The notes beneath the pieces were generated by a model. The model was not told where the DNA came from, did no database searches, and saw only the letters and a list, made by a program, of their open reading frames with translations. This document shows positions 1 through 64,000 of a stretch of DNA of 64,000 bases, piece after piece. This DNA comes from Anaspis maculata. Lineage: Eukaryota; Arthropoda; Insecta; Coleoptera; Scraptiidae. Position 1 is the first letter of the stretch. Every line of letters starts with the position of its first letter. The DNA is taken from contig OX421961.1 of assembly GCA_949128115.1 (NCBI GenBank), positions 120,221,050-120,285,049 of the forward strand, read 5' to 3'. Both the position numbers and the translations under genes were made by a program.

Positions 1-148
1 TTTGTTTTGGTTACCAAGCAACTTAGCAGTGTCGACAATCGCAACATATAAAAATCATCAAAAATTTGGCCAACATATAGTATTGCAGTGGGCATAAATT
101 GCGGTGGGGTGGGGAGACAGAATAACAAATTGGCAATCCAGGTTGATA

Positions 149-240
149 TTAGGCATTTCCATTGACGTCACAGCAGTGTTGCCAACTGTCCAGAATTGCT
201 CGCCAAATTTGAACCAAATAATGTTCGGGAACGACCGAAC
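149..240. repeat. Weak inverted-repeat partner of 2866-2968
   Basis: This stretch (GGCATTTCCATTGACGTCAC, then AGTGTTGCCAAC, then TGTTCGGGAAC) recurs in inverted orientation at about 2866-2968 with moderate divergence. The two could be the ends of an old composite element spanning roughly 0.15-2.97 kb. I found no convincing target duplication. The remainder of 1-568 shows nothing else I recognise. Confidence 0.4.
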
Positions 241-568
241 TACAGGGCGCTTATGGAGTTACAGTTTCTGCATTTTTTCCTCGGCTACCTTTTTGAGTTT
301 GAGTTTGAAACTTTTGTATCAAGTTCAAAGCAATGTCCTCAATGCGCTGCAAAATAAGTTCTCGTGGAAAAGTGTGTTTTTTTTTGTGAAAATGCAAGCC
401 AAACATGTTAGATTCACTGCACAGGGTAGTGGTGGAAATTCATATTTTCCGACAAAATTGGGCATGAATTTTGCCACCTGAACCTGCCCCCACACCTCAC
501 CTGAATGTTGGGGGTTTACGTTCCCGGCATTGCTGGAGTGATATGCCTTGTGTGGGGCTAGGTATGTA

Positions 569-777
569 CAGTTGGGAGCTAAATGATTCATACGGCACCG
601 CTAAAAAGTCGGCTGGATTTCAGGAATGTTAGCTGCTTGGATCGTTCTTGAATGCCAGTTTTGATTACGATCAATTTCTGATCAAAACTGGCATTCAAGG
701 ACAATCCAAGCAGCTAACATTTCTGAAATCCAGGCGATTTCTTAGCGGTGCCGTATGAATCATTTCGCTCCCAACTG
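569..777. mobile_element. Short foldback MITE, TA-flanked
   Basis: This is an almost complete palindrome. The left arm starts CAGTTGGGAGC and the right arm ends GCTCCCAACTG, and the arms pair through most of the 209 bp with the turn near 670. The dinucleotide TA stands at both edges (567-568 and 778-779), as expected of Tc1/mariner-type insertion. There is no coding capacity. It is a non-autonomous element. Confidence 0.75.
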
Positions 778-1004
778 TACCTCTTTCTAAACAGAAAGGT
801 TTGTGCTTCCCAATCACCCAAATACTTGAGGCCCAGCTTTTACTGCTGGATTAAAGAAACAAACAATAGTTTTTGTTTATATTTTATATATTAAAAGTGC
901 AGGAGTGTCTTCACTTCGGTTGTAGAATATGGACAGAGGCAAAACATGGAAGTTTAACTCGAACAGCTGTTCGACCACCGAAGATGTATTCGGTCACCGG
1001 AGCC

Positions 1005-2725
1005 CTCCTTGACACAAATTGTGGTCGACGTAGCAATTCCTCAGTCCGTAGATTTTCCCATTTTTAGATTGCCGAAGGCCACAATTCTTGACACAGGTAC
1101 TTCCTGAAACTAGATAGGCTTAGCAACAGATAATTTTGTGCAAACATCATAACTGTATTACAGCAATTTAGTTACCCATCCTAATTGTTATCGGTACAAC
1201 CTCCGTATATTTTTTCAAGTGTATTCCTTCCTTCCTCCTTCCAATTTCTTGGCGCTTTGGGATACATTCTGTGATGCCTCGTACTTCCACGAGCTCCAGC
1301 GTTTCGAGAAAACCATGAATTTCTCATTTTTTCCTCAAAAAAAAGATTCAACCACTCCAAACTCCAACCAGTGGTCGAAATGTACCGGAACAGACCGGAA
1401 CGGCGTTCCGGTTCGTGAAATATTTTCAAAAACCGTTCCGTCTCGTGAAATTTTGTCGAAAGCCGTTCCGTTTCGTGGAAAATTCGCCGATAAGACGTTT
1501 AGACTTGTCTTTCAATATAATTTTGTCTTTTGTTGAATTATTTTGATTCCATTGTCTCGTCATCACATTTATTCTTTCAATAAATTGTAATCGTATATTG
1601 TTATTGTAGGTATCTTTATCCATTCACGAAGAAAATTCAGTAATGTCACTTTTTGAGCTGTTCGTGAACTTCAACGTAGAGATATGGAATGACTGCAACT
1701 GATTTTTTTTCTGGAAGTCCAGCAAAATATTTGTTGGAGGGAACCAGGCTCAATTAATACTTCTTCTTACAATATTTCTCGATCAACACAAGGAGTACCT
1801 AACATTACTGAATTTATGTACATCGCAAATGGGATATTAATTGTCTACTCATTAGCACCTATCTTGAGCACGCATTAGAATTATCTGAAGAAAGAAACTG
1901 CCTGGACTTTTTAATGCAACAGAAATGGGGATGTCTCAGCAACTTCTCCCCTTCTCGGAATGGAGGGGGGAGGTATTGTCGCCTGCAGCTCTTGCTCGCC
2001 TCGCTCGCAACGAGAGCCCAAGCGTTCCGGTTCGTGAAAATTGCCATTTCGACCACTGACTCCAACCCAACGTTCACGTTCATTGAGCCCTCTACATCTC
2101 TAGTCATGCTTTCTCCATTGCTTTCACAAGCCTAGATGTTGGAATTGACAATAGTTTCCATTTTCTACTTCACTGTAGTTGTAATATTTGCTGTGATATA
2201 AGCACATGTGAACCAGATGGGATCGGCTCCGAGTATCTTCATCTTCTGTTTACCAAATCGTACACCTGACTTGACAATCTTGAATTTTCAGTTGATGGCT
2301 TCATCGCGGCAAGACACATTACACATTGCTTAAAAAATCCTGAAATTTCTTCTTGTAAGCAGGATTTGAGGTAACATTGTGGTCAACTTAGAAATTCCTT
2401 GGTCGCTGGATTTTCCCATTTCACGATCGCCACAGGTCACAGTTTTTACCACAGCCATACTTTCTGGAATCAGAAGGGCGCTTAGTAATGGATAATTTGT
2501 AAAATCATCTCACATTTATTCTGTATTCTAACAATTTAGTCAGCTTTTTACCTTATCGGCAGGATAATAAACTGGCATATTTTCTCCTTCCCAGATGTCT
2601 TTGAGTCGCATTTATTGGCACTTTGAGATACTTCCTGAGATGCTCTTTTCTTCCAGGAATCTAGTTTTCCGAAAAAACCACGGATTTCTTTTTTTTCTCG
2701 ACGAAAATGATTGAGGCACTCCACC
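1005..2725. repeat. Old direct duplication, later split by a hAT
   Basis: The block at about 1005-1365 (from GACACAAATTGTGGTCGAC through the cytosine-rich stretch and CCACTCCAAACT) is repeated in the same orientation at about 2372-2725, clearly diverged. Order and spacing of matched words are kept through about 350 bp. The copies were closer together before the hAT at 1369-2058 landed between them. No protein is evident in either copy. Confidence 0.6.
1369..2058. mobile_element. Non-autonomous hAT element with 8-bp duplication
   Basis: The ends are CAGTGGTCGAAATG on the left and the matching inverted CATTTCGACCACTG on the right. The 8-bp sequence ACTCCAAC stands at both edges (1361-1368 and 2059-2066), which is the hAT signature. 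The interior contains repeated words GTTCCG.TTCGTG near 1400-1470 and 2015-2040, and no transposase. The perfect duplication suggests the insertion is not very old. Confidence 0.9.
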
Positions 2726-3065
2726 AAACTTTCTTGTTTATTGAGCTATTTGGAGCAGCACATCTTCAACTATCAGTATTGAGCGAAGCGCCAGAGTTTC
2801 GTGAACAATTATCACGCACAAACTTGCTTCCTACTGTATCCAGAATCTCAAAAAAGTACTTTTTTTCCAATCATAACAACGCGGGTTGTTCCCGAACACT
2901 TTTTTTGAGGTTATAAATTCAACTAGGTTGGCAACACTGACGAGCTCGTGACCTCATATGGAAATGCCTAATTCCTAAATTCATGGAGCTGCCTCACGAG
3001 ATCAAACAGGAACTAGGGGTAGAATAGGGTAGCCACACAGGCACAGGTATGGGATGGTATAAGTA

Positions 3066-4018
3066 CACACATCAAAAGAATCTAGGGGACAAGCAAATTC
3101 AGACGATTTCTAAAATCATCATAAGTTTTGATTTCCGTAAGCGATTTCATATCGGTTTCCAGTGTTCGATTGTCCAATCTTTCATTTCCATGCCTTGATC
3201 ACTTCAAATACGAACAGTGTTTCATAAGGTTGCTACAGGGTGATCAATGGAACAGTGTAAAATTGCCGAAAGTTCAGTACGAGCGCGATTTCCAAAAGAA
3301 AATATTTCATGCATTCCAATAGCACAGTTATGAAGATTGGTGTTTCAGCTTCAGTAACGTTTTTGGATTTTGAATAACGAAGGTGAATTGCCAAAGATAT
3401 TGATCATTTTGTGCCGCCATGTTGAACTTCCAAGAAAAATGAAAGTGGTCCGGTTTCATTGAAACTTGGAACACACTCATGTCTGGTTCAAGTAATTGGA
3501 ATTTCAAGGTCGAATGTCACTTTCGATCACTTTCGAGCCGCTACCTATATTGGACTTTTTACATAAATGATTCAATTTGAATGAAACTTGAAACACACTA
3601 GAATCGAATCATTCACATAAAAGTGTAATGTGGCGGCTTGGAAGTGACCAAGAAAGACATTTGACCTTGAAATTCCAATTACTGGAACCAGACATGAATG
3701 TGATCCAAGTTTCAATGAAATCGGATCACTTCTTGGGAGTTCAACATGGCGGCACAAAATGATCAATATTTTTGGCAATTTACCTTCGATTTTCAAAGTT
3801 CAAAAACGTTACTGAAGCTGAAATACCAGTCCTCATAATTGTGCTATTGAAATGCATAGCAATTTGTTTTTGAGAAAACGCGCTTTTACTGAACTTTCGG
3901 CAATTTTACACTGTTCCATTGATCACTCTGTAGAAACTTTATAAAACATTGTTCAAAAGTAATGATGATTTTAGAAATCGCCTGAATTTGCTTGTCCCCT
4001 AGATTCTTTTGACGTGTG
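3066..4018. mobile_element. Foldback element, TA-flanked
   Basis: Two long inverted arms meet near 3540. The left arm starts CACACATCAAAAGAATC and the right arm ends GATTCTTTTGACGTGTG. TA flanks both sides (3064-3065 and 4019-4020). Longer internal blocks, for example around 3410-3520 and 3640-3750, also pair. It is 953 bp, has no coding content, and fits a Tc1/mariner-type non-autonomous foldback. Confidence 0.75.
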
Positions 4019-4020
4019 TA

Positions 4021-5132
4021 TTTAGTAAGAATTAGAGGCTGACAAGGAATAGAACCTCGAATGGAACCTAAATCGCTATCACTTATTTGTCTGCCACGTA
4101 ACCAGCGTGCAATACCTACCTATATTTCAACTCATATTTTTAGTTGGAACGAAAACATGATTTACGACCACAACACAAATTTAAAAATAAAAATCCACTC
4201 GAACCCAAACACACCCACGTGTTGAAAATCACTCGACTGTGATTGTTTCAGGATTCGGCATTCACTCCACGCTTTCATCAGCAGCAGATATTTCACAACA
4301 CTGCTGTGTGTCTCCCGAATTCGACTCACCTCCCCATACACACACACGCACCTGCTCTGAATTCGCTTCTAATTGCCACTCGTGCCTGATCCCATATAAT
4401 TTCATGTGTATCATCAACAGGTAATTTTCAGAAAAAATAAATATTTACGTACCTAACAAATCAAGCGTAGGTCGTAGGTATTTCTGCTACCTATAGGGAT
4501 TGAAAAATATAATGAGGGGTGTACCTAACTGAAACAAAAAATAGCAATCGTCAAGTTTCATCTGTTCAAGAATCAGGATCAGGCCTACAGTGAATCGCAC
4601 TAACTACTCATCGGCCGCTTTGCGTGCTGTGTTACAGTGTCGGTGGCTAATCGTTCATGTAGGGCGTGCGTTTTAAATTTAAAAATTTGTACTGGTACGC
4701 CCCCCTCCCTCTGACATTTTATTTGTTTGGCCTGTGCATGATCGTCTTAGCCCTTCGTTGTGCCCGTTTTTGCTCATGAGGGAAACGACCCTAGGAGGAA
4801 GAATGTGGAGTTTAATGAAACACGCTCATTGCACAGAAAGGAAATTTACTCGAAGCAAAATGAGTGCAAAATTAGTCTTTTATGGTTATTTTCGCAAAAT
4901 ACCTAACCTGTGACTGACAGAATGCACAAAATGACAGCAAAATGGGAAAAATAAACAAAAAAAATTGAAAACAACACGACAAAATATGTCAAACTGTCAA
5001 GTCAACTAAAAAGGAGAGTGACCGGGCAAACAACCCCCTAAGTTATGCCCAAAGAAAAGGACTCTCAAATATGTTGGACAAAGTGACAAAAACTCACTGC
5101 TATTTTTCGTATCAGTGGCAATGCAAAATTAG
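4021..5132. other. Gene-free stretch, partly dispersed repeat
   Basis: No gene is recognised here. About 4890-5125 is the reverse complement of sequence near 33.2-33.44 kb (shared words include CAGTGAGTTTTTGT, CTTTGGGC.TAACT and TTTGACATATTTTGT), so it belongs to a dispersed repeat into which the next element inserted. Confidence 0.5.
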
Positions 5133-7384
5133 TAGTGGAGTCGGCACGTTCGGAAAAAGTCCTGTTCACTGCATTTTTGAGTAATGCAATGCCCTTTGGC
5201 ACACATGTCCTCAGAGCCTATCTGAACCATTCTGTCCATCGCCGCAAGCAAAATTTTTGTTCAGATCCTGTATACAGGGTGAAGAAGAAAAACAATTTCA
5301 AAAAATTGCATCTTTTGAACGGACAAAGGTAGAGTATTGCAGGGCATGTCATATGATGCGCAATTGATGGTTGTTGAGGTACACCAAACCATTTTGAAAC
5401 ATTAGTTACCGTTTTTGAGATATTCTGAAAAAACTTAGATCTGTCAAAAAAAAACATTATGCTCATTATATCGCTTATTTTTGAAGATATCGGAATGAAA
5501 TTTGGTATTTGCCTTATAAAAGACGTCATAAATGAATAACAGCTGCAGTAATTTTCTAGGCCTACTATTTTCCTAAATAAGACAGTCAACTTTTTTGGAG
5601 GGGAGCCGCCATCTTGTTTTGTGAATATCAAGCTGATGACCGAAAAAATGACTGATAGTCATTGAGCTAGTATCATGCCGTTACTCTATCATGTGAAAGA
5701 TCACCTTGGATGGACCATCATACCATTTTTACTGGAAGAAAGATGATGCACGGATTTTATCAGATTCCTCAGAACTAAAGGATCTACTGCTAGCCATCGA
5801 GCCATTGCAAGTAATTGAACACCGCGATTATGACCCTTGATCATTCTTCAGGTTGTCTACCAATATTCATAGTCATAAGTTCAGCGGTTCGGTTTTAGCA
5901 GCTATCTAAATAAAATAGTGTCGATTTTTCATGAAAAAAACAGAAATTCACGAGGTCTCTGGGTCATTTCTTTGGTCATTGGAAAAAGATCCTCCATGGA
6001 ATTTTGATAAATTTATGCTGAATTATTAGAAAAAAGTGCATTCTTCAGTATAGGTTTTGAAAAACTGGCACAGGATGTTTTCATGTGATGTAGGACGAAT
6101 ATGAAAGACTATTTTAGTAGTCTAGTAACAGTAACAGTAACAGTAGTAACAGTCTAGTAACAGTAGGTAGGAAGCGAACAAATTATGCGGTAGGGCAACA
6201 CTAATAATAGAGAGAACCTTATAAATTTTGATGCCGCAAGTATTTTGGAATATACTCTATTCAGATTCCTCCTTCAGCTTTGGGAAATGTTGGCATGATG
6301 TCGATCTATGCAGATGACATCACAGGGTGATAAGAAATTGAAGAATTTCATCCCATCATCTAAATAGGCTGGAGGCATAAAAATCGCCAAAAAAGATCCA
6401 TAATTTAACGCTTAACAAGACAAAAGAAACCGTTTCGAACAATTTTCAGCCGTTTCTTCAAACTTATGCTATAGAGTGCACTTTTTTCTAATAATTCAGC
6501 ATAAATTTATCAACATTCTGTGGAGGATCTATTTCCGATGACCTAAGAATTGACCCAGAGACCTCGTAATTTTCTGTTTATTTTTCACGAAAAGGCAACA
6601 CTTCTTAATTCAAACAGCTGCTAAAACCGAACCGCTGCACTTATGGCTATGAATCTTGGTGAGCAACCTGAAAAATGATTAAAGGTCATAATTGCGGTGT
6701 TCAATTACTTGCAATAGCTCGATGGCTGGAAATAGGTCCTCTAGTTCTGAGGAACCCGATAAAATCAGTGCGTCATGTTTCTTTCAGCAAAAATGGTATG
6801 ATGGTCCATCCAAGGTGATCTTCCACAATATAAAGTAATGGCATGATACTAGCCTAATGACTATCAGTCATTTTTTCGGTCATCAGCTTGATATTCACAG
6901 AACAAGATGGCGGTTCCCCCTCAAAAAAGTTGACTGTCTTATTTAGTAAAATAGTAGGCCTAGAAAATAACTGCATTTGTAATTCATTTATGACGTCTTT
7001 TATAGAGCAAATACCAAATTTCATTCCGATATCTTCAAAAATAAGCGATATAATGAAGATAATGTTTTTTTTGACAGATCTCAGTTTTTCAAATATCTCG
7101 AAAACGGTTAATAATGTATCAAAATGGTTTAGTGTACCTCAACAACCAACAAATTCCGCATCATATGGCATGCCCTGCAATACTCTACCTTTGTCTGTTC
7201 AAAAGATGCAATTTTTTCAAATTGTTTTTCTTCTTCACCCTGTATACAGGATCTGAACTAAAATTTCGCTTGCGGCGATGGACAAAATTGTTCAAGCAGG
7301 TGCTAAGAACATGTGTGCCAAAAGACATTGCATTACTCAAAAATGCAGCGTATAATATCTATTGTACCGACCGCGACCCCACTA
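5133..7384. mobile_element. 2.25-kb foldback with TAG...CTA ends, 3-bp duplication
   Basis: The left end is TAGTGGAGTCGGCACG and the right end, read inverted, is TAGTGGGGTCGCGGTCGG. Inverted arms of about 900 bp (5133-6060 and 6470-7384) pair at roughly 85 percent by eye, and the loop is about 410 bp. TAG stands directly outside both ends (5130-5132 and 7385-7387). A further 10-bp direct repeat, GCAAAATTAG, lies at 5123-5132 and 7388-7397. It could be an alternative, longer duplication or a duplicated target. No protein is encoded; the short open frames are palindrome mirror images. The word TACAGGGTGA lies 140 bp inside the left end, as in the element at 55420. Confidence 0.85.
6118..6170. 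repeat. AGTAAC microsatellite
   Basis: Short interrupted run of AGTAAC units in the loop of the foldback. Confidence 0.8.
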
Positions 7385-7387
7385 TAG

Positions 7388-7790
7388 GCAAAATTAGTAA
7401 ACACACACAGACACCTAAAAATAAAACTGAAAACACATTAGTAAACAGGAAATACTAAAACAACACAAAACAACTCAAAAACTACCAACATGAACATGAC
7501 CTCAACATGATGATGTCAAGTGCGCACCCCGTGGACACGAGGAGCTGAAACAGAACCTACACCAAATATCTGACATGTTCCTCGCTAAAAGTTGACAACA
7601 ATCTCGGCATATCCATCATTGCTGGCCCTGACCAGACCAGACAGGTGATATCAAATCATCTTATAGCAAATGAAGCAGAATAATGAGCATATGACACTCC
7701 AACAAAAGGTACCGTACAACCTGCTTGGACAGTAAAAGCCCCTGATACATAGGCAAAAACAAAACATTGAAAAACTGTCAAATTAGGTTG
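7388..7790. other. Gene-free stretch, continuation of dispersed repeat
   Basis: About 7388-7500 is weakly the reverse complement of sequence near 33.06-33.2 kb, which makes it the other flank of the repeat hit by the foldback. Nothing else is recognised up to 7790. Confidence 0.45.
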
Positions 7791-7798
7791 GATGGAAG

Positions 7799-8530
7799 CA
7801 GTGCCGGCTTTTGCAATTTTGGCGCCCCGGGCAAGAATTCGAAATCGCCGCCCCTAACTTGGGTCCGCGAGCGAAGCGAGCACAAACGAAGCATTTTTCA
7901 TGCAATAATGCAGTGGCGTACCAAGAGGGGGGGCGGGGGGTGCGGTCCGCACCGGGTACCATCAATGAGGGGTGTCAGTATCGGATTATTCGGGGTGCAA
8001 AAGGGGTCTCTACAGATCTGGAGCGCAAGGTCTTGGAGGGTGCAAAACAAGCTGGTGCAGCTCGTTTTCCAGAAAAATTTTGGCCGTGGCGCTTTTTCCT
8101 CACGTTGGTTGCTATGTGTGGTACCTATTCGCTTAATCAGGAACAATTTCTTCTGCATATAAAAATCCTATTATCTGCCATCAACGAGGCCATCAATTAT
8201 TTGTGACGCCATTTTTTGATTCCGGAATTCTCAGGGCGCAAAATTGTGTAATTCGGTAAATTTTTCAGGTAGGTAGGTAGGTAGGTAGGATTAGGAGGCG
8301 GAGTGTCACAGAATAGTCCACCCCGGGTGCCAACTACGCTTGGTACGCCACTGCAATAATGGAGTTTTTTGTGCTTTCACAGAAGCAAATTCGGTGATCG
8401 CTGCTGACGAGTTGTTTTGTTGATTTTGTAAATCAATAATTTTTTGGATTTCAACCGCGATTTTCCTGCCCCTATGAGCTGGCGCTCCGAGCGTTTGCCC
8501 GTCTCGCCCTACCCTATAAGGCCGCTACTG
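7799..8530. mobile_element. Outer hAT element (host of a nested hAT)
   Basis: The left end is CAGTGCCGGC and the right end is GCCGCTACTG, an imperfect TIR. The 8-bp GATGGAAG flanks it exactly (7791-7798 and 8531-8538). Without the nested insertion at 7911-8353 and one copy of that insertion's duplication it would be about 280 bp, so it is a MITE-sized hAT derivative without a transposase. Confidence 0.85.
7911..8353. mobile_element. Nested hAT MITE with perfect 8-bp duplication
   Basis: The TIR CAGTGGCGTACCAAG on the left is matched by CTTGGTACGCCACTG on the right. The 8-bp duplication CAATAATG is at 7903-7910 and 8354-8361. It sits wholly inside the older hAT at 7799-8530. It contains a G-rich patch near 7925 and a GGTA microsatellite at 8267-8290. 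There is no transposase. Confidence 0.93.
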
Positions 8531-8538
8531 GATGGAAG

Positions 8539-8906
8539 CGATCGATGGCAACGGGGTGCAACTTGTCACGGTATTCGAAAAATTATTAGTCTCTCACCGA
8601 GGCCCAATCAAACTCAAGCGTCATTAAGAATGGCAGTAAGTACCTATTAAACTAACCTGAAAATATTTGAGAATCACAATAGAAGGGGGGCATGAAATAT
8701 TGACACAAGAGGGGCATCAAGTACAGCACTGTCATTACGAAGCAAGTTATGACACTAATCATCGGGACATTCAGGACATCACAAAAGTGTGAACGGTTTT
8801 CAAAAATAACTAGGGGGCTCAAAAATAGGGAGAAAAGAGGGGGCACCCCCTAATATCTATGCCCCTGAATTTTTACATTAAACAGGTCATGATTATTCGA
8901 CAGAAG
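8539..8906. other. Gene-free spacer
   Basis: I see no gene or repeat structure that I can name between the hAT pair and the solo LTR. Confidence 0.4.
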
Positions 8907-8910
8907 ATAA

Positions 8911-10323
8911 TGTTACGTATTTCGCGTACGGGTTCGATTTTAATTGAGACAATCGTTTTAAAACACACACTGTTTATTACTGCGTACTACAATAAATACA
9001 CGCCAACAATCATCCACTTGGAATATCCCAGCTATTACTTCGCTTATATCGCACTCGATCGCTTCCAATTCATAACCGAATGTCGCGCTCAGGACGCTGC
9101 TTATACAGGGTCATTCAAAAAAGATGTCCACCCCCATTTTTCTCAAGATCCGTTGAAGCTAGCGAGTTGCGGTAAAGACCGTTGGATTCAGCTGGTTTTT
9201 CTGATCAAACTTGATATGTCTACAAAACTACTTCACCAAAACTCTGAGTACGGGGGCACCTCAAAATTATGGCCAATTTTTTTTACACTGCACAATATTG
9301 AGTGATATGCCATTGAAAAGCCCTTAAAAAATTTCAATGGACAAGTGCTGAAAGTTTCAAAAAATTTCCAGCGGTATTCATTTTATGACAGAAAACAGAA
9401 ACCTGGAAAGACACGTTTCTATGTATAAAATGAGAATCAATGAAAATTTGTTCAAACTGCAGACTGCATTCAATAGAACTCATCAAAACGGTCAGTATGA
9501 TGTGTAACTCAATATGCAATGACTATTTCTGAAATTTTGAGATTTTCCGAAATGAAAACTGTGATGGGTAAAATTGAATTACCTCAAAATTGTATAATAG
9601 CTATTGCATATTGATCGTTTTAATGAGTTCTTTCAAACGCAGCTTGCAGTTTGAAAAAATTCTCATTGATTCTCATTTTATACATAAAAGCGTGTTTTTC
9701 CAGGTTTATGTTTTCTGTCATGAAATGAGAACGGCTGAAAATTTTCGGAAACTGTTTGCACTTGTACATTGAAAACTTTTCAAGGGCTTTTCAATGACAT
9801 ATCACTCAATGCTGTGCAGTGTAAAAAAAATTGTCCAAAATTTTGAGGTGCAGATGACATAGTACTCAGAGTTTTAGTGAAGTGATTTTGTTGACATATG
9901 GAATTTGATCAGAAAAACCAGCTGAATCCAACGGTTTTCACCACAACTCGCTAGCTTCAACGGATCTTAAGAAAAATGGGGGTGGACAACTTTTTTGAAT
10001 GACCCTGTATATGCCTCCGGTTAGTGTTTCCGAACTTTCCATCATCCTCCAGCAATTTCCATAGTGACCCGGCATATGGTTTCTAGACGACTCCGGATTA
10101 ATCACACACCTTTCGCGTGCTTCCCGTGTGTTCTGGTATGTGGCACCGCCGCCAAAATGGACAGATGTAGCTTGACCCACTGCTGAAGTCTCCATACAGT
10201 TGTACGACAAAAAACCTACACGCGCCCTCTGGAACACGCCAGAACGCTCCGCACTTGTACACTGCGATCTAACGGGAAGAGTCTAGAAAGATCGCGTGTT
10301 ATACAGAATCGCCGCTCGTAACA
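8911..10323. mobile_element. Solo LTR, interrupted by a foldback
   Basis: It starts TGTTACGTATTTCGCG and ends CGCTCGTAACA, the TG...CA form of an LTR, flanked by the 4-bp ATAA at 8907-8910 and 10324-10327. Removing the foldback at 9106-10007 and one TA leaves about 509 bp, close to the 512-bp uninterrupted copy at 20730-21241, with which it aligns at both ends. No internal retrotransposon region is attached, so it is probably a solo LTR left by recombination. The 4-bp duplication suits gypsy-type elements. Confidence 0.8.
9106..10007. mobile_element. Foldback inside the solo LTR, TA-flanked
   Basis: The arms start CAGGGTCATTCAAAAAAG and end in the near-inverse, GAATGACCCTG, pairing over about 430 bp to a turn near 9560. 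TA lies at 9104-9105 and 10008-10009. The uninterrupted LTR copy at 20.7 kb shows the empty target region. It is a non-autonomous Tc1/mariner-type candidate. Confidence 0.85.
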
Positions 10324-10327
10324 ATAA

Positions 10328-10929
10328 TTTCAGTAAACCTTTGGCTTTGGTTCGAATTTGAACCAAATCGGTTCGACGGTTCAAAAGTTATGCGGAAAAA
10401 ATGAATATTTTTTATTTACAACTTTGAAAGGCTCCGTTATTAGGCATTTCTCAAATATGTTTTCTAAAGAAAGTCCTCTTAATTTTTGATTTTCTATCGA
10501 TCCTTGAATTTAATGATGTTTAAGCTGGACCACCTGTATAGATATGTGAGTAAAACTGTGTAGAACTGATCATCTGTTGACAATGTGCTGGAGTAGCACA
10601 TATGAAGCGTAGAAGAAAAAATACAGATTTTCCAGCGGTCAAAATGTCTGCGATGTTATCACTCGCAAGATTATAAAACACTTCGCCTGTAGAATATACA
10701 AATACGCACCTAACTAAATATTTGAATGAAATCGCATTGTCATATCTACCTATAGCCTCCTGCTCCAGACCCCGTGTACTAGACCTAGACCTAGAGGCCT
10801 CATCATGTTCTGTTTCTGCAGACAGCACAGTTCGAAATCCATGCGCAAGAATCGCACCGTTGAGTCTGTCACGGTGTTGGGCTTTTCCTGCAGTTTTCCA
10901 CCAACGCGCCGCTAGTGAAAACCACCCGG
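10328..10929. other. Gene-free stretch
   Basis: Nothing is recognised apart from rising GC and CpG content towards 10.9 kb. Confidence 0.4.
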
Positions 10930-11164
10930 CCGGCCGGCTCTGAAGTTCCGTCGAGTGGAGATCGCGAGTTGCGAGTTTTCCGCGCGCGCTCGAGAGAGAG
11001 TGTGAAGTTTGAAAAATTTGCGGCCAAGGCAGAGAAGAGGCACCAGGTGGATTTGACTTTCGTGAAAAGTTTGCCGGTTTTCCCGCGCGTCATGGACGCG
11101 TTGTTGGCAGAGTAAAGTGTGCCGTGAAGTATTATTCTTGGATATTTCACGCGCGAAATGTTGC
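10930..11164 (+). promoter_or_regulatory. Candidate CpG-rich promoter and non-coding first exon
   Basis: GC and CpG content jumps well above the neighbours (CCGGCCGGCCGG, CCGCGCGCGCTCGAGAGAGAG, an initiator-poor, GAGA-containing region). A textbook 5' splice site GTAAGT follows at 11165-11170 (GTTGCT|GTAAGT). The only ATGs give short upstream-type frames, such as the 8-codon one at 11091-11115. This is what a non-coding first exon of an insect gene looks like, but the assignment rests on composition and one splice motif only. The downstream exon is not seen in the window. Confidence 0.35.
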
Positions 11165-11170
11165 TGTAAG

Positions 11171-12430
11171 TTGGCATTTGGAATAATTGCCGCGCTTACC
11201 TACACCCCTACCGGTGTTCTATACTTTACTGCGCTCTTTGGAAGTTTCGGTGTGATCTTGAAGTTTTCAGAGTGAATGGGGAAGAAAATGAAAATTAGTG
11301 GTGGAGAAGTGGAAAGGAAAAATTACCGCGATTGTGGAAAAGTTTTCCCAAGTTTTTAACGCGCGCTTCTTCCATTCTCCATCGCACCTGTATAGGTAGT
11401 TGTTGCTGAAGTTTTATGAAAGAATTTTGAGAATAGTTTTTAGGTAATCACGCCAATTACGGTAGGTTCTCCTCTAAATTTGTTACGTTTTCTTTGAGAA
11501 AGAGAAAGTTTTTGCTTTCATCAGAAATTTTACGAGATTGCTTGTATAGGTATTGGAGACAAACTTTCCGGCATTTCTGCTATGTCGTTTCAATTGAATT
11601 GTCTTTCAGTAAGTCAAGGTAAATTGACCTTTGTTTTATCGAAGTTGTGGAGAATTTGAATGTACAATGAATACCTACCTACACTGTTCTAAGTTGAGGT
11701 AATTGGAATTCTTGGAGTTTAGATTAGCTTGGTTTCTTAAGAGGTATTGTCAATGAAGCCTCAGGAAATGCTTCCATTTTAACTAAAATAATTAAGCCTT
11801 CGGTGTTGTACCATATATTTAAAATCTTGAAATCATTCCGCAGTCCCAGTTACCTAACTCAAAATAATTTCATCAATCTATTCCCAAACACAATTTGTTT
11901 ACGTATACCCTACACCTACCTTCTTTTATAGAAATTATTGGTTTTTGTACCCCTACCGATATTTGTTGTTATAGAAATAATAATTTGCTTTCGAAAATGA
12001 AAGTTTTTGATAAACGGTAGATACCTAGTAAAAATCATTGAAGAGCATCACAGGCATTCCGAAGACAAAATCTACATAGCATTGAAAATACCAAATTAAT
12101 CAATCATAAAATTTGAATGTCCAACAGGATTTTGCACTAGTGAGTGAGTACCTAAGAAAAAAACCACTTTCTTTCATTTATTTTCTTGCAGGGCGTCATA
12201 GCAATTAGCAAATATGCAAAATTACTGGGCATAATTAAACAAAATTACTAGGGACGAGGAGTAGGTAATAAAAACGTTAGGTATGTACCTGCCCACCTAC
12301 CGGGTGAGCCATAAAAATGCGTACTGTTTTATTTTTCTCGCCGAATTTTTAGCGCACTTCTCCAAACTGGAAGGCGCTTTTGTCCTCGCTTTGTCTGTCT
12401 AGTCCGTCTGTCCGTCCATCACAGCATCTG
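11171..12430. other. Gene-free, possible first intron
   Basis: AT-rich sequence with many TACC/GGTA words and no coding or repeat structure that I can support. If the donor at 11165 is real, this would be intron. Confidence 0.35.
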
Positions 12431-12439
12431 GTCCTAGAC

Positions 12440-13150
12440 GAAAAGATTTTTGCGAAAAATGTCTACTCCAATGGACCAAGAAAAATCTTGACAAAATAAT
12501 GATAAACAATTACAATAATAACAATTTAGTGTGGCGCGATCTCGAAAGTTATGACACACGAACAAGTACCCGTTTTTATCATTTTATGATAATACATACA
12601 GGGAGTTATATTTAGAAGACTGTGGCTGATTGGAGAAACTCAAAAGCTAAATGATGATTTAAACTTCATTTTAACAAAAATTCCACATCGGTACGACCCA
12701 CGGGTCAATAGTTACGAATTTTTGAAAATGACCCCGAAGCTGCGGCTTGGTGGCAAAAGATCATCCGTTGTTTGCTGGCGCTTGGAATCTTCTCCGAACG
12801 GGACGGAATGCTTGACAAGAAATAAGATTTTAACTCAAATGAGTAAGTCATGGTCTTGGTACATGAACCAAGAAAAAGCTTGCCGAAATAACGATAAACA
12901 GTTACAATAATAACATTTGAATGTTCGGCGGTGTCGCGGATTAATTGCTGAATTTCACATTTGGATGTAAGAAATTAGGACATGCTAAGAGGTCATGTTC
13001 TTATGGAAATACATTGGCACATGTGTGGGGTTATATTTAGAAAATAATTTGAACTTTATTTTGACAGAAACTCCACTTCGATACGACCCCCGGGTTATAA
13101 GTTACGAATTTTCGAAAACGACCGCAGTACTGTGCAGTTTCGGTCTAATC
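12440..13150. repeat. Two-copy tandem duplication of about 400 bp
   Basis: The ordered words ACCAAGAAAAA.CTTG, AATAA.GATAAACA.TTACA, TATATTTAGAA, CGACCC.CGGGT and AGTTACGAATTTT occur first at about 12455-12735 and again at about 12860-13125 in the same order. The copies are diverged. A short tract just after it, at 13138-13190, resembles 32643-32695. Confidence 0.65.
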
Positions 13151-13379
13151 GTCTGGTGTTGTGGTGGTCTGGAGCTTTGTTTCATTAAGAAATGCGAGGT
13201 GCCCGCTTTGGCCCTAAGAGGCGCAATATTTGCGTGTTTGTTGTCTTCCAGAAATTGTTGAGATTGAGAGGTTGAGAAATTTGGAATAAGAAGATATTGC
13301 TTTACTCACTTACTGTGAGTTTTTGATGTTTTATCTGGAAAAATGTTTTTTTCCACTTTTCAATGTGGCTGATCGTAAA

Positions 13380-14406
13380 AAGAGAATTCCGGAGGTAAAG
13401 GTCAAGCAACAAATAATATACCTGACGCTATTCTTTCAAATTCATATTCAAAAATGCGGTACCCATTGGAAGAAAGAGGCACTTTGTTAAAAGTTTTTTT
13501 ACCAGTGCAATAAGTAGAAATGGCTGCCAGACGACTTTTCAACCAAATGTATCCGGAAAGGCTAGCTCCGTCAGCAACAACGTTCCGTAAAATAGCAGCG
13601 AAATTCAGGCAACAGAAGAGTGTGGCAGATATTTAGAGAACTCGAAAATCGAAACAGTTGGAGATCCTTCTGCATTTAAAAAAAAATCAGAGGGATTCAA
13701 TTCGTTCGGCTGTGAATATTTTGAATGTTTCCTACCTGTTCAGCAACTACTGTTTCCAAGAGATTGGTGAAACAGGGTTAATTTTTGCCGAGCCATGCTG
13801 GAAATGCATAATCTGCACAACAATTTCTTGAGAAATATATTGTTCACAGACGAATCCTGTTTTTCTACCTCGGGTTCTCTCAACCGACGTAACTCTCACT
13901 TGTGGGCAACAGAAAACCCTGAAGCAGTGTGAGAAATAAAGAAATAAGGTCGACAAACCATGAACGTATGGTGTAGGATTTTGCGGAGTGAAATAATTGG
14001 TCCCGTTTTTATCGAAGGAACACCCTCAAAGGACAAACTTATGCTCAACTTCTGCTTTCTCCTAGAGGAAATTGAAAATTTACTCGACAACCTACTTATA
14101 AACAAAGAAATACTCTCATTTAGCAGCAAGATGAAGCACCTTCCCATAACGCAAGGGTCATTCTACACTTTCTTTATGATCGATATCCTACGTGACTTTG
14201 AAAAAATGGAACAATTCCATGGCCAGCTCGAGGTTCGGACCTCAACCCGCTTGATTAGGTACTTTCTTTGGGAAGCCTTGAAGCAAAAGGTCTACGATCA
14301 AGACATCAATAATAGGGACCACATCAGAGAGCTAGTAAGGAAAGAAATCAATTTTTTAAACAATCCCAATTTTTGTGAAATTCAAGAGATGAAATATTTC
14401 AAATAA
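13380..14406 (+). pseudogene. Mariner/Tc1-type transposase pseudogene
   Basis: This is a broken transposase of the IS630-Tc1-mariner kind. The upstream part is readable only across stops and frameshifts, with recognisable pieces such as FTDES (about 13843) and a following WATENP at 13907. The last 148 codons (13960-14406) stay open and contain the NVWC..L...IIGP.FIEGT segment, and a degraded PDL..LDFFLWG..K..VY equivalent (visible as FLWEALKQKVYDQ). This matches the order of elements in insect mariner-like transposases that have N-VWCG-IIGP-F-G. Catalytic acidic residues downstream are not preserved in a recognisable context, and the gene is clearly dead. I did not find intact terminal repeats around it. 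The 120-bp tandem repeats begin about 150 bp after its stop. Confidence 0.7.
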
Positions 14407-14559
14407 AACAATGGAGAACATGTTAAAAAATTGTTGTAGAATATTATTTGTCATTTCTGTCTATTTTTCTAAGGTATCCTTGCTTTCTTCAACTGTTTTT
14501 TTCTTGTGTTTGTTGTTTTTACCACATACTCTTCACTACATATAATGTTATTGACAATG

Positions 14560-14945
14560 GAAATGCATCTGTCAAATTTTGATTCTTAACGTTTCAAGAG
14601 GGCGCCATATTGAACTTTTGTATTTTTCAACTTATCCGATTGATATTTCAAACCTTTACCTACTTGAAGTAGACAATTAATTGAGATGCATCTGTCAAAT
14701 CTGCCATTTTGACATTCGCAAGGCTGTCATATTGAACTTTTGTATTTTTCAACAGATTATATTGAGATTTTGAACAAAGACTTAGTCAAGATGGATAATC
14801 GAAACACATTTGTCAAATTCGACATTTTCGCAGTTTGACGCCGCTGTGTATTAAACTCTTGCTTTTTTCAACCGAATTTATTGAGTTTTCAAACCTAGAC
14901 TTGGTTCAGATGAACAATTGGAACGTAACTGTAAAATTTGGAATT
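14560..14945. repeat. About 120-bp tandem repeat, roughly three to four units
   Basis: CATCTGTCAAAT or a close variant recurs near 14567, 14690, 14807 and 14928, each followed by a GCC..ATATTGAACTTTTG-like block and TTTTTCAAC. The period is about 117-123 bp and the divergence is moderate. Confidence 0.75.
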
Positions 14946-15611
14946 TTGCACTTATTTTTATTCCATCTCAATTTCTCCTACAAATATTTAGAAAGGCTCC
15001 TGAATATTACAAATACCTACACGGTTCTGCTTTTCCTTCCACTACACGGTGTCTCCCACGACAGTACCTTCTTCACGGTTCAGGTTTTCATAACACATAT
15101 CGTCGCTTTCATTTTCAAAGCTTCATCATGTTTCCAGTATTTTTAGGAGTTACCTTGATAAAAAGTAGAAATACATATTAATGAACAAAATAATGGTGTA
15201 TCGATTTTTTCCGACAACTCTTCACTGACCAGACACCACCCACTGACATGCGTTTCGTTCACAATAGAACCCTATAAGTCGAGGCAGAAATTTCAAAACA
15301 CGCGAAAAACAAACATCTTTTCGAATTCTTGTTACTCTTACAGTCGTTGCTTACGCCTCTTGAAAAACTTCATCTGACCAAAACACTATCGACGGACATG
15401 CATGAAATTACTAAACTCGCCAAAGGAAAACCTGACATCTGCCTAAAACAACCGAAAATCAACATCATGTATACAATCCCCTTTCCACTTGTCCGGTGTC
15501 AGTAGAACAAATTCCCTGTCTACTTTTCAACCATAGCTGTCACCGGCACCGGCAAGTCGTCGCCTGGGTGACAGCTAGTCACTATAATGTTATTTGTGAA
15601 ATAAATATACC
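14946..15611. other. Gene-free stretch
   Basis: No gene or named repeat is recognised. The open frames here overlap each other and lack family resemblance. Confidence 0.4.
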
Positions 15612-15613
15612 TA

Positions 15614-16744
15614 CCGGATGATCATTTGAAAACTATCCACCTGACCTGCAATAAATCCCGATTCCTAGTGAATATTTTTTTGAGCAAAAACAGGTCGATT
15701 TTATATCGAGGGGGACATCTAAAACAAACATTGACGAATTTCTATCTTCAGCCCCCTCGCCTCCACCCACCCCAATTTCAAAATTTCAAATGACACAGAG
15801 AATTAGCCCAGTCGGTAGCACGGTGAGCTCGGCCCCGCTTTCAAAGGCGAAGGTTCCAGGTTCAAATCCGCACTGGGCCAGATGGACTTTTTCACGCGTT
15901 CCTTAGTACTGCGGCATCTACCATCGTGCGGGGATGCCCCGGGAAAAGTGAATAAATGAGAAAGCCATCGAAACAAAACCACACTGACTGATAAACCCCC
16001 ACTGTTTCAAAAAACGTCTTCGTTGTTATCGTCAATACTGTTATCGTTACTGAAAAACCCCCCACAGAAAAACCTGCCAATAGCCTGGTAGTTGATGCAA
16101 GGGCAAAAAAAAAATTGAATGCTCTTTCTGATTGAAATATTTTCAAAATTTTCAACACTACCCGTCTTCTCCCTAAAAATTCTCTGAATGTCCCATCCCA
16201 TTTATTATTCTGGACGAGAAATTGGATTCCAGGAAGAGAGTTCAATTCCCTTTATTCTGATGTATTACAAAGTGGGTGGTGTCTTGTTAAATTTTGAAGT
16301 AGGGGTGGAGTAAAGCAAAGGGGTGAATTTGGGTAGCACTTTTTCTACCAAAAATTCTCTTCTCCGATGCTTTCTAGGATGACGCTGATTAAATTCTAGA
16401 GAATTGAGAGTTTGGAATATGAAATGGGATACTCGGAGGATTTTAGGAAGAAAGGAGGTATGGTAGGTTCAAATATTTTTAAAATCATTTTTCGAAAAGG
16501 GAATTTCATCAAGAATTCATTTCTCTTCAATTTGATGTATCGCAAGGTAGGTGGTGTCCTCGGTGGTGTCATTTGAAATTTCGAAGTTGGGGAGGACGGA
16601 GGCGAGGGAGCTGAAGATAGAATTTCGCTGATGTGTGTTCTAGATGTCCCCCTCGGTATAAAAATCGTCCTGTTTTTGACCGAAGAAATATTCACTAGGA
16701 ATCGGAGACTATTGCAAGCGAACAGTTTCCAAATGATCACCCGG
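15614..16744. mobile_element. TIR element, TA-flanked, carrying a SINE
   Basis: The left end CCGGATGATCATTTG and the right end CAAATGATCACCCGG begin inverted arms of about 185 bp (15614-15797 and 16550-16744) that also share CGATTCCTAGTGAATA and GAGGGGGACATCTA. TA flanks both ends (15612-15613 and 16745-16746). The interior holds a tRNA-like SINE and a diverged direct repeat (about 16240-16310 and 16520-16590). Confidence 0.75.
15798..15990 (+). mobile_element. tRNA-derived SINE
   Basis: An RNA polymerase III promoter is visible. The A-box-like word TAGCCCAGTCGGTAG starts at 15804 and the B-box-like word GGTTCAAATCC lies near 15859, with the acceptor-like GCACTGGGCCA after it. The 3' limit is uncertain because no clean A-tail or target duplication is seen. 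It sits at the inner edge of the left arm of the TIR element at 15614-16744. Confidence 0.65.
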
Positions 16745-16746
16745 TA

Positions 16747-17480
16747 TAAGCGTTATATGCTTTTGAATTCAGCTTAAAAGCTTATCAAAATATGAGAAAA
16801 AAATTGGCTCATTTTAATTGATGTAGGTATTCTACAAACCACCCTGTATTTTGGTGACGTAGAGAAATATGGTTGCAGATCCAAAAAGCACACAAAAAAA
16901 TGATCAAGAAAAGTTTTTGAATGACAAAAATATGTTGAGAATGGCGAAAATAAACAAGGAAACACCTTCAAGCGGGACACCTGTACATTGACAATTTTAA
17001 AATTCATTGTGTCTACAGCGTGTTTGGAATCTTGGGGTCTAAAAAGAGTCACTGAATGAATGTTCATGAAGTGAAATTTTTTGGAAAACTGTAATTTTTG
17101 ACGGAATTATCCGACTTTGAGTTCAACTATTTTCGTATTTGAAACTGTACCTATCATACTTATTCAGATCACTCTTTGTTTGGCTAGCGGCTAAAGGCTT
17201 GGCATTTGCAGACGACCACGAGTAGCACCAATAATGTAAAATTACCGAGAAAATTACCGTGATTTATTATTATTTTGGTAATTAACCAATGTGTTCACCC
17301 GTTTTTCTTGTCCGAATAAGTTCTTTGGTAAATTGTGTTTTCTTGGGAAATCACCGAAAATGTATAATTCTTGGTAATTTATCCTGTATTTTTTTTCACT
17401 AGTTCTTAAGAGGTGCATCAAGTACTAGCTTATAAGCGCCCTTTCTTCGGTGACTTTCTCCGTTTCACCCTTCCTCCCTT
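16747..17480. other. Gene-free stretch
   Basis: AT-rich, with several TACCGAGAAAATTACC-like words near 17240-17400 but no supported feature. Confidence 0.4.
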
Positions 17481-17494
17481 GACGTGACCGCTCG

Positions 17495-17622
17495 GTTAGT
17501 ACACGCCAAAGTACTGAAGAGCGTATAGAGAAAAGCTACTTCCCCCGGCGGGATTTGAACTCTGGACCTCCGGGTTTGATGCCAGTGACGAAGTCCATCG
17601 AGCTACCCATACCGCCGGGATA
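17495..17622 (-). mobile_element. tRNA-derived SINE, minus strand
   Basis: Read on the minus strand it gives CGGTATGGGTAGCTCGATGG (A-box region) and, further on, AGTTCAAATCCCGCCGGG (B box plus acceptor-like stem), folding as a tRNA-like head. The tail is not clear. Degenerate tRNA gene is the alternative, but an anticodon arm with normal geometry is not evident. Confidence 0.6.
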
Positions 17623-17639
17623 TATTTGATTTTTAAATC

Positions 17640-18170
17640 GAAATTCCATTTTGAATTGGGACCTAATTTTTCAAATTTATTGAAGGTTTCATGAGCCATA
17701 CCTACGTATGAGCCAAGAACATAAATTTCGCAGGAGACAAAAAACCATTCGGAAAATTTATGAATTTTGAATTAAACGTAGATATGACCTATCCAGGACT
17801 TCTTAGACTGATTATAAAATATTGAGTTACGCCCAATGACGTCACTGATGAAAGTCATTTCGTATCTCCATTGATTGAGCGTATGAAACAAACAAAAAAA
17901 AAATTGTAAAATAAACTGGAGTAGGTAACGGAACATTGCGAACAAGGAACTCTCAATGAAAAGTGCTTGAAAAAAAAACAGGAAGTGTAAAGAGAGCGCT
18001 CGGGAAAAAACAGCGAGTGTAAGAAGAGCGTTTGGAAAAAAGCGAGGTATAAAGAACGGCCGGTAATAGGGACGAGTCCAAAAGAAGAGTTACTAAGAGT
18101 GATGCCAAGAATAAGTAGAACTTGATAAAATAGCGCTTTATCAAAATAGCGCGTCTACCGTCTATAATGG
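17640..18170. other. Gene-free stretch
   Basis: Contains a purine-rich zone (17960-18110) with repeated AAGAGCG/AAAAAAAC.G words. No gene is seen. Confidence 0.4.
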
Positions 18171-18174
18171 TTTG

Positions 18175-18375
18175 ATTTTTGGATCAGGTCACCTCCAGAC
18201 CCACCGGATAAGGAGATCATTTTTGACTCAAGCTTCCTCTCTTTTCAGACCCACCAGAGAGGAGTTAATGTTTGACTCGAGTTTCCTCTCTTTAAGAACA
18301 ATTCGTGAACAATTGAAAAAAAATAGTATTGAGTCAAAAATCAACTTCTGTTCTGGTAGGTCTTAGAAGAAAGAG
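18175..18375. repeat. Short repeats of CAGACCCACC...GACTC type with a mirrored half
   Basis: Units containing CCAGACCCACC.GA.AAGGAG and TTTGACTC.AG.TTCCTC occur on the plus strand, then appear inverted (GAGTCAAAAATCAACTTCTG, GGTAGGTCTTAGAAGAAAGAGG). The same family with the same plus-then-inverted layout lies at 37080-37480. Confidence 0.6.
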
Positions 18376-18449
18376 GAAATGTTTATTACCCGGTGCTGTT
18401 TTCTTGGCGCTGTTCTCAAATTCTAGAAGTTTGGTGACGCGGAGTCACA

Positions 18450-20478
18450 GAGATCGTACTTGAGCATTTTTTTGCGTAAGTCGAAATCCATGGATCCACT
18501 CTGTATAAATGCCAACTTGTTGCTCGAGTTTTCGTTTTGTGTTTCTGCTGGAAACCAAGTTCTGGAAGAAAAATCCTCTTTTAGTGTACGTTACACATTC
18601 TGGATGATCAAAAAGAACAGCTAAGTGGCGTATTATACTTAGACTGAAACGCCCATTGTCGACGTGGTGGTTTTTATTCATTTTAGACCTACCCTATCTA
18701 CAAAGAAACTGATTACATATTGGAGGTACCTACCTACCTAGATTATAAAAAAGCACTCTGGCACTCATCCATTAGATTTTCACTACCAGCATCCTCATGT
18801 CTTTGAGTTTGTCGAGACATGTAATTATCAACATAATGGAAACCATTTAACAAAGAAAAAAATAAGCGGGCTTCCCGTCGTGCTGCGCGACGATCGAGCG
18901 ATGTTTTTTTCTATCGGAGACATGTCGTGGAGACTTTGAGAACAATATCGTTAGAGTGACATTGCCCTTGACAACTGCTGCAAGTTCTATGTTGGTTTGC
19001 TTTCAAGCGAACCTCGAAGCAAACAATACCAGACAATACACATGCGACCCAAGATGTTTTATTTTTTTTGCAAAAAATTCCTCGCTGGATGCACCAAAGG
19101 ATTGATCGTAGTATTACAGTGCGAAATTGTGTTAAAGTCAATGATGCGTCCAGATTTTGACGCTTGAAAGCCATCGGTAATGGAATTATGCGGAATAATG
19201 GAGGCGCGAGGCGAAAAGTGGCAATTTTCTTCCGATTTGCGGCTTCATTTTAATTGCCCGTCCGCGATAATTACAGGGGGAGTCAGAGACGAAAATCGTC
19301 CGTGAACACAGAGCTCCGGGTTAATGCCATGCTCTGCAATACGCCGCTTTCGATTACGTGGGAGATTATAAAAGCGCGGTGGCAAAATCAGGATCTCAAC
19401 AGCGACGATGACGATGGCGGAAATTCCGAGGATCCGACATAATAAAGGAACGATAATTTTCCATATCGGATAATACAGGAGAACGGCACCGGGAATCAAA
19501 GCTCCTAATGGCATGTTGTTCCACGTTTTTATGGATTGCATCCCACAACTCACAACTTCCGTTCAAATATTGACTTAGCACCGATTTTCGTCATGTGCGC
19601 TGCTGGGCCAGACGGCGTCGAATTTAAAATGGGAATGATCGAGACAAAAACGACAGTTAAGCACTAAAAATACAAACGAATATTTTTAATCGCCTAACCT
19701 GATTTCGGTTGTGTGTTTCACACAAGACTTTTCTAGGCACATGGCATGCATTTGCATAATAGCAGTGGCCCAATTGCTGTTTTTCGCTCAGACAAGTATG
19801 GAAGTCACAACAAATCAATGAAGAGCAGCCAGTAGCAGGTGTTGTGTGAAATACCAGCCTTTTGAAAATGTTGCGTAAATTCAATTAGGAACACGATGAA
19901 GAGACACAATCTATACGACTGAATTATTTGGGACACCTGAGGACATGACGTCAGGAGCACGACAGAAAATTAACCACTAGCCACGGCCCCTAGCAGGTAT
20001 CAGAACAATGGATCAGGACTGATTACAAAATACAGCACAATTTACTATAAAAGTTGATATTTTTGAGGAAACGACAATAAATTCTCCACCTGCCTATACC
20101 TACTGAAATGTATACCCATGCCTCTATACGTTATACGCGCCTTCAGCTCTCCTCAGCTATGAGTTCTGGGCCTTTTGCTAACTCCACAGGCCTCAAGTAG
20201 TCAACATCAGGCTTCCACGTCGTTCTACCTTGACTGAATGGAACCTCTCACGCACCTCTGCAAGCGTCTTGCTGACTATCAAAATATCCTCTGGGAGTGT
20301 CGTGCAATTTTCTCAGAATCTCCTCCACTCCTGTCTTGGAAAGGACCTCGGAAAGGACCAATTGCAAAACTTTCTGCTCTCCATTCGGGCTCCCACACTA
20401 TTTTTTCTCCTCTCCATTAAAATGGGAATCCACTGAGTCGAGAGAGCCTTAAACTTAAGGTCCCTCTCCTGAGATATC
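18450..20478. other. No supported gene; possible conserved unique DNA
   Basis: I see no confident gene. The minus-strand open frame at 18445-18681 has a faint resemblance to Penelope-type reverse transcriptase ends, too weak to call. The piece at 19190-19600 has balanced composition and no repeat structure, and could be unique host non-coding DNA. Confidence 0.3.
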
Positions 20479-20486
20479 TCTTCATT

Positions 20487-21692
20487 CAGCGTCGGACTGG
20501 CAAATTTTGGCCTACCGGGCAAATAATGAAAGTGGCCTCGAAACCGAAGGGGGAGTCAAAGGGGCCCGCCCCCCAGTTAGCGCCGCAGGCGACTTCTCTT
20601 GAATAATAATGCTTATAACAAAAAAAAAGACGCTGACCAAATTGTCTATAGATTTCTTCAAACTCAAAACTTTTGCTCGAAATACACTACGATAAAGAAA
20701 ACAACGGAGGGAAGAAAAATATTTATTTTTGTTACGTATTTCGCGTACGGGTTTGAATATAATTGAGACGATCGTTTTTAAGCACACGCTGTTAATTACC
20801 GCGTCCTACAATAAATACACGTCAACATTTACTTACTTAGGAATATCGCTGTGATTACTACTCGCTTTTAATCCGCTCGCTACCACTTCGCATTCTAATG
20901 CATAACTGCTCGCAAGGCAACGATTGATGCCTTATATAGGTCCGACTGATTCATCTCGAATGTTCCATGCATTCTCAAGCAGTCTCCACAGTGACCCGAC
21001 ATACGGTTTCCATACGACTCTCGAAAAATCTTGCACATTACCCGTATAATTCTGCCGTGCTCTAGAACCGGCGCCTCCACCAAAATGGACAGATGTAGCT
21101 TGACCCACTGCAAAAGTCTCCATACAGTTGTACGGGAAAAAGCCTACACGTGCGATCCGGAACACACCAGAACGCTCCGCACTAGTACACTGCGATCTAA
21201 CGGGAAGAGTCGCGTGTTATCCAGAATCGCCGCTCGTAACATTATTCTAACATTAGTCCAGGAATTACAAAAATAATAGCGAACAAAAATGAAACCCAGC
21301 CGGATTTTTGTATATGAGCTCATCAACAGTTTTGATTTCAAAGATACTGATCTATTTGCGAATTTGTCGATGATTTCTGCATGTGGCTAAATATGTAAAT
21401 TCTACATAGACGGTAAAGAAAGAGCACGACTAGATGGCAGATAAAACAAACCAACTGCGGGAGCCTCACACATACAATCTTGTCATTCCACGACTAGTGA
21501 CTACTAAGAAATAATCAATGCATGATATGCACAAACAAAAGTGGACCAGACTTTGATACAAAACTGAAAATTTGGAGAGAAAAAAAAAGCATCTAAGCGC
21601 AAATTTTTCCAAATGTAGACAATTTGGCCTCCAAACTGGGGATTGGCCTACCGGGCATTTGCCCGGTTGCCCGGTGGTCCAGTCCGACACTG
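20487..21692. mobile_element. hAT element carrying a solo LTR
   Basis: The left end CAGCGTCGGACTGG and the right end CCAGTCCGACACTG form the TIR, and GGCCTACCGGGCA follows inside both ends. The 8-bp TCTTCATT is duplicated at 20479-20486 and 21693-21700. Removing the LTR at 20730-21241 leaves about 690 bp with no transposase. Confidence 0.92.
20730..21241. mobile_element. Solo LTR, uninterrupted copy
   Basis: It starts TGTTACGTATTTCGCG and ends CGCTCGTAACA, 512 bp, aligned with the copy at 8911-10323. Flanks are TTTT (20726-20729) and TTAT (21242-21245), so a 4-bp duplication would carry one change. It provides the empty-site comparison for the foldback in the other copy. Confidence 0.78.
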
Positions 21693-21700
21693 TCTTCATT

Positions 21701-22479
21701 ATGGTCTATTCCGCCCGCTCTTTCTTCTGTCCACAAGCAAACTAATAGCAGTATCAGTTCCCTACGAGTGACACAGTAGTTCCTTTCTGGCTTGGACAAA
21801 GCCTTGCTGAAGTTGTGACAGCTTCGCTCCAATAGATCTTTTCAGATTGTGGTCAGGTGATTTCTGTGTATTGATAGATCTGTCTCTCTGAACTAACGAA
21901 GAGTCTTCTCAAAGACTCGTAATATCAGTGCGATTTATCCATTTGGTTTTCATTGCTTGGGAAGTGTTGGAAGGAGCAGTAGTAACAAAAATATAAGCAC
22001 AAGATGTGATAGGACAATATACCTACATCAGTTTTAAAAATGACCAAGAAGATCAATTTCTAGCGGAATGTGTTTTGGTCGCAAGTGATCTCGTCTGAGT
22101 TTATGACCCCTTACTGTCAACCGAAAGGCGCAGTCAGGTGAGTTCGCGAGTGTATCGGTCTATGGGTGTTTTTATATTGTTAAGAGCTTTCCTAACCTAG
22201 AATAAACCTAGTCCCAGTTCGCTCGCGCTTCTCGTAGGGTGATATTTTCATCAGTGACTTGCATTCGTAGTGTTTTTGTAATGAGACTGTGTCGCAATTT
22301 GTTCATTTTGTTGTTCTTCAGTTTCTCTGCATCTAACGGTGCTCATTCTGCTGATTCGTTGGGAACGTATACGTACTTCGCACTCTTCGACTTCTTAATT
22401 TTTTTGCTGTTTTTTTTCGCCATTTTGCTACATTATAACTGGCAAGATTTGCTCTTTCACGTTTGGGCATTGCATAGAA
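21701..22479. other. No supported gene
   Basis: A 90-codon plus-strand frame at 22239-22511 starts with a hydrophobic, signal-peptide-like segment and a second hydrophobic stretch, but its end runs into the next transposable element and I recognise no family. I do not call it a gene. Confidence 0.3.
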
Positions 22480-22481
22480 TA

Positions 22482-23738
22482 TATCGCTGTGCTAGAATGA
22501 TAGTAAGATAACTTCAAATTTCTGATTTTCGGATTAATTCAAAATCTATAGCTCCAAGCTATTCTCTACCTGGTAAAAAATCGAATTACTCAGAATCATC
22601 ATGGAAGTACATAAAAAATGAATATCTCACTGTTATAGTTACCTGTTTTTTAAACAGTTCTGGTCTAATACTAGTACATCTCAAAATGTCCTATTTCTTC
22701 TACTGAGAAATAGATCGAATTTGATCTTGCCTTCTGGTATAATACGAAGACATTTCAACATGTCCCAATTTTACAACAAATCTGATTTGAAAATTTCAAG
22801 TTGTCCTTGTTTTTCATGTTATCTCAGTATTTTACTGTGAAAGATATCTCACTCTTATACCAAAAAAACAACTGTTTTGATAAAAGTCTTCAGATATTTA
22901 TTTCATTTTAACCCACTATTGCACAAAACATACCCTCATGCGTTTGTAATATATCTCTTTTTTCTCTAAGTTGTCCCACTATTGTGTTGGGTAAAACTGA
23001 ACAGTTTTTGTCAAAACGATGGATAGATGCAGAGACAGGCGTATATTGGTCATAGCTATGGCTAAGGCTGTTAAAAGTGAAAGAAATCGTAAAAATCGGT
23101 TCACAGGATAAAAAGTTTGATGAAAAATCTTGAATAAATTAATGACAAAGTTATGAACTTTGATATTTTTCAATATTTAACAGATAACAGTTAGCGAAAC
23201 ACTATGTACTGTTCTGAATACAGTTTTTCAAGGACTTTCAATTAAATTTTCAGTTTCTGATAGTGACACTTCTATTTGTCAGATGACAGCCAAAAACTAA
23301 TGGGCTTATTCTAGGTCATACAATACTTGAAGATAACTATGGAAAATATGTTGAACCAGGCTATGCTTTCTGTGCAATACTCGGACAACTTGAAAAAAAA
23401 GTGGGATAAATTTAAAATCACTCTACGAACTCCCGACGAATAGTAGGATAACTTACATACAAAAACGGACAACTTCCAACAGAACTATTATTTCTAGCGA
23501 TATACAAGGATATGTTCACTTTTTTATTTTTTTCTCATTGAGTAAACGTTATTTCATAATGAATTCTTCACAGGTCCATCAGGGGCAATATAATACAACT
23601 GGAAATTCAAAAACTCTTTGAAATTTTGAAAAGAAGAGTGTTTTTTGTTCTTCTGAAATGTTCAAGTTGCGATTACTCGAAACCTCGCTCGAAACTATGT
23701 TTTTCAAGTTGTCTTACTATCATTCTAGCACAGCGATA
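22482..23738. mobile_element. TIR element with reiterated internal motif, TA-flanked
   Basis: The TIRs read TATCGCTGTGCTAGAATGAT inward from the left and the inverse on the right, continuing AGTAAGA.AACTT. TA is at 22480-22481 and 23739-23740. Variants of TTTCAAGTTGTCC or its inverse occur about ten times inside (for example near 22690, 22755, 22795, 22970, 23385, 23445, 23470, 23665 and 23705). No transposase is seen. Confidence 0.75.
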
Positions 23739-23824
23739 TATCATATAAACTTTTTATTGACAACTGGTAAGAAGCAGGTGTTCAAAACCACGGGTAGCTA
23801 ACTAATGGGTAGCTCCACCCAAAC

Positions 23825-26130
23825 CAAAAAAAGTTTCTAATGGTCCACAATTTTCCAGAATCTTCCACAACATTCGAGAGTGTTCTGGAATGTTCCCGGC
23901 CGAACGTCCCAGACTATTCCTGAATATTCCAGGATATACCGGAACATTCTGGAATACTCTCGAATATGCTGTACCGTACCTCTACCGATAGGTGGCCCCA
24001 CATCAAAAAGGCTTTGAATAGTCCACAATGTTCCAGAAACTTTCAAGACTGTTCTGGAATGTTCCACAAAGATCTGGAATGTTTCGGGATGTTTTAGAAC
24101 GTTCCAGACTATTTCCGACAATTCCAGAACATACCGGAACATTCTGGAATGTTGTAGAATGATCTCGAATGTTCCACAATGATCTGGAATGTTCCGGTAT
24201 GTTTCCGAACGTTCCAGACTATTCTCGATCATTCTAGAAACATTCTGGAGTATTTCCGAACGTTCCAGACTATTCCCGAATATACCCGAACATTCTGAAA
24301 TGTTGTGAAATGATCACGAATGCTTCACAATGATCTGGAACTCGATCTGGAATGTTCCAGGATTTTTCTGAATGTTCCAGATTATCCCGACCATTTAAGA
24401 ACATACCAAAACTGTCTAACCTCATGGCGCGATGAAAATGGACTGTATACACGTGACGAAATTAATTTTAATTATTTCTAGTCATCTTTGAATATTAGTT
24501 GAAAGTAATGTTGAATAAATTAACACAGCATTATGTTTGTTAAAATTATTATAAATGTATTTGTATTTCAGCTACAGCTGATAATGGACTGCGACTAGTC
24601 CGAAACCGGTTCAAATATTAAAGGAACTTGTTGGAAAAGACATAATTTTTATTAGTACACCCAACAACAAGATTTAAACATCAATAACATACCAAAACAT
24701 TTTGGAATGTTATGGAATGATTTCAAATGCTCTACAATGATCTGGAATATTTCGGGATGTTTCCGAACATTCCAGACTATTTCCGACCATTCCGGAACAT
24801 ACCGGGACATTCTGGAATGTTGTAGAATGATCTAGAACGTTCCACAATGATCTGGAATGGGATGTTTTCGAACGTTCCAGACTATTCTCAAACATTCTAG
24901 AACGTACCGGAACATTCTGGAATCTGGAATGTTGTGTAACGATCTCGAATGTACCACAATGGATTGTAATGCTCTGGAATGTTTCAGAACCTTCCAGACT
25001 ATTCTCGAATATACTTGAACATTCTGGAATGTTGTGGAATGATCACTGATGCTTTACAATGATCTGGAATGTTTCGGGATGTTTTTGAACGTTCAAGATT
25101 ATCCCGACCGTTCTAGAACATACCGGAACATTTTGGAATGTTATGAAATGATCTTGAATCTTCCACAATGATCTGGAATGTTCCGAAATGTTTCCGAACA
25201 TTCCAGGCTATTCCCTATTATTCTAGAACACACCGGAACATTCAGGAATGTTGTGGAACGATCTCGATTGTATCACAATAGATTGGAATGTTCCGGAATG
25301 TTTCTTGACGTTCCAGATTATCCCAACCATTCTAAAACACACCTAAATATTTTGGAATGTTGTGGAATGATCACGAATGCTCCACAATGATCTGGAATAT
25401 TCTGAGATGTTTCCGAACATCCCAAACTATTCCCGATCATTCCAGAACATACTGGAACATTTTGGAATGTTGTAGAATGATCTCGAATGTTCCACAATGA
25501 TATGAAATGTTCTAAGATGTTTCCGAACGGTCCAGACTATTTCCGAACATCTTAGAACACACCGGAACATTCTGGAATGTTGTGGAACGATCTTGAATGT
25601 ACCACAATGGATTGGAATGTTCCGGGATGTTTCTGAACCCTCTAGATTATCCAAACCATTCTAGAACATACAGGAATATTTTTTATTGTTATGGAATGAT
25701 TTCGAATGCTCCACAATGGTCTGGAAAGTTCCGGGATGTTTCCGAACGTTCCAGGCTATTCCCGAATATTGTAGAACATACCGGAACATTCTGGAATGTT
25801 GTTGATTGATCTCGAATACTTTCAGGTGTTCTGGACTGTTCTAGACGTTCAAGAGGGCAAAAGTTCTAGTCCTTTTATCTTAAAACAAAGACGCCCAAAA
25901 AACCCGCCCTTCAAATAAATCCGGGAACCTTCTTCATGGATGGGGTATGGAGGGCTACCACACTCTATAATTCCTTTGATCTTACTGGGACTCATTTCTG
26001 AGTTTCGGCATGCACCTCTGTACACTTCCTTTTATTATTCGAACGTTGAAGACTATTTCCGAACATTCCAGAACATACCAAAACATTCTGGAATGTTGTT
26101 GAATGATCTCGAATACTCTCTAATGTTCTG
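23825..26130. repeat. About 110-bp satellite built from GAA/TTC words
   Basis: The word ACATTCTGGAATGTTGT or a close variant recurs near 24908, 25025, 25132, 25237, 25349, 25459, 25570, 25679 and 25790, giving a period of about 105-117 bp. More irregular units lie at 23850-24420. Each unit is made of alternating GAA and TTC every five bases, for example GAACATTCTGGAATGTTC-type strings, which fits the consensus nGAAnnTTCnnGAAn. The long repetitive open frames seen on both strands are by-products of this pattern, not genes. The array is interrupted at about 24430-24690 by unrelated sequence with a hammerhead-like motif. Confidence 0.85.
24560..24625 (+). ncRNA. Degenerate hammerhead-ribozyme-like motif
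   Basis: CTGATAA (24578-24584) is followed by a GGACT/AGTCC stem and then GAAAC at 24602-24606, the layout of a hammerhead core (CUGANGA, stem II, GAAA). One core base differs (A for G), so it is probably inactive. Such motifs are known at the ends of Penelope-like elements. Confidence 0.4.
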
Positions 26131-26300
26131 GACTGTTCTAGACATTTCGAGAGAGCGAAAAACTTCCAGCCCTTATATCTTCAAAAGCACGCCCTTTAGA
26201 TAAAAATGGAAACCTTCTTCATCGATGGGGGATATAGGGCTACCACACCATATAACTCTCTTGATCGTAGCGGGACTCGTTTCTGAGTTTTAGCGGCACA
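25800..26300. repeat. Direct duplication of about 297-bp period at the array edge
   Basis: The segment from GAATGTTGTTGA.TGATCTCG through ACCTTCTTCAT.GATGGGG and TTTCTGAGTTT at 25797-26005 recurs at 26094-26300 with about 85 percent identity by eye. Confidence 0.7.
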
Positions 26301-26344
26301 AAGATTTGGCACTTTCTTTTATTATATGTATATATTGATTTGTT

Positions 26345-26405
26345 TATAATTAACGCCTGATGATGCAGTTGCTACGGTAACTGCGAAACCAGTAGCAAGT
26401 TGTTT
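26345..26405 (+). ncRNA. Hammerhead-ribozyme-like motif with intact core
   Basis: CTGATGA at 26357-26363 is followed by a stem of GCAGTT with AACTGC (26365-26384), then GAAAC at 26385-26389 and a minimal two-pair stem III with GUA (ACCAGTA). The pairing GC/GC and AAC/GTT with an AA bulge gives a plausible stem I. All conserved core bases are present. This is the short-stem-III type reported for Penelope-like elements; no such element's protein is seen nearby. Confidence 0.5.
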
Positions 26406-27299
26406 ATTGAATAAAGTGAAGAAAGGACCCCAAATTCAATTTTTTCAATATGAATTACCTCAATTCCCTTTAGGGTTTTTTTCTTTTCTTGTTTTTTTCT
26501 TGTATTTAGATATAATTGGGACGACGATAAAAGTTTGCGGAATATTCAAATACGTACTGCGCGTAGAGTGGACGGCACACCACAGGGACCTGTGGGCGGG
26601 GCTTAACAGAAAAATAAAAATCGTTTTAGACGAGTCCGTGTGTTGAAACAGGGGAGGCAACACCGTCAGCTGGAGTGGTGGACCATTACCAGGTCACAGG
26701 CGAATCTAAAATCGCACTGCAAATCTAGGTGCACCACTAGATGAACTCAGTTCGCGCAATTAGGCTCCGTCCACAGGTCCCTCTGGTATTCCGAGTACTC
26801 AACACGTAATGGTAGCGCTGAAATTGAAAAGGGAAAGTCAAATTATGAGGAAAGGCAAAGAAGAGGCAGAAAAATTACCAAGCTATGACTTTACGAAGGT
26901 TCAAACGATATAAACGGTGGGTCTTCGGTACGATAATTTTTGGATCTTCCCTCCGCTTTTCTGTAGAGCGATATCTTTTACAACCAGTTTCACTTTACAA
27001 GTCTTCAAAATCTCGAAAAATAATGATAAACAATCCAATTATGAAAATGACCTGAAAAATGGAACGTTACACAACCTCTCTCTAAGAGAAAATAAAAAAA
27101 TTGAGCGAAAAAGATTTTCTTTCGCGGACCAAACTCTAGAGGCTCACTGAACAAGAATAAGAACACAAGTGGACTTTCACCACACGCAGGAGACGGCAGG
27201 GGCAGAATTATTAGACCCCTAGCTCCAGGGCAGCTGAAGAAAGTGAAGTTCAGCCTATGGAAATGTCCGGGTTTGACCCAGAATATGGTTCTAGATTTT
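26406..27299. other. Gene-free stretch
   Basis: No recognised gene or repeat. Confidence 0.4.
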
Positions 27300-27970
27300 T
27301 CACGTGTCACTTCCCACAATCAGAACCGTCAACATTATCGCGACAGTGACACAAGTTAGAAGCTTTTCGGCGCCCACCAGACTTTTTGCACCTTGTGGTA
27401 GCTAACTTTTTGTTCTTTCCAGAGCTCATTGATCCAATTCGACGTTGATTGGGAAGCTTTTGAGCCCCACAAACCTCACAGGCTTTGACATATTTTAAAA
27501 CATCAAACCTCATTTTTGGCCAGTAATGTTGTTCCTATACCCTAGCCAAAGTCTCATAAAACCCGAAATGGGCACAAAGTAGTGCATCACATCATGATTC
27601 AATGGTTTCGGTCCGCAAATCTTTGGACCCCAATATTTCACACTCTTTTAAATCAGATTCCAACGGCCCATTGGACGGGACACATTTGAGGTATGGCCCT
27701 CAACCTTCCACTGTGGAAACAATTCGTTCTAGAATTCTGTGGCAATCATGAATGCCTGTCATGAATGCACTCGACCACAGCCAAGCCAGCAATTATTCTG
27801 AGGATGCGTGACAACGCATCCGGAACAACGTTGGCGCTACCCTTACGATGGATTGAATCAAAAGAATGTTGACGTAGACGTATTGCCCAGCGAGCTAGTT
27901 GCCCGGTGAGATTTGAAATGTTATTGAGCCGTGAAAGACTGTGGTGGTCTACAACAGGTGTTCTTCACCC
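27300..27970 (-). pseudogene. Gypsy-type pol fragment: RNase H end and integrase zinc finger
   Basis: On the minus strand, starting near 27965, the frame shows the RNase H end with TDHHSL-like and LARWAIRL words, then HRKG..NVVPDALSR (about 27790-27905). That is the hallmark at the end of gypsy RNase H. After frameshifts and stops, a YWPKMR...YV..CEVC segment follows (about 27460-27540), the H2C2 finger at the start of integrase. The intervening spacer and the downstream integrase core are not recognisable. It is an old, dead fragment with no LTR attached. Confidence 0.75.
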
Positions 27971-29130
27971 CCTCGACATAGGGTTGAAATGTCACTATAC
28001 AGAAGATAACTCCAATAACTCCCTTAATAACTCAATAACTCCCTCTCGGTTACGTCCCTCCCTCTTTTCACGTAACAGAGTAGTTTCCTTCAGACTTAGA
28101 AAGACTGCGACTGGCATATTGGCAATCACTCGTTCTTAGCCGGCTATTAACTGTGTCAAAACGTTAAGATGAGTCAGGAGGACACAGAATATGGGGCGGC
28201 CGGAAACTGGGGCCTCTTTAATTTTTTTTTGAACGAATTTTCAGCTGTCGGGACCAGACGATACTTTCTTTTTATCTTTATTCTTTAAGAGGTCATTCAA
28301 TGGTGGAACTAGCGTTGGAAAGTTGTTTATGAAACGCCGGTATCAGATGCACACCTCACAAACCTCTGTACTTTCGTAGTAGTTGTGGGTTTGGGACAAT
28401 TCATCATGCAGTCGACGTTTTCAGGACCTGTCCGTAACCCGTGTGAATCAACCACAAAACCCAAGTATTACAAAGAAGTCTTGAAGAATTCACAGTTTTC
28501 TAAATTGACGATTGGAATTGCATTTTTCAAACGATCAAAGACCTCTTCTAACAATTGCACGTATTCAGATAAAGTACTTGAGAGTGATACTATAATCAAA
28601 TCGTTCAAAATTGGCGCTCACGCGCGACAAGACACGATGTGTGTAATATACGTAGATAGACATATGGTTGCCTATATGCGGACTACCGCTAAATTTGGTG
28701 TGCTGTGTTATTATGTTGATTGAGGATTGAGTGGTGTATCAAATCAGAGCTCGTGCTGAAGTGCTGCGTCTAATTGGCAATCCCGTAATTCTCGTATGCA
28801 AACACGACAGTCTGGCTCTGTCATCGGACACTTCCGCCACTTCCGCCGCAACGGTCAGGCGGATTGGGAAGTCGTCAGGGGTTGGTGTGTGCTGGAGTAG
28901 ATAACGAACTAAAAAGCACGAAAAAAGAGCGATTTCATTTCCGGGATTGGAGTCTCCCACACTTTAACAGATTAAAAATTTACGTTCCGTTCCTCGTTCT
29001 GTCCATTATTTATTGCGTCAATCAGCTGTCTCCTTCAGAAACGGCATAGCTATTACTTTAGAGTGTCCAAGAATTAAGTATGTACTGCGAAAAGAGCCCT
29101 AAACTTCTTACTGTGATGTGAAGATGTCTG
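27971..29130. other. Gene-free stretch
   Basis: A 112-codon plus-strand frame (28385-28723) has no recognisable family or domain and I do not call it. Otherwise nothing is seen. Confidence 0.35.
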
Positions 29131-29131
29131 A

Positions 29132-29443
29132 AAGGTTTATTCAATTAATTTTCTGAAGTGCACGGTTGACCTGGACTCCGTCTTTAACCCCCGAGCCGCA
29201 GGTGCGGATGTCCGACACATCCACGCCCTGCGCCGTTACGTTCCTGACTTCGTCAGCCTCCCTGACTACGCTGCCGGTTTTCCTCTACACATTACCGTAC
29301 TGCCGGTTGCACTGTTGCAGGCATGTTATACTCGGGGGTTTGCCGAAGGAGGAGTTTCAGCCGACCTAGAATCAGATGAGATCCGCCGTCCAGTGGCTCG
29401 CCCACTGGCACTACCCACTGGCGGTCTCCCATCCGACTTTTGA
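29132..29443 (+). other. GC-rich open frame without a start codon
   Basis: A 103-codon stretch without stops lies between a TGA at 29129-29131 and a TGA at 29441-29443, markedly richer in G and C than its surroundings, with amino acid composition like a real protein (ends ...GGLPSDF). There is no ATG early in this frame. It may be a fragment of a retroelement protein or an exon. I recognise no family. Confidence 0.3.
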
Positions 29444-30476
29444 CAGCGCTGAGCGTTGCTGCAGTCGAGTTATCACCCGACTGGATTGGTCAACTACACG
29501 CTATGCCTTCTTCGAACCATATCCCTAGAATAATACCCTGTATGTTGTCAATTTTTGGGTAAGTTTATTTCTGTTCGGCTAATTGGATGTGAACAATGGA
29601 GATGCACCATCAAGACTCGGTTTCAAGTTATTTAGGGACGTTAAAACCCTGAAACTTGTGGGCATTACGGAATTACGGTTACGGACGAGCAAATGGGCCA
29701 TAAACGGAGGGAAAAAGTACCGATAATAAACATTAACATGTTGAAGCCAGAGGCGGCCCTCGGCCCCGGGAACAATACACTTCCCGGAGTGACGGAGACG
29801 AAACGTTAAAAGTGGATTATTTACTCTCGCGCAACAAGAGGCGGGCCAGTAAGCCCTCTGTGTATTTCAGATGTCAAATTTGCAATCTTTCTTCGAGACT
29901 CGAGTATGTATGCTGAATAACAAAGCCGGGCGCCCTCCGCAACGCCATAAAATTTGTGGCAGGCTGGATTTGCGGCGGCAGGACCCCGGCAGGTAGTGCG
30001 CCACAGCAACTTTCAGTGTTTAATAGCCTTGCCCATTGTGATAAGCACCGAAATCCAGCTGTTATACTCGCGTTGTGTCGTATATTTCTCTCTTTTGCAG
30101 TTGTTATAAATTGGAGACACTTATAACCCTCTCAAGATATTAGGAAAGTTCGCCGGTATAAATAGAGATGCGGGCATGGCAGTGTGTTTAATTGCATTAG
30201 AAACGGAGGTTTTTCTTTCTTTGTCGGAGCTGACGGAAAGAAACCTCAACCTCAACGAGAAAACGCAAACAGCGTCTTTTTAAATCACTTGCATAGCACA
30301 GCTTCAAGTATTATTCACATAAAAGTACCTATACTTAATGTAGACTGACGGTGGAACTTTTGTGTACCTACCTATGTTGATAGTGGAATGCCATTTATTG
30401 TCCTCGAAAGCCGGTTCTGAGAGCTGTCATCAAAACCGCGGTTTTCGGAGCCGACCTCCAAAACCGGTTTTCGGTT
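29444..30476. other. Gene-free; possible unique host DNA
   Basis: No gene is recognised. 29640-30260 lacks the repeat structure of its neighbours and has balanced composition, like unique non-coding DNA. Confidence 0.35.
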
Positions 30477-31130
30477 CTGTTGAAATTCTGTGTCGACTAT
30501 ATAAAAGTGTATTCCGTGACGGAACGAGACGTGTTCCCTCTTCCGTACATGCCGGGTATGGTAGACCGCCTTGGAAATGCGCGATTTTTGTCTTTGCTGG
30601 ACATAAAATCGGCCTATTGGCAAGTCCCCATAGAAAAAGTATCCCAGGAGCGCGATTCTGTACTTGCCCACCGACAACTATCGGATCGGTTGCTAGGGTG
30701 AGAACCAATCAAATTCGCTTCTGCCTAGCTACCGACACCGACAAGTGTCGGTAGGAGAGTACAGAATCGCGGCCCAGGCTATAACTGCGTTCGCCGTGTC
30801 TGGCCGAGAACTGTATCAGTTTGTACGGATGCCGTTTTCTCTCCACAACGCTCCAGTTAGTCCAGTTACGTGACATCGATTGATCAATCGGGTACTTGGA
30901 ACGGACCTGGAGCCATACGTATCTGAACGACATTGTCTTGGCCACCAAAACTTTCGACAAACATGTGGAGATACTACGGGAGGTGCTGACTGCTGAGGCA
31001 CTTGAAGGAAGCTGGATTGGTTGTCGGCCAAGTAAAACGCCATCTTTGCTGGTCCTAGTTGCCTTATCTCGAGTACTTGGTTGACACTTGTGGACTGCGT
31101 GTGCATCCGGCCGGAGAAGGTGATAGTGGC
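30477..31130 (+). pseudogene. Gypsy-type reverse transcriptase pseudogene
   Basis: The first part (30477-30642) reads KFCVDY..V then PLP and DRLGNARF.SLLD.KSAYWQVP, the fingers region of gypsy RT. After a MITE at 30649-30772 the same frame family resumes with AFAV.GRELYQFVRMPF (about 30785-30845). The next recognisable piece, in another frame, has YLNDIV at about 30920, where the catalytic motif would be YxDDIV; the first aspartate is replaced by asparagine. Then T.TFDKHVEILREVL follows. The gene is broken by several frameshifts and stops. Confidence 0.75.
30649..30772. mobile_element. Small MITE in gypsy RT, 6-bp duplication
   Basis: Inverted ends CGCGATTCTGTACT and AGTACAGAATCGCG. CCCAGG stands at both sides (30643-30648 and 30773-30778). 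An inner hairpin with ACCGACA/TGTCGGT is present. Removing the element plus one CCCAGG keeps the flanking gypsy frames in register. Confidence 0.75.
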
Positions 31131-33640
31131 CGCGGTATACTTTGATATTTGGAAGAACACGGCATTTGATGGAAAAGCAATTTCTTCGGAAGGATTGCTC
31201 TTCAGGGTTCTCGAAGTCGATCCATCCGAAGCACCAAAAAAACATCCCTTAGGGGGGCTGCGGGAGCCCTCCAAACTTTTATGTGCAAGAAATTCCTATC
31301 AAATCACCGTTGGTTATTGCTATATCTATCATAGAGGAAGCATACAACTTGGGTCATTCGTCGCACTTGAAAGAATATTTTCTTCACCTGGTCAAAATAA
31401 TCAATTGCTATCTTTTTGTCAATGGTAAACTGCTGTATTGACATGTTTTGTATCATTTCCCATTATTTTGCAGTCACTTCATCCATATATGACGTCGAAA
31501 TTGCGATATTGGCATTTTACAAAAAAGTGCGCCTTTTCGTAATGTCCAATTAAAGTGATAACACATAGTTTATAGGTTGGATAGACCGAAGTGCTTTTTG
31601 TTTCCATTGCGATCAAACCTCCTGGAAACCGCGTGGAATTTGAAGAATCAGTTTTTCTTCCCGCCCGGCGGCTCACAATTAATGGGACGAAAATGACAAT
31701 TTCACGGCAAAGCCCAGTAACTCTGTGAAGTTGTCAAATTTCACGTCGTGATTACAAAACAAACCATGAAAAAAATTTCATTGATGGATTAGCGTTGTTC
31801 TTAGGGGATGACAATCTAAATAACCAACAAAAATTCTGAAAATACAGTGTGATGGAACGCATTTTCAGCGACTTTGACAGACTTACTCTAATACTTCCAC
31901 GCGAGAAAATATTTCTATATTAAGAACTGACTGACTGTAAACGCGACAGGAATTCGGGTTCTCGCGGGTGAAACGGGATTCTTGTGTCGTGCTTGATCGA
32001 AACTAGATGTGCCCGACGACGTCCGTCAAGATGGCTTTCAGAGGTGGGTAGATCTTTATTCATTCACCAACATAATTTTCCCAACGCTTTTGGTGTGACT
32101 GCATTAGTTTTTGTTGGTGATTCAATTTTTGTTTCCAAAATCGCATCTTACTGTTGTGTTCGTCAACTTTTATTTGTTTCCGGGAACTCAGAACAAAGAA
32201 GAGGACCGAAAAGGGGTTTTCGCGGTTTTTACAGCCTAGTTTGGATCTGAGATGGATGCACCCTACGCGTGGTAGGGTGGTACCACCGCATCGATGGTAG
32301 GTGTACACATGTATACTCAAAGCAAGTAGGGCGATGTTAGAAAGCAACAATACGCAATATAAATATTGCGCCTCTTTGGGCCATAAAGCGGGCACCTCGC
32401 ATTTCTCTTGGTGACGGCTGGCTCCACGTGGAATTGTGCTTAATTCCCTCGCCTGCCTGATGTCTCGAAATATAGCATCTGAGGAATGCCTTGATAGATG
32501 GCGCCGCTTGGTGGACTCACAAATTATGAGTCCTCCTGGCTGTATGGTACCATGAGTTCTCTGGCTGTCACAGCATCGGATGGTTTGACAAAACGCCTGC
32601 GCACTGATGAGCCCGCAGAGGGGTGAAACACGTGTCTGTGCAGTTTAGGTCAGATCGTCTGATATTGTGGTAATCGGAGAGCTTTGTTTCATTTATTATT
32701 TTCCCTCTGAACATGAATGATTTACTTTTTTATCTAAGTCTGTTGACGTGATTATTTTTTATGTCATTTTTGCTGTCTCACGAATTTTGTAAACTTACTG
32801 ATTTTCATGTCAATATTTTTGTGGCCACTTCATTAATTTTTTGTGTGAGTTGCTTGTCATGTAACTACTTGCCATGTACTCACTTCTATTTTTGTTTGTG
32901 TCATGATTTGATTTTCATTTAAATCTCCTTGTCCGCCGTCTGTCATGACTCTCATATTTTTATGTCATGTTTTTGTTTTTTATGCTTGCTGCTATGTTTG
33001 TCAGATATTCACTGTAGGTAGTGTAGGTCCCTTTATAGAATCCTACTAACCACCCCTATTTTGTTATGTTTTGAGTTTTTATGCATTGTTGATGATTTTA
33101 TCTGCATTGTTGATTTGTTGATTTATTATACATTGTTTACTGATGTTTTTTTACATTTGTTTACTGATGTTTCTGCGATTTTGTTTTTACTAATTCCACT
33201 TACACTGAATACCGGAATTTATCAGTGAGTTTTTGTTATTCATTTGTCACATACGTGAGAGTTTTATTCTTTGGGCTTAACTCAGGGGTTTGTTTGATTG
33301 GGTTCTTTCACTGGGTGCCCTTTTCCGAATCCGTCACTCTCCTCTTTTTCTTTGACTAACAGTATGACATATTTTGTTGTGTTTTTAGTTGTTTTTGTTC
33401 ATTTTGTCTATTGTGTGTCATTTTGCTAGTCTGTCAGTCCTGTGTTAGGTGTTTTATGGAAAGAATCATTCACATAGAATATTACCACAGAATTGATGAA
33501 AAAATATTTAAAAAAAACTCATTGATGATTTGGGGTTGTTTCAAGGGATGGGAAACTAAGTGACTGACAAAAATTATGGAATATTCAGATTTTTATAGAA
33601 TTTGACCACAAGATTGAATGAAAAAAATTAAGTTAAAACA
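31131..33640. other. Gene-free, includes dispersed repeats
   Basis: No gene is supported. 32643-32695 resembles 13138-13190. 33050-33440 is the plus-strand relative of the sequences flanking the foldback at 5133-7384 and shows no insertion there. Near 33510 a short S-L-MIWGCF-like string could be a trace of a Tc1-type transposase, too short to call. Confidence 0.4.
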
Positions 33641-33654
33641 TAATGAACCACTAC

Positions 33655-33920
33655 CAAAACACAAGGTCAGCAACCTCCACATTCCCTCCATCAACGACTA
33701 TTTTAGCAAGTTCTGTTTGTTCTTCCCACTTCGCCACGTCGCGTCGATTGCAAGACGATTGTGAAGATTCTGGAGGATCACATTTTCCTTATGATTGGGG
33801 TTCTTCTCCTCGGCGTTTGGTGTGTGACAACGGAAAACAATTCGTGAGTGGGGAATTCAAAACCCCGTTCCAAATCTGTGTGGAGATGCGAGACATACCA
33901 GAGAAAAGCAATTAGCTAGA
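33655..33920 (+). pseudogene. Gypsy-type integrase core fragment
   Basis: A degraded integrase is readable across frames: DYFSKFC..FPLRH near 33690, then KTIVKILEDHIF, and CDNGKQFVSGEF near 33830, which carries the second catalytic-region motif of retroviral-type integrases. Several frameshifts separate the pieces. It may belong to the same decayed element as 30477-31130. Confidence 0.65.
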
Positions 33921-34700
33921 ATTTGCTGACGATTCGCTCAATTTCAAGTCGAATTGTCTACTCAATTACTGTGATACGAGGTTGTAGTAATTTTTCAGGT
34001 TTAATCGCCTGAAAAGTCTGCGCTGATGGAGCAGAACGGGACAAATTACGCCGGTAAGAGTCCCAACTTATGCAGATGAGCCCCTGTGCGAGCACATCAA
34101 TAGAAGTATTCCAAGTGTTTAACTTTTTTTTTCAAGTTCACGTTCGGCAAGGCTCTTCTGCAGTGATTTTGTTCTGGTATAAATCGCCTGCAATTTATCT
34201 CGCGGGTTATCCGAACTTTCCCAATAAGCGCTCTCACTTGCGCGAGAATTTTCGGTGGATTTTTTCTTACTACCGGATTTATTACGGCATGAGGGAATAC
34301 ACCCCGAGGCGGCCCCAAGGAATTTCAATTATTTCCTTTAATTGGCCATCATGACGCGAATTTTTCGGTACCTCCACGTCTCAATCTCGAGTTTCTTATT
34401 TCCAGAAATGGAATTTGCGCCCGCAGTTTTGCGTAATTATTAATAATAAAAATACGATTCTAGGTCGGGTAAAAAAAACTTCTGCCCTCGCATCTGCCTA
34501 CCGGAAATCGTATCTTTTTTCGTGCGAGGGGGCGGTTGAACCGAGGGTTAAACCCTCATTCTGCGCTGGAGTCTAAGCATGCTGGGCTTCCTCAGAACAA
34601 GTAACCCCGTAAAAATTTTTGTCTTCCAATAATTTCAAAGCCTGTTGGTGGGCTTATTCGCCGCAATAACTTCTGGTTCCGTTATCGCTGTCCGCTGACT
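33921..34700. other. Gene-free; possible unique host DNA
   Basis: No gene is seen. 34190-34620 has a unique, balanced composition similar to 19.2-19.6 and 29.6-30.2 kb. Confidence 0.3.
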
Positions 34701-34704
34701 ATAC

Positions 34705-34862
34705 AGGGCTGGGCGGTATTCAAAGTACTTTTCAGTATTTTGTATTTAAACACATTTGGTATACATAGTTCAAGTAGCTAGTATTTTGTATTTGATGTAT
34801 AAAATGCATTTTTCAGAAAAGTATTTTGATTTTCATAATACAAAATACATCACATTTTTTCC
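34705..34862. mobile_element. Orphan end of the hAT family at 61223
   Basis: CAGGGCTGGGCGGTATT followed by ATTTTGTATTTAAA-type words matches the left portion of 61223-62108, but no matching right end or 8-bp duplication follows. Confidence 0.6.
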
Positions 34863-35379
34863 CCACGCGCTGCACTGTACACCCTACCCCACTGCCCTTT
34901 CTTGGATTTGCACACACTGGTGACGTTTTTGCTATGCTTACAGATCAGCCAGACTTTTTAACTTGATTCTAGTATACAGCTTCTCAGCAAAACCATTTTC
35001 ATCTGAAAAAAAGCGTAAAAACCGGTGAGTCGCTTTTCTATTTTCCTAGGCATTCTCTGAATCAAGCCACAAGAAAATCCTCATCCTCAGTTTTTTTTTC
35101 AACTAGAAAAACTGAACAATCCTGCAAAATTCACTAGATCAGATAAATTTAGAATTCACAAACAGAATACTGGAATCTGGAACCACAACGGAATCGAATT
35201 CTTTTTTCATCTGGGACCAGAGCCGTAACGCAATCGTTACATCATTTCGGACCGGGTCATTGCCCAACCGCGGCATGTTGTTATTCTATCTTATATCATA
35301 ATTTTTTTTACCAAAACTTGTTCCATTGTTGAACACGTCTTTGTTCTCCGTCCAATTATCGCTAAAGTTCATTTGAATT

Positions 35380-35672
35380 TCTCAATATTTCTGAAGATTT
35401 CTAAAGATTTCTGAAAATTCATAAGGATCTCAGAAGATTTCTTCAATATTTCTAAGGATTTCTGGAGAGTTTACAGGATTTTTCTGAAAATTTCCACGAG
35501 TCTGTGGATTTCTGAAGATTTTAAGAGATTCCTCGGGATTACTACGGGATTTCTAGGGGTTTTCAAAGTTTTATCCGGGTATAAGGAATGTCTAAAGACT
35601 TCCGAAGATTACCAATAATGTTCCAGGATTTGTTGATATTTCTACTGTTTCTGGGGATTTGGAGAAGGCTTA
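35380..35672. repeat. Degenerate short-period repeat (GATTTCTGAAGA-like)
   Basis: Imperfect reiteration of a roughly 12-base word (TTTCTGAAGATT and variants). The same repeat resumes at 38726-38998 on the far side of the foldback, so the foldback inserted into it. Confidence 0.7.
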
Positions 35673-38600
35673 TAGTGCTAGCGGTACGCAAAAAAAAGTG
35701 GCATTTGATGATACAAGCAAGCCACTGCGCATATTTGTTGTCTAGACCCATTAGAAAAATTTGACCCGCAGTTCCTAAAAATTCATCCCTTAGGATTCGA
35801 GATTTGGGGAGGGGGAGGAAATACTATAAAAAAATACCAAACTTTTTTATTCAAACCTGCTGAGGCGTGTTTGGTGTCAAAACTATATCACTCAGACCTC
35901 CTTGATACAATGACAATGTCAAAACTTCCGTGCGGTCACCGGAAGTCAAGTTAAGACGTCATTTTTTGAAATTGAAGTTGAAGGTCAAAATTACAAAGTA
36001 AGCGTCAACTACCAATATGTTGGGCATCGATTCTTAGGTTTTCGAGGTCGCTGAAGACGTATGAAATGAAACAAAAACGATTGGGTACACCGTCCGGCCA
36101 TATGGTCTACCTATGGGCCCAGAAGTCAGGCAAGCGAATAAAACCCTACAAATTTCCAAAAATAGAAGTGGAATAAAAATGTGAAATAGCTTCAATCTGT
36201 ACTTGGTGATGATGCTGTACCAGTTGTTCTATGTGAAATCCATGATGTTCACCTGTGAGCTGTCAAAAATCCAAAATGGCGCCCATTTAAAACACACAGG
36301 GGGATAATTTATCGTGATTTTCTTTAGGAAGCTTCTACGTGTCATTAGCTAAGCACATGTTGTTCATCAGTGAACAGCGACCAAGAAAGTTCCTTATACT
36401 ATTGGTGGTATCTTGCATCGTTCAAAAGATATCCGTCGTGAAACTGTTTCGGGACCGTTTTTGGACAATAGATTGAACACTTGAATAGGAAGAAAAGCTT
36501 TGCATGTAGAATTGAAATAACCTACCTGAATATATTTTGTCTGTTCTATGCAATCATGTCTTATGATGTATTTTGCCTGATTTGTCGGACCTGGTCTATG
36601 CATGGAGGGTCATAAATCCAAGATGTCCACCGCTGTAAGTTTAAAAAGTTCATACCAACATTTATTGTTGGATTTGGATAAATAATAAATATCCACCGCA
36701 CCTGTACATTACTTATATATTTCTAAAGAGTTCTTCACATTTTTATTTCTTCAATAATTTGAGAGATATAACCAACTACCTCAAGCAAATGTACATGAAA
36801 TTTAAATTGAAAAATGACACCTACATGATAAAACTAATGAAGAAAATCTTTCGCTCTGCTACCGTTTTATTCAATAATGTTGCACTGTTGCAGAAAACAG
36901 CAAGAAATAGAGTGGCAGCAAAAAGATCTGATTACAAAAATTCCAAGAAAATATGTGATGCCTTTGATCCAAAATATCTAAAATACAAACGGTTACGGTA
37001 CGTACCTGAGATGTGAATCTAAAATCTCTCAATTACAAAAGGTCCAAAATATAATTAAAAAAAACACCAAAAATAGAAAGGGTCACACAAGTTTCCTCCT
37101 TCTTTTCAGATCCACTGGAGCAGGAATTGCTTTTTGACTTGAGTTTCCTCCGTTTGTGTCAAGTCCACCAGATAAAGAGCTGCTTTTTGACTCGAGTATG
37201 GTCTTTTTATTTGAACTTACTAAGCAAGACTTAGTCGACGACTCTAGAGTCTAGACATATCTAGAGAGGGCCTGAAAAGATAGAGGAAACCTGAATCATT
37301 GAGCAATTTTCATCTGGTGGGTCTTGAAAGAAGGAGAAATCTGAGTCAAAAACCAACTGCTTCTGGTAGGTTTGGGAAGGAGGCAACTTGAGTCAAAAGC
37401 CAACTTCTCAACTGGTGAGTCAAAAAAAATCAACTTTCTCATCTGGTTGATTTGAAGAAAAAGGAGGAACCAGGACAAAACCAATAATATTTTCCAAATT
37501 TTTCTACATTGTACGGATTGTGCTATAGATCTTTCGAATTTAAGCTCTTATGCAATGTCGATTTTTGTATTTTGGAACTTTTGTACTTAATTTAGATATT
37601 TTGCGTTTTGGATCTTTTGTATTTTGGATATTTCGCGCTTTGGGCCAAATGCATTAATCATTAAACCTATCGTTTATAGACCTTTCATTTTGAGTTTTTT
37701 CTCCCCCCCCCCCTCCGCTTTTGGGCAAAGTTAGCATGGAATTTTCTGAATATACCTACAGCGGCGGACATCTTGGATTTATGACCCTCCATATACCAGG
37801 AATGACGGATCACGCAATCTAAACTATCAAACATGACTACATAAAACAAAACAAATATCTTTAGGTCGGTTATTTCAATTATGCATGCACAGTTTTTTCC
37901 TCCTATTCAAGTATTCCATCTGTTGTCCAAAAACGGTTCCAAAACAGTTTCGCGGCGGATATCTTTTGAACGATGCAAGATACCACCAATAGTGTGAGAA
38001 ACTTTCTTGGTCGCTGTTCACTGATGAACAACATGTGCCTAGCTAATGACACGTAGAAGCTTCCTAAACAAAATTACGATAAATTATCCCCCTGTGTTTT
38101 AAATGGGCGCCATTTTGGATTTTTGACAGCTCACAGGTGAACATCATGAATTTCACATGGAACAACTGGTACAGCATCATCACCAAGTACAGATTGAAGC
38201 TATTTCACATTATTATTTCACTTCTATTTTCGAAAATTTGCAGGATTTTTCTCGCTTGCCTGACTTCTGGGCCTATAGACCATATGGTCGCGAGGTGTAC
38301 CCAATCGTTTTTTTTTCATCTCATACGTCTTCAGCGACCCCGAAAACCTTAGAATCGTCACCCAACACATGGGTAATTGGCGCTTACTTTGTAATTTTGA
38401 CCTTCAGCTCTAATTTTCAAAAATGACTACTCAACTCGACTTCCGGTGACCGCACGAGAGTTTTGACATTGCCATTGTATCGAGGAGGTCTGAGTTATAT
38501 AGTTTTGACACCAAACACGCCTCAGCAGGTTTGGAAGAAAAAGTTTTGTATTGTTTTATAGTATTTCCTCCCCCTCCCCAAATCTCGGCTCCTAAGGGAT

Positions 38601-38722
38601 GAATTTTTAGGAACTGCGGGTCAAATTTTTCTGATGGGTCTAGACAACAAACATGCAAAGTGGCTTGCTTGTATCATCAAATGCCACTTTTTTTCAGTAA
38701 TCCTGGTGTACCGCTTGCACTA
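35673..38722. mobile_element. 3.05-kb foldback with TAG...CTA ends, 3-bp duplication
   Basis: The left end is TAGTGCTAGCGGTACG and the right end, inverted, is TAGTGCAAGCGGTACA. The 3-bp TTA is at 35670-35672 and 38723-38725. Inverted arms of about 965 bp (to about 36640, and from about 37757) pair closely, for example AGGGTCATAAATCCAAGATG with its inverse. The 1.1-kb loop contains the mirrored short repeats at 37080-37480. No protein is evident. Confidence 0.9.
37080..37480. repeat. Mirrored short repeats, second locus
   Basis: Units with TTTTTGACT.GAGT.TCCTCC and CCACCAGATAAAGAGC occur first in plus orientation (37090-37200), then inverted (37310-37475, CATCTGGTGGGTCTTGAA, GAGTCAAAA.CCAACT). 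Same family and layout as 18175-18375. Confidence 0.6.
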
Positions 38723-38725
38723 TTA

Positions 38726-38998
38726 AGATTTCTGAGAGATCTCTAGAAATTTATGAAGATCTGTGTTTGATTTCAAGAGATTCCTGAAGATTTTTCAAGA
38801 TTTTCGAAGAATTTCGAGTATTTCTGAACATTTATACGGGTTTTCTAAAGATACTAACGAGATTTATGATGATCTCTATGAGAATTTCTAGATATCTCTT
38901 GAGATTTCAACGGGATCATTAGGGATTCCTAAGAACTTGTTTGAAATTCATAGGAATCTAAATTTTTATACGGGGTTTTCAGGGACTTTTGGATCAAG
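38726..38998. repeat. Degenerate short-period repeat, far side
   Basis: Continuation of the GATTTCTGAAGA-like repeat of 35380-35672. Confidence 0.65.
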
Positions 38999-39022
38999 CA
39001 CTATTGGGTTCATAAGTCCAAG

Positions 39023-40057
39023 ATGGCGTCGAAGTGTGTTGTCGAACAACCTGCTGCGTGCAAGAAATGCAAGAAAACAACAAACAGCGGCTTAAAATGT
39101 ATAAATTGCATTAATGTGTACCATCCCAGTTGTGCCAAGTTTTCAAAACATGTGAAATTTGTAGACGATGGAATAGTTTGTTGTGAAAATAGTGAAAGTG
39201 CTGTACCCAATACCGCAGCCATAGTGTCCGACACGGAGGTCCTTACCGATCCAACGTTTTGGGACAGTATTGGTGAAGTTACCCCAAATGGTCGAGTAAT
39301 TGACTGTAGGATCGTCAAATATATCATCGAACAGAAAGATGCCATGATAAGCGAACTACGAGACCAAATTCACGTTCTCAACCAGCTGGTTACTCATAAA
39401 AACGATGGCATGATGAGATATGACGACAGCGAGCACCGCAAAAAACACAACAAACCACAGCATGGACCTGAAGAAACAGCACAGGGATACACCGACACCG
39501 AAGCGAGGAGACTCTCTAAAGATTTATCCTCAAACACTACACGCAAGCCCCGAACCGCTGAAATCAAGCATTGTTTCAGTAAAGAAGAGGTCAAGGAGGC
39601 TCTTTGTAGTAGCAAACTGAAGTCTATCAGTCAGGCTAGCCCGGACGTCAAGCAGGCACACAGCCGAGAAAAAGAAACGATTCCGGGAACATCCCGGGAA
39701 ATTCTCATCGGAGAAAATTGCGACGACGAAGGACTGGCTGCGAAGACTAAGTCATGGATTTTTGTTTCTAAATACCGACCATCTTACACCGAAGGTGATC
39801 TTGAAGAGTACCTCAGAAAGCGATTCTGCAAAGATGGCTTTATTGTGGAGAAGATGTCCAGGGGCGGTGCCCATGCATCCTTTAGAGTTGGTGTTGACGA
39901 AGATATTTTGAGCACTGTTAAAAATCCGGCAGTCTGGCCAAAGGGAATAGAGATCTCCGACTTCAGATTTATCAGAAAGAAGAATCGGAACTCAAGTCAT
40001 CGAAATGAAGCAAGCCGAAATTTTCGCAGAAGTTCCAGGTCGGGCCCACTGAACTAG
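39023..40057 (+). CDS. LINE ORF1 protein with PHD-like finger
   Basis: A 344-residue intact protein. The first 55 residues carry a PHD-like zinc finger (C13, C16, C26, C29, H34, C37 and a cysteine pair at about 53-54). A charged middle region follows. Residues about 243-325 form an RRM-like or nucleic-acid-binding fold (WIFVSKYRP...DLEEYLRKRF...ASFRVGV), and the tail is basic. This combination is known from ORF1 of CR1-group and jockey-group non-LTR retrotransposons, where the protein binds the element RNA. The ATG at 39023 lies about 25 bp after the point where the degenerate repeat ends, so the 5' untranslated region is very short or truncated. It is followed about 70 bp later by the start of ORF2 in the same orientation. 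The continuous frame shows that this LINE is not old. Confidence 0.85.
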   Translation: MASKCVVEQPAACKKCKKTTNSGLKCINCINVYHPSCAKFSKHVKFVDDGIVCCENSESAVPNTAAIVSDTEVLTDPTFWDSIGEVTPNGRVIDCRIVKYIIEQKDAMISELRDQIHVLNQLVTHKNDGMMRYDDSEHRKKHNKPQHGPEETAQGYTDTEARRLSKDLSSNTTRKPRTAEIKHCFSKEEVKEALCSSKLKSISQASPDVKQAHSREKETIPGTSREILIGENCDDEGLAAKTKSWIFVSKYRPSYTEGDLEEYLRKRFCKDGFIVEKMSRGGAHASFRVGVDEDILSTVKNPAVWPKGIEISDFRFIRKKNRNSSHRNEASRNFRRSSRSGPLN

Positions 40058-40125
40058 GTGCCGGCGGACAGGCGAACACAAACGAAATAACACCAGCATC
40101 AATTTCACAGAAGAGACGTAGAGTG

Positions 40126-40611
40126 ATGCACTTGAACGTACAATCTTGCAGAAATAAAATAATTTATTTTTTTTTAATTTTATTTAATTGTCTTATTTTA
40201 CGAGGCGGCATTCAGCTATAAGCTGCTCTACCATGCAACCTCGGGGACAGCACAAAATATCCATGGATGAAGTAGGATTCGAACCCACACAGGGCAGCGC
40301 GAGTGGTTTGGCTTGCCATTACCTGTGCCACTCGCTGTACCATAATCGAACTCGATACCTATGTAAATCATGTAAACAAGCAGATTGACGTCCTATGTTT
40401 AAGTGAGCACTTTCTGACCGTGGAAGAGGCGGGCGCGTTTGTTATCAGTGATTTCACGTTATCATCTTTTTTCTGTAGAAAAAGTCAAACACATGGAGGT
40501 GTTCTTGTAATGTGTAGAAATAATGTTAGTTTTACATCGTTCGAAGAGATAAGTTTGTTGTCAGTGGAGGGCCATTGCGAGATGAAGCTCGTAAAAGAGA
40601 AACTTATCATA
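40126..40611 (+). pseudogene. LINE ORF2, N-terminal part of endonuclease
   Basis: Starts at ATG 40126 with the NVQSCRNK segment typical of an apurinic-type endonuclease start. It is interrupted by a SINE at 40164-40341, then resumes with IDVLCLSEH and THGGVLV, endonuclease motifs. It stops abruptly at 40611, where the gene-bearing DNA element begins. The continuation lies on the opposite strand from 45323 downwards. The frames join across the ATA duplication. Confidence 0.85.
40164..40341 (-). mobile_element. tRNA-derived SINE inserted antisense in LINE ORF2
   Basis: On the minus strand the head gives GTGGCACAGGTAATGGC (A-box-like) and GGTTCGAATCCTAC (B box). The A-rich tail appears on the plus strand as a T-rich tract at 40164-40190. 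ATAAT stands at both sides (40159-40163 and 40342-40346), consistent with a short target duplication. Confidence 0.75.
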
Positions 40612-42716
40612 TAGTGGAGCGAAATCGGCCTGAAAAGTCGTCGTTTTTTTTTTGAGGGTATAACAACACCAAACCCTATAGGTTTTATAGAGAATTAAAT
40701 TCTACGTATGATAGGTCATTTTGGGGATGTTCTTGTGGTAGGGACCTTTTTTATGCACAAAAAACCTCAAAAATTGGAAATGAGCTTTTCAGCATTCACA
40801 ACGTTATATCTTTGGATCCAAGTAAGCTATCGGTTTGATTTTTTTTTTAAATAAAAGTACATAGAAAGATCTTTTCAATGGTATATTACTGACAAATGAT
40901 AATTATCTATGAACTTGTTTATAGAAGAATAAACATTATATTGACCTATAATGCAGTCCCTCTTTGACCATGCGAAGAACTTTTTTCTTTATGAAAATTT
41001 TTGCATACAACCTGCGAGGAAAATGGAGTCAGAAGATTGAAGATAATTTTAAAGAAAATTTCATTGATCTAGGCCGTATAGTTTGTCAGTTATGAATTTT
41101 TTTCGGGCGCATTGAGTTGGCACGTCGCGTCGCCGAACGTGCGCTTGCATGTAGTAAGTAACTCACCGCATTACAAATAGTGATGGCGGCATGGCGCTCC
41201 TCACTCGCTATTTGTGGGTATAATTGGACGAATTATGATAAACAGTAATCATTGTTATGATTGTTGTAAATGCCTAATCATTATTAGGTATACTAAATGG
41301 TCATCAAATTCAAATCAAATTCTTGAGAAATAAGGGTTTATACATTGATATGGCACAATGCCTTTTTATTATTCTTCCTACTTGAAAAAAGGCCGATATA
41401 GCTGATACTCTTTTCAATAGAAAGATCATCTGAGTTTTCCTACTTTGTATTACAAAAAAGTATTCTTAAAAAATTTCTTCGTCATCGTCAAGTTCGTCCT
41501 GTATTACATTCATCTCGCAATTATCACACATCACACATTTACACTGTTCACAACATTTCATACCCTCTTTCACACAGTTGCACCTTTTGTTACTACACTT
41601 TTTGTCCGCACAATACAGATTTAAAGACTGCCGCACAACATCTGGAATCGGTGTTTGTGTTGAAAATACCGGATTCCAGATATCATCCAGTAAGCTCCAG
41701 CCCCAACTCCCAATATCCTCCTCGGCTGGTTTTGGAGTATCGCTCGAATACCAGATTCTGAGTTGGAGCAAGCATCTGTAATGTGAATGCATATTTTTAG
41801 TGAACAATTTCCTAAATAACGCTACTCTTCAACCTTAAGAAGTGCTGGTAGAAGGCATCATCTGTTGGTGGTAATTCAGAGGACGGCTTGTTTGACTCTT
41901 TAGCCATTTTAAGCCGCAAATGATTGAGAGTCGTGACGGTCGCGTCTTTGTTCCTATACAGTAACAGCACATATTGTGTTGCAACTTCCAGAGCTTGTTC
42001 CTTGGGTAGAATAGGCAATTTTGAGAGATTTTGAAACGCCTCAATATTCTTTTTCAGAATATCAAATGCCGTTCTCTTCCCGATTTTATACAGCGCGCTT
42101 GTGGTATCACATCCCGTTAAGCAATGCATCGATAGAAGACATGTTCCGATTGCTGTCCCCAAACTTTGTGCGGTTGTATGTATCGATACGAAACGCTTAT
42201 TCGTACCATGTCCGAGTTGCATATACAAAGCAGTTCTACATAGGTCAGGCCGAGACAAATAGAAGTGTATTAGCAGAATCAGAACATCAGTGTCCACTGA
42301 TTTGACCATTATCCGCTGGCAAAAGTTTGCTTCGTACACAGCATGCAAGATCAAACGAGTATCAGCTTCTTCTTGATTGCTGCATAGATCATTTAATGTG
42401 CGAACTGCTTTGTCTTTCTTCATCTCTACTACCGCTTCAGGGTTTTCAAATCCTCCGGCGACGATCAACGTTTCATCTTTTGTGAGATATTCACTGCCGT
42501 TGTAAACGATGTAGGTTGTAAGGAAGTTTAACAAGGACTGTTTATTTTTTAAGGATTTCAGGAAGTCACGAAACTTGTGCACTTTCCTACCACCAGTAAC
42601 ATTGAATACAACGGCATTACTTTCACCACGTCTTCTTCTTTCAGCTGCTTTAACCGAATGAGATTTGTAAGTGTCAAAAACCACTGTAATTCGTACAGCC
42701 TGGCATTTTCGTCCGG
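40612..42716. mobile_element. Copy 1 of the gene-bearing DNA element (2,105 bp)
   Basis: Identical by eye to 45324-47428, offset by exactly 4,712 bases. The outer end is TAGTGGAGCGAAATCGG, preceded by ATA (40609-40611) of the LINE. It contains 0.85 kb of non-coding end sequence and then the 3' part of the CXC gene on the minus strand. It ends at 42716, after GTCCGG, where LINE sequence on the minus strand begins. Confidence 0.88.
41466..42716 (-). pseudogene. Copy 1 of the XPG-like/CXC gene, 5' truncated
   Basis: Carries the last exon (41466-41775), the 58-bp GT-AG intron (41776-41833) and the 3' part of the preceding exon (41834-42716), all identical by eye to the second copy. It lacks everything upstream of the RITVVFDTYKSH region. 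The open frames are undamaged, so the truncation is recent or is an assembly effect. Confidence 0.8.
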
Positions 42717-45323
42717 GAGTAAAATGCTTTCTTCAGGAGCATGGACTTTACAACCGTTTTAAATTTAGGTAAGGACAAATGCACTATTTCTAGTGGTAAC
42801 TTATTAATGAATGTTGGACAGAAGTAATTTTTGCTGTATCGGCTTTTTGCTAGTCTAATATGATTTACTACCAGTCGATCTCTATTTCTAGTCCGATAAT
42901 CGTGTATATCCTCGTGCTTCCTATAAATGTTGATGTTTTTCTTACCCAGTATGAGGCACTGAAATATGTACAAACTTGGAAACGTTAGCAATCCCATATC
43001 AATAAACTTATCTTTGACATCATCACGGTAACCAATGCCAGACATCATTCGAACCACCCGGCGTTGCAGCCCAAAAACTCTCGAGGTATGTGGCGAGTGA
43101 CCCCAGCTCGTTATGCAATACGTCATCAGTGAAACAATCAAGCTGTGGTACGCGGACAACACAGCCTCACTCGGAAGAACAGGAATCAAGTTCCTCATTA
43201 TAAAGATATTTTTACAGATCTTTGGACAAACAAAATTTATGTGCTGCTCCCACGTCAACAGTGGGTCTACCACCACACCAAGAAACACAACATTTGGCGG
43301 TTTTTGATGGTTTTTCAAATTTCTTTGAGAAAAGATTATTTTCTTGGTCTTATTGACATTAAGGCTCAATCTATTCGCGGAGAACCAGTCACCCACGTTG
43401 GTCTCCATATCCTCCAGGTCGATTTGTAGTTCTCCCAAATCACAGCCGCGGCTTGTAAGGGTGGTGTCATCGGCGAACAACAGCAGGCCAGCACCAGGGA
43501 CCGCATGACTTATGTCATTGATGTAAATCAAAAATAAGATCGGTCCAAGTACCGACCCCTGCGGAACGCCGGAAGCCACATCCCCCACCTCAGAATTTAT
43601 GCCGTTAATCATGGTGTATTGTGTTCGCCCCGACAAAAAAGAGTTTATTAGGCCGACACTCTTAGCATCAAAATTGTAACTGAGCAACTTTTTGGACAAT
43701 ATTTCGTGCGACACGCAGTCAAAAGCCTTCTGCAAATCGCAGAAAACCGCACCCCGGTATTCACACTGTTCGTATGAGTCCACTATAAGGTCCACCAATT
43801 GCTCCACCGCTTGTGACGTTGATTTCCCTTTCCTGAATCCAAATTGTGACCCATAAAACAAATTATTATTTTCGAAGAACCCAGTTACTTGATTTTTTGA
43901 TATTGTTTCAATGATTTTTGACAAAACTGGAAGAATCGAGATGGGTCGGTAATTACCGGGATCCGCGGTGGAGCCCTTTTTATAAATCGGTATTACCTTC
44001 GATTTCTTGAGTGCCGCCGGAAAAATTCCTGAAGCGATAATTTTGTTTATTAGTTTGGTTAGAGGTGTTATTATAATGTTCTTAACGGTCTTTATCAACT
44101 GAACATTCATTCCGAAACAGTCGCGACTGCTCTTGTTTTTTAGTCCCTCAATTACCTACATCGCGAACCTCCACGAAAGAAACCTCCCTAAAAGCAAATG
44201 TTTCAAGAGCAGCTGCGCTGCCTCGGAGATATTCGCCAAATTTCTTCCTGGCGGAAGGAATTCCGTTGTGTATCGTGTTAGAAACATTGGTAAAAAATTC
44301 ATTGAGTTGATCAGGAGATAGCTCAGTTTTTGAGTGGGTTTTTGTTTTCTTTCGATGCAAATTAATCAAATTCCAGTAAGCGGAAGCGCTTCCGTTCGAT
44401 TTTTTAATATAATGTGCATACGCGGATTTTTTCGCTTTATTAAGTTGTTGCCTATACTCCAATCTACATTGTTTCACTTCACGAGCCAAAAAATCGGTCG
44501 GGTACGCCGCATATTCCTCCCTTATTGAATTTAACTCGTTTCGCTTGCTTCGCAGACCGTCGTGAAACCATCGTATGTTTGCAGATGCTGTTGACTTGGA
44601 AGAACACGTGGTTTTGATCGGGAAAGCAATTTTTATTGCGGTCGTAAAGTTACCAAGTAGCATGTCAAATGCAGCATCGACATCCACACCAGGCTGATCC
44701 ACCCAAGACCAGTCACAACTGTCAATGTATGTAAAAAATTTAAAACGGCCCTGCTCCGTGTAAAGGTTAGTTTATGATGAGCGATTTTTTGCCGCGATTT
44801 GAGCTGAGCTGAGCGGAGCGGAGCTATTTTTTTGCCTAGGCCAATTACGATGCGGGGAAGTGACATCATGAATGGACAGGATTGGTCCAGACAAAAAAAA
44901 ATCGCTCAGCTCAGCTCCGCTCCGCCGGGTATCGCTCATCATAAACTGAGCATAAGGCTGTGTCTTTATAGTGTAATTTTCCGGACCTGTATCTAGGTCG
45001 ACGTCAACAAATACCGCTTTATGATCGGACAAGCCGGGATCACTCACGAATGAATGATAAGCAACATCACAAGAACGACTCATCAAGATGTTGTCAAGGC
45101 AACTCGCGCCCCTGGTAGGTTCAAACAATGTAGCCCCAAAGTCATAAGTACCTATAAGGTCGCTAAATCTATTAAAATTGGCATCATTACATAAAAAATT
45201 GATATTGAAGTCGCCGGTAATAATTGCTTGTAAGTTTCTTCCAGCGACGATGCCCAACATTGCATCGAATGCATCCAGGAATACACCAAAATCGCCTGAA
45301 GGCGGACGATAAATTGTGACTAT
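42717..45323 (-). pseudogene. LINE ORF2, endonuclease C-half and reverse transcriptase
   Basis: Reads on the minus strand from 45323. The endonuclease part has TIYRPPSGDF, GDFNINF, SCLDNI and SDHKAVF (catalytic N, D and H context). A MITE lies at 44775-44941. The reverse transcriptase (44110-42717) has GVPQGSVLGPILF and the catalytic FADDTT, and ends near LLKKAFYS. About 4 extra bases (a GTAGGTA tandem, near 44155) shift the frame between the linker and the RT. The beginning of this ORF2 is on the plus strand at 40126-40611, so the two halves are inverted relative to one another. CR1/jockey-like by motif order. The 3' untranslated region is missing beyond 42717. Confidence 0.85.
44775..44941. 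mobile_element. Small palindromic MITE in LINE ORF2, TA-flanked
   Basis: Ends TGATGAGCGATTTTTTGCC and CGCTCATCA, with mirrored GAGCTGAGC/GCTCAGCTC blocks. TA is at 44773-44774 and 44942-44943. It is 167 bp and interrupts the endonuclease region. Confidence 0.75.
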
Positions 45324-46177
45324 TAGTGGAGCGAAATCGGCCTGAAAAGTCGTCGTTTTTTTTTTGAGGGTATAACAACACCAAACCCTATAGGTTTTAT
45401 AGAGAATTAAATTCTACGTATGATAGGTCATTTTGGGGATGTTCTTGTGGTAGGGACCTTTTTTATGCACAAAAAACCTCAAAAATTGGAAATGAGCTTT
45501 TCAGCATTCACAACGTTATATCTTTGGATCCAAGTAAGCTATCGGTTTGATTTTTTTTTTAAATAAAAGTACATAGAAAGATCTTTTCAATGGTATATTA
45601 CTGACAAATGATAATTATCTATGAACTTGTTTATAGAAGAATAAACATTATATTGACCTATAATGCAGTCCCTCTTTGACCATGCGAAGAACTTTTTTCT
45701 TTATGAAAATTTTTGCATACAACCTGCGAGGAAAATGGAGTCAGAAGATTGAAGATAATTTTAAAGAAAATTTCATTGATCTAGGCCGTATAGTTTGTCA
45801 GTTATGAATTTTTTTCGGGCGCATTGAGTTGGCACGTCGCGTCGCCGAACGTGCGCTTGCATGTAGTAAGTAACTCACCGCATTACAAATAGTGATGGCG
45901 GCATGGCGCTCCTCACTCGCTATTTGTGGGTATAATTGGACGAATTATGATAAACAGTAATCATTGTTATGATTGTTGTAAATGCCTAATCATTATTAGG
46001 TATACTAAATGGTCATCAAATTCAAATCAAATTCTTGAGAAATAAGGGTTTATACATTGATATGGCACAATGCCTTTTTATTATTCTTCCTACTTGAAAA
46101 AAGGCCGATATAGCTGATACTCTTTTCAATAGAAAGATCATCTGAGTTTTCCTACTTTGTATTACAAAAAAGTATTC

Positions 46178-46487
46178 TTAAAAAATTTCTTCGTCATCGT
46201 CAAGTTCGTCCTGTATTACATTCATCTCGCAATTATCACACATCACACATTTACACTGTTCACAACATTTCATACCCTCTTTCACACAGTTGCACCTTTT
46301 GTTACTACACTTTTTGTCCGCACAATACAGATTTAAAGACTGCCGCACAACATCTGGAATCGGTGTTTGTGTTGAAAATACCGGATTCCAGATATCATCC
46401 AGTAAGCTCCAGCCCCAACTCCCAATATCCTCCTCGGCTGGTTTTGGAGTATCGCTCGAATACCAGATTCTGAGTTGGAGCAAGCAT
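46178..46487 (-). CDS. XPG-like/CXC gene, last exon: tesmin-like cysteine cluster
   Basis: Final exon of the minus-strand gene, starting right after an AG acceptor (46488-46489). It encodes RCLLQLRIWYSS, then a W.WSL..D.W.P region and a cysteine-rich tail, CADKKCSNKRCNCVKEGMKC followed by CEQCKCVMCDNC, resembling the CXC (tesmin/TSO1) DNA-binding repeat. The stop codon is at 46178-46180. It is joined to the preceding exon by a 58-bp intron (46488-46545), and joining at GT-AG keeps the frame (phase 2). The cysteine cluster probably binds DNA or zinc; that is inference from the family. Confidence 0.8.
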
Positions 46488-46545
46488 CTGTAATGTGAAT
46501 GCATATTTTTAGTGAACAATTTCCTAAATAACGCTACTCTTCAAC
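46488..46545 (-). other. 58-bp GT-AG intron of the XPG-like/CXC gene
   Basis: Minus strand: starts GTTGAAGAG and ends TTACAG. It contains two in-frame stops (TAG, TAA). Removing it keeps the frame, FYQHFL then RCLLQL. The same intron is at 41776-41833 in copy 1. Confidence 0.7.
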
Positions 46546-48085
46546 CTTAAGAAGTGCTGGTAGAAGGCATCATCTGTTGGTGGTAATTCAGAGGACGGCT
46601 TGTTTGACTCTTTAGCCATTTTAAGCCGCAAATGATTGAGAGTCGTGACGGTCGCGTCTTTGTTCCTATACAGTAACAGCACATATTGTGTTGCAACTTC
46701 CAGAGCTTGTTCCTTGGGTAGAATAGGCAATTTTGAGAGATTTTGAAACGCCTCAATATTCTTTTTCAGAATATCAAATGCCGTTCTCTTCCCGATTTTA
46801 TACAGCGCGCTTGTGGTATCACATCCCGTTAAGCAATGCATCGATAGAAGACATGTTCCGATTGCTGTCCCCAAACTTTGTGCGGTTGTATGTATCGATA
46901 CGAAACGCTTATTCGTACCATGTCCGAGTTGCATATACAAAGCAGTTCTACATAGGTCAGGCCGAGACAAATAGAAGTGTATTAGCAGAATCAGAACATC
47001 AGTGTCCACTGATTTGACCATTATCCGCTGGCAAAAGTTTGCTTCGTACACAGCATGCAAGATCAAACGAGTATCAGCTTCTTCTTGATTGCTGCATAGA
47101 TCATTTAATGTGCGAACTGCTTTGTCTTTCTTCATCTCTACTACCGCTTCAGGGTTTTCAAATCCTCCGGCGACGATCAACGTTTCATCTTTTGTGAGAT
47201 ATTCACTGCCGTTGTAAACGATGTAGGTTGTAAGGAAGTTTAACAAGGACTGTTTATTTTTTAAGGATTTCAGGAAGTCACGAAACTTGTGCACTTTCCT
47301 ACCACCAGTAACATTGAATACAACGGCATTACTTTCACCACGTCTTCTTCTTTCAGCTGCTTTAACCGAATGAGATTTGTAAGTGTCAAAAACCACTGTA
47401 ATTCGTACAGCCTGGCATTTTCGTCCGGAAATCAGAATAGTTTCCAGAAACACTTTCGCCAAGTCATTGAATGTAACGAATCTCTTCTCATTCAACTCTT
47501 GAATGGTCACCATGCCGTCAATTATGAAAGATTGCACTGAAGGGCAATCACTTTGAGAGTTTGACGCGTCTTCTAATTTCTTGGCCAAGTCCGATTTTGC
47601 GGTTTTCCGCATGGCGCCGTCTTCATGGAACAATGATGATGGGACCAGCGTCAGTTCATGGGACAATATCCTGGTCAAGTCTATTTCGTGTACTTGTGCA
47701 GCACATAATATTCTGCGGAACATTAATTGGGAACCAACAACGGAATTTCCCGTTGTGACTTTGGCTTTGACTTTGTTTTCCTTGAATGTTGATACTTGGT
47801 TTCTCTTATGAGGTTTCCAAAAGCTTGAATCGCCATTTCCTTTCCATATTGAGCTTGTGCTCGTTTGTACCTCATCAATGAAAGTACTTAAGCTCTTTTC
47901 GGTATCCTCACTGACTTCTCTTCCGGTACAAATATTAATCAGGGAAGAGGGAACTTTGCTCAAGTCGAACGGATTATACCAATCATTTTCAATTGTTTGA
48001 ACCATTTTCAAGACAAAGATTTCATTCTGTTTTTGCATAGCATATCCCTCCTTTCTTTGTCGATTCTCCAGTCTAGATGCGGCTC
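46546..48085 (-). CDS. XPG-like/CXC gene, large exon: nuclease-like domain
   Basis: About 513 codons, from GAGCC after an acceptor (TTAG at 48086-48089) to TTAAG before a donor (GTTGAA at 46545). The order of features is: a variable N-terminal part, a VVFDTYKSHSVKAAERRRR motif, then QEEADTRLILHA, SVDTDVLILLIHFYLS and TGCDTTSALYKIGKRTA. The last three, acidic residues with VDTDVL and a G-KRTA helix, resemble the XPG-I and helix-hairpin-helix parts of XPG/FEN-type nucleases. The resemblance is inferred by eye; a profile search would decide. It is undamaged. Confidence 0.8.
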
Positions 48086-48146
48086 CTAATATGAACAATA
48101 ATTGGTTATTCAAATGATAATATCATCAAATTCAACATGTGATTAC
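48086..48146 (-). other. 61-bp GT-AG intron of the XPG-like/CXC gene
   Basis: Minus strand: GTAATCACATG at the 5' end and CATATTAG at the 3' end, with T-rich sequence and a TTTGAATAACC-like branch region. Removing it joins ...QNFLG to AASRLEN in frame, while reading through meets a stop. Confidence 0.7.
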
Positions 48147-48559
48147 CCAAGAAATTTTGAGAATATTCTCCCATTGTGTGCCTGGTCACGATCCAGCGGA
48201 GGAGAGCGGATGGTTTTTGTGAGAATCCAATGACTCCTGAGTGACTCTTACACTCTCTGTTGATGGATTGTTCTAATGCCATGTCTGATGCCACGCAGTT
48301 GAACTTTTTTTCGTTGGTCTTCTTTACGACGAAATTCCCTTCTGCCAAGAAATCATACATGTATGGAATTTGTTGCTTCAGCTCCTCCATGTCACTCAAA
48401 TATACTGGCACCCATTTCGAATACAGGTTACGTCCAGCAGCCGACAGATAAGGTAATACATCATGAACCGCGGATAAATGGGAGTTAAAGTCACCATCTC
48501 TTTCTGCACGCAACATCCTCCAAAGCAGATCTATTGCTTCAAGAAAGAAGTGCCAGTAT
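48147..48559 (-). CDS. XPG-like/CXC gene, middle coding segment (downstream of the foldback)
   Basis: From YWHFFLEAIDLLWRMLRAER through LPYLSAAGRNLY.KW.PVYLSDM to TRHTMGEYSQNF, about 137 codons, ending at the donor at 48146. The 5' side is cut by the foldback at 48563-52539. The segment is undamaged apart from that. Its content (LRAERDG, AAGRNLYSKW) is shared with a family of roughly 1,100-residue uncharacterised animal proteins that I recognise only by pattern. Confidence 0.75.
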
Positions 48560-48562
48560 TTG

Positions 48563-51500
48563 TAGCCCAGTCATCCTAGCTCATTTCAGGGCTTGAGGTC
48601 GGAATCTCTCCCATAAAGCTGGATTTTTGCATACATGTCCAGAAAACAGCTCTCTTTCTATTAGTGATGAAAAAAATTTCTGAGACCCGGAGCGTTTTCC
48701 GCCATTTTGAAAAATCTGTCAATTTTTTCAGTTTTTCTTGAATAACCCTGTGAATATTCAACTTATTGGCATGAAAGTTTTTGCAGTGGTTAGAGCTTGA
48801 GATTCTGCAACCAATGTTGCCAAAAATATTTTTTTAGATTCCATGGTTTCTGAGAAATGTCAAATGAGTTAAGCGACTTTATTCACTTTCATCATTTCAT
48901 TTGACCAATTGAAAAAAAATTATCGGGCTTTCAACAGATCTGCCCTTTTTTGCATTCGAGTACACATAAAATAAGCTTCCAAAAAATATTCATATGTCGG
49001 TCGGTCTGCAGGTCTAACGGTCAGTCTGGTGGTCGGTCTGTTGAATTTTGTGCCCAGATTTATTCCCAAGCCGTTGAACCGATCCCGACCAAATTTGGTA
49101 GATTCGTAAGTGACAAGGTTTCAACGACAAAAACCAAATGTCATCTTGATCTGTCACTTGGAAGTGTCACTACAAAAGAATGACAGAAGGTCTATCTCAC
49201 CGAATGCAACTTGTGACACATCATTTTAAAGCCCTCAAAAAGAAGCATACAAAATGGTCAGTGAGAACCTTCAATGTTGCGTCTGTCAAAAAATCACAAG
49301 CTGTCAAACTTTAAATTTTAACTTTTCATAAATCTTGAAGTACGGAACAGAATTGAACCAAACTTTGTTCCCAACAAGAGTGCCTCGCAATTATTTGATG
49401 GATCATAAAATGTACCGGCAGCAGACAGGGATGCAACCTGAAGAAAAAAAATTGCCTAGTCATCTGAGCCTGTAATGTACCTACTTGAAATAGTAAAAAA
49501 ATCATCCTTCGCTTGGAGAAAGTAGTTCTCAAACGATTTTTTTGCTATATAGTTAGCTCTTCCCCACCTCTTCAACATGGTAAAAGCAGACATCCCTGTG
49601 ACGTGTAGTATTTAGTATACAGGGTGAACATTGAAAAATGAATATTTAAAAATGTTTTTTCCGTTGAAATAATCCTCGAGAAAAACAGTCTTTCATCATT
49701 AAGCAACTTTATAGTCTCCTGCTGAACATGTGAAAAATGTACCACTCCATAGCCGCTGGTATTCCACGTACAGGGTGCAATCGATTTTTTCCAATATTTC
49801 TATCGTTATCGAATAAATCAAAACAAAAACCATTTCCAGCTCTGTTACAAGCCTATAATCTCTTATTCAATATACAAAAATGTCAGATTTCTGAAACTGC
49901 AGAAACACAACATACAGGGTGAGACAAAAAATTGATTTCACCCTGGTACGTAGAATACCAGCGGCTATAGAGGGGTACATTTCTCATATGTTCGATAGGG
50001 GATCATAAGGTTGCTGACCAATGAATGACTGTCTTTTTCGAGAATTATTTGACCTTGAATAAAAAAGTTAAAAGATTTATTTTATTATTTTCACCCTGTA
50101 TACCTACTAAAGTAGACGCGTCACAGGGATGTATGCTTTTGACATGTTAAACAGGTAGGTATAAGCTAACCATATAGCAGCAAACCGTTTGAACTAGTCA
50201 TCTGAGCCTAGCTGTGAAACAGAAATTTCTAAATCGCACTTGGATCGAGCTCAACATCTGTACATATCGTCCGTCATCTCATCTCACGTAGTTTCGTAAC
50301 TGATTTTTGATATTTTTTGCATGTCCTTTTTATATCATTTTCGATACACATTTGTAAGATAATATCGCCAGTTTTGCATGAAGAATTTTCAGAAGAGGAC
50401 ATGAGAAAAAATACCAAAACTCAGTTACAACACTACGTGAGATGACGAAAGATATGTGTGGAGAAGACCTCTCACTATAAACATCTAGGGCCCGAAGGAT
50501 ACAACACCATTTCCAAGACAAGAGCCATCTTTTCACAGTTGCTTGTAGTTACATTTCCATCGAGAATTCTGTCTACATACCTACAGTTTTCAGGAGATTT
50601 GCGACAAAAGACTTTATGAGGCAGGGGCCTCGGTCATTGGGATATATTGAATACCATGGGGTGTAGTTTTCCAGCCCTAATCCAGAAACTTGTTCTTCAC
50701 ATCACGTCCAAAGATTATCACGTCCATCACGCCATGTTTGTACTTGATGGTACACTTGAAAAGAATGCTGTGTGTTTAAGGGTTAGAGAGTAGTCAAGTC
50801 CACTTTCTCGCATGTATTGAGAAATGTATTTATTTTTGCTTCTGCATGTCACCTTGGATATGAACTTTTTATGGTTATTATTTGCCGTCAAAAAAAACTG
50901 CAAAAAAGGATTTTTTCCTCGCTTTTTTCTATCTGGAAGCCGTTTGTACGCCAGAAATGATTGTAGATTTATTGATTGTAAAGTCAATCCTCAGCCGTAC
51001 TTCTTATACGTTCCCTTATTCACTGATAAAGCTTCTAGTCTTATATTTTTTGTATAAGTAGATATATACTTACTTGCAGTATATAGTCTATACTTTATAG
51101 ACTTTATAGTCTCCTATTGAACATGTGAGAAATGTACCCCTCTATAGCCGCTGGTATTCTACGTACAGGGTGAAATCAATTTTTTGTTTCACCCTGTATG
51201 TTGTTTTTTGCAGTTTGAGGAATCTGACATTTTTGTATCTTGACCGAGAGACTAATGGCTTGTAATAGAGCTGGAAGTGGTTTTTGTCTTGATTTATTTG
51301 ATAAAGATAGAAAATATTGGAAAAAATCGATTGCACCCTGTACGTAGAATACCAGCGGCTATGGAGTGGTACATTTTTCACATGTTCAACAGGACACTAT
51401 AAAGTTGCTAAATAATGAAAGCCTGTTTTTCTCGAGGATTATTTCAACGGAATAAACATTTTTAAATATTTATTTTTCAATCTTCACCCTGTATACTAAA

Positions 51501-52539
51501 TAGTACACGTCACAGGGCTGTCTGCTTTTACCATGTTGAAGAGGTGGGGAAGAGCTAACCATATAGCAAGAAAACCGTTTGAGAACTACTTTCTTCAAGC
51601 AAGAGATGAGTTTTTGACTATTTCAAGTAGGTACACTACAGGCTCGGATGACTAAGCAATTTTTTTTTTCTCAGGTTGCATCCCTGTCTGCTGCCGGTAC
51701 ATTTCATGATCCATCAAATTATTGTGAGGCACTATTGTTGGGGACAAAATTTGGTTCAATTCCGTTCCGTACTGCAAGAGTTATGACAAGTTGAAATTTA
51801 AAGTTTGACAGCTTGTGATTTTTTGACAGACGCAACATTGTAGGTTCTCATTGGCTATTTTGTATGCATTTTTCCGAGGGCTTTAAAATGATGTATCACA
51901 AGTTGCATTCGGTGAGATAGACCTTCTGTCATTTTTTTGTAGTGACATTTCCAAGTGACAGATCAGGATGACAATTGGATTTTGTCGTTCAAAACTTGTC
52001 ACTTATGAATCTACCAAATTTGGTCGGGATTGGTTCAACAGCTTGAGAATAAATCTGAGCACAAAATTCAACAGACCGACCACCAGACTGACCGTTAGAC
52101 CTGTAGACCGACCGATATATGAATATTTTTTGGAAGTCTTTTTTATGTATACTCGAATGCAAAAGAGTGCAGATCTGTTGAAAATACGATAATTTTTTTT
52201 CAATTGGTCAAATGTAATGATGAAAGTGAATAAAGTGGCTTAACTCATTTGACATTTCTCAGAAACCATAGATCCTAAAAAAATATTTTTAGCAACATTG
52301 GATGAAAAATTTCAAGCTCTAATCACTGCAAAAACTTTCATGCCAATAAGTTGAATATTCACAGAGTTATTCAAGAAAAACTGAAAAAATTGACAGTTTT
52401 TTCAAAATGGCGGAAAACGCTCCGGGTCTCAGAATTTTTTTTTATCACTAATAGAAAGAGAGCTGTTTTCTGGACATGTATGCAAAAATCCAGCTTTATG
52501 GGAGAGATTCCGACCTCGAATGCTAGGATGACTGGGCTA
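48563..52539. mobile_element. 4-kb foldback inside the gene, TAG...CTA ends, 3-bp duplication
   Basis: Ends TAGCCCAGTCATCCTAG and its inverse. TTG is at 48560-48562 and 52540-52542. Long inverted arms (to about 50100, and from about 51105) share many blocks, such as CCATAAAGCTGGATTTTTGC and GCCGCTGGTATTC. Several TACAGGGTGAA-like words lie in the arms (49617, 49768, 49914). A smaller palindrome is at 50240-50470. Excision with one TTG restores the frame of the surrounding gene. No protein of its own is evident; the long minus-strand frame at 52371-52538 is a run-in from the host gene. Confidence 0.9.
50240..50470. repeat. Inner palindrome in the foldback loop
   Basis: GTCATCTCATCTCACGTAGT on the left is mirrored by CTACGTGAGATGACG on the right, with further pairing of the flanks. 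Confidence 0.65.
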
Positions 52540-52542
52540 TTG

Positions 52543-53612
52543 AACGTAGTAGATGAACTGCAGCCTGAATTGATGAATTCTGCTATGATTCGATCATAGT
52601 CTTCCATTCTTGTAATAAGTATTTCAAGGCTATTCCCGTCCACTTTGTATTTTTGCATGGTGAAAATAACTGAGTTCATGAGGTGTTGCAGTTCATCGGG
52701 TATAAAATTTTGGCTCTTGGTTTCTTCGTACCATTTGACAAGACTACCCAAAAATAGTCGGGACATAGCATCAGCTGCTTGTGTTAGACCACGGATAGCT
52801 CGCGAGTATTGTTTTCCTTCCAGCATAAGTCTGCAGGAGTTTTCTGCAAAAATGTTAGTCTCGACCAGTACGGAAGTAAGACCTCCTTCACCAAAAATAT
52901 ATCCAATACTAGCAATAAATGCCATAGTGAGATGCATCCCTCCAAGTTGCAAAGTGACTTTACCGGCCAACTCTGGAGGATCATTCCAGAGAATTTCACG
53001 TGCTTTTGAGTAGATTGCCAAATCGGCAGTTATGACGATATGGGCTTGATCGAGCTTCTTTGCCAACTGCACTAGTCGGACCACTGCAGTATATATAGTG
53101 TCAAATTCTGTCGGGGGAGCATTTAGAAAAGGAAGGTATGATATAGTCGAAATTGGTATGTTATTTTCCGACAAGATGTTGTGAAAATCGGTCCATCCCA
53201 AGAAAAAGTCATTTTCCTTGAAAAATCGTAACATTCGCCAAAGCTGGTTGAGTTTTTTGGAGTGATCATACTTTTCACGATTCATAGTTGGAGATTCAAA
53301 CTTTTTTGGTTCTGGACGTACCTTGGGCTTATCATACTTCAAGATCTGTTGAAAACGTAAGTCAGCTTCTTCGTTGGTCAAGGCATATTTTCCTCCTTTG
53401 ATTATATCACCAAGCGATTGCACAGACTTTGCTTTTTGGAACACCACCATGGCCATTGAATGTGTCGTGCGTTTGCCGTCAATAGTTTCTTCATTGAGAT
53501 CGAAGTTATCTATACTTGCATGGATGTAATTTTTCTTTGCTGCATCGATTTTTTCTATGTTTTGTGGTACATATATGTCAATAATTCCATATGGCAGAGT
53601 TCCCAGTCTTGT
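52543..53612 (-). CDS. XPG-like/CXC gene, N-terminal coding segment
   Basis: About 356 codons on the minus strand from just after a TGA at 53613-53615, where a TTGAACAAG acceptor-like sequence suggests an upstream intron. It opens with PYGIIDIYVPQN and has the motif DNFDLNEETIDGKRTTHSM, followed by AMVVFQ. Later recognisable stretches are IVITADLAIYSKAREILW, HLTMAFIASIGYIFG and ILITRMEDYDRIIAEFINSG. It runs to SSSTTF at the foldback. Start codons inside (53456) are probably not the real start because the family-like motif extends upstream. The true N terminus is not found in the window. Confidence 0.75.
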
Positions 53613-53681
53613 TCAAAGTACTTTGAAGAGTAAGTTCACCAAATTTGGTGCTTGTATCACAATTTGCAAAGTAGAAACATA

Positions 53682-54542
53682 AACTGCTGGACAACGAAGT
53701 TGTCGGTATCGGAAAAATGGTTCGACTTTGAAGACCAATAACTTCCGATTGCCGAATGCGATTTCCGTTTTGTTTATTGTGTTGATTAGCCTAAGGCTTC
53801 CGTGACCTACCGTGTAAAAGTGAATGTTGAGAAACTTCATGTAAAATTTCTACAGGGTGATACATAAAATGGTGTGGTGTCTCACCTCGAAATGTTTTTG
53901 AAATTATCCGGGTTGGAAGTCTAACATCAAAGATATAAATTTTTATTTTGAATGTTACAGATATGCCTTGTTGGCACGCGAGATTAAGTCACTTTTGATA
54001 AATGGATTTTGACATTTAGCACGATTGTTTGTACAACAGTCCAGGACAATTTCATTCTCAACACAACCCGAATATTTGTTGTGGGGCCAAGCAGGGTGCA
54101 CTTTTTCAAGTGGTTGTCCCCGCCTGTTTTTCGTACTTGTATTTCGTCAGAATTTCATCGGAATTTTAGATAGTCTCGTAAATCTGCAACATACAAAATA
54201 AAAAACTATATCTTCAATGTTAGACTTCCAATCTGGAAAATTCCAAAACCGTTTCGTGATAAGACACCACTCTTCATAATTTTTGTATTAGAAAATTAAA
54301 AAAATATATTTTTTAAAAATGGGGGTACGATGAAGTCGTTGCAATTTTGCACCATTTTACGTATCACCCTGTAGAAAATTTACATGAAGTTTCTTAACAT
54401 TCACTATTATAGGATGGGTTACGGAAAAATTGAGCTAGTTAACGCAACGAACAAAATGGAAATCGCAACCGGCAATCGCGAGATATTGACTTCCAAAGTC
54501 GGACCATTTTTCCGATACCGACAACTTCGTTGTACAGCAGTT
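53682..54542. mobile_element. Foldback, TA-flanked
   Basis: Arms start AACTGCTGGACAACGAAG and end in the inverse (CTTCGTTGTACAGCAGTT), pairing over most of 430 bp. TA is at 53680-53681 and 54543-54544. TACAGGGTGATAC is at 53851 and its inverse is near 54363. It lies 70 bp upstream of the N-terminal gene segment, where it may cut off an upstream exon. Confidence 0.75.
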
Positions 54543-54544
54543 TA

Positions 54545-55118
54545 TTTTGACCCTTAGCTCCCGCACTATTTGGTCATGAAGTATACACTGCTACTGATTG
54601 CAATGTGTGTATATTGCAGTATATTGGGTTGCCTATACTCGTCGATTGTAAAATTCAGATTTCTTTTCAAGAGTCGTACGCATGGCGCATGACTCATGAG
54701 GAAAATCAAAAATAATGTGCGTACTGCGAGTGGTTGGTGTATTGCGTATTATTGATAATTTCTGAAAAATGCAGAAGTGATCATGGCCGGCAATCGATGG
54801 CAGAGCTTAGGAGCACGGCAAATGTGGAGCGTTTAAAGTGGGCGATAATCCCATGTAAGGGTTTTGTTTTTCATATGTATACCCATTTGTTTGTGATGGA
54901 AAATCATTTTATAACGCAATTTGCGGATTCAGTCAAGGGTACGAAACCGTTGGAAAGAACAACAAAGCGTCGTGCAAGCTTATTTTGAATAACAATAATG
55001 GGAAAAGAATTTGAGTGTTTTTGTGGGAGGAGGTTGCAAAGAGATGTGAGACTAAGATCACAAATTTTCAGGAGGATGCGAGGAAAAGTTGGAATAATTA
55101 TTATAAGATAGTCCGTAT
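54545..55118. other. Gene-free stretch
   Basis: Contains an 84-codon plus-strand frame (54734-54988) that resembles nothing I know. No end of the gene-bearing element is seen here. Confidence 0.35.
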
Positions 55119-55315
55119 AATGGCGGCTTTACAGAACTTCGTATGTCGCCGGCGACAGTCCCCCACTCCACTGTAGTTGAATAATTTGAATGACACGATG
55201 ACAGAAACTCGTGTCGCGGCAATTATGGAGGAAGGTAGGGGAGTACAGGCAGATCGAATCCTATTGGCCAGCGACACTGTCGCCGGCGACATACGAAGGT
55301 CTGTAAAGCCGCCAT
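55119..55315. mobile_element. Small TIR element
   Basis: ATGGCGGCTTTACAGAAC on the left and its inverse on the right continue into CTTCGTATGTCGCCGGCGAC on both arms. About 195 bp. The target duplication is unclear. Confidence 0.65.
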
Positions 55316-56239
55316 GATTCTCATTTTTCAGATTATGCATATTTGCACCTGCACCTTCCCCTCGATCATACTTAGGTACTTTCGAAAAGACGACAAGACG
55401 TTGTTCCGTTTGAGCTATATAGTCCGGATGCTAGTTGCATAAAATGGAATGAACCTTGCATTTTTTGATGAGAAGATGCTACTTGGTGGAAATGTTCTTT
55501 GCATCATACTCTTCCGATCCAGAAAGGTAGCCATCAGCGCCATCCATGCCAGCAGCGTATACAGGGTGAAACAGAAAAAAAAAGTTGGAAAATTATATTT
55601 AAATAACCTTAACATGTGGAGACGTGTAATTTACCACATACATCAACTGTTTTATGCTCATGAAGTCACAGCAAACCGTTTGTGAACAACTTGAACCGTC
55701 TTCGAAATGTAGGGGAAAAACAGAAAAAAAAACAAAAACACTCTTTTTTCCATAAATAAACGATTCTTAGAGATATTGACACAATACTTGGTATTTCTAC
55801 AAAAAGTAGTGTTAGAAATGATATAAGCTGAGTAGCCAATTCCTAAGCCAACTATTTCCAGAAATACGATTGTCAACTTTTTTTTCCTCTTGATCACCAT
55901 CTTGAATCTGCCCTGTAAGGCATCGTTGGAAAAGTGATTGGTTATCATAATAATGGTAATATGTAATCATTGCATCGTAAGATCAACCTCCTCATCGTAA
56001 TTTAGTGACCTCTTCGGCGGGAAAGAATTGCCATTCACGTAGTTTCTGGCTCTTCAAAGTTTTAGTGCCCATGATGGCATTTGCAACATCTGGAATGATA
56101 AAATATGTTACGCATTAAGAACCTTGATGTACTTTGAGGTAGCCTACCAAGTTTTGCAATCATCAATCGGAAGGTTTGTTCTCAAAAGCTGTTCGAACAA
56201 AATTTGTTGAATTTTTTTATGGAAAATGCAAAATATTGG

Positions 56240-56810
56240 ATCTTTCACCCTTATTTGATCCCTCGTTGAGGAAAGCCTGAGATCGAAGGTCTTCAAAATT
56301 TCCATGCTAATGGTTCACTGAGAACTGCTCTTCAATGTGTAGTTGTCAAAATCTGCATAGTTGCGTTCAGATTCCAGACAGAGAGCGACAAAGAAGTTCA
56401 TGCAGTGAAAAAAGACACAACTTTCAATGCAACGGAGAAATCCCGGAAATGTCCCTTTTAGATAGGCTTCCCGCAATACACAGGTTCTGTAAGACTCTCA
56501 AGCGTGGGTGAAAGGCTTGACACATTACTAACTTTAGGCTCTAACAGTGTACCAAATTGCACATTTATGTTATGAAAAGCAAGGTCTCCAGACAGCTTTC
56601 AGTCTAGCCATAGACTTGTTTTTTTTTTCGACTGTAATTTATGTCTTTTTTCACTGCATCAACTTCTTTGTCGCTCTCTGTCTGGAATCTGAACGCAACT
56701 ATGCAATTTTTGACAACGTAACATTGAAGAGCACTTCCCACTGAACCATTATCATTAAAAACTCGGAGACTTTTGGTTTCAAGCTATCCTCAGTGAGGGA
56801 TCAAGTCTGT
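56240..56810. mobile_element. Nested TIR element in the left arm
   Basis: TTGATCCCTCGTTGAGGA near the left and the inverse TCCTCAGTGAGGGATCAAG near the right bound it. The mirror arm on the right side of the big foldback (near 60230-60265) runs straight across this point, showing it inserted later. AGACAGAGAGCGACAAAGAA pairs internally with its inverse. Confidence 0.65.
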
Positions 56811-57669
56811 GGCTAGGAGGCAAAAGGGCATAACTCTGATTTAGCAACTTTTCAGGAGAAGCAAATAACTGGAAAAAATACATAAATGATTGTAGACAAC
56901 GCAATATTGGATGGAACACTTCAATTTTTTGCAGGAAGTTACAACTGATTATCATCATCCATACTTACTGGTTTTGGGCCTTTTGATTGTTTCTGGTTTG
57001 GAAGAAAACTGGTTTTCCGGAAAGGTTATGGAGTTATTCCAAATTTTGTGAAATCAGCGAACCGCCAAAAGGGTATAACTCGACATATTAGGAGAATGAA
57101 CAAACATTCAGATCAGCAAAAGCTGATATGTCGAGTTATGTCTTTTTGCCTAACCTACTAGCTGCATAAAATTTTAATTAATTTTGACATATCTCGAGTT
57201 ATTCTGCTGAAAAGGGACCGTTTTTTTCGATACCTACATGCAATAAGGGATAAAAAATTGCGCATTGCAATTTTATCCTTATGTAAATAAATCTTCATTA
57301 CCGGGCATGCCTCGCAACGGAATACACTTTTTCACTGTTAAAAAGTATCATTGATTCTAATTCAAATTCTCAAATTGTTTAGCACTCTTCAGCTGCTTCG
57401 AAGAAAAAATGATTAGGCAACTGAAATTTTCCAAGAATATTTCGAAAAATTTCAATTTCAAACAGTCAAAGCTAATCAGATGGTCAAACCAAGTCACCAT
57501 TTCAATTCTGGTGTTCTAACTAAACAAAAATAAAATTGGACCAACATCAACACCAAAATTGGAATGATGACTTTGGATGGTTTGATCATCTAGAGGGTGT
57601 CCTAGCTAAAACAACCCAGCCCGATTTAAACAGAAAATATCAAGGCAATAAAAAAATCAATTGGGGGGA

Positions 57670-58141
57670 AGCCTGACCTTTTAGCTTTCTTTCCAGGGGC
57701 GCCTATGCTTGTAGGTGCTCTAGTTCACAAGAAAATGCAATTTTAATCGGGCGAGTCACAAGAATGCAGAAATTCAAGACCGACGAAACAAAATACTTCA
57801 GATGAAAAACAATCCTCTTGCTCTGGGCTCTCCATTGATGGCATTGATGTGTCGCAGATTTCTGTACTCTGTACCTGGTCCTGTGTGTGATCAGTGACGT
57901 CATGGGTTCCAATCATTGTATTTGCTGGACTGTAAGACAAAATATCTTTCTTAGTGGACCAGGTACAGATCAGCGACACATCAACGGAAAGCTCAGAGAG
58001 AAAAGATTTTTTTTTCATCTGAAGCATTTTGCTTTGTCGGTCATGAATTTTCGAATTCTTGTGACCCGCCCGATTAAAATTGCATTTTCTTGGAAACTCA
58101 AGTACCTACAGGCATCCGGCGCCCCCTCAAAAGAAAGCTAG
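57670..58141. repeat. Central palindrome of the large foldback
   Basis: AAGAAAATGCAATTTTAATC and the inverse GATTAAAATTGCATTTTCTT, with CTTTC.TT.CAGGGGCGCC at the outer edges, pair around a turn near 57910. Confidence 0.7.
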
Positions 58142-59799
58142 ATGAAATTTTCTGAAAATATTCCTGATAAATTTCAGTCGCCTGCGAATATGACATCAGA
58201 TTTTGAAAAAGTCTATAAAGGATGACTTTGTCTACAGAAACGGTCCTCTATTCTTTTCATGAACAAATAGGGCGCTGCAAATGGCCTTGGTGTTGGAATA
58301 CACCTGCAAAATTTCAATCGATTCTATATTCTATTGATTTATTCGTGAGACATGGCCAACCAAAGTCCAAATGCAGACTCTGATATGCGGGATTTGCTTC
58401 GAAAAAGTACCATCCACTCTCAAGCTATGTCGGTTATTTCGTGAGACACCTGTATATTTTTTTTTCATTCCGGGTCTGATATTATCCTCCTGAAATAAAA
58501 AAATAACAGGTCCAAGATGTGTTCGATGGGTGCCAGAAAATACAGCAAATATAAAAAATCGCTGCATACAGGGTGAAACATCTAGTTCACATAACAAAAA
58601 TTCCTATTTGAACTATTAAAATAAGTTGGATTTTGTGAATAAGCCCATGTATTCTTGAATTTATTTTTAAGAATATGCAATAAATAGCTAGTAAATGTCT
58701 CGAGCCATTTTCGAAATATCTTGAAATTCTTGATAATATTTCAAAGATAAATTAAAGATTGTTCGAGATATCGCAATGAAAGTAGATTAAGTAAAAATAT
58801 TAGATATACCTACGGTCCACTATGAGAATAACATTCTATGAAGCATAACAATAATATTTCCCTTACTTGAACTGTACCTACCTGGTGAACTCTTTCCTTG
58901 GCTTACAAGTGGGCAATTCTGACGTTATTTTCGATAAAAGTAGCTTGTAATCTCATACATCATCCATAAATCAAATTTAAGGCTGAATCTCCTCGGCATG
59001 GCATTGGCCGCAATTTTCTTTATTCGTTTATTCAACGTCGGCCTATTTCCACAACGAGGCCTAACACTGACGCCGGTGAATGCTTTCCTTCACTACACCG
59101 GAAATTTTGCTGAAGTCCTGTGTGTTCCAACAGAGAGTATGGATTTTTAACGACCACCAACATCGCATGGAGTCGGTACCATCGTTCGTATTTTACGTGC
59201 TATGCCCGCAAAATGATATTCTTGCTTTTTTTTGTCTTATAAATTTTCCGAAATCGAAACCGCATCTGAAATTACAAGCAAATGTGAATATGCTTCAAAG
59301 AATTCCTTGTTCATAATAGAACGACGGTATAGCGAGCGGTATAGGTACATCAATATTTCCACTATTCCCGACTAGCAAACGGAATATCAAATATAGCAAA
59401 GATTCAAGATGGCGGCCACGGGAAAATAAGAAATGTGACTAGCGTATTTTCAAACATAGGAGACATAGAAGTTGAAAGCCGATCACATTTCATTTCCAAC
59501 ATCACTTTTTCAAAAGTTTCGTGATGGAATTTGAAAAAATGACTGATTTATTGCCGAAAGTCACTTTGTCGAAGAATTTCAGGAATTTCAAGATACCTAC
59601 ATATTTCAAGAAAAGCACAGGATATTGAAGAACTGTTTCTTGCACCTTTCTACTAATGGAATCACCAATCTATGGTCTGATTCACATGGTTCCACTTATT
59701 CTGGTTCATGAGATTTTCAATTTCTCAACTTTATGTCTCACCTTGTGTGCATCACGGGACCTGTGTTGAATACTGGCGAGGAACTGGAGATTCATGGCA

Positions 59800-59930
59800 T
59801 TTCGCCCCCGCAAAAGGGTATAACTCGAGTTATCTAAGCTATCTCGAGCTATCTAGAGAGCGGAGTGATCATTCGTATTCTAACAGAAAGGCATATCTCG
59901 AGTTATGCCCTTTTGCTGTGTCCCATGAAT
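59800..59930. repeat. Inverted GCAAAAGGG.ATAACTCGA motif pair
   Basis: GCAAAAGGGTATAACTCGAG at 59808 and the inverse CTCGAGTTATGCCCTTTTGC at 59906. The same word recurs singly at about 57070, 57130, 59950, 60060, 60100 and 60225. Confidence 0.65.
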
Positions 59931-61222
59931 TGGTTTGCGAGGTATTAACTAGACTTATGTCCTTTTGCTCGAACGGCTGAAGACAATGATAGAAGAATAA
60001 GTCAAGTTATATCATTTTGCCAGGTAGGCTCTCTCAAAGTCTATCGCATAAGTTGATTTATGTCTTTTTGCTAGGAACAAATTTCATATTTCTAGAAGAT
60101 ATGCCCTTTTGTTCGAAAAAAACTTTTTTATTTTTGGGAATTTGACTATGAGCTTTTGCCAGATGATGAGAACACATTTTTTAAGCGCAATGGAGCGAAA
60201 AAAAATTTTTGGGCAAAATTGACTTATGCCCTTTTGCCTCCTAGCCACAGAAGTAAGGGTGAGAGACCCAATATTTTGTATTTTTCTTAAAAAAAACTAC
60301 ACAAATTTTGTTCAAACAGCTTTTAAGAACAAACCTCTCAATTGATGATGGTGAAACTTGGTAGGCTACCTCAAAGTACATCAAGGTTCATAATGCGTAA
60401 CATATTTCACTATTCCAGATAGTGCAAATGCCATCATGGGCACTAAAGCTTTGAAGAGCCAAAAAATACGTGAATGACAATTCTTTCCCGCCGAAGAGGT
60501 CACTAAGTTATGATAAGGAGGTTGTTTTTGCGATGCAATGATTTCATGTTACCATTATTATAATAACCAGTCACCTTTTCAACGATGCCTCACAGGGCAG
60601 ATTCAAGATGGTGCTCAAGAGGAAAAAAAAAGTTAACAATCGTATTTCTGGAAATAGTTGGCTTAGAAATTGACTACCCAGCTAATATCATTTCTAACAT
60701 TACTTCTTGTAGAAATACCAAGTATTGTGTCAATATCTCGAAGAATCATTTATTTATGAAAAAAAAAGTGTTTTTGTTTTTTTTTCCCGTTTTCCCCCTA
60801 CATTTCAAAGATGGTTCAAGGTAATCAAGAACAGTTAGCTGTGACTTCATAAGCATAAAATAGTTAATGTATGTGGTGAGTTACACGTCTCCACATGTTC
60901 CGGTTAACTAAATATAATTTAACAACTTTTTTTTCTGTATCACCCTGTATGCGCCGCCGGCATGGATGGCGCTGATGGCTACCTTTCTGGATCGGAAGAG
61001 TACGATGCAAAGAAAATTTCCACCAAGTGGCATCTTCTCATCAAAAAATGCAAGGTACTTTCAACTAGCATCCGGACTAATACCTTTCGAAGAACTCCTC
61101 GATTTATTCACTAGGCAAACATATCAAGGAACTTGAAGGTCCTCATTTGGTTCAATTACAATGAAGGACTGCGCTCATGGGTAAAGGAAAGTTGAGTGAG
61201 TACCTAAGTATGAAGTGATATG

Positions 61223-62108
61223 CAGGGCTGGGCAGTATTTCAAATACAAGTATTTGAAATACGTATTTGAAATACATTCGAGTATTTTGTATTTTGTATT
61301 TAAATACATTTGATTGAGAAGTATTTGTATTTTGTATTTTGGAATAGTTCAGGCAGCTGGTATTTCGTATTTTGTATTTTAAATACATTTTTCGGAAAAG
61401 TATTTTGATTTTCAAAATACAAAATACAAAATACATTTGTTTCCCATCTTGTTTACCATGCTCTTTTGTTTGTTCGGGCCGAAATTGTTTTGGTAATACT
61501 ATATTCACTCCATTGACATTTCTTGCTTTTGCACACTATCTCGGATCGATAATGAGTTCGATTGCATCTTTTACGTTTCACGTTTTACTGGTGATTGCAT
61601 CCTACTGCCAGCCACGAGAGGTTCCATGTGCCATGTCGGATGTCGGACAATATTTTTGAAAAGCTGGTTGTCCTCAAAGAAAATCAATCAACATTTGTTA
61701 TTTTGAAGAATTGATGAATGGAGTAAGGAATAGGTTTGAATATGAAGTTTTCTTTTCTTTATGTTTATTTCATTTATTGTCCTTTCATAGTTCATAATAA
61801 TTTACTTATTGTTGCGACTGAATCATGCGATGAAGTGTTCCCATTGAAGTAGGTACTTCCATTTCACGGTTTTTCCAATAAAATGGTTGAAATACGCAAT
61901 AAGAATGTATTTTATATTTTGTATTTGGAATACTATAGGTTGTATTTTGTATTTTGGAAATTCTTGGTCTTCCAAAATACGTATTTTGTATTTTGTATTC
62001 CAAAGACATTTCAAGAAGTAGTTTGTATTTTGTATTTCGACTATCTTGGATCGTGTATTTTGTATTTTGTATTCAAATACATTTTTCGAAGTATTTTGCC
62101 CAGCCCTG
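61223..62108. mobile_element. hAT element with perfect 8-bp duplication
   Basis: Ends CAGGGCTGGGCAGTATTT and the inverse with GCCCAGCCCTG. GTGATATG is duplicated at 61215-61222 and 62109-62116. Both ends are rich in AAATACAAAATAC-type reiterations. The interior has no transposase. Confidence 0.93.
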
Positions 62109-62116
62109 GTGATATG

Positions 62117-62975
62117 TAGATGTACAGGCTGGTCCATTTACTTCCGTAATTCATTAATTATGTATTGTTTTCAGTTCGTGGCAGTGCTAGAAACTAAAGA
62201 TAAAAATCTAAAAAAATTGAAACTTTCAATGGTAACGTTGAATTATCATTGTACCGACTTTAATTATCGTGCCGACTTTCTTTCTCCTTGATTCACAAAC
62301 ACGAAATCAACACAATTTTTCAAAATTAACCTTGAAATTGTGAAAATTTTTCAGTATTTCAATTTTTTGTTTGTAGTACTGACACAAATTGAAAACAACG
62401 ATACCTACACTAATAACAAAGATCTGAATAAGAAAATGGAGTCAAAATTATTAGCATTCCACTTGATTTTAGATCTGTCACAATTACTTTTCTTCTGACC
62501 TGATTTTCAGTAACAGTAATTTTGTGATAATATTTTTGAGCTAAGAAGTGACTTTCCATGCTCTTGATATCCTAAATAATCGTTTGGGAGCATTTGGTGG
62601 CAAAATGTTCACGTAAGACTATTGTTATTCTCATCTGAAAAAAATATCCCTAGATTACCTCCATGTGTGTATTTGCTTCGTTGAACTCATAGCTGACGGT
62701 CTTCAAGTGTTTTGAATCAAGGTCAGTCTAATCGTTCGAGAAAATCGCCGTATTCATTTTCTGCTCAACTGATCCGATTTGGTAGATTCACGTAAGTTAT
62801 CGACTGGCAATAGCTTTGGTTGTAAACGTCTAAACGGAAAAGTTCACCAGTTCTTTCACTTTCTTGGACAGTCCGATCGTTTTGGTGGTTTGAGGTACAC
62901 TCCTCTATATGAAAATCAGCAGGGTTACTTTTTTCGGTTGATGTTTCACTCTGAAGTCGTATTCTTGGGTTTTCA
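62117..62975. other. Gene-free stretch
   Basis: Nothing recognised except AT-rich DNA. Confidence 0.4.
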
Positions 62976-62979
62976 TTCA

Positions 62980-63650
62980 TAGTTTCTTAATTCGAAAACT
63001 CGGACTTTTTTTGATTTTTGTTGGAATACGCACGAGAGGGAGATGATCAGTCTTCAAATGGAGCTTGCTTCCGCATGAATGACGCATTATGCAACCATGA
63101 AAATGTTCAACGACCTATCGCGACTAATAATAAATAGTTCTCTCTCGATTTGGCAGAACCTATCTTTCTTCGACGCTTGTCAAGACTTCACTAGCAAATG
63201 CTACCATTTTCTGATTTCTCAGCCCTCTTCGTTTTCTTGCGTTAGTACTGGTACTGCTCTGAGTCCTGTTGACCTTGCATCCACGTGAAGAAATGTTGGT
63301 TTTTTCACATCGAAATAGGCAAGAGACTCTTGACAATTTCTCCAAACGTTCGAATGTGACTTGGTGTTCCTTGGTCCGCAACCATGTTAATTTTTTTTTT
63401 ATATGAGGTTTCTCAAGCACATGACTGTATAGACACACGCTTCAGGGCTTGTATCGCTTCAACCTTGGCTGCATCGAAGGAAACGCCTTCGCCTGGGAAA
63501 ATATACCCGAAGATCTTTTTCATGCCGAGCTCGCATTTTTCAAGTTGATTGCTGGCTTCTTGTTCTCTTCTAATGCATGTCTCCAATTGCTGTCAAGGTT
63601 GCGTTGTGTTCTTCTTTTTGTTCTCGCGTAAATCAGAATGTCGACGCTCA
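62980..63650 (-). pseudogene. Gypsy-type RT/RNase H junction pseudogene
   Basis: On the minus strand, starting near 63650, a decayed reverse transcriptase end is readable (NLEKCELGMKK, GEGVSFDAAKVEAI), then a W..T.EHQ..FE.LKKL-like connector and the RNase H start with LAYFDVKKPTFLHVDA (about 63260-63320). An AFASEVLTSVEER element follows and a TDHLPL word sits near 63045. Frameshifts separate the pieces. It is an old dead fragment. Confidence 0.75.
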
Positions 63651-63660
63651 CGTTGATAAC

Positions 63661-63800
63661 ATGGGTGGCGTTCATACCAAGTTAATGATCATACATCGCA
63701 ATCACGCGATTGGTCAGGTCAAGTGAGGTCAGGTCAGGTCAAAATGGGTCGCGTTCATACCAAGTTAATGATCATGCATCGCAATCACGCGATTGGTCAA
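63661..63800. repeat. 84-bp direct repeat, two copies
   Basis: GCGTTCATACCAAGTTAATG through AATCACGCGATTGGTCA at 63669-63717 recurs at 63752-63800 almost unchanged, with AGGTCAGGTCA in between. Confidence 0.85.
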
Positions 63801-64000
63801 AATTTGAATTTGTCGAATTCGATTGGTTGCTCCAGTGGTGAGAGGTGAGTGAAGGATGAACACGACCACTGTTTACAATAGCTAGGCCATGACTGATTGC
63901 GTTTTGGAATATTTCCGCTGCTGCTATTACTTCAAAGCTGCGGCTCCAGCTCTGCGCTGTTGTTTCTGTTCCAAGTTTCGTTCAAAATGAAGCGTTGAAT
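63801..64000. other. Gene-free end of window
   Basis: No recognised feature. Confidence 0.4.

Follow-up and report, generated by a model that had tools for sequence, protein, structure and literature searches.

Elements in the window

The stretch of DNA analysed here (the "window") comprises 64,000 nucleotides of contig OX421961.1 of the beetle Anaspis maculata, and contains four "foldback" elements (FB1-FB4), a LINE whose two halves are separated, and an Academ-type element with a transposase gene that is interrupted by one of the foldbacks (Table 1). The original observation that four foldbacks lie here was borne out when the six-base starts, the inverse ends and the 3-bp duplications of all four were read again in the sequence; in FB2 pairing extends to the base just outside the TIR, so that its boundary may also be placed one base further out. 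The foldback arms range in length from about 0.84 to 1.45 kb and in identity from 88 to 92%, and no matches of at least 100 bp between different foldbacks were listed in the comparison of the window with itself (E 1e-10).

Table 1. Features of the window. Arm positions and identities are from the window self-comparison.
Feature	Position	Strand	Description
FB1 foldback	5133..7384	.	Ends TAGTGG...CCACTA; duplication TAG 5130-5132 / 7385-7387; arms 5169-6065 / 6452-7348, 88.9%
FB2 foldback	35673..38722	.	Ends TAGTGC...GCACTA; duplication TTA 35670-35672 / 38723-38725; arms 35691-36643 / 37751-38694, 88.9%
LINE, left half	39023..40611	+	ORF1 and start of endonuclease; finishes with ATA at the element end
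Second copy of element end	40612..42716	-	2,105 bp, 100% identical to 45324-47428
LINE, right half, inverted	42717..45323	-	Rest of endonuclease and reverse transcriptase; begins with ATA at the element end
Academ-type element	45324..53612	-	One end TAGTGGAGCGAAATCGG at 45324; transposase gene reads leftwards to it; interrupted by FB3
CXC (cysteine-rich, tesmin/LIN54-like) C-terminal exon	46178..46487	-	After a putative intron; splice sites by eye
FEN/XPG-type nuclease exon	46546..48113	-	P0001 = ORF 46524-48113; end from GT donor by eye
Gene continuation past FB3	48106..48562	-	Includes the DMALEQSIN segment, which is conserved and probably supplies the third acidic residue
FB3 foldback in transposase gene	48563..52539	.	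Ends TAGCCC...GGGCTA; duplication TTG 48560-48562 / 52540-52542; arms 48563-50011 / 51101-52539, 91.8%
Transposase N-terminal part present in window	52540..53612	-	Start of RNase H-like DDE domain, first two acidic residues
FB4 foldback	55420..61079	.	Ends TAGTCC...GGACTA; duplication ATA 55417-55419 / 61080-61082; arms 55420-56256 / 60251-61079, 88.5%

Boundaries and empty sites

A scan for element boundaries that used no prior coordinates required an exact six-base TIR start, homologous arms, non-homologous flanks and a distance of 150-8000 bp between the arms. It returned 344 candidate boundaries in the window, nine of which start with TAG, and a 3-bp duplication was found at four of these nine (exactly FB1-FB4) as against three of the 335 others. 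By our own arithmetic, the chance of such a division under random assignment is about 1e-5, a value to be read together with the fact that the candidates are not independent, several of them falling in the same arms. In a variant of the scan that omitted the shared-word prefilter, eight pairs had a 3-bp duplication, and those that start with TAG were FB1-FB4 only. The foldback shape is not confined to the TAG group, since inverted-repeat elements flanked by TA are also present in the window, for example at 9106-10007, 569-777 and 53682-54542.

When the flanks of FB3 are joined at one TTG, the sequence ...SSSTTFKYWHFFLEAIDLLWRML... is obtained, which contains no stop and restores the reading frame, and the alignments of P0024, P0022 and P0032 stop and restart at the FB3 site (residues 172/172, 153/153 and 406/405). 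The edge of FB3 is not kept by every alignment, since in the tblastn comparison with 114 family proteins five extend 70-166 bp into the foldback, from one side those of P0020, P0110 and P0113 and from the other those of P0095 and P0103. The joined flanks of FB1 are spanned by a diverged paralogous site at 33296-33090 (68.5% identity over 213 columns), in which TAG occurs once. At the coding element, the LINE halves (ATA at 40611 and ATA at 45323) rejoin to give the endonuclease frame ...EKLII-VTIYRPPSGDF.... The joined flanks of FB2 are spanned only by weak matches of 62 and 64% in a degenerate repeat, which were not counted as an empty site, and those of FB4 by no match in the window. Three of the five duplications, at FB3, FB1 and the coding element, are therefore backed by more than the letters that flank them, and those of FB2 and FB4 are not.

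The gene and protein of the coding element

The DDE domain was recognized from homologues, their alignment, a structure model of the relative P0091, and fold matches, those of the P0091 model indicating that this gene family has a DDE domain like that of the P element. A Foldseek search with the DDE model gave no matches at 1e-3, a PDB profile search with A3 gave a single chance-like match (E 0.89), and DUF6589 was detected in three of the 22 relatives of A3 (best 7.3e-4). The nearest named relatives of the N-terminal part are from the beetles Rhamnusium bicolor (71 and 75% identity) and Leptinotarsa (60%), each covering 42-51% of the query, which points to a beetle host without proving it.

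The exon downstream has a predicted FEN/XPG fold in which the acidic positions are kept, and Pfam gave no match for P0001 itself. It is separated by a putative intron of 58 bp (46488-46545, GT...AG as read by eye) from the CXC exon, whose Pfam matches in the window frame are weak and below the cut-off; TCR/CXC was found in four of 31 relatives (best 4.8e-6), and LIN54 was matched with the A1 profile at E 0.011. The XPG-like/CXC protein that had been proposed from the sequence thus holds up as a FEN/XPG-type nuclease with a CXC tail, and, because a P-element-like DDE domain occurs in the same gene family, this protein is most likely a transposase that carries an additional nuclease.

This copy of the coding element looks dead as it stands, because FB3 interrupts it and neither an exon past 53612 nor a second end was found. 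Relatives carry at least 61 more residues upstream of the N-terminal part, which were not found in the window, and tblastn with the 114 proteins gave no match past 53620. The search for the second end among CTA ends to the right of 53600 gave a best candidate of 10 of 12 bases, a score that is reached three times in the window. Searches for other copies yielded 22 pattern matches in viral contigs and five in genome contigs, none of them confirmed, and none in plasmids. No Rfam family at gathering thresholds and no tRNA was detected in the window.

Superfamily assignment

The nuclease of AcademX elements is of the XPG type, and our literature search found no paper that pairs Academ with XPG. 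The references for Academ are reportedly Kapitonov and Jurka 2010 and Kojima 2020. Academ is listed as one of the DDD/E superfamilies (PMC9587614); AcademX elements are described as making duplications of 3 or 4 bp and AcademH elements of 9 or 10 bp, lengths that are apparently related to the nuclease encoded by the former and the helicase encoded by the latter (PMC10045372). Compared by published description, the coding element resembles AcademX in having both a DDD/E transposase domain and a nuclease, and the AcademX duplication length is matched by its ATA, which represents one insertion with two LINE junctions and a restored frame. No helicase was detected either in Pfam scans of six window frames, in which the element's 5' part is missing, or among the 14 listed families for each set of relatives. 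Academ had been suggested as the nearest named group, and the DDE domain, the nuclease and the 3-bp duplication all agree with this choice when the element is set against Academ by description. The coding element accordingly fits a known, little-studied transposon group and not a new kind. Academ elements look to have been little studied, in that the passages cited here name them and their duplications and give no mechanism.

The coding element's gene family shares a P-like DDE fold with Galileo, a member of the P superfamily that combines long TIRs with a foldback shape and is a source of inversions (PMC2775673, PMC4168063). Duplications are 7 or 8 bp long for Galileo and 8 bp for most P element insertions (PMC4168063), whereas they are 3 bp long here, and the coding element adds an XPG nuclease and a CXC tail. 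The P superfamily was rejected on this difference in duplication length. Drosophila FB and Tetris foldbacks have long inverted repeats like those of FB1-FB4, and differ from the window elements in duplication lengths and coding partners. CACTA/EnSpm elements make 3-bp duplications and have a TIR that begins CACTA; they were rejected because the window elements begin with TAG and finish with CTA, the opposite orientation. The target of Harbinger is TWA. PIF/Harbinger elements also make 3-bp duplications (PMC2213677), but were rejected in view of the targets found here (TAG, TTA, TTG, ATA and ATA) and a coding protein of another type.

Relationship of the foldbacks to the coding element

All five elements (FB1-FB4 and the coding element) have TAG as their first three bases and a 3-bp duplication, and TAGTGGAG is common to the left end of FB1 and the coding element. 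Word sharing gives no support for common ends, since no 9-base word from the coding end, even with one mismatch tolerated, occurs in at least three of the four foldback families, as against 0.07 in shuffles. In end alignments, for which the better of the left and right ends was taken and single bases were shuffled with the first six fixed, the coding end against the foldback ends gave global z scores of -0.9 to 1.8 and, FB3 apart, local z scores of -0.3 to 0.8; the local match to FB3 is weak (z 3.4, p 0.003, for one of ten family pairs). A clear relationship links the terminal regions of FB1 and FB4 (global z 7.5, local z 11.2), a weak one those of FB1 and FB2 (4.4 and 1.6), and a still weaker one those of FB2 and FB4 (3.0 and 2.5). 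The Repbase rule for a family asks that duplications be equally long and that positions 1-11 of the termini agree with one mismatch; the duplication lengths of the foldbacks and the coding element agree (all 3), and the terminal match is at best 8 of 11. The LIN54-type CXC site, TTYGAA, is absent from the coding end and, at 0-3 copies per 300 bp across the eight ends of the foldbacks against 1.06 expected, is not clearly enriched.

The elements had originally been described as one shared-end family. The TAG...CTA ends and 3-bp duplications of that description stand, but the termini make it preferable to speak of several families within one superfamily-like group. There are at least two such families: FB1 and FB4 share terminal sequence, and outside the outermost bases little is common to FB3 and the coding element.

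An alternative reading is that FB1-FB4 belong to another superfamily with TAG ends and 3-bp duplications, that the Academ-type element is merely their neighbour, and that the common start is convergent. This would account for the fact that the coding element has no clear terminal similarity to FB1, FB2 or FB4, and for FB1 and FB4 being far more alike than either is to the coding end; nor do the foldbacks offer a clue of their own, the longest stop-to-stop frames wholly inside them being of 146 (FB1, in an arm), 123 (FB2), 92 (FB3) and 120 aa (FB4), and tblastn with the 114 proteins giving no match in FB1, FB2 or FB4. It would leave to coincidence, however, the identity of duplication length and first three bases in five elements out of five and the presence of TAGTGGAG in FB1 and the coding element, and the other 3-bp groups considered, CACTA and Harbinger, fail on terminal sequence or target. 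We regard this alternative as doubtful. The reading that we prefer, and consider probable, is that the coding element is a damaged member of AcademX and that FB1-FB4 belong with it in one superfamily-like group as non-autonomous elements mobilised in trans. Set against the common TAG, duplication length and TAGTGGAG, the weak similarity of the ends and the shortfall over positions 1-11 make membership of FB1-FB4 and the coding element in one group likely, and leave mobilisation of the foldbacks by the coding element's protein an unproven proposal.

Under the preferred reading, the P-element/hAT-like RNase H (DDE) domain, whose active site is suggested by conservation and predicted fold, would cut and join the element ends, and the transposase would make target cuts with a 3-bp stagger, as the ATA duplication of a single insertion shows. 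At ends that have been excised or joined, the FEN/XPG-type nuclease may act on flaps, hairpins or overhangs, and the CXC tail may hold DNA. FB1-FB4 would be moved in trans by Academ-type transposases that recognize TAG...CTA ends and make 3-bp duplications. The combination of readable empty sites, a P-like DDE domain with a FEN/XPG nuclease, and large non-autonomous candidates nearby provides a concrete system for study, and raises the questions of why a transposase would carry its own flap or hairpin nuclease and of whether foldback relatives, which are known for the P superfamily (Galileo), also occur in Academ.

The double end and the split LINE

The right half of the LINE, in which reverse transcriptase is matched in Pfam at 1.3e-34, is inverted, and the order along the window is left LINE half, 2,105-bp element end, inverted right LINE half, and the same element end again with the gene. 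The element had been reported to begin at both LINE junctions, and TAGTGGAGCGAAATCGG is indeed present at 40612 and at 45324, with ATA at both; what stands there, however, is one end present twice in the same orientation and not the opposite ends of one insertion. Two identical ends with the same direction cannot result from a simple insertion.

The double end could reflect a coding element that was an autonomous foldback with long TIRs, in which a later inversion with breakpoints in an arm and in the LINE flipped the right half. Such an element would leave one and the same end, next to a matching ATA, at either LINE half, and long arms are common in the region (FB1-FB4). But an inverted copy of the other part of the gene would then be expected to the right of the N-terminal exon, and none appears in the window self-comparison (at least 100 bp); the arms would have to hold coding sequence, and the copies are 100% identical as against 88-92% in the arms of the other foldbacks. 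This explanation we consider unlikely.

Alternative transposition that uses the same end twice, followed by a deletion at 42716/42717, would fit the arrangement. Two copies of one end, on sister chromatids or in neighbouring elements, would be synapsed and inserted together, and this joint insertion of like ends would explain why ATA stands at both LINE halves, why one of these is inverted and why the 2.1-kb ends are identical. In maize, a single alternative-transposition event was taken to be confirmed by duplications that match at the two junctions of an inversion (PMC8225341), although the ends involved there were the 5' and 3' ends of two elements, whereas two like ends are involved here. 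A further extension, which we rate as quite improbable, is that a dual-nuclease transposase both moves foldbacks and makes them: repeated use of paired like ends, with the FEN/XPG nuclease opening or resolving hairpins, would generate giant palindromic derivatives.

The duplicated end and inverted LINE half might also be an error of assembly, for which a perfect 2.1-kb direct repeat beside a truncated LINE would be a plausible site of misjoining. The window contains no N, however, ATA is found at each LINE junction, and the joined halves form a single open frame; an assembly error seems to us unlikely. Because they share the same ATA and one rejoined frame, the two LINE halves derive from a single insertion event, whether or not they are now placed correctly.

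A recurrent word in the foldback arms

The word ACAGGGTGA is repeated, often in symmetrical placement, in the arms of foldbacks both inside and outside the TAG group (the foldbacks FB1-FB4, whose ends start with TAG), and 18 of the 20 sites that match a loosened form of the pattern lie in inverted-repeat elements. In FB1 and FB4 the distance from the word to each end is 131-141 bp. The foldback shape also occurs outside the TAG group, in inverted-repeat elements flanked by TA.

Coordinates of repeats and insertions in the window
Feature	Position	Details
ACAGGGTGA sites	5274, 7243, 49619, 51492, 53852, 54372, 55561, 60948	plus others
TA-flanked inverted-repeat elements	569-777; 9106-10007; 22484-23736; 53682-54542	
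Tandem array	24686-25843	overlapping period calls, 219 and 329 bp
Small inverted-repeat insertion	44768-44949	within LINE right half; repeats TAGTTTATGATGAGCGAT / TCAGTTTATGATGAGCGAT
hAT-like element	61223-62108	inverted ends CAGGGCTGGGCA... either side; perfect 8-bp duplication GTGATATG

The LINE breakpoint and other repeats

The junction between the truncated copy of the coding element's end and the inverted LINE half falls at 42716/42717, close to where the reverse transcriptase frame of the LINE stops, and self-comparison recognised no continuation of the LINE in the window. The 8-mers that border the small insertion, GTAAAGGT and GCATAAGG, match each other poorly. The hAT-like element, which is probably of hAT type, abounds in GTATTTTGTATTT-like repeats, and the tandem array is composed of TGGAATGTTCC-like words.
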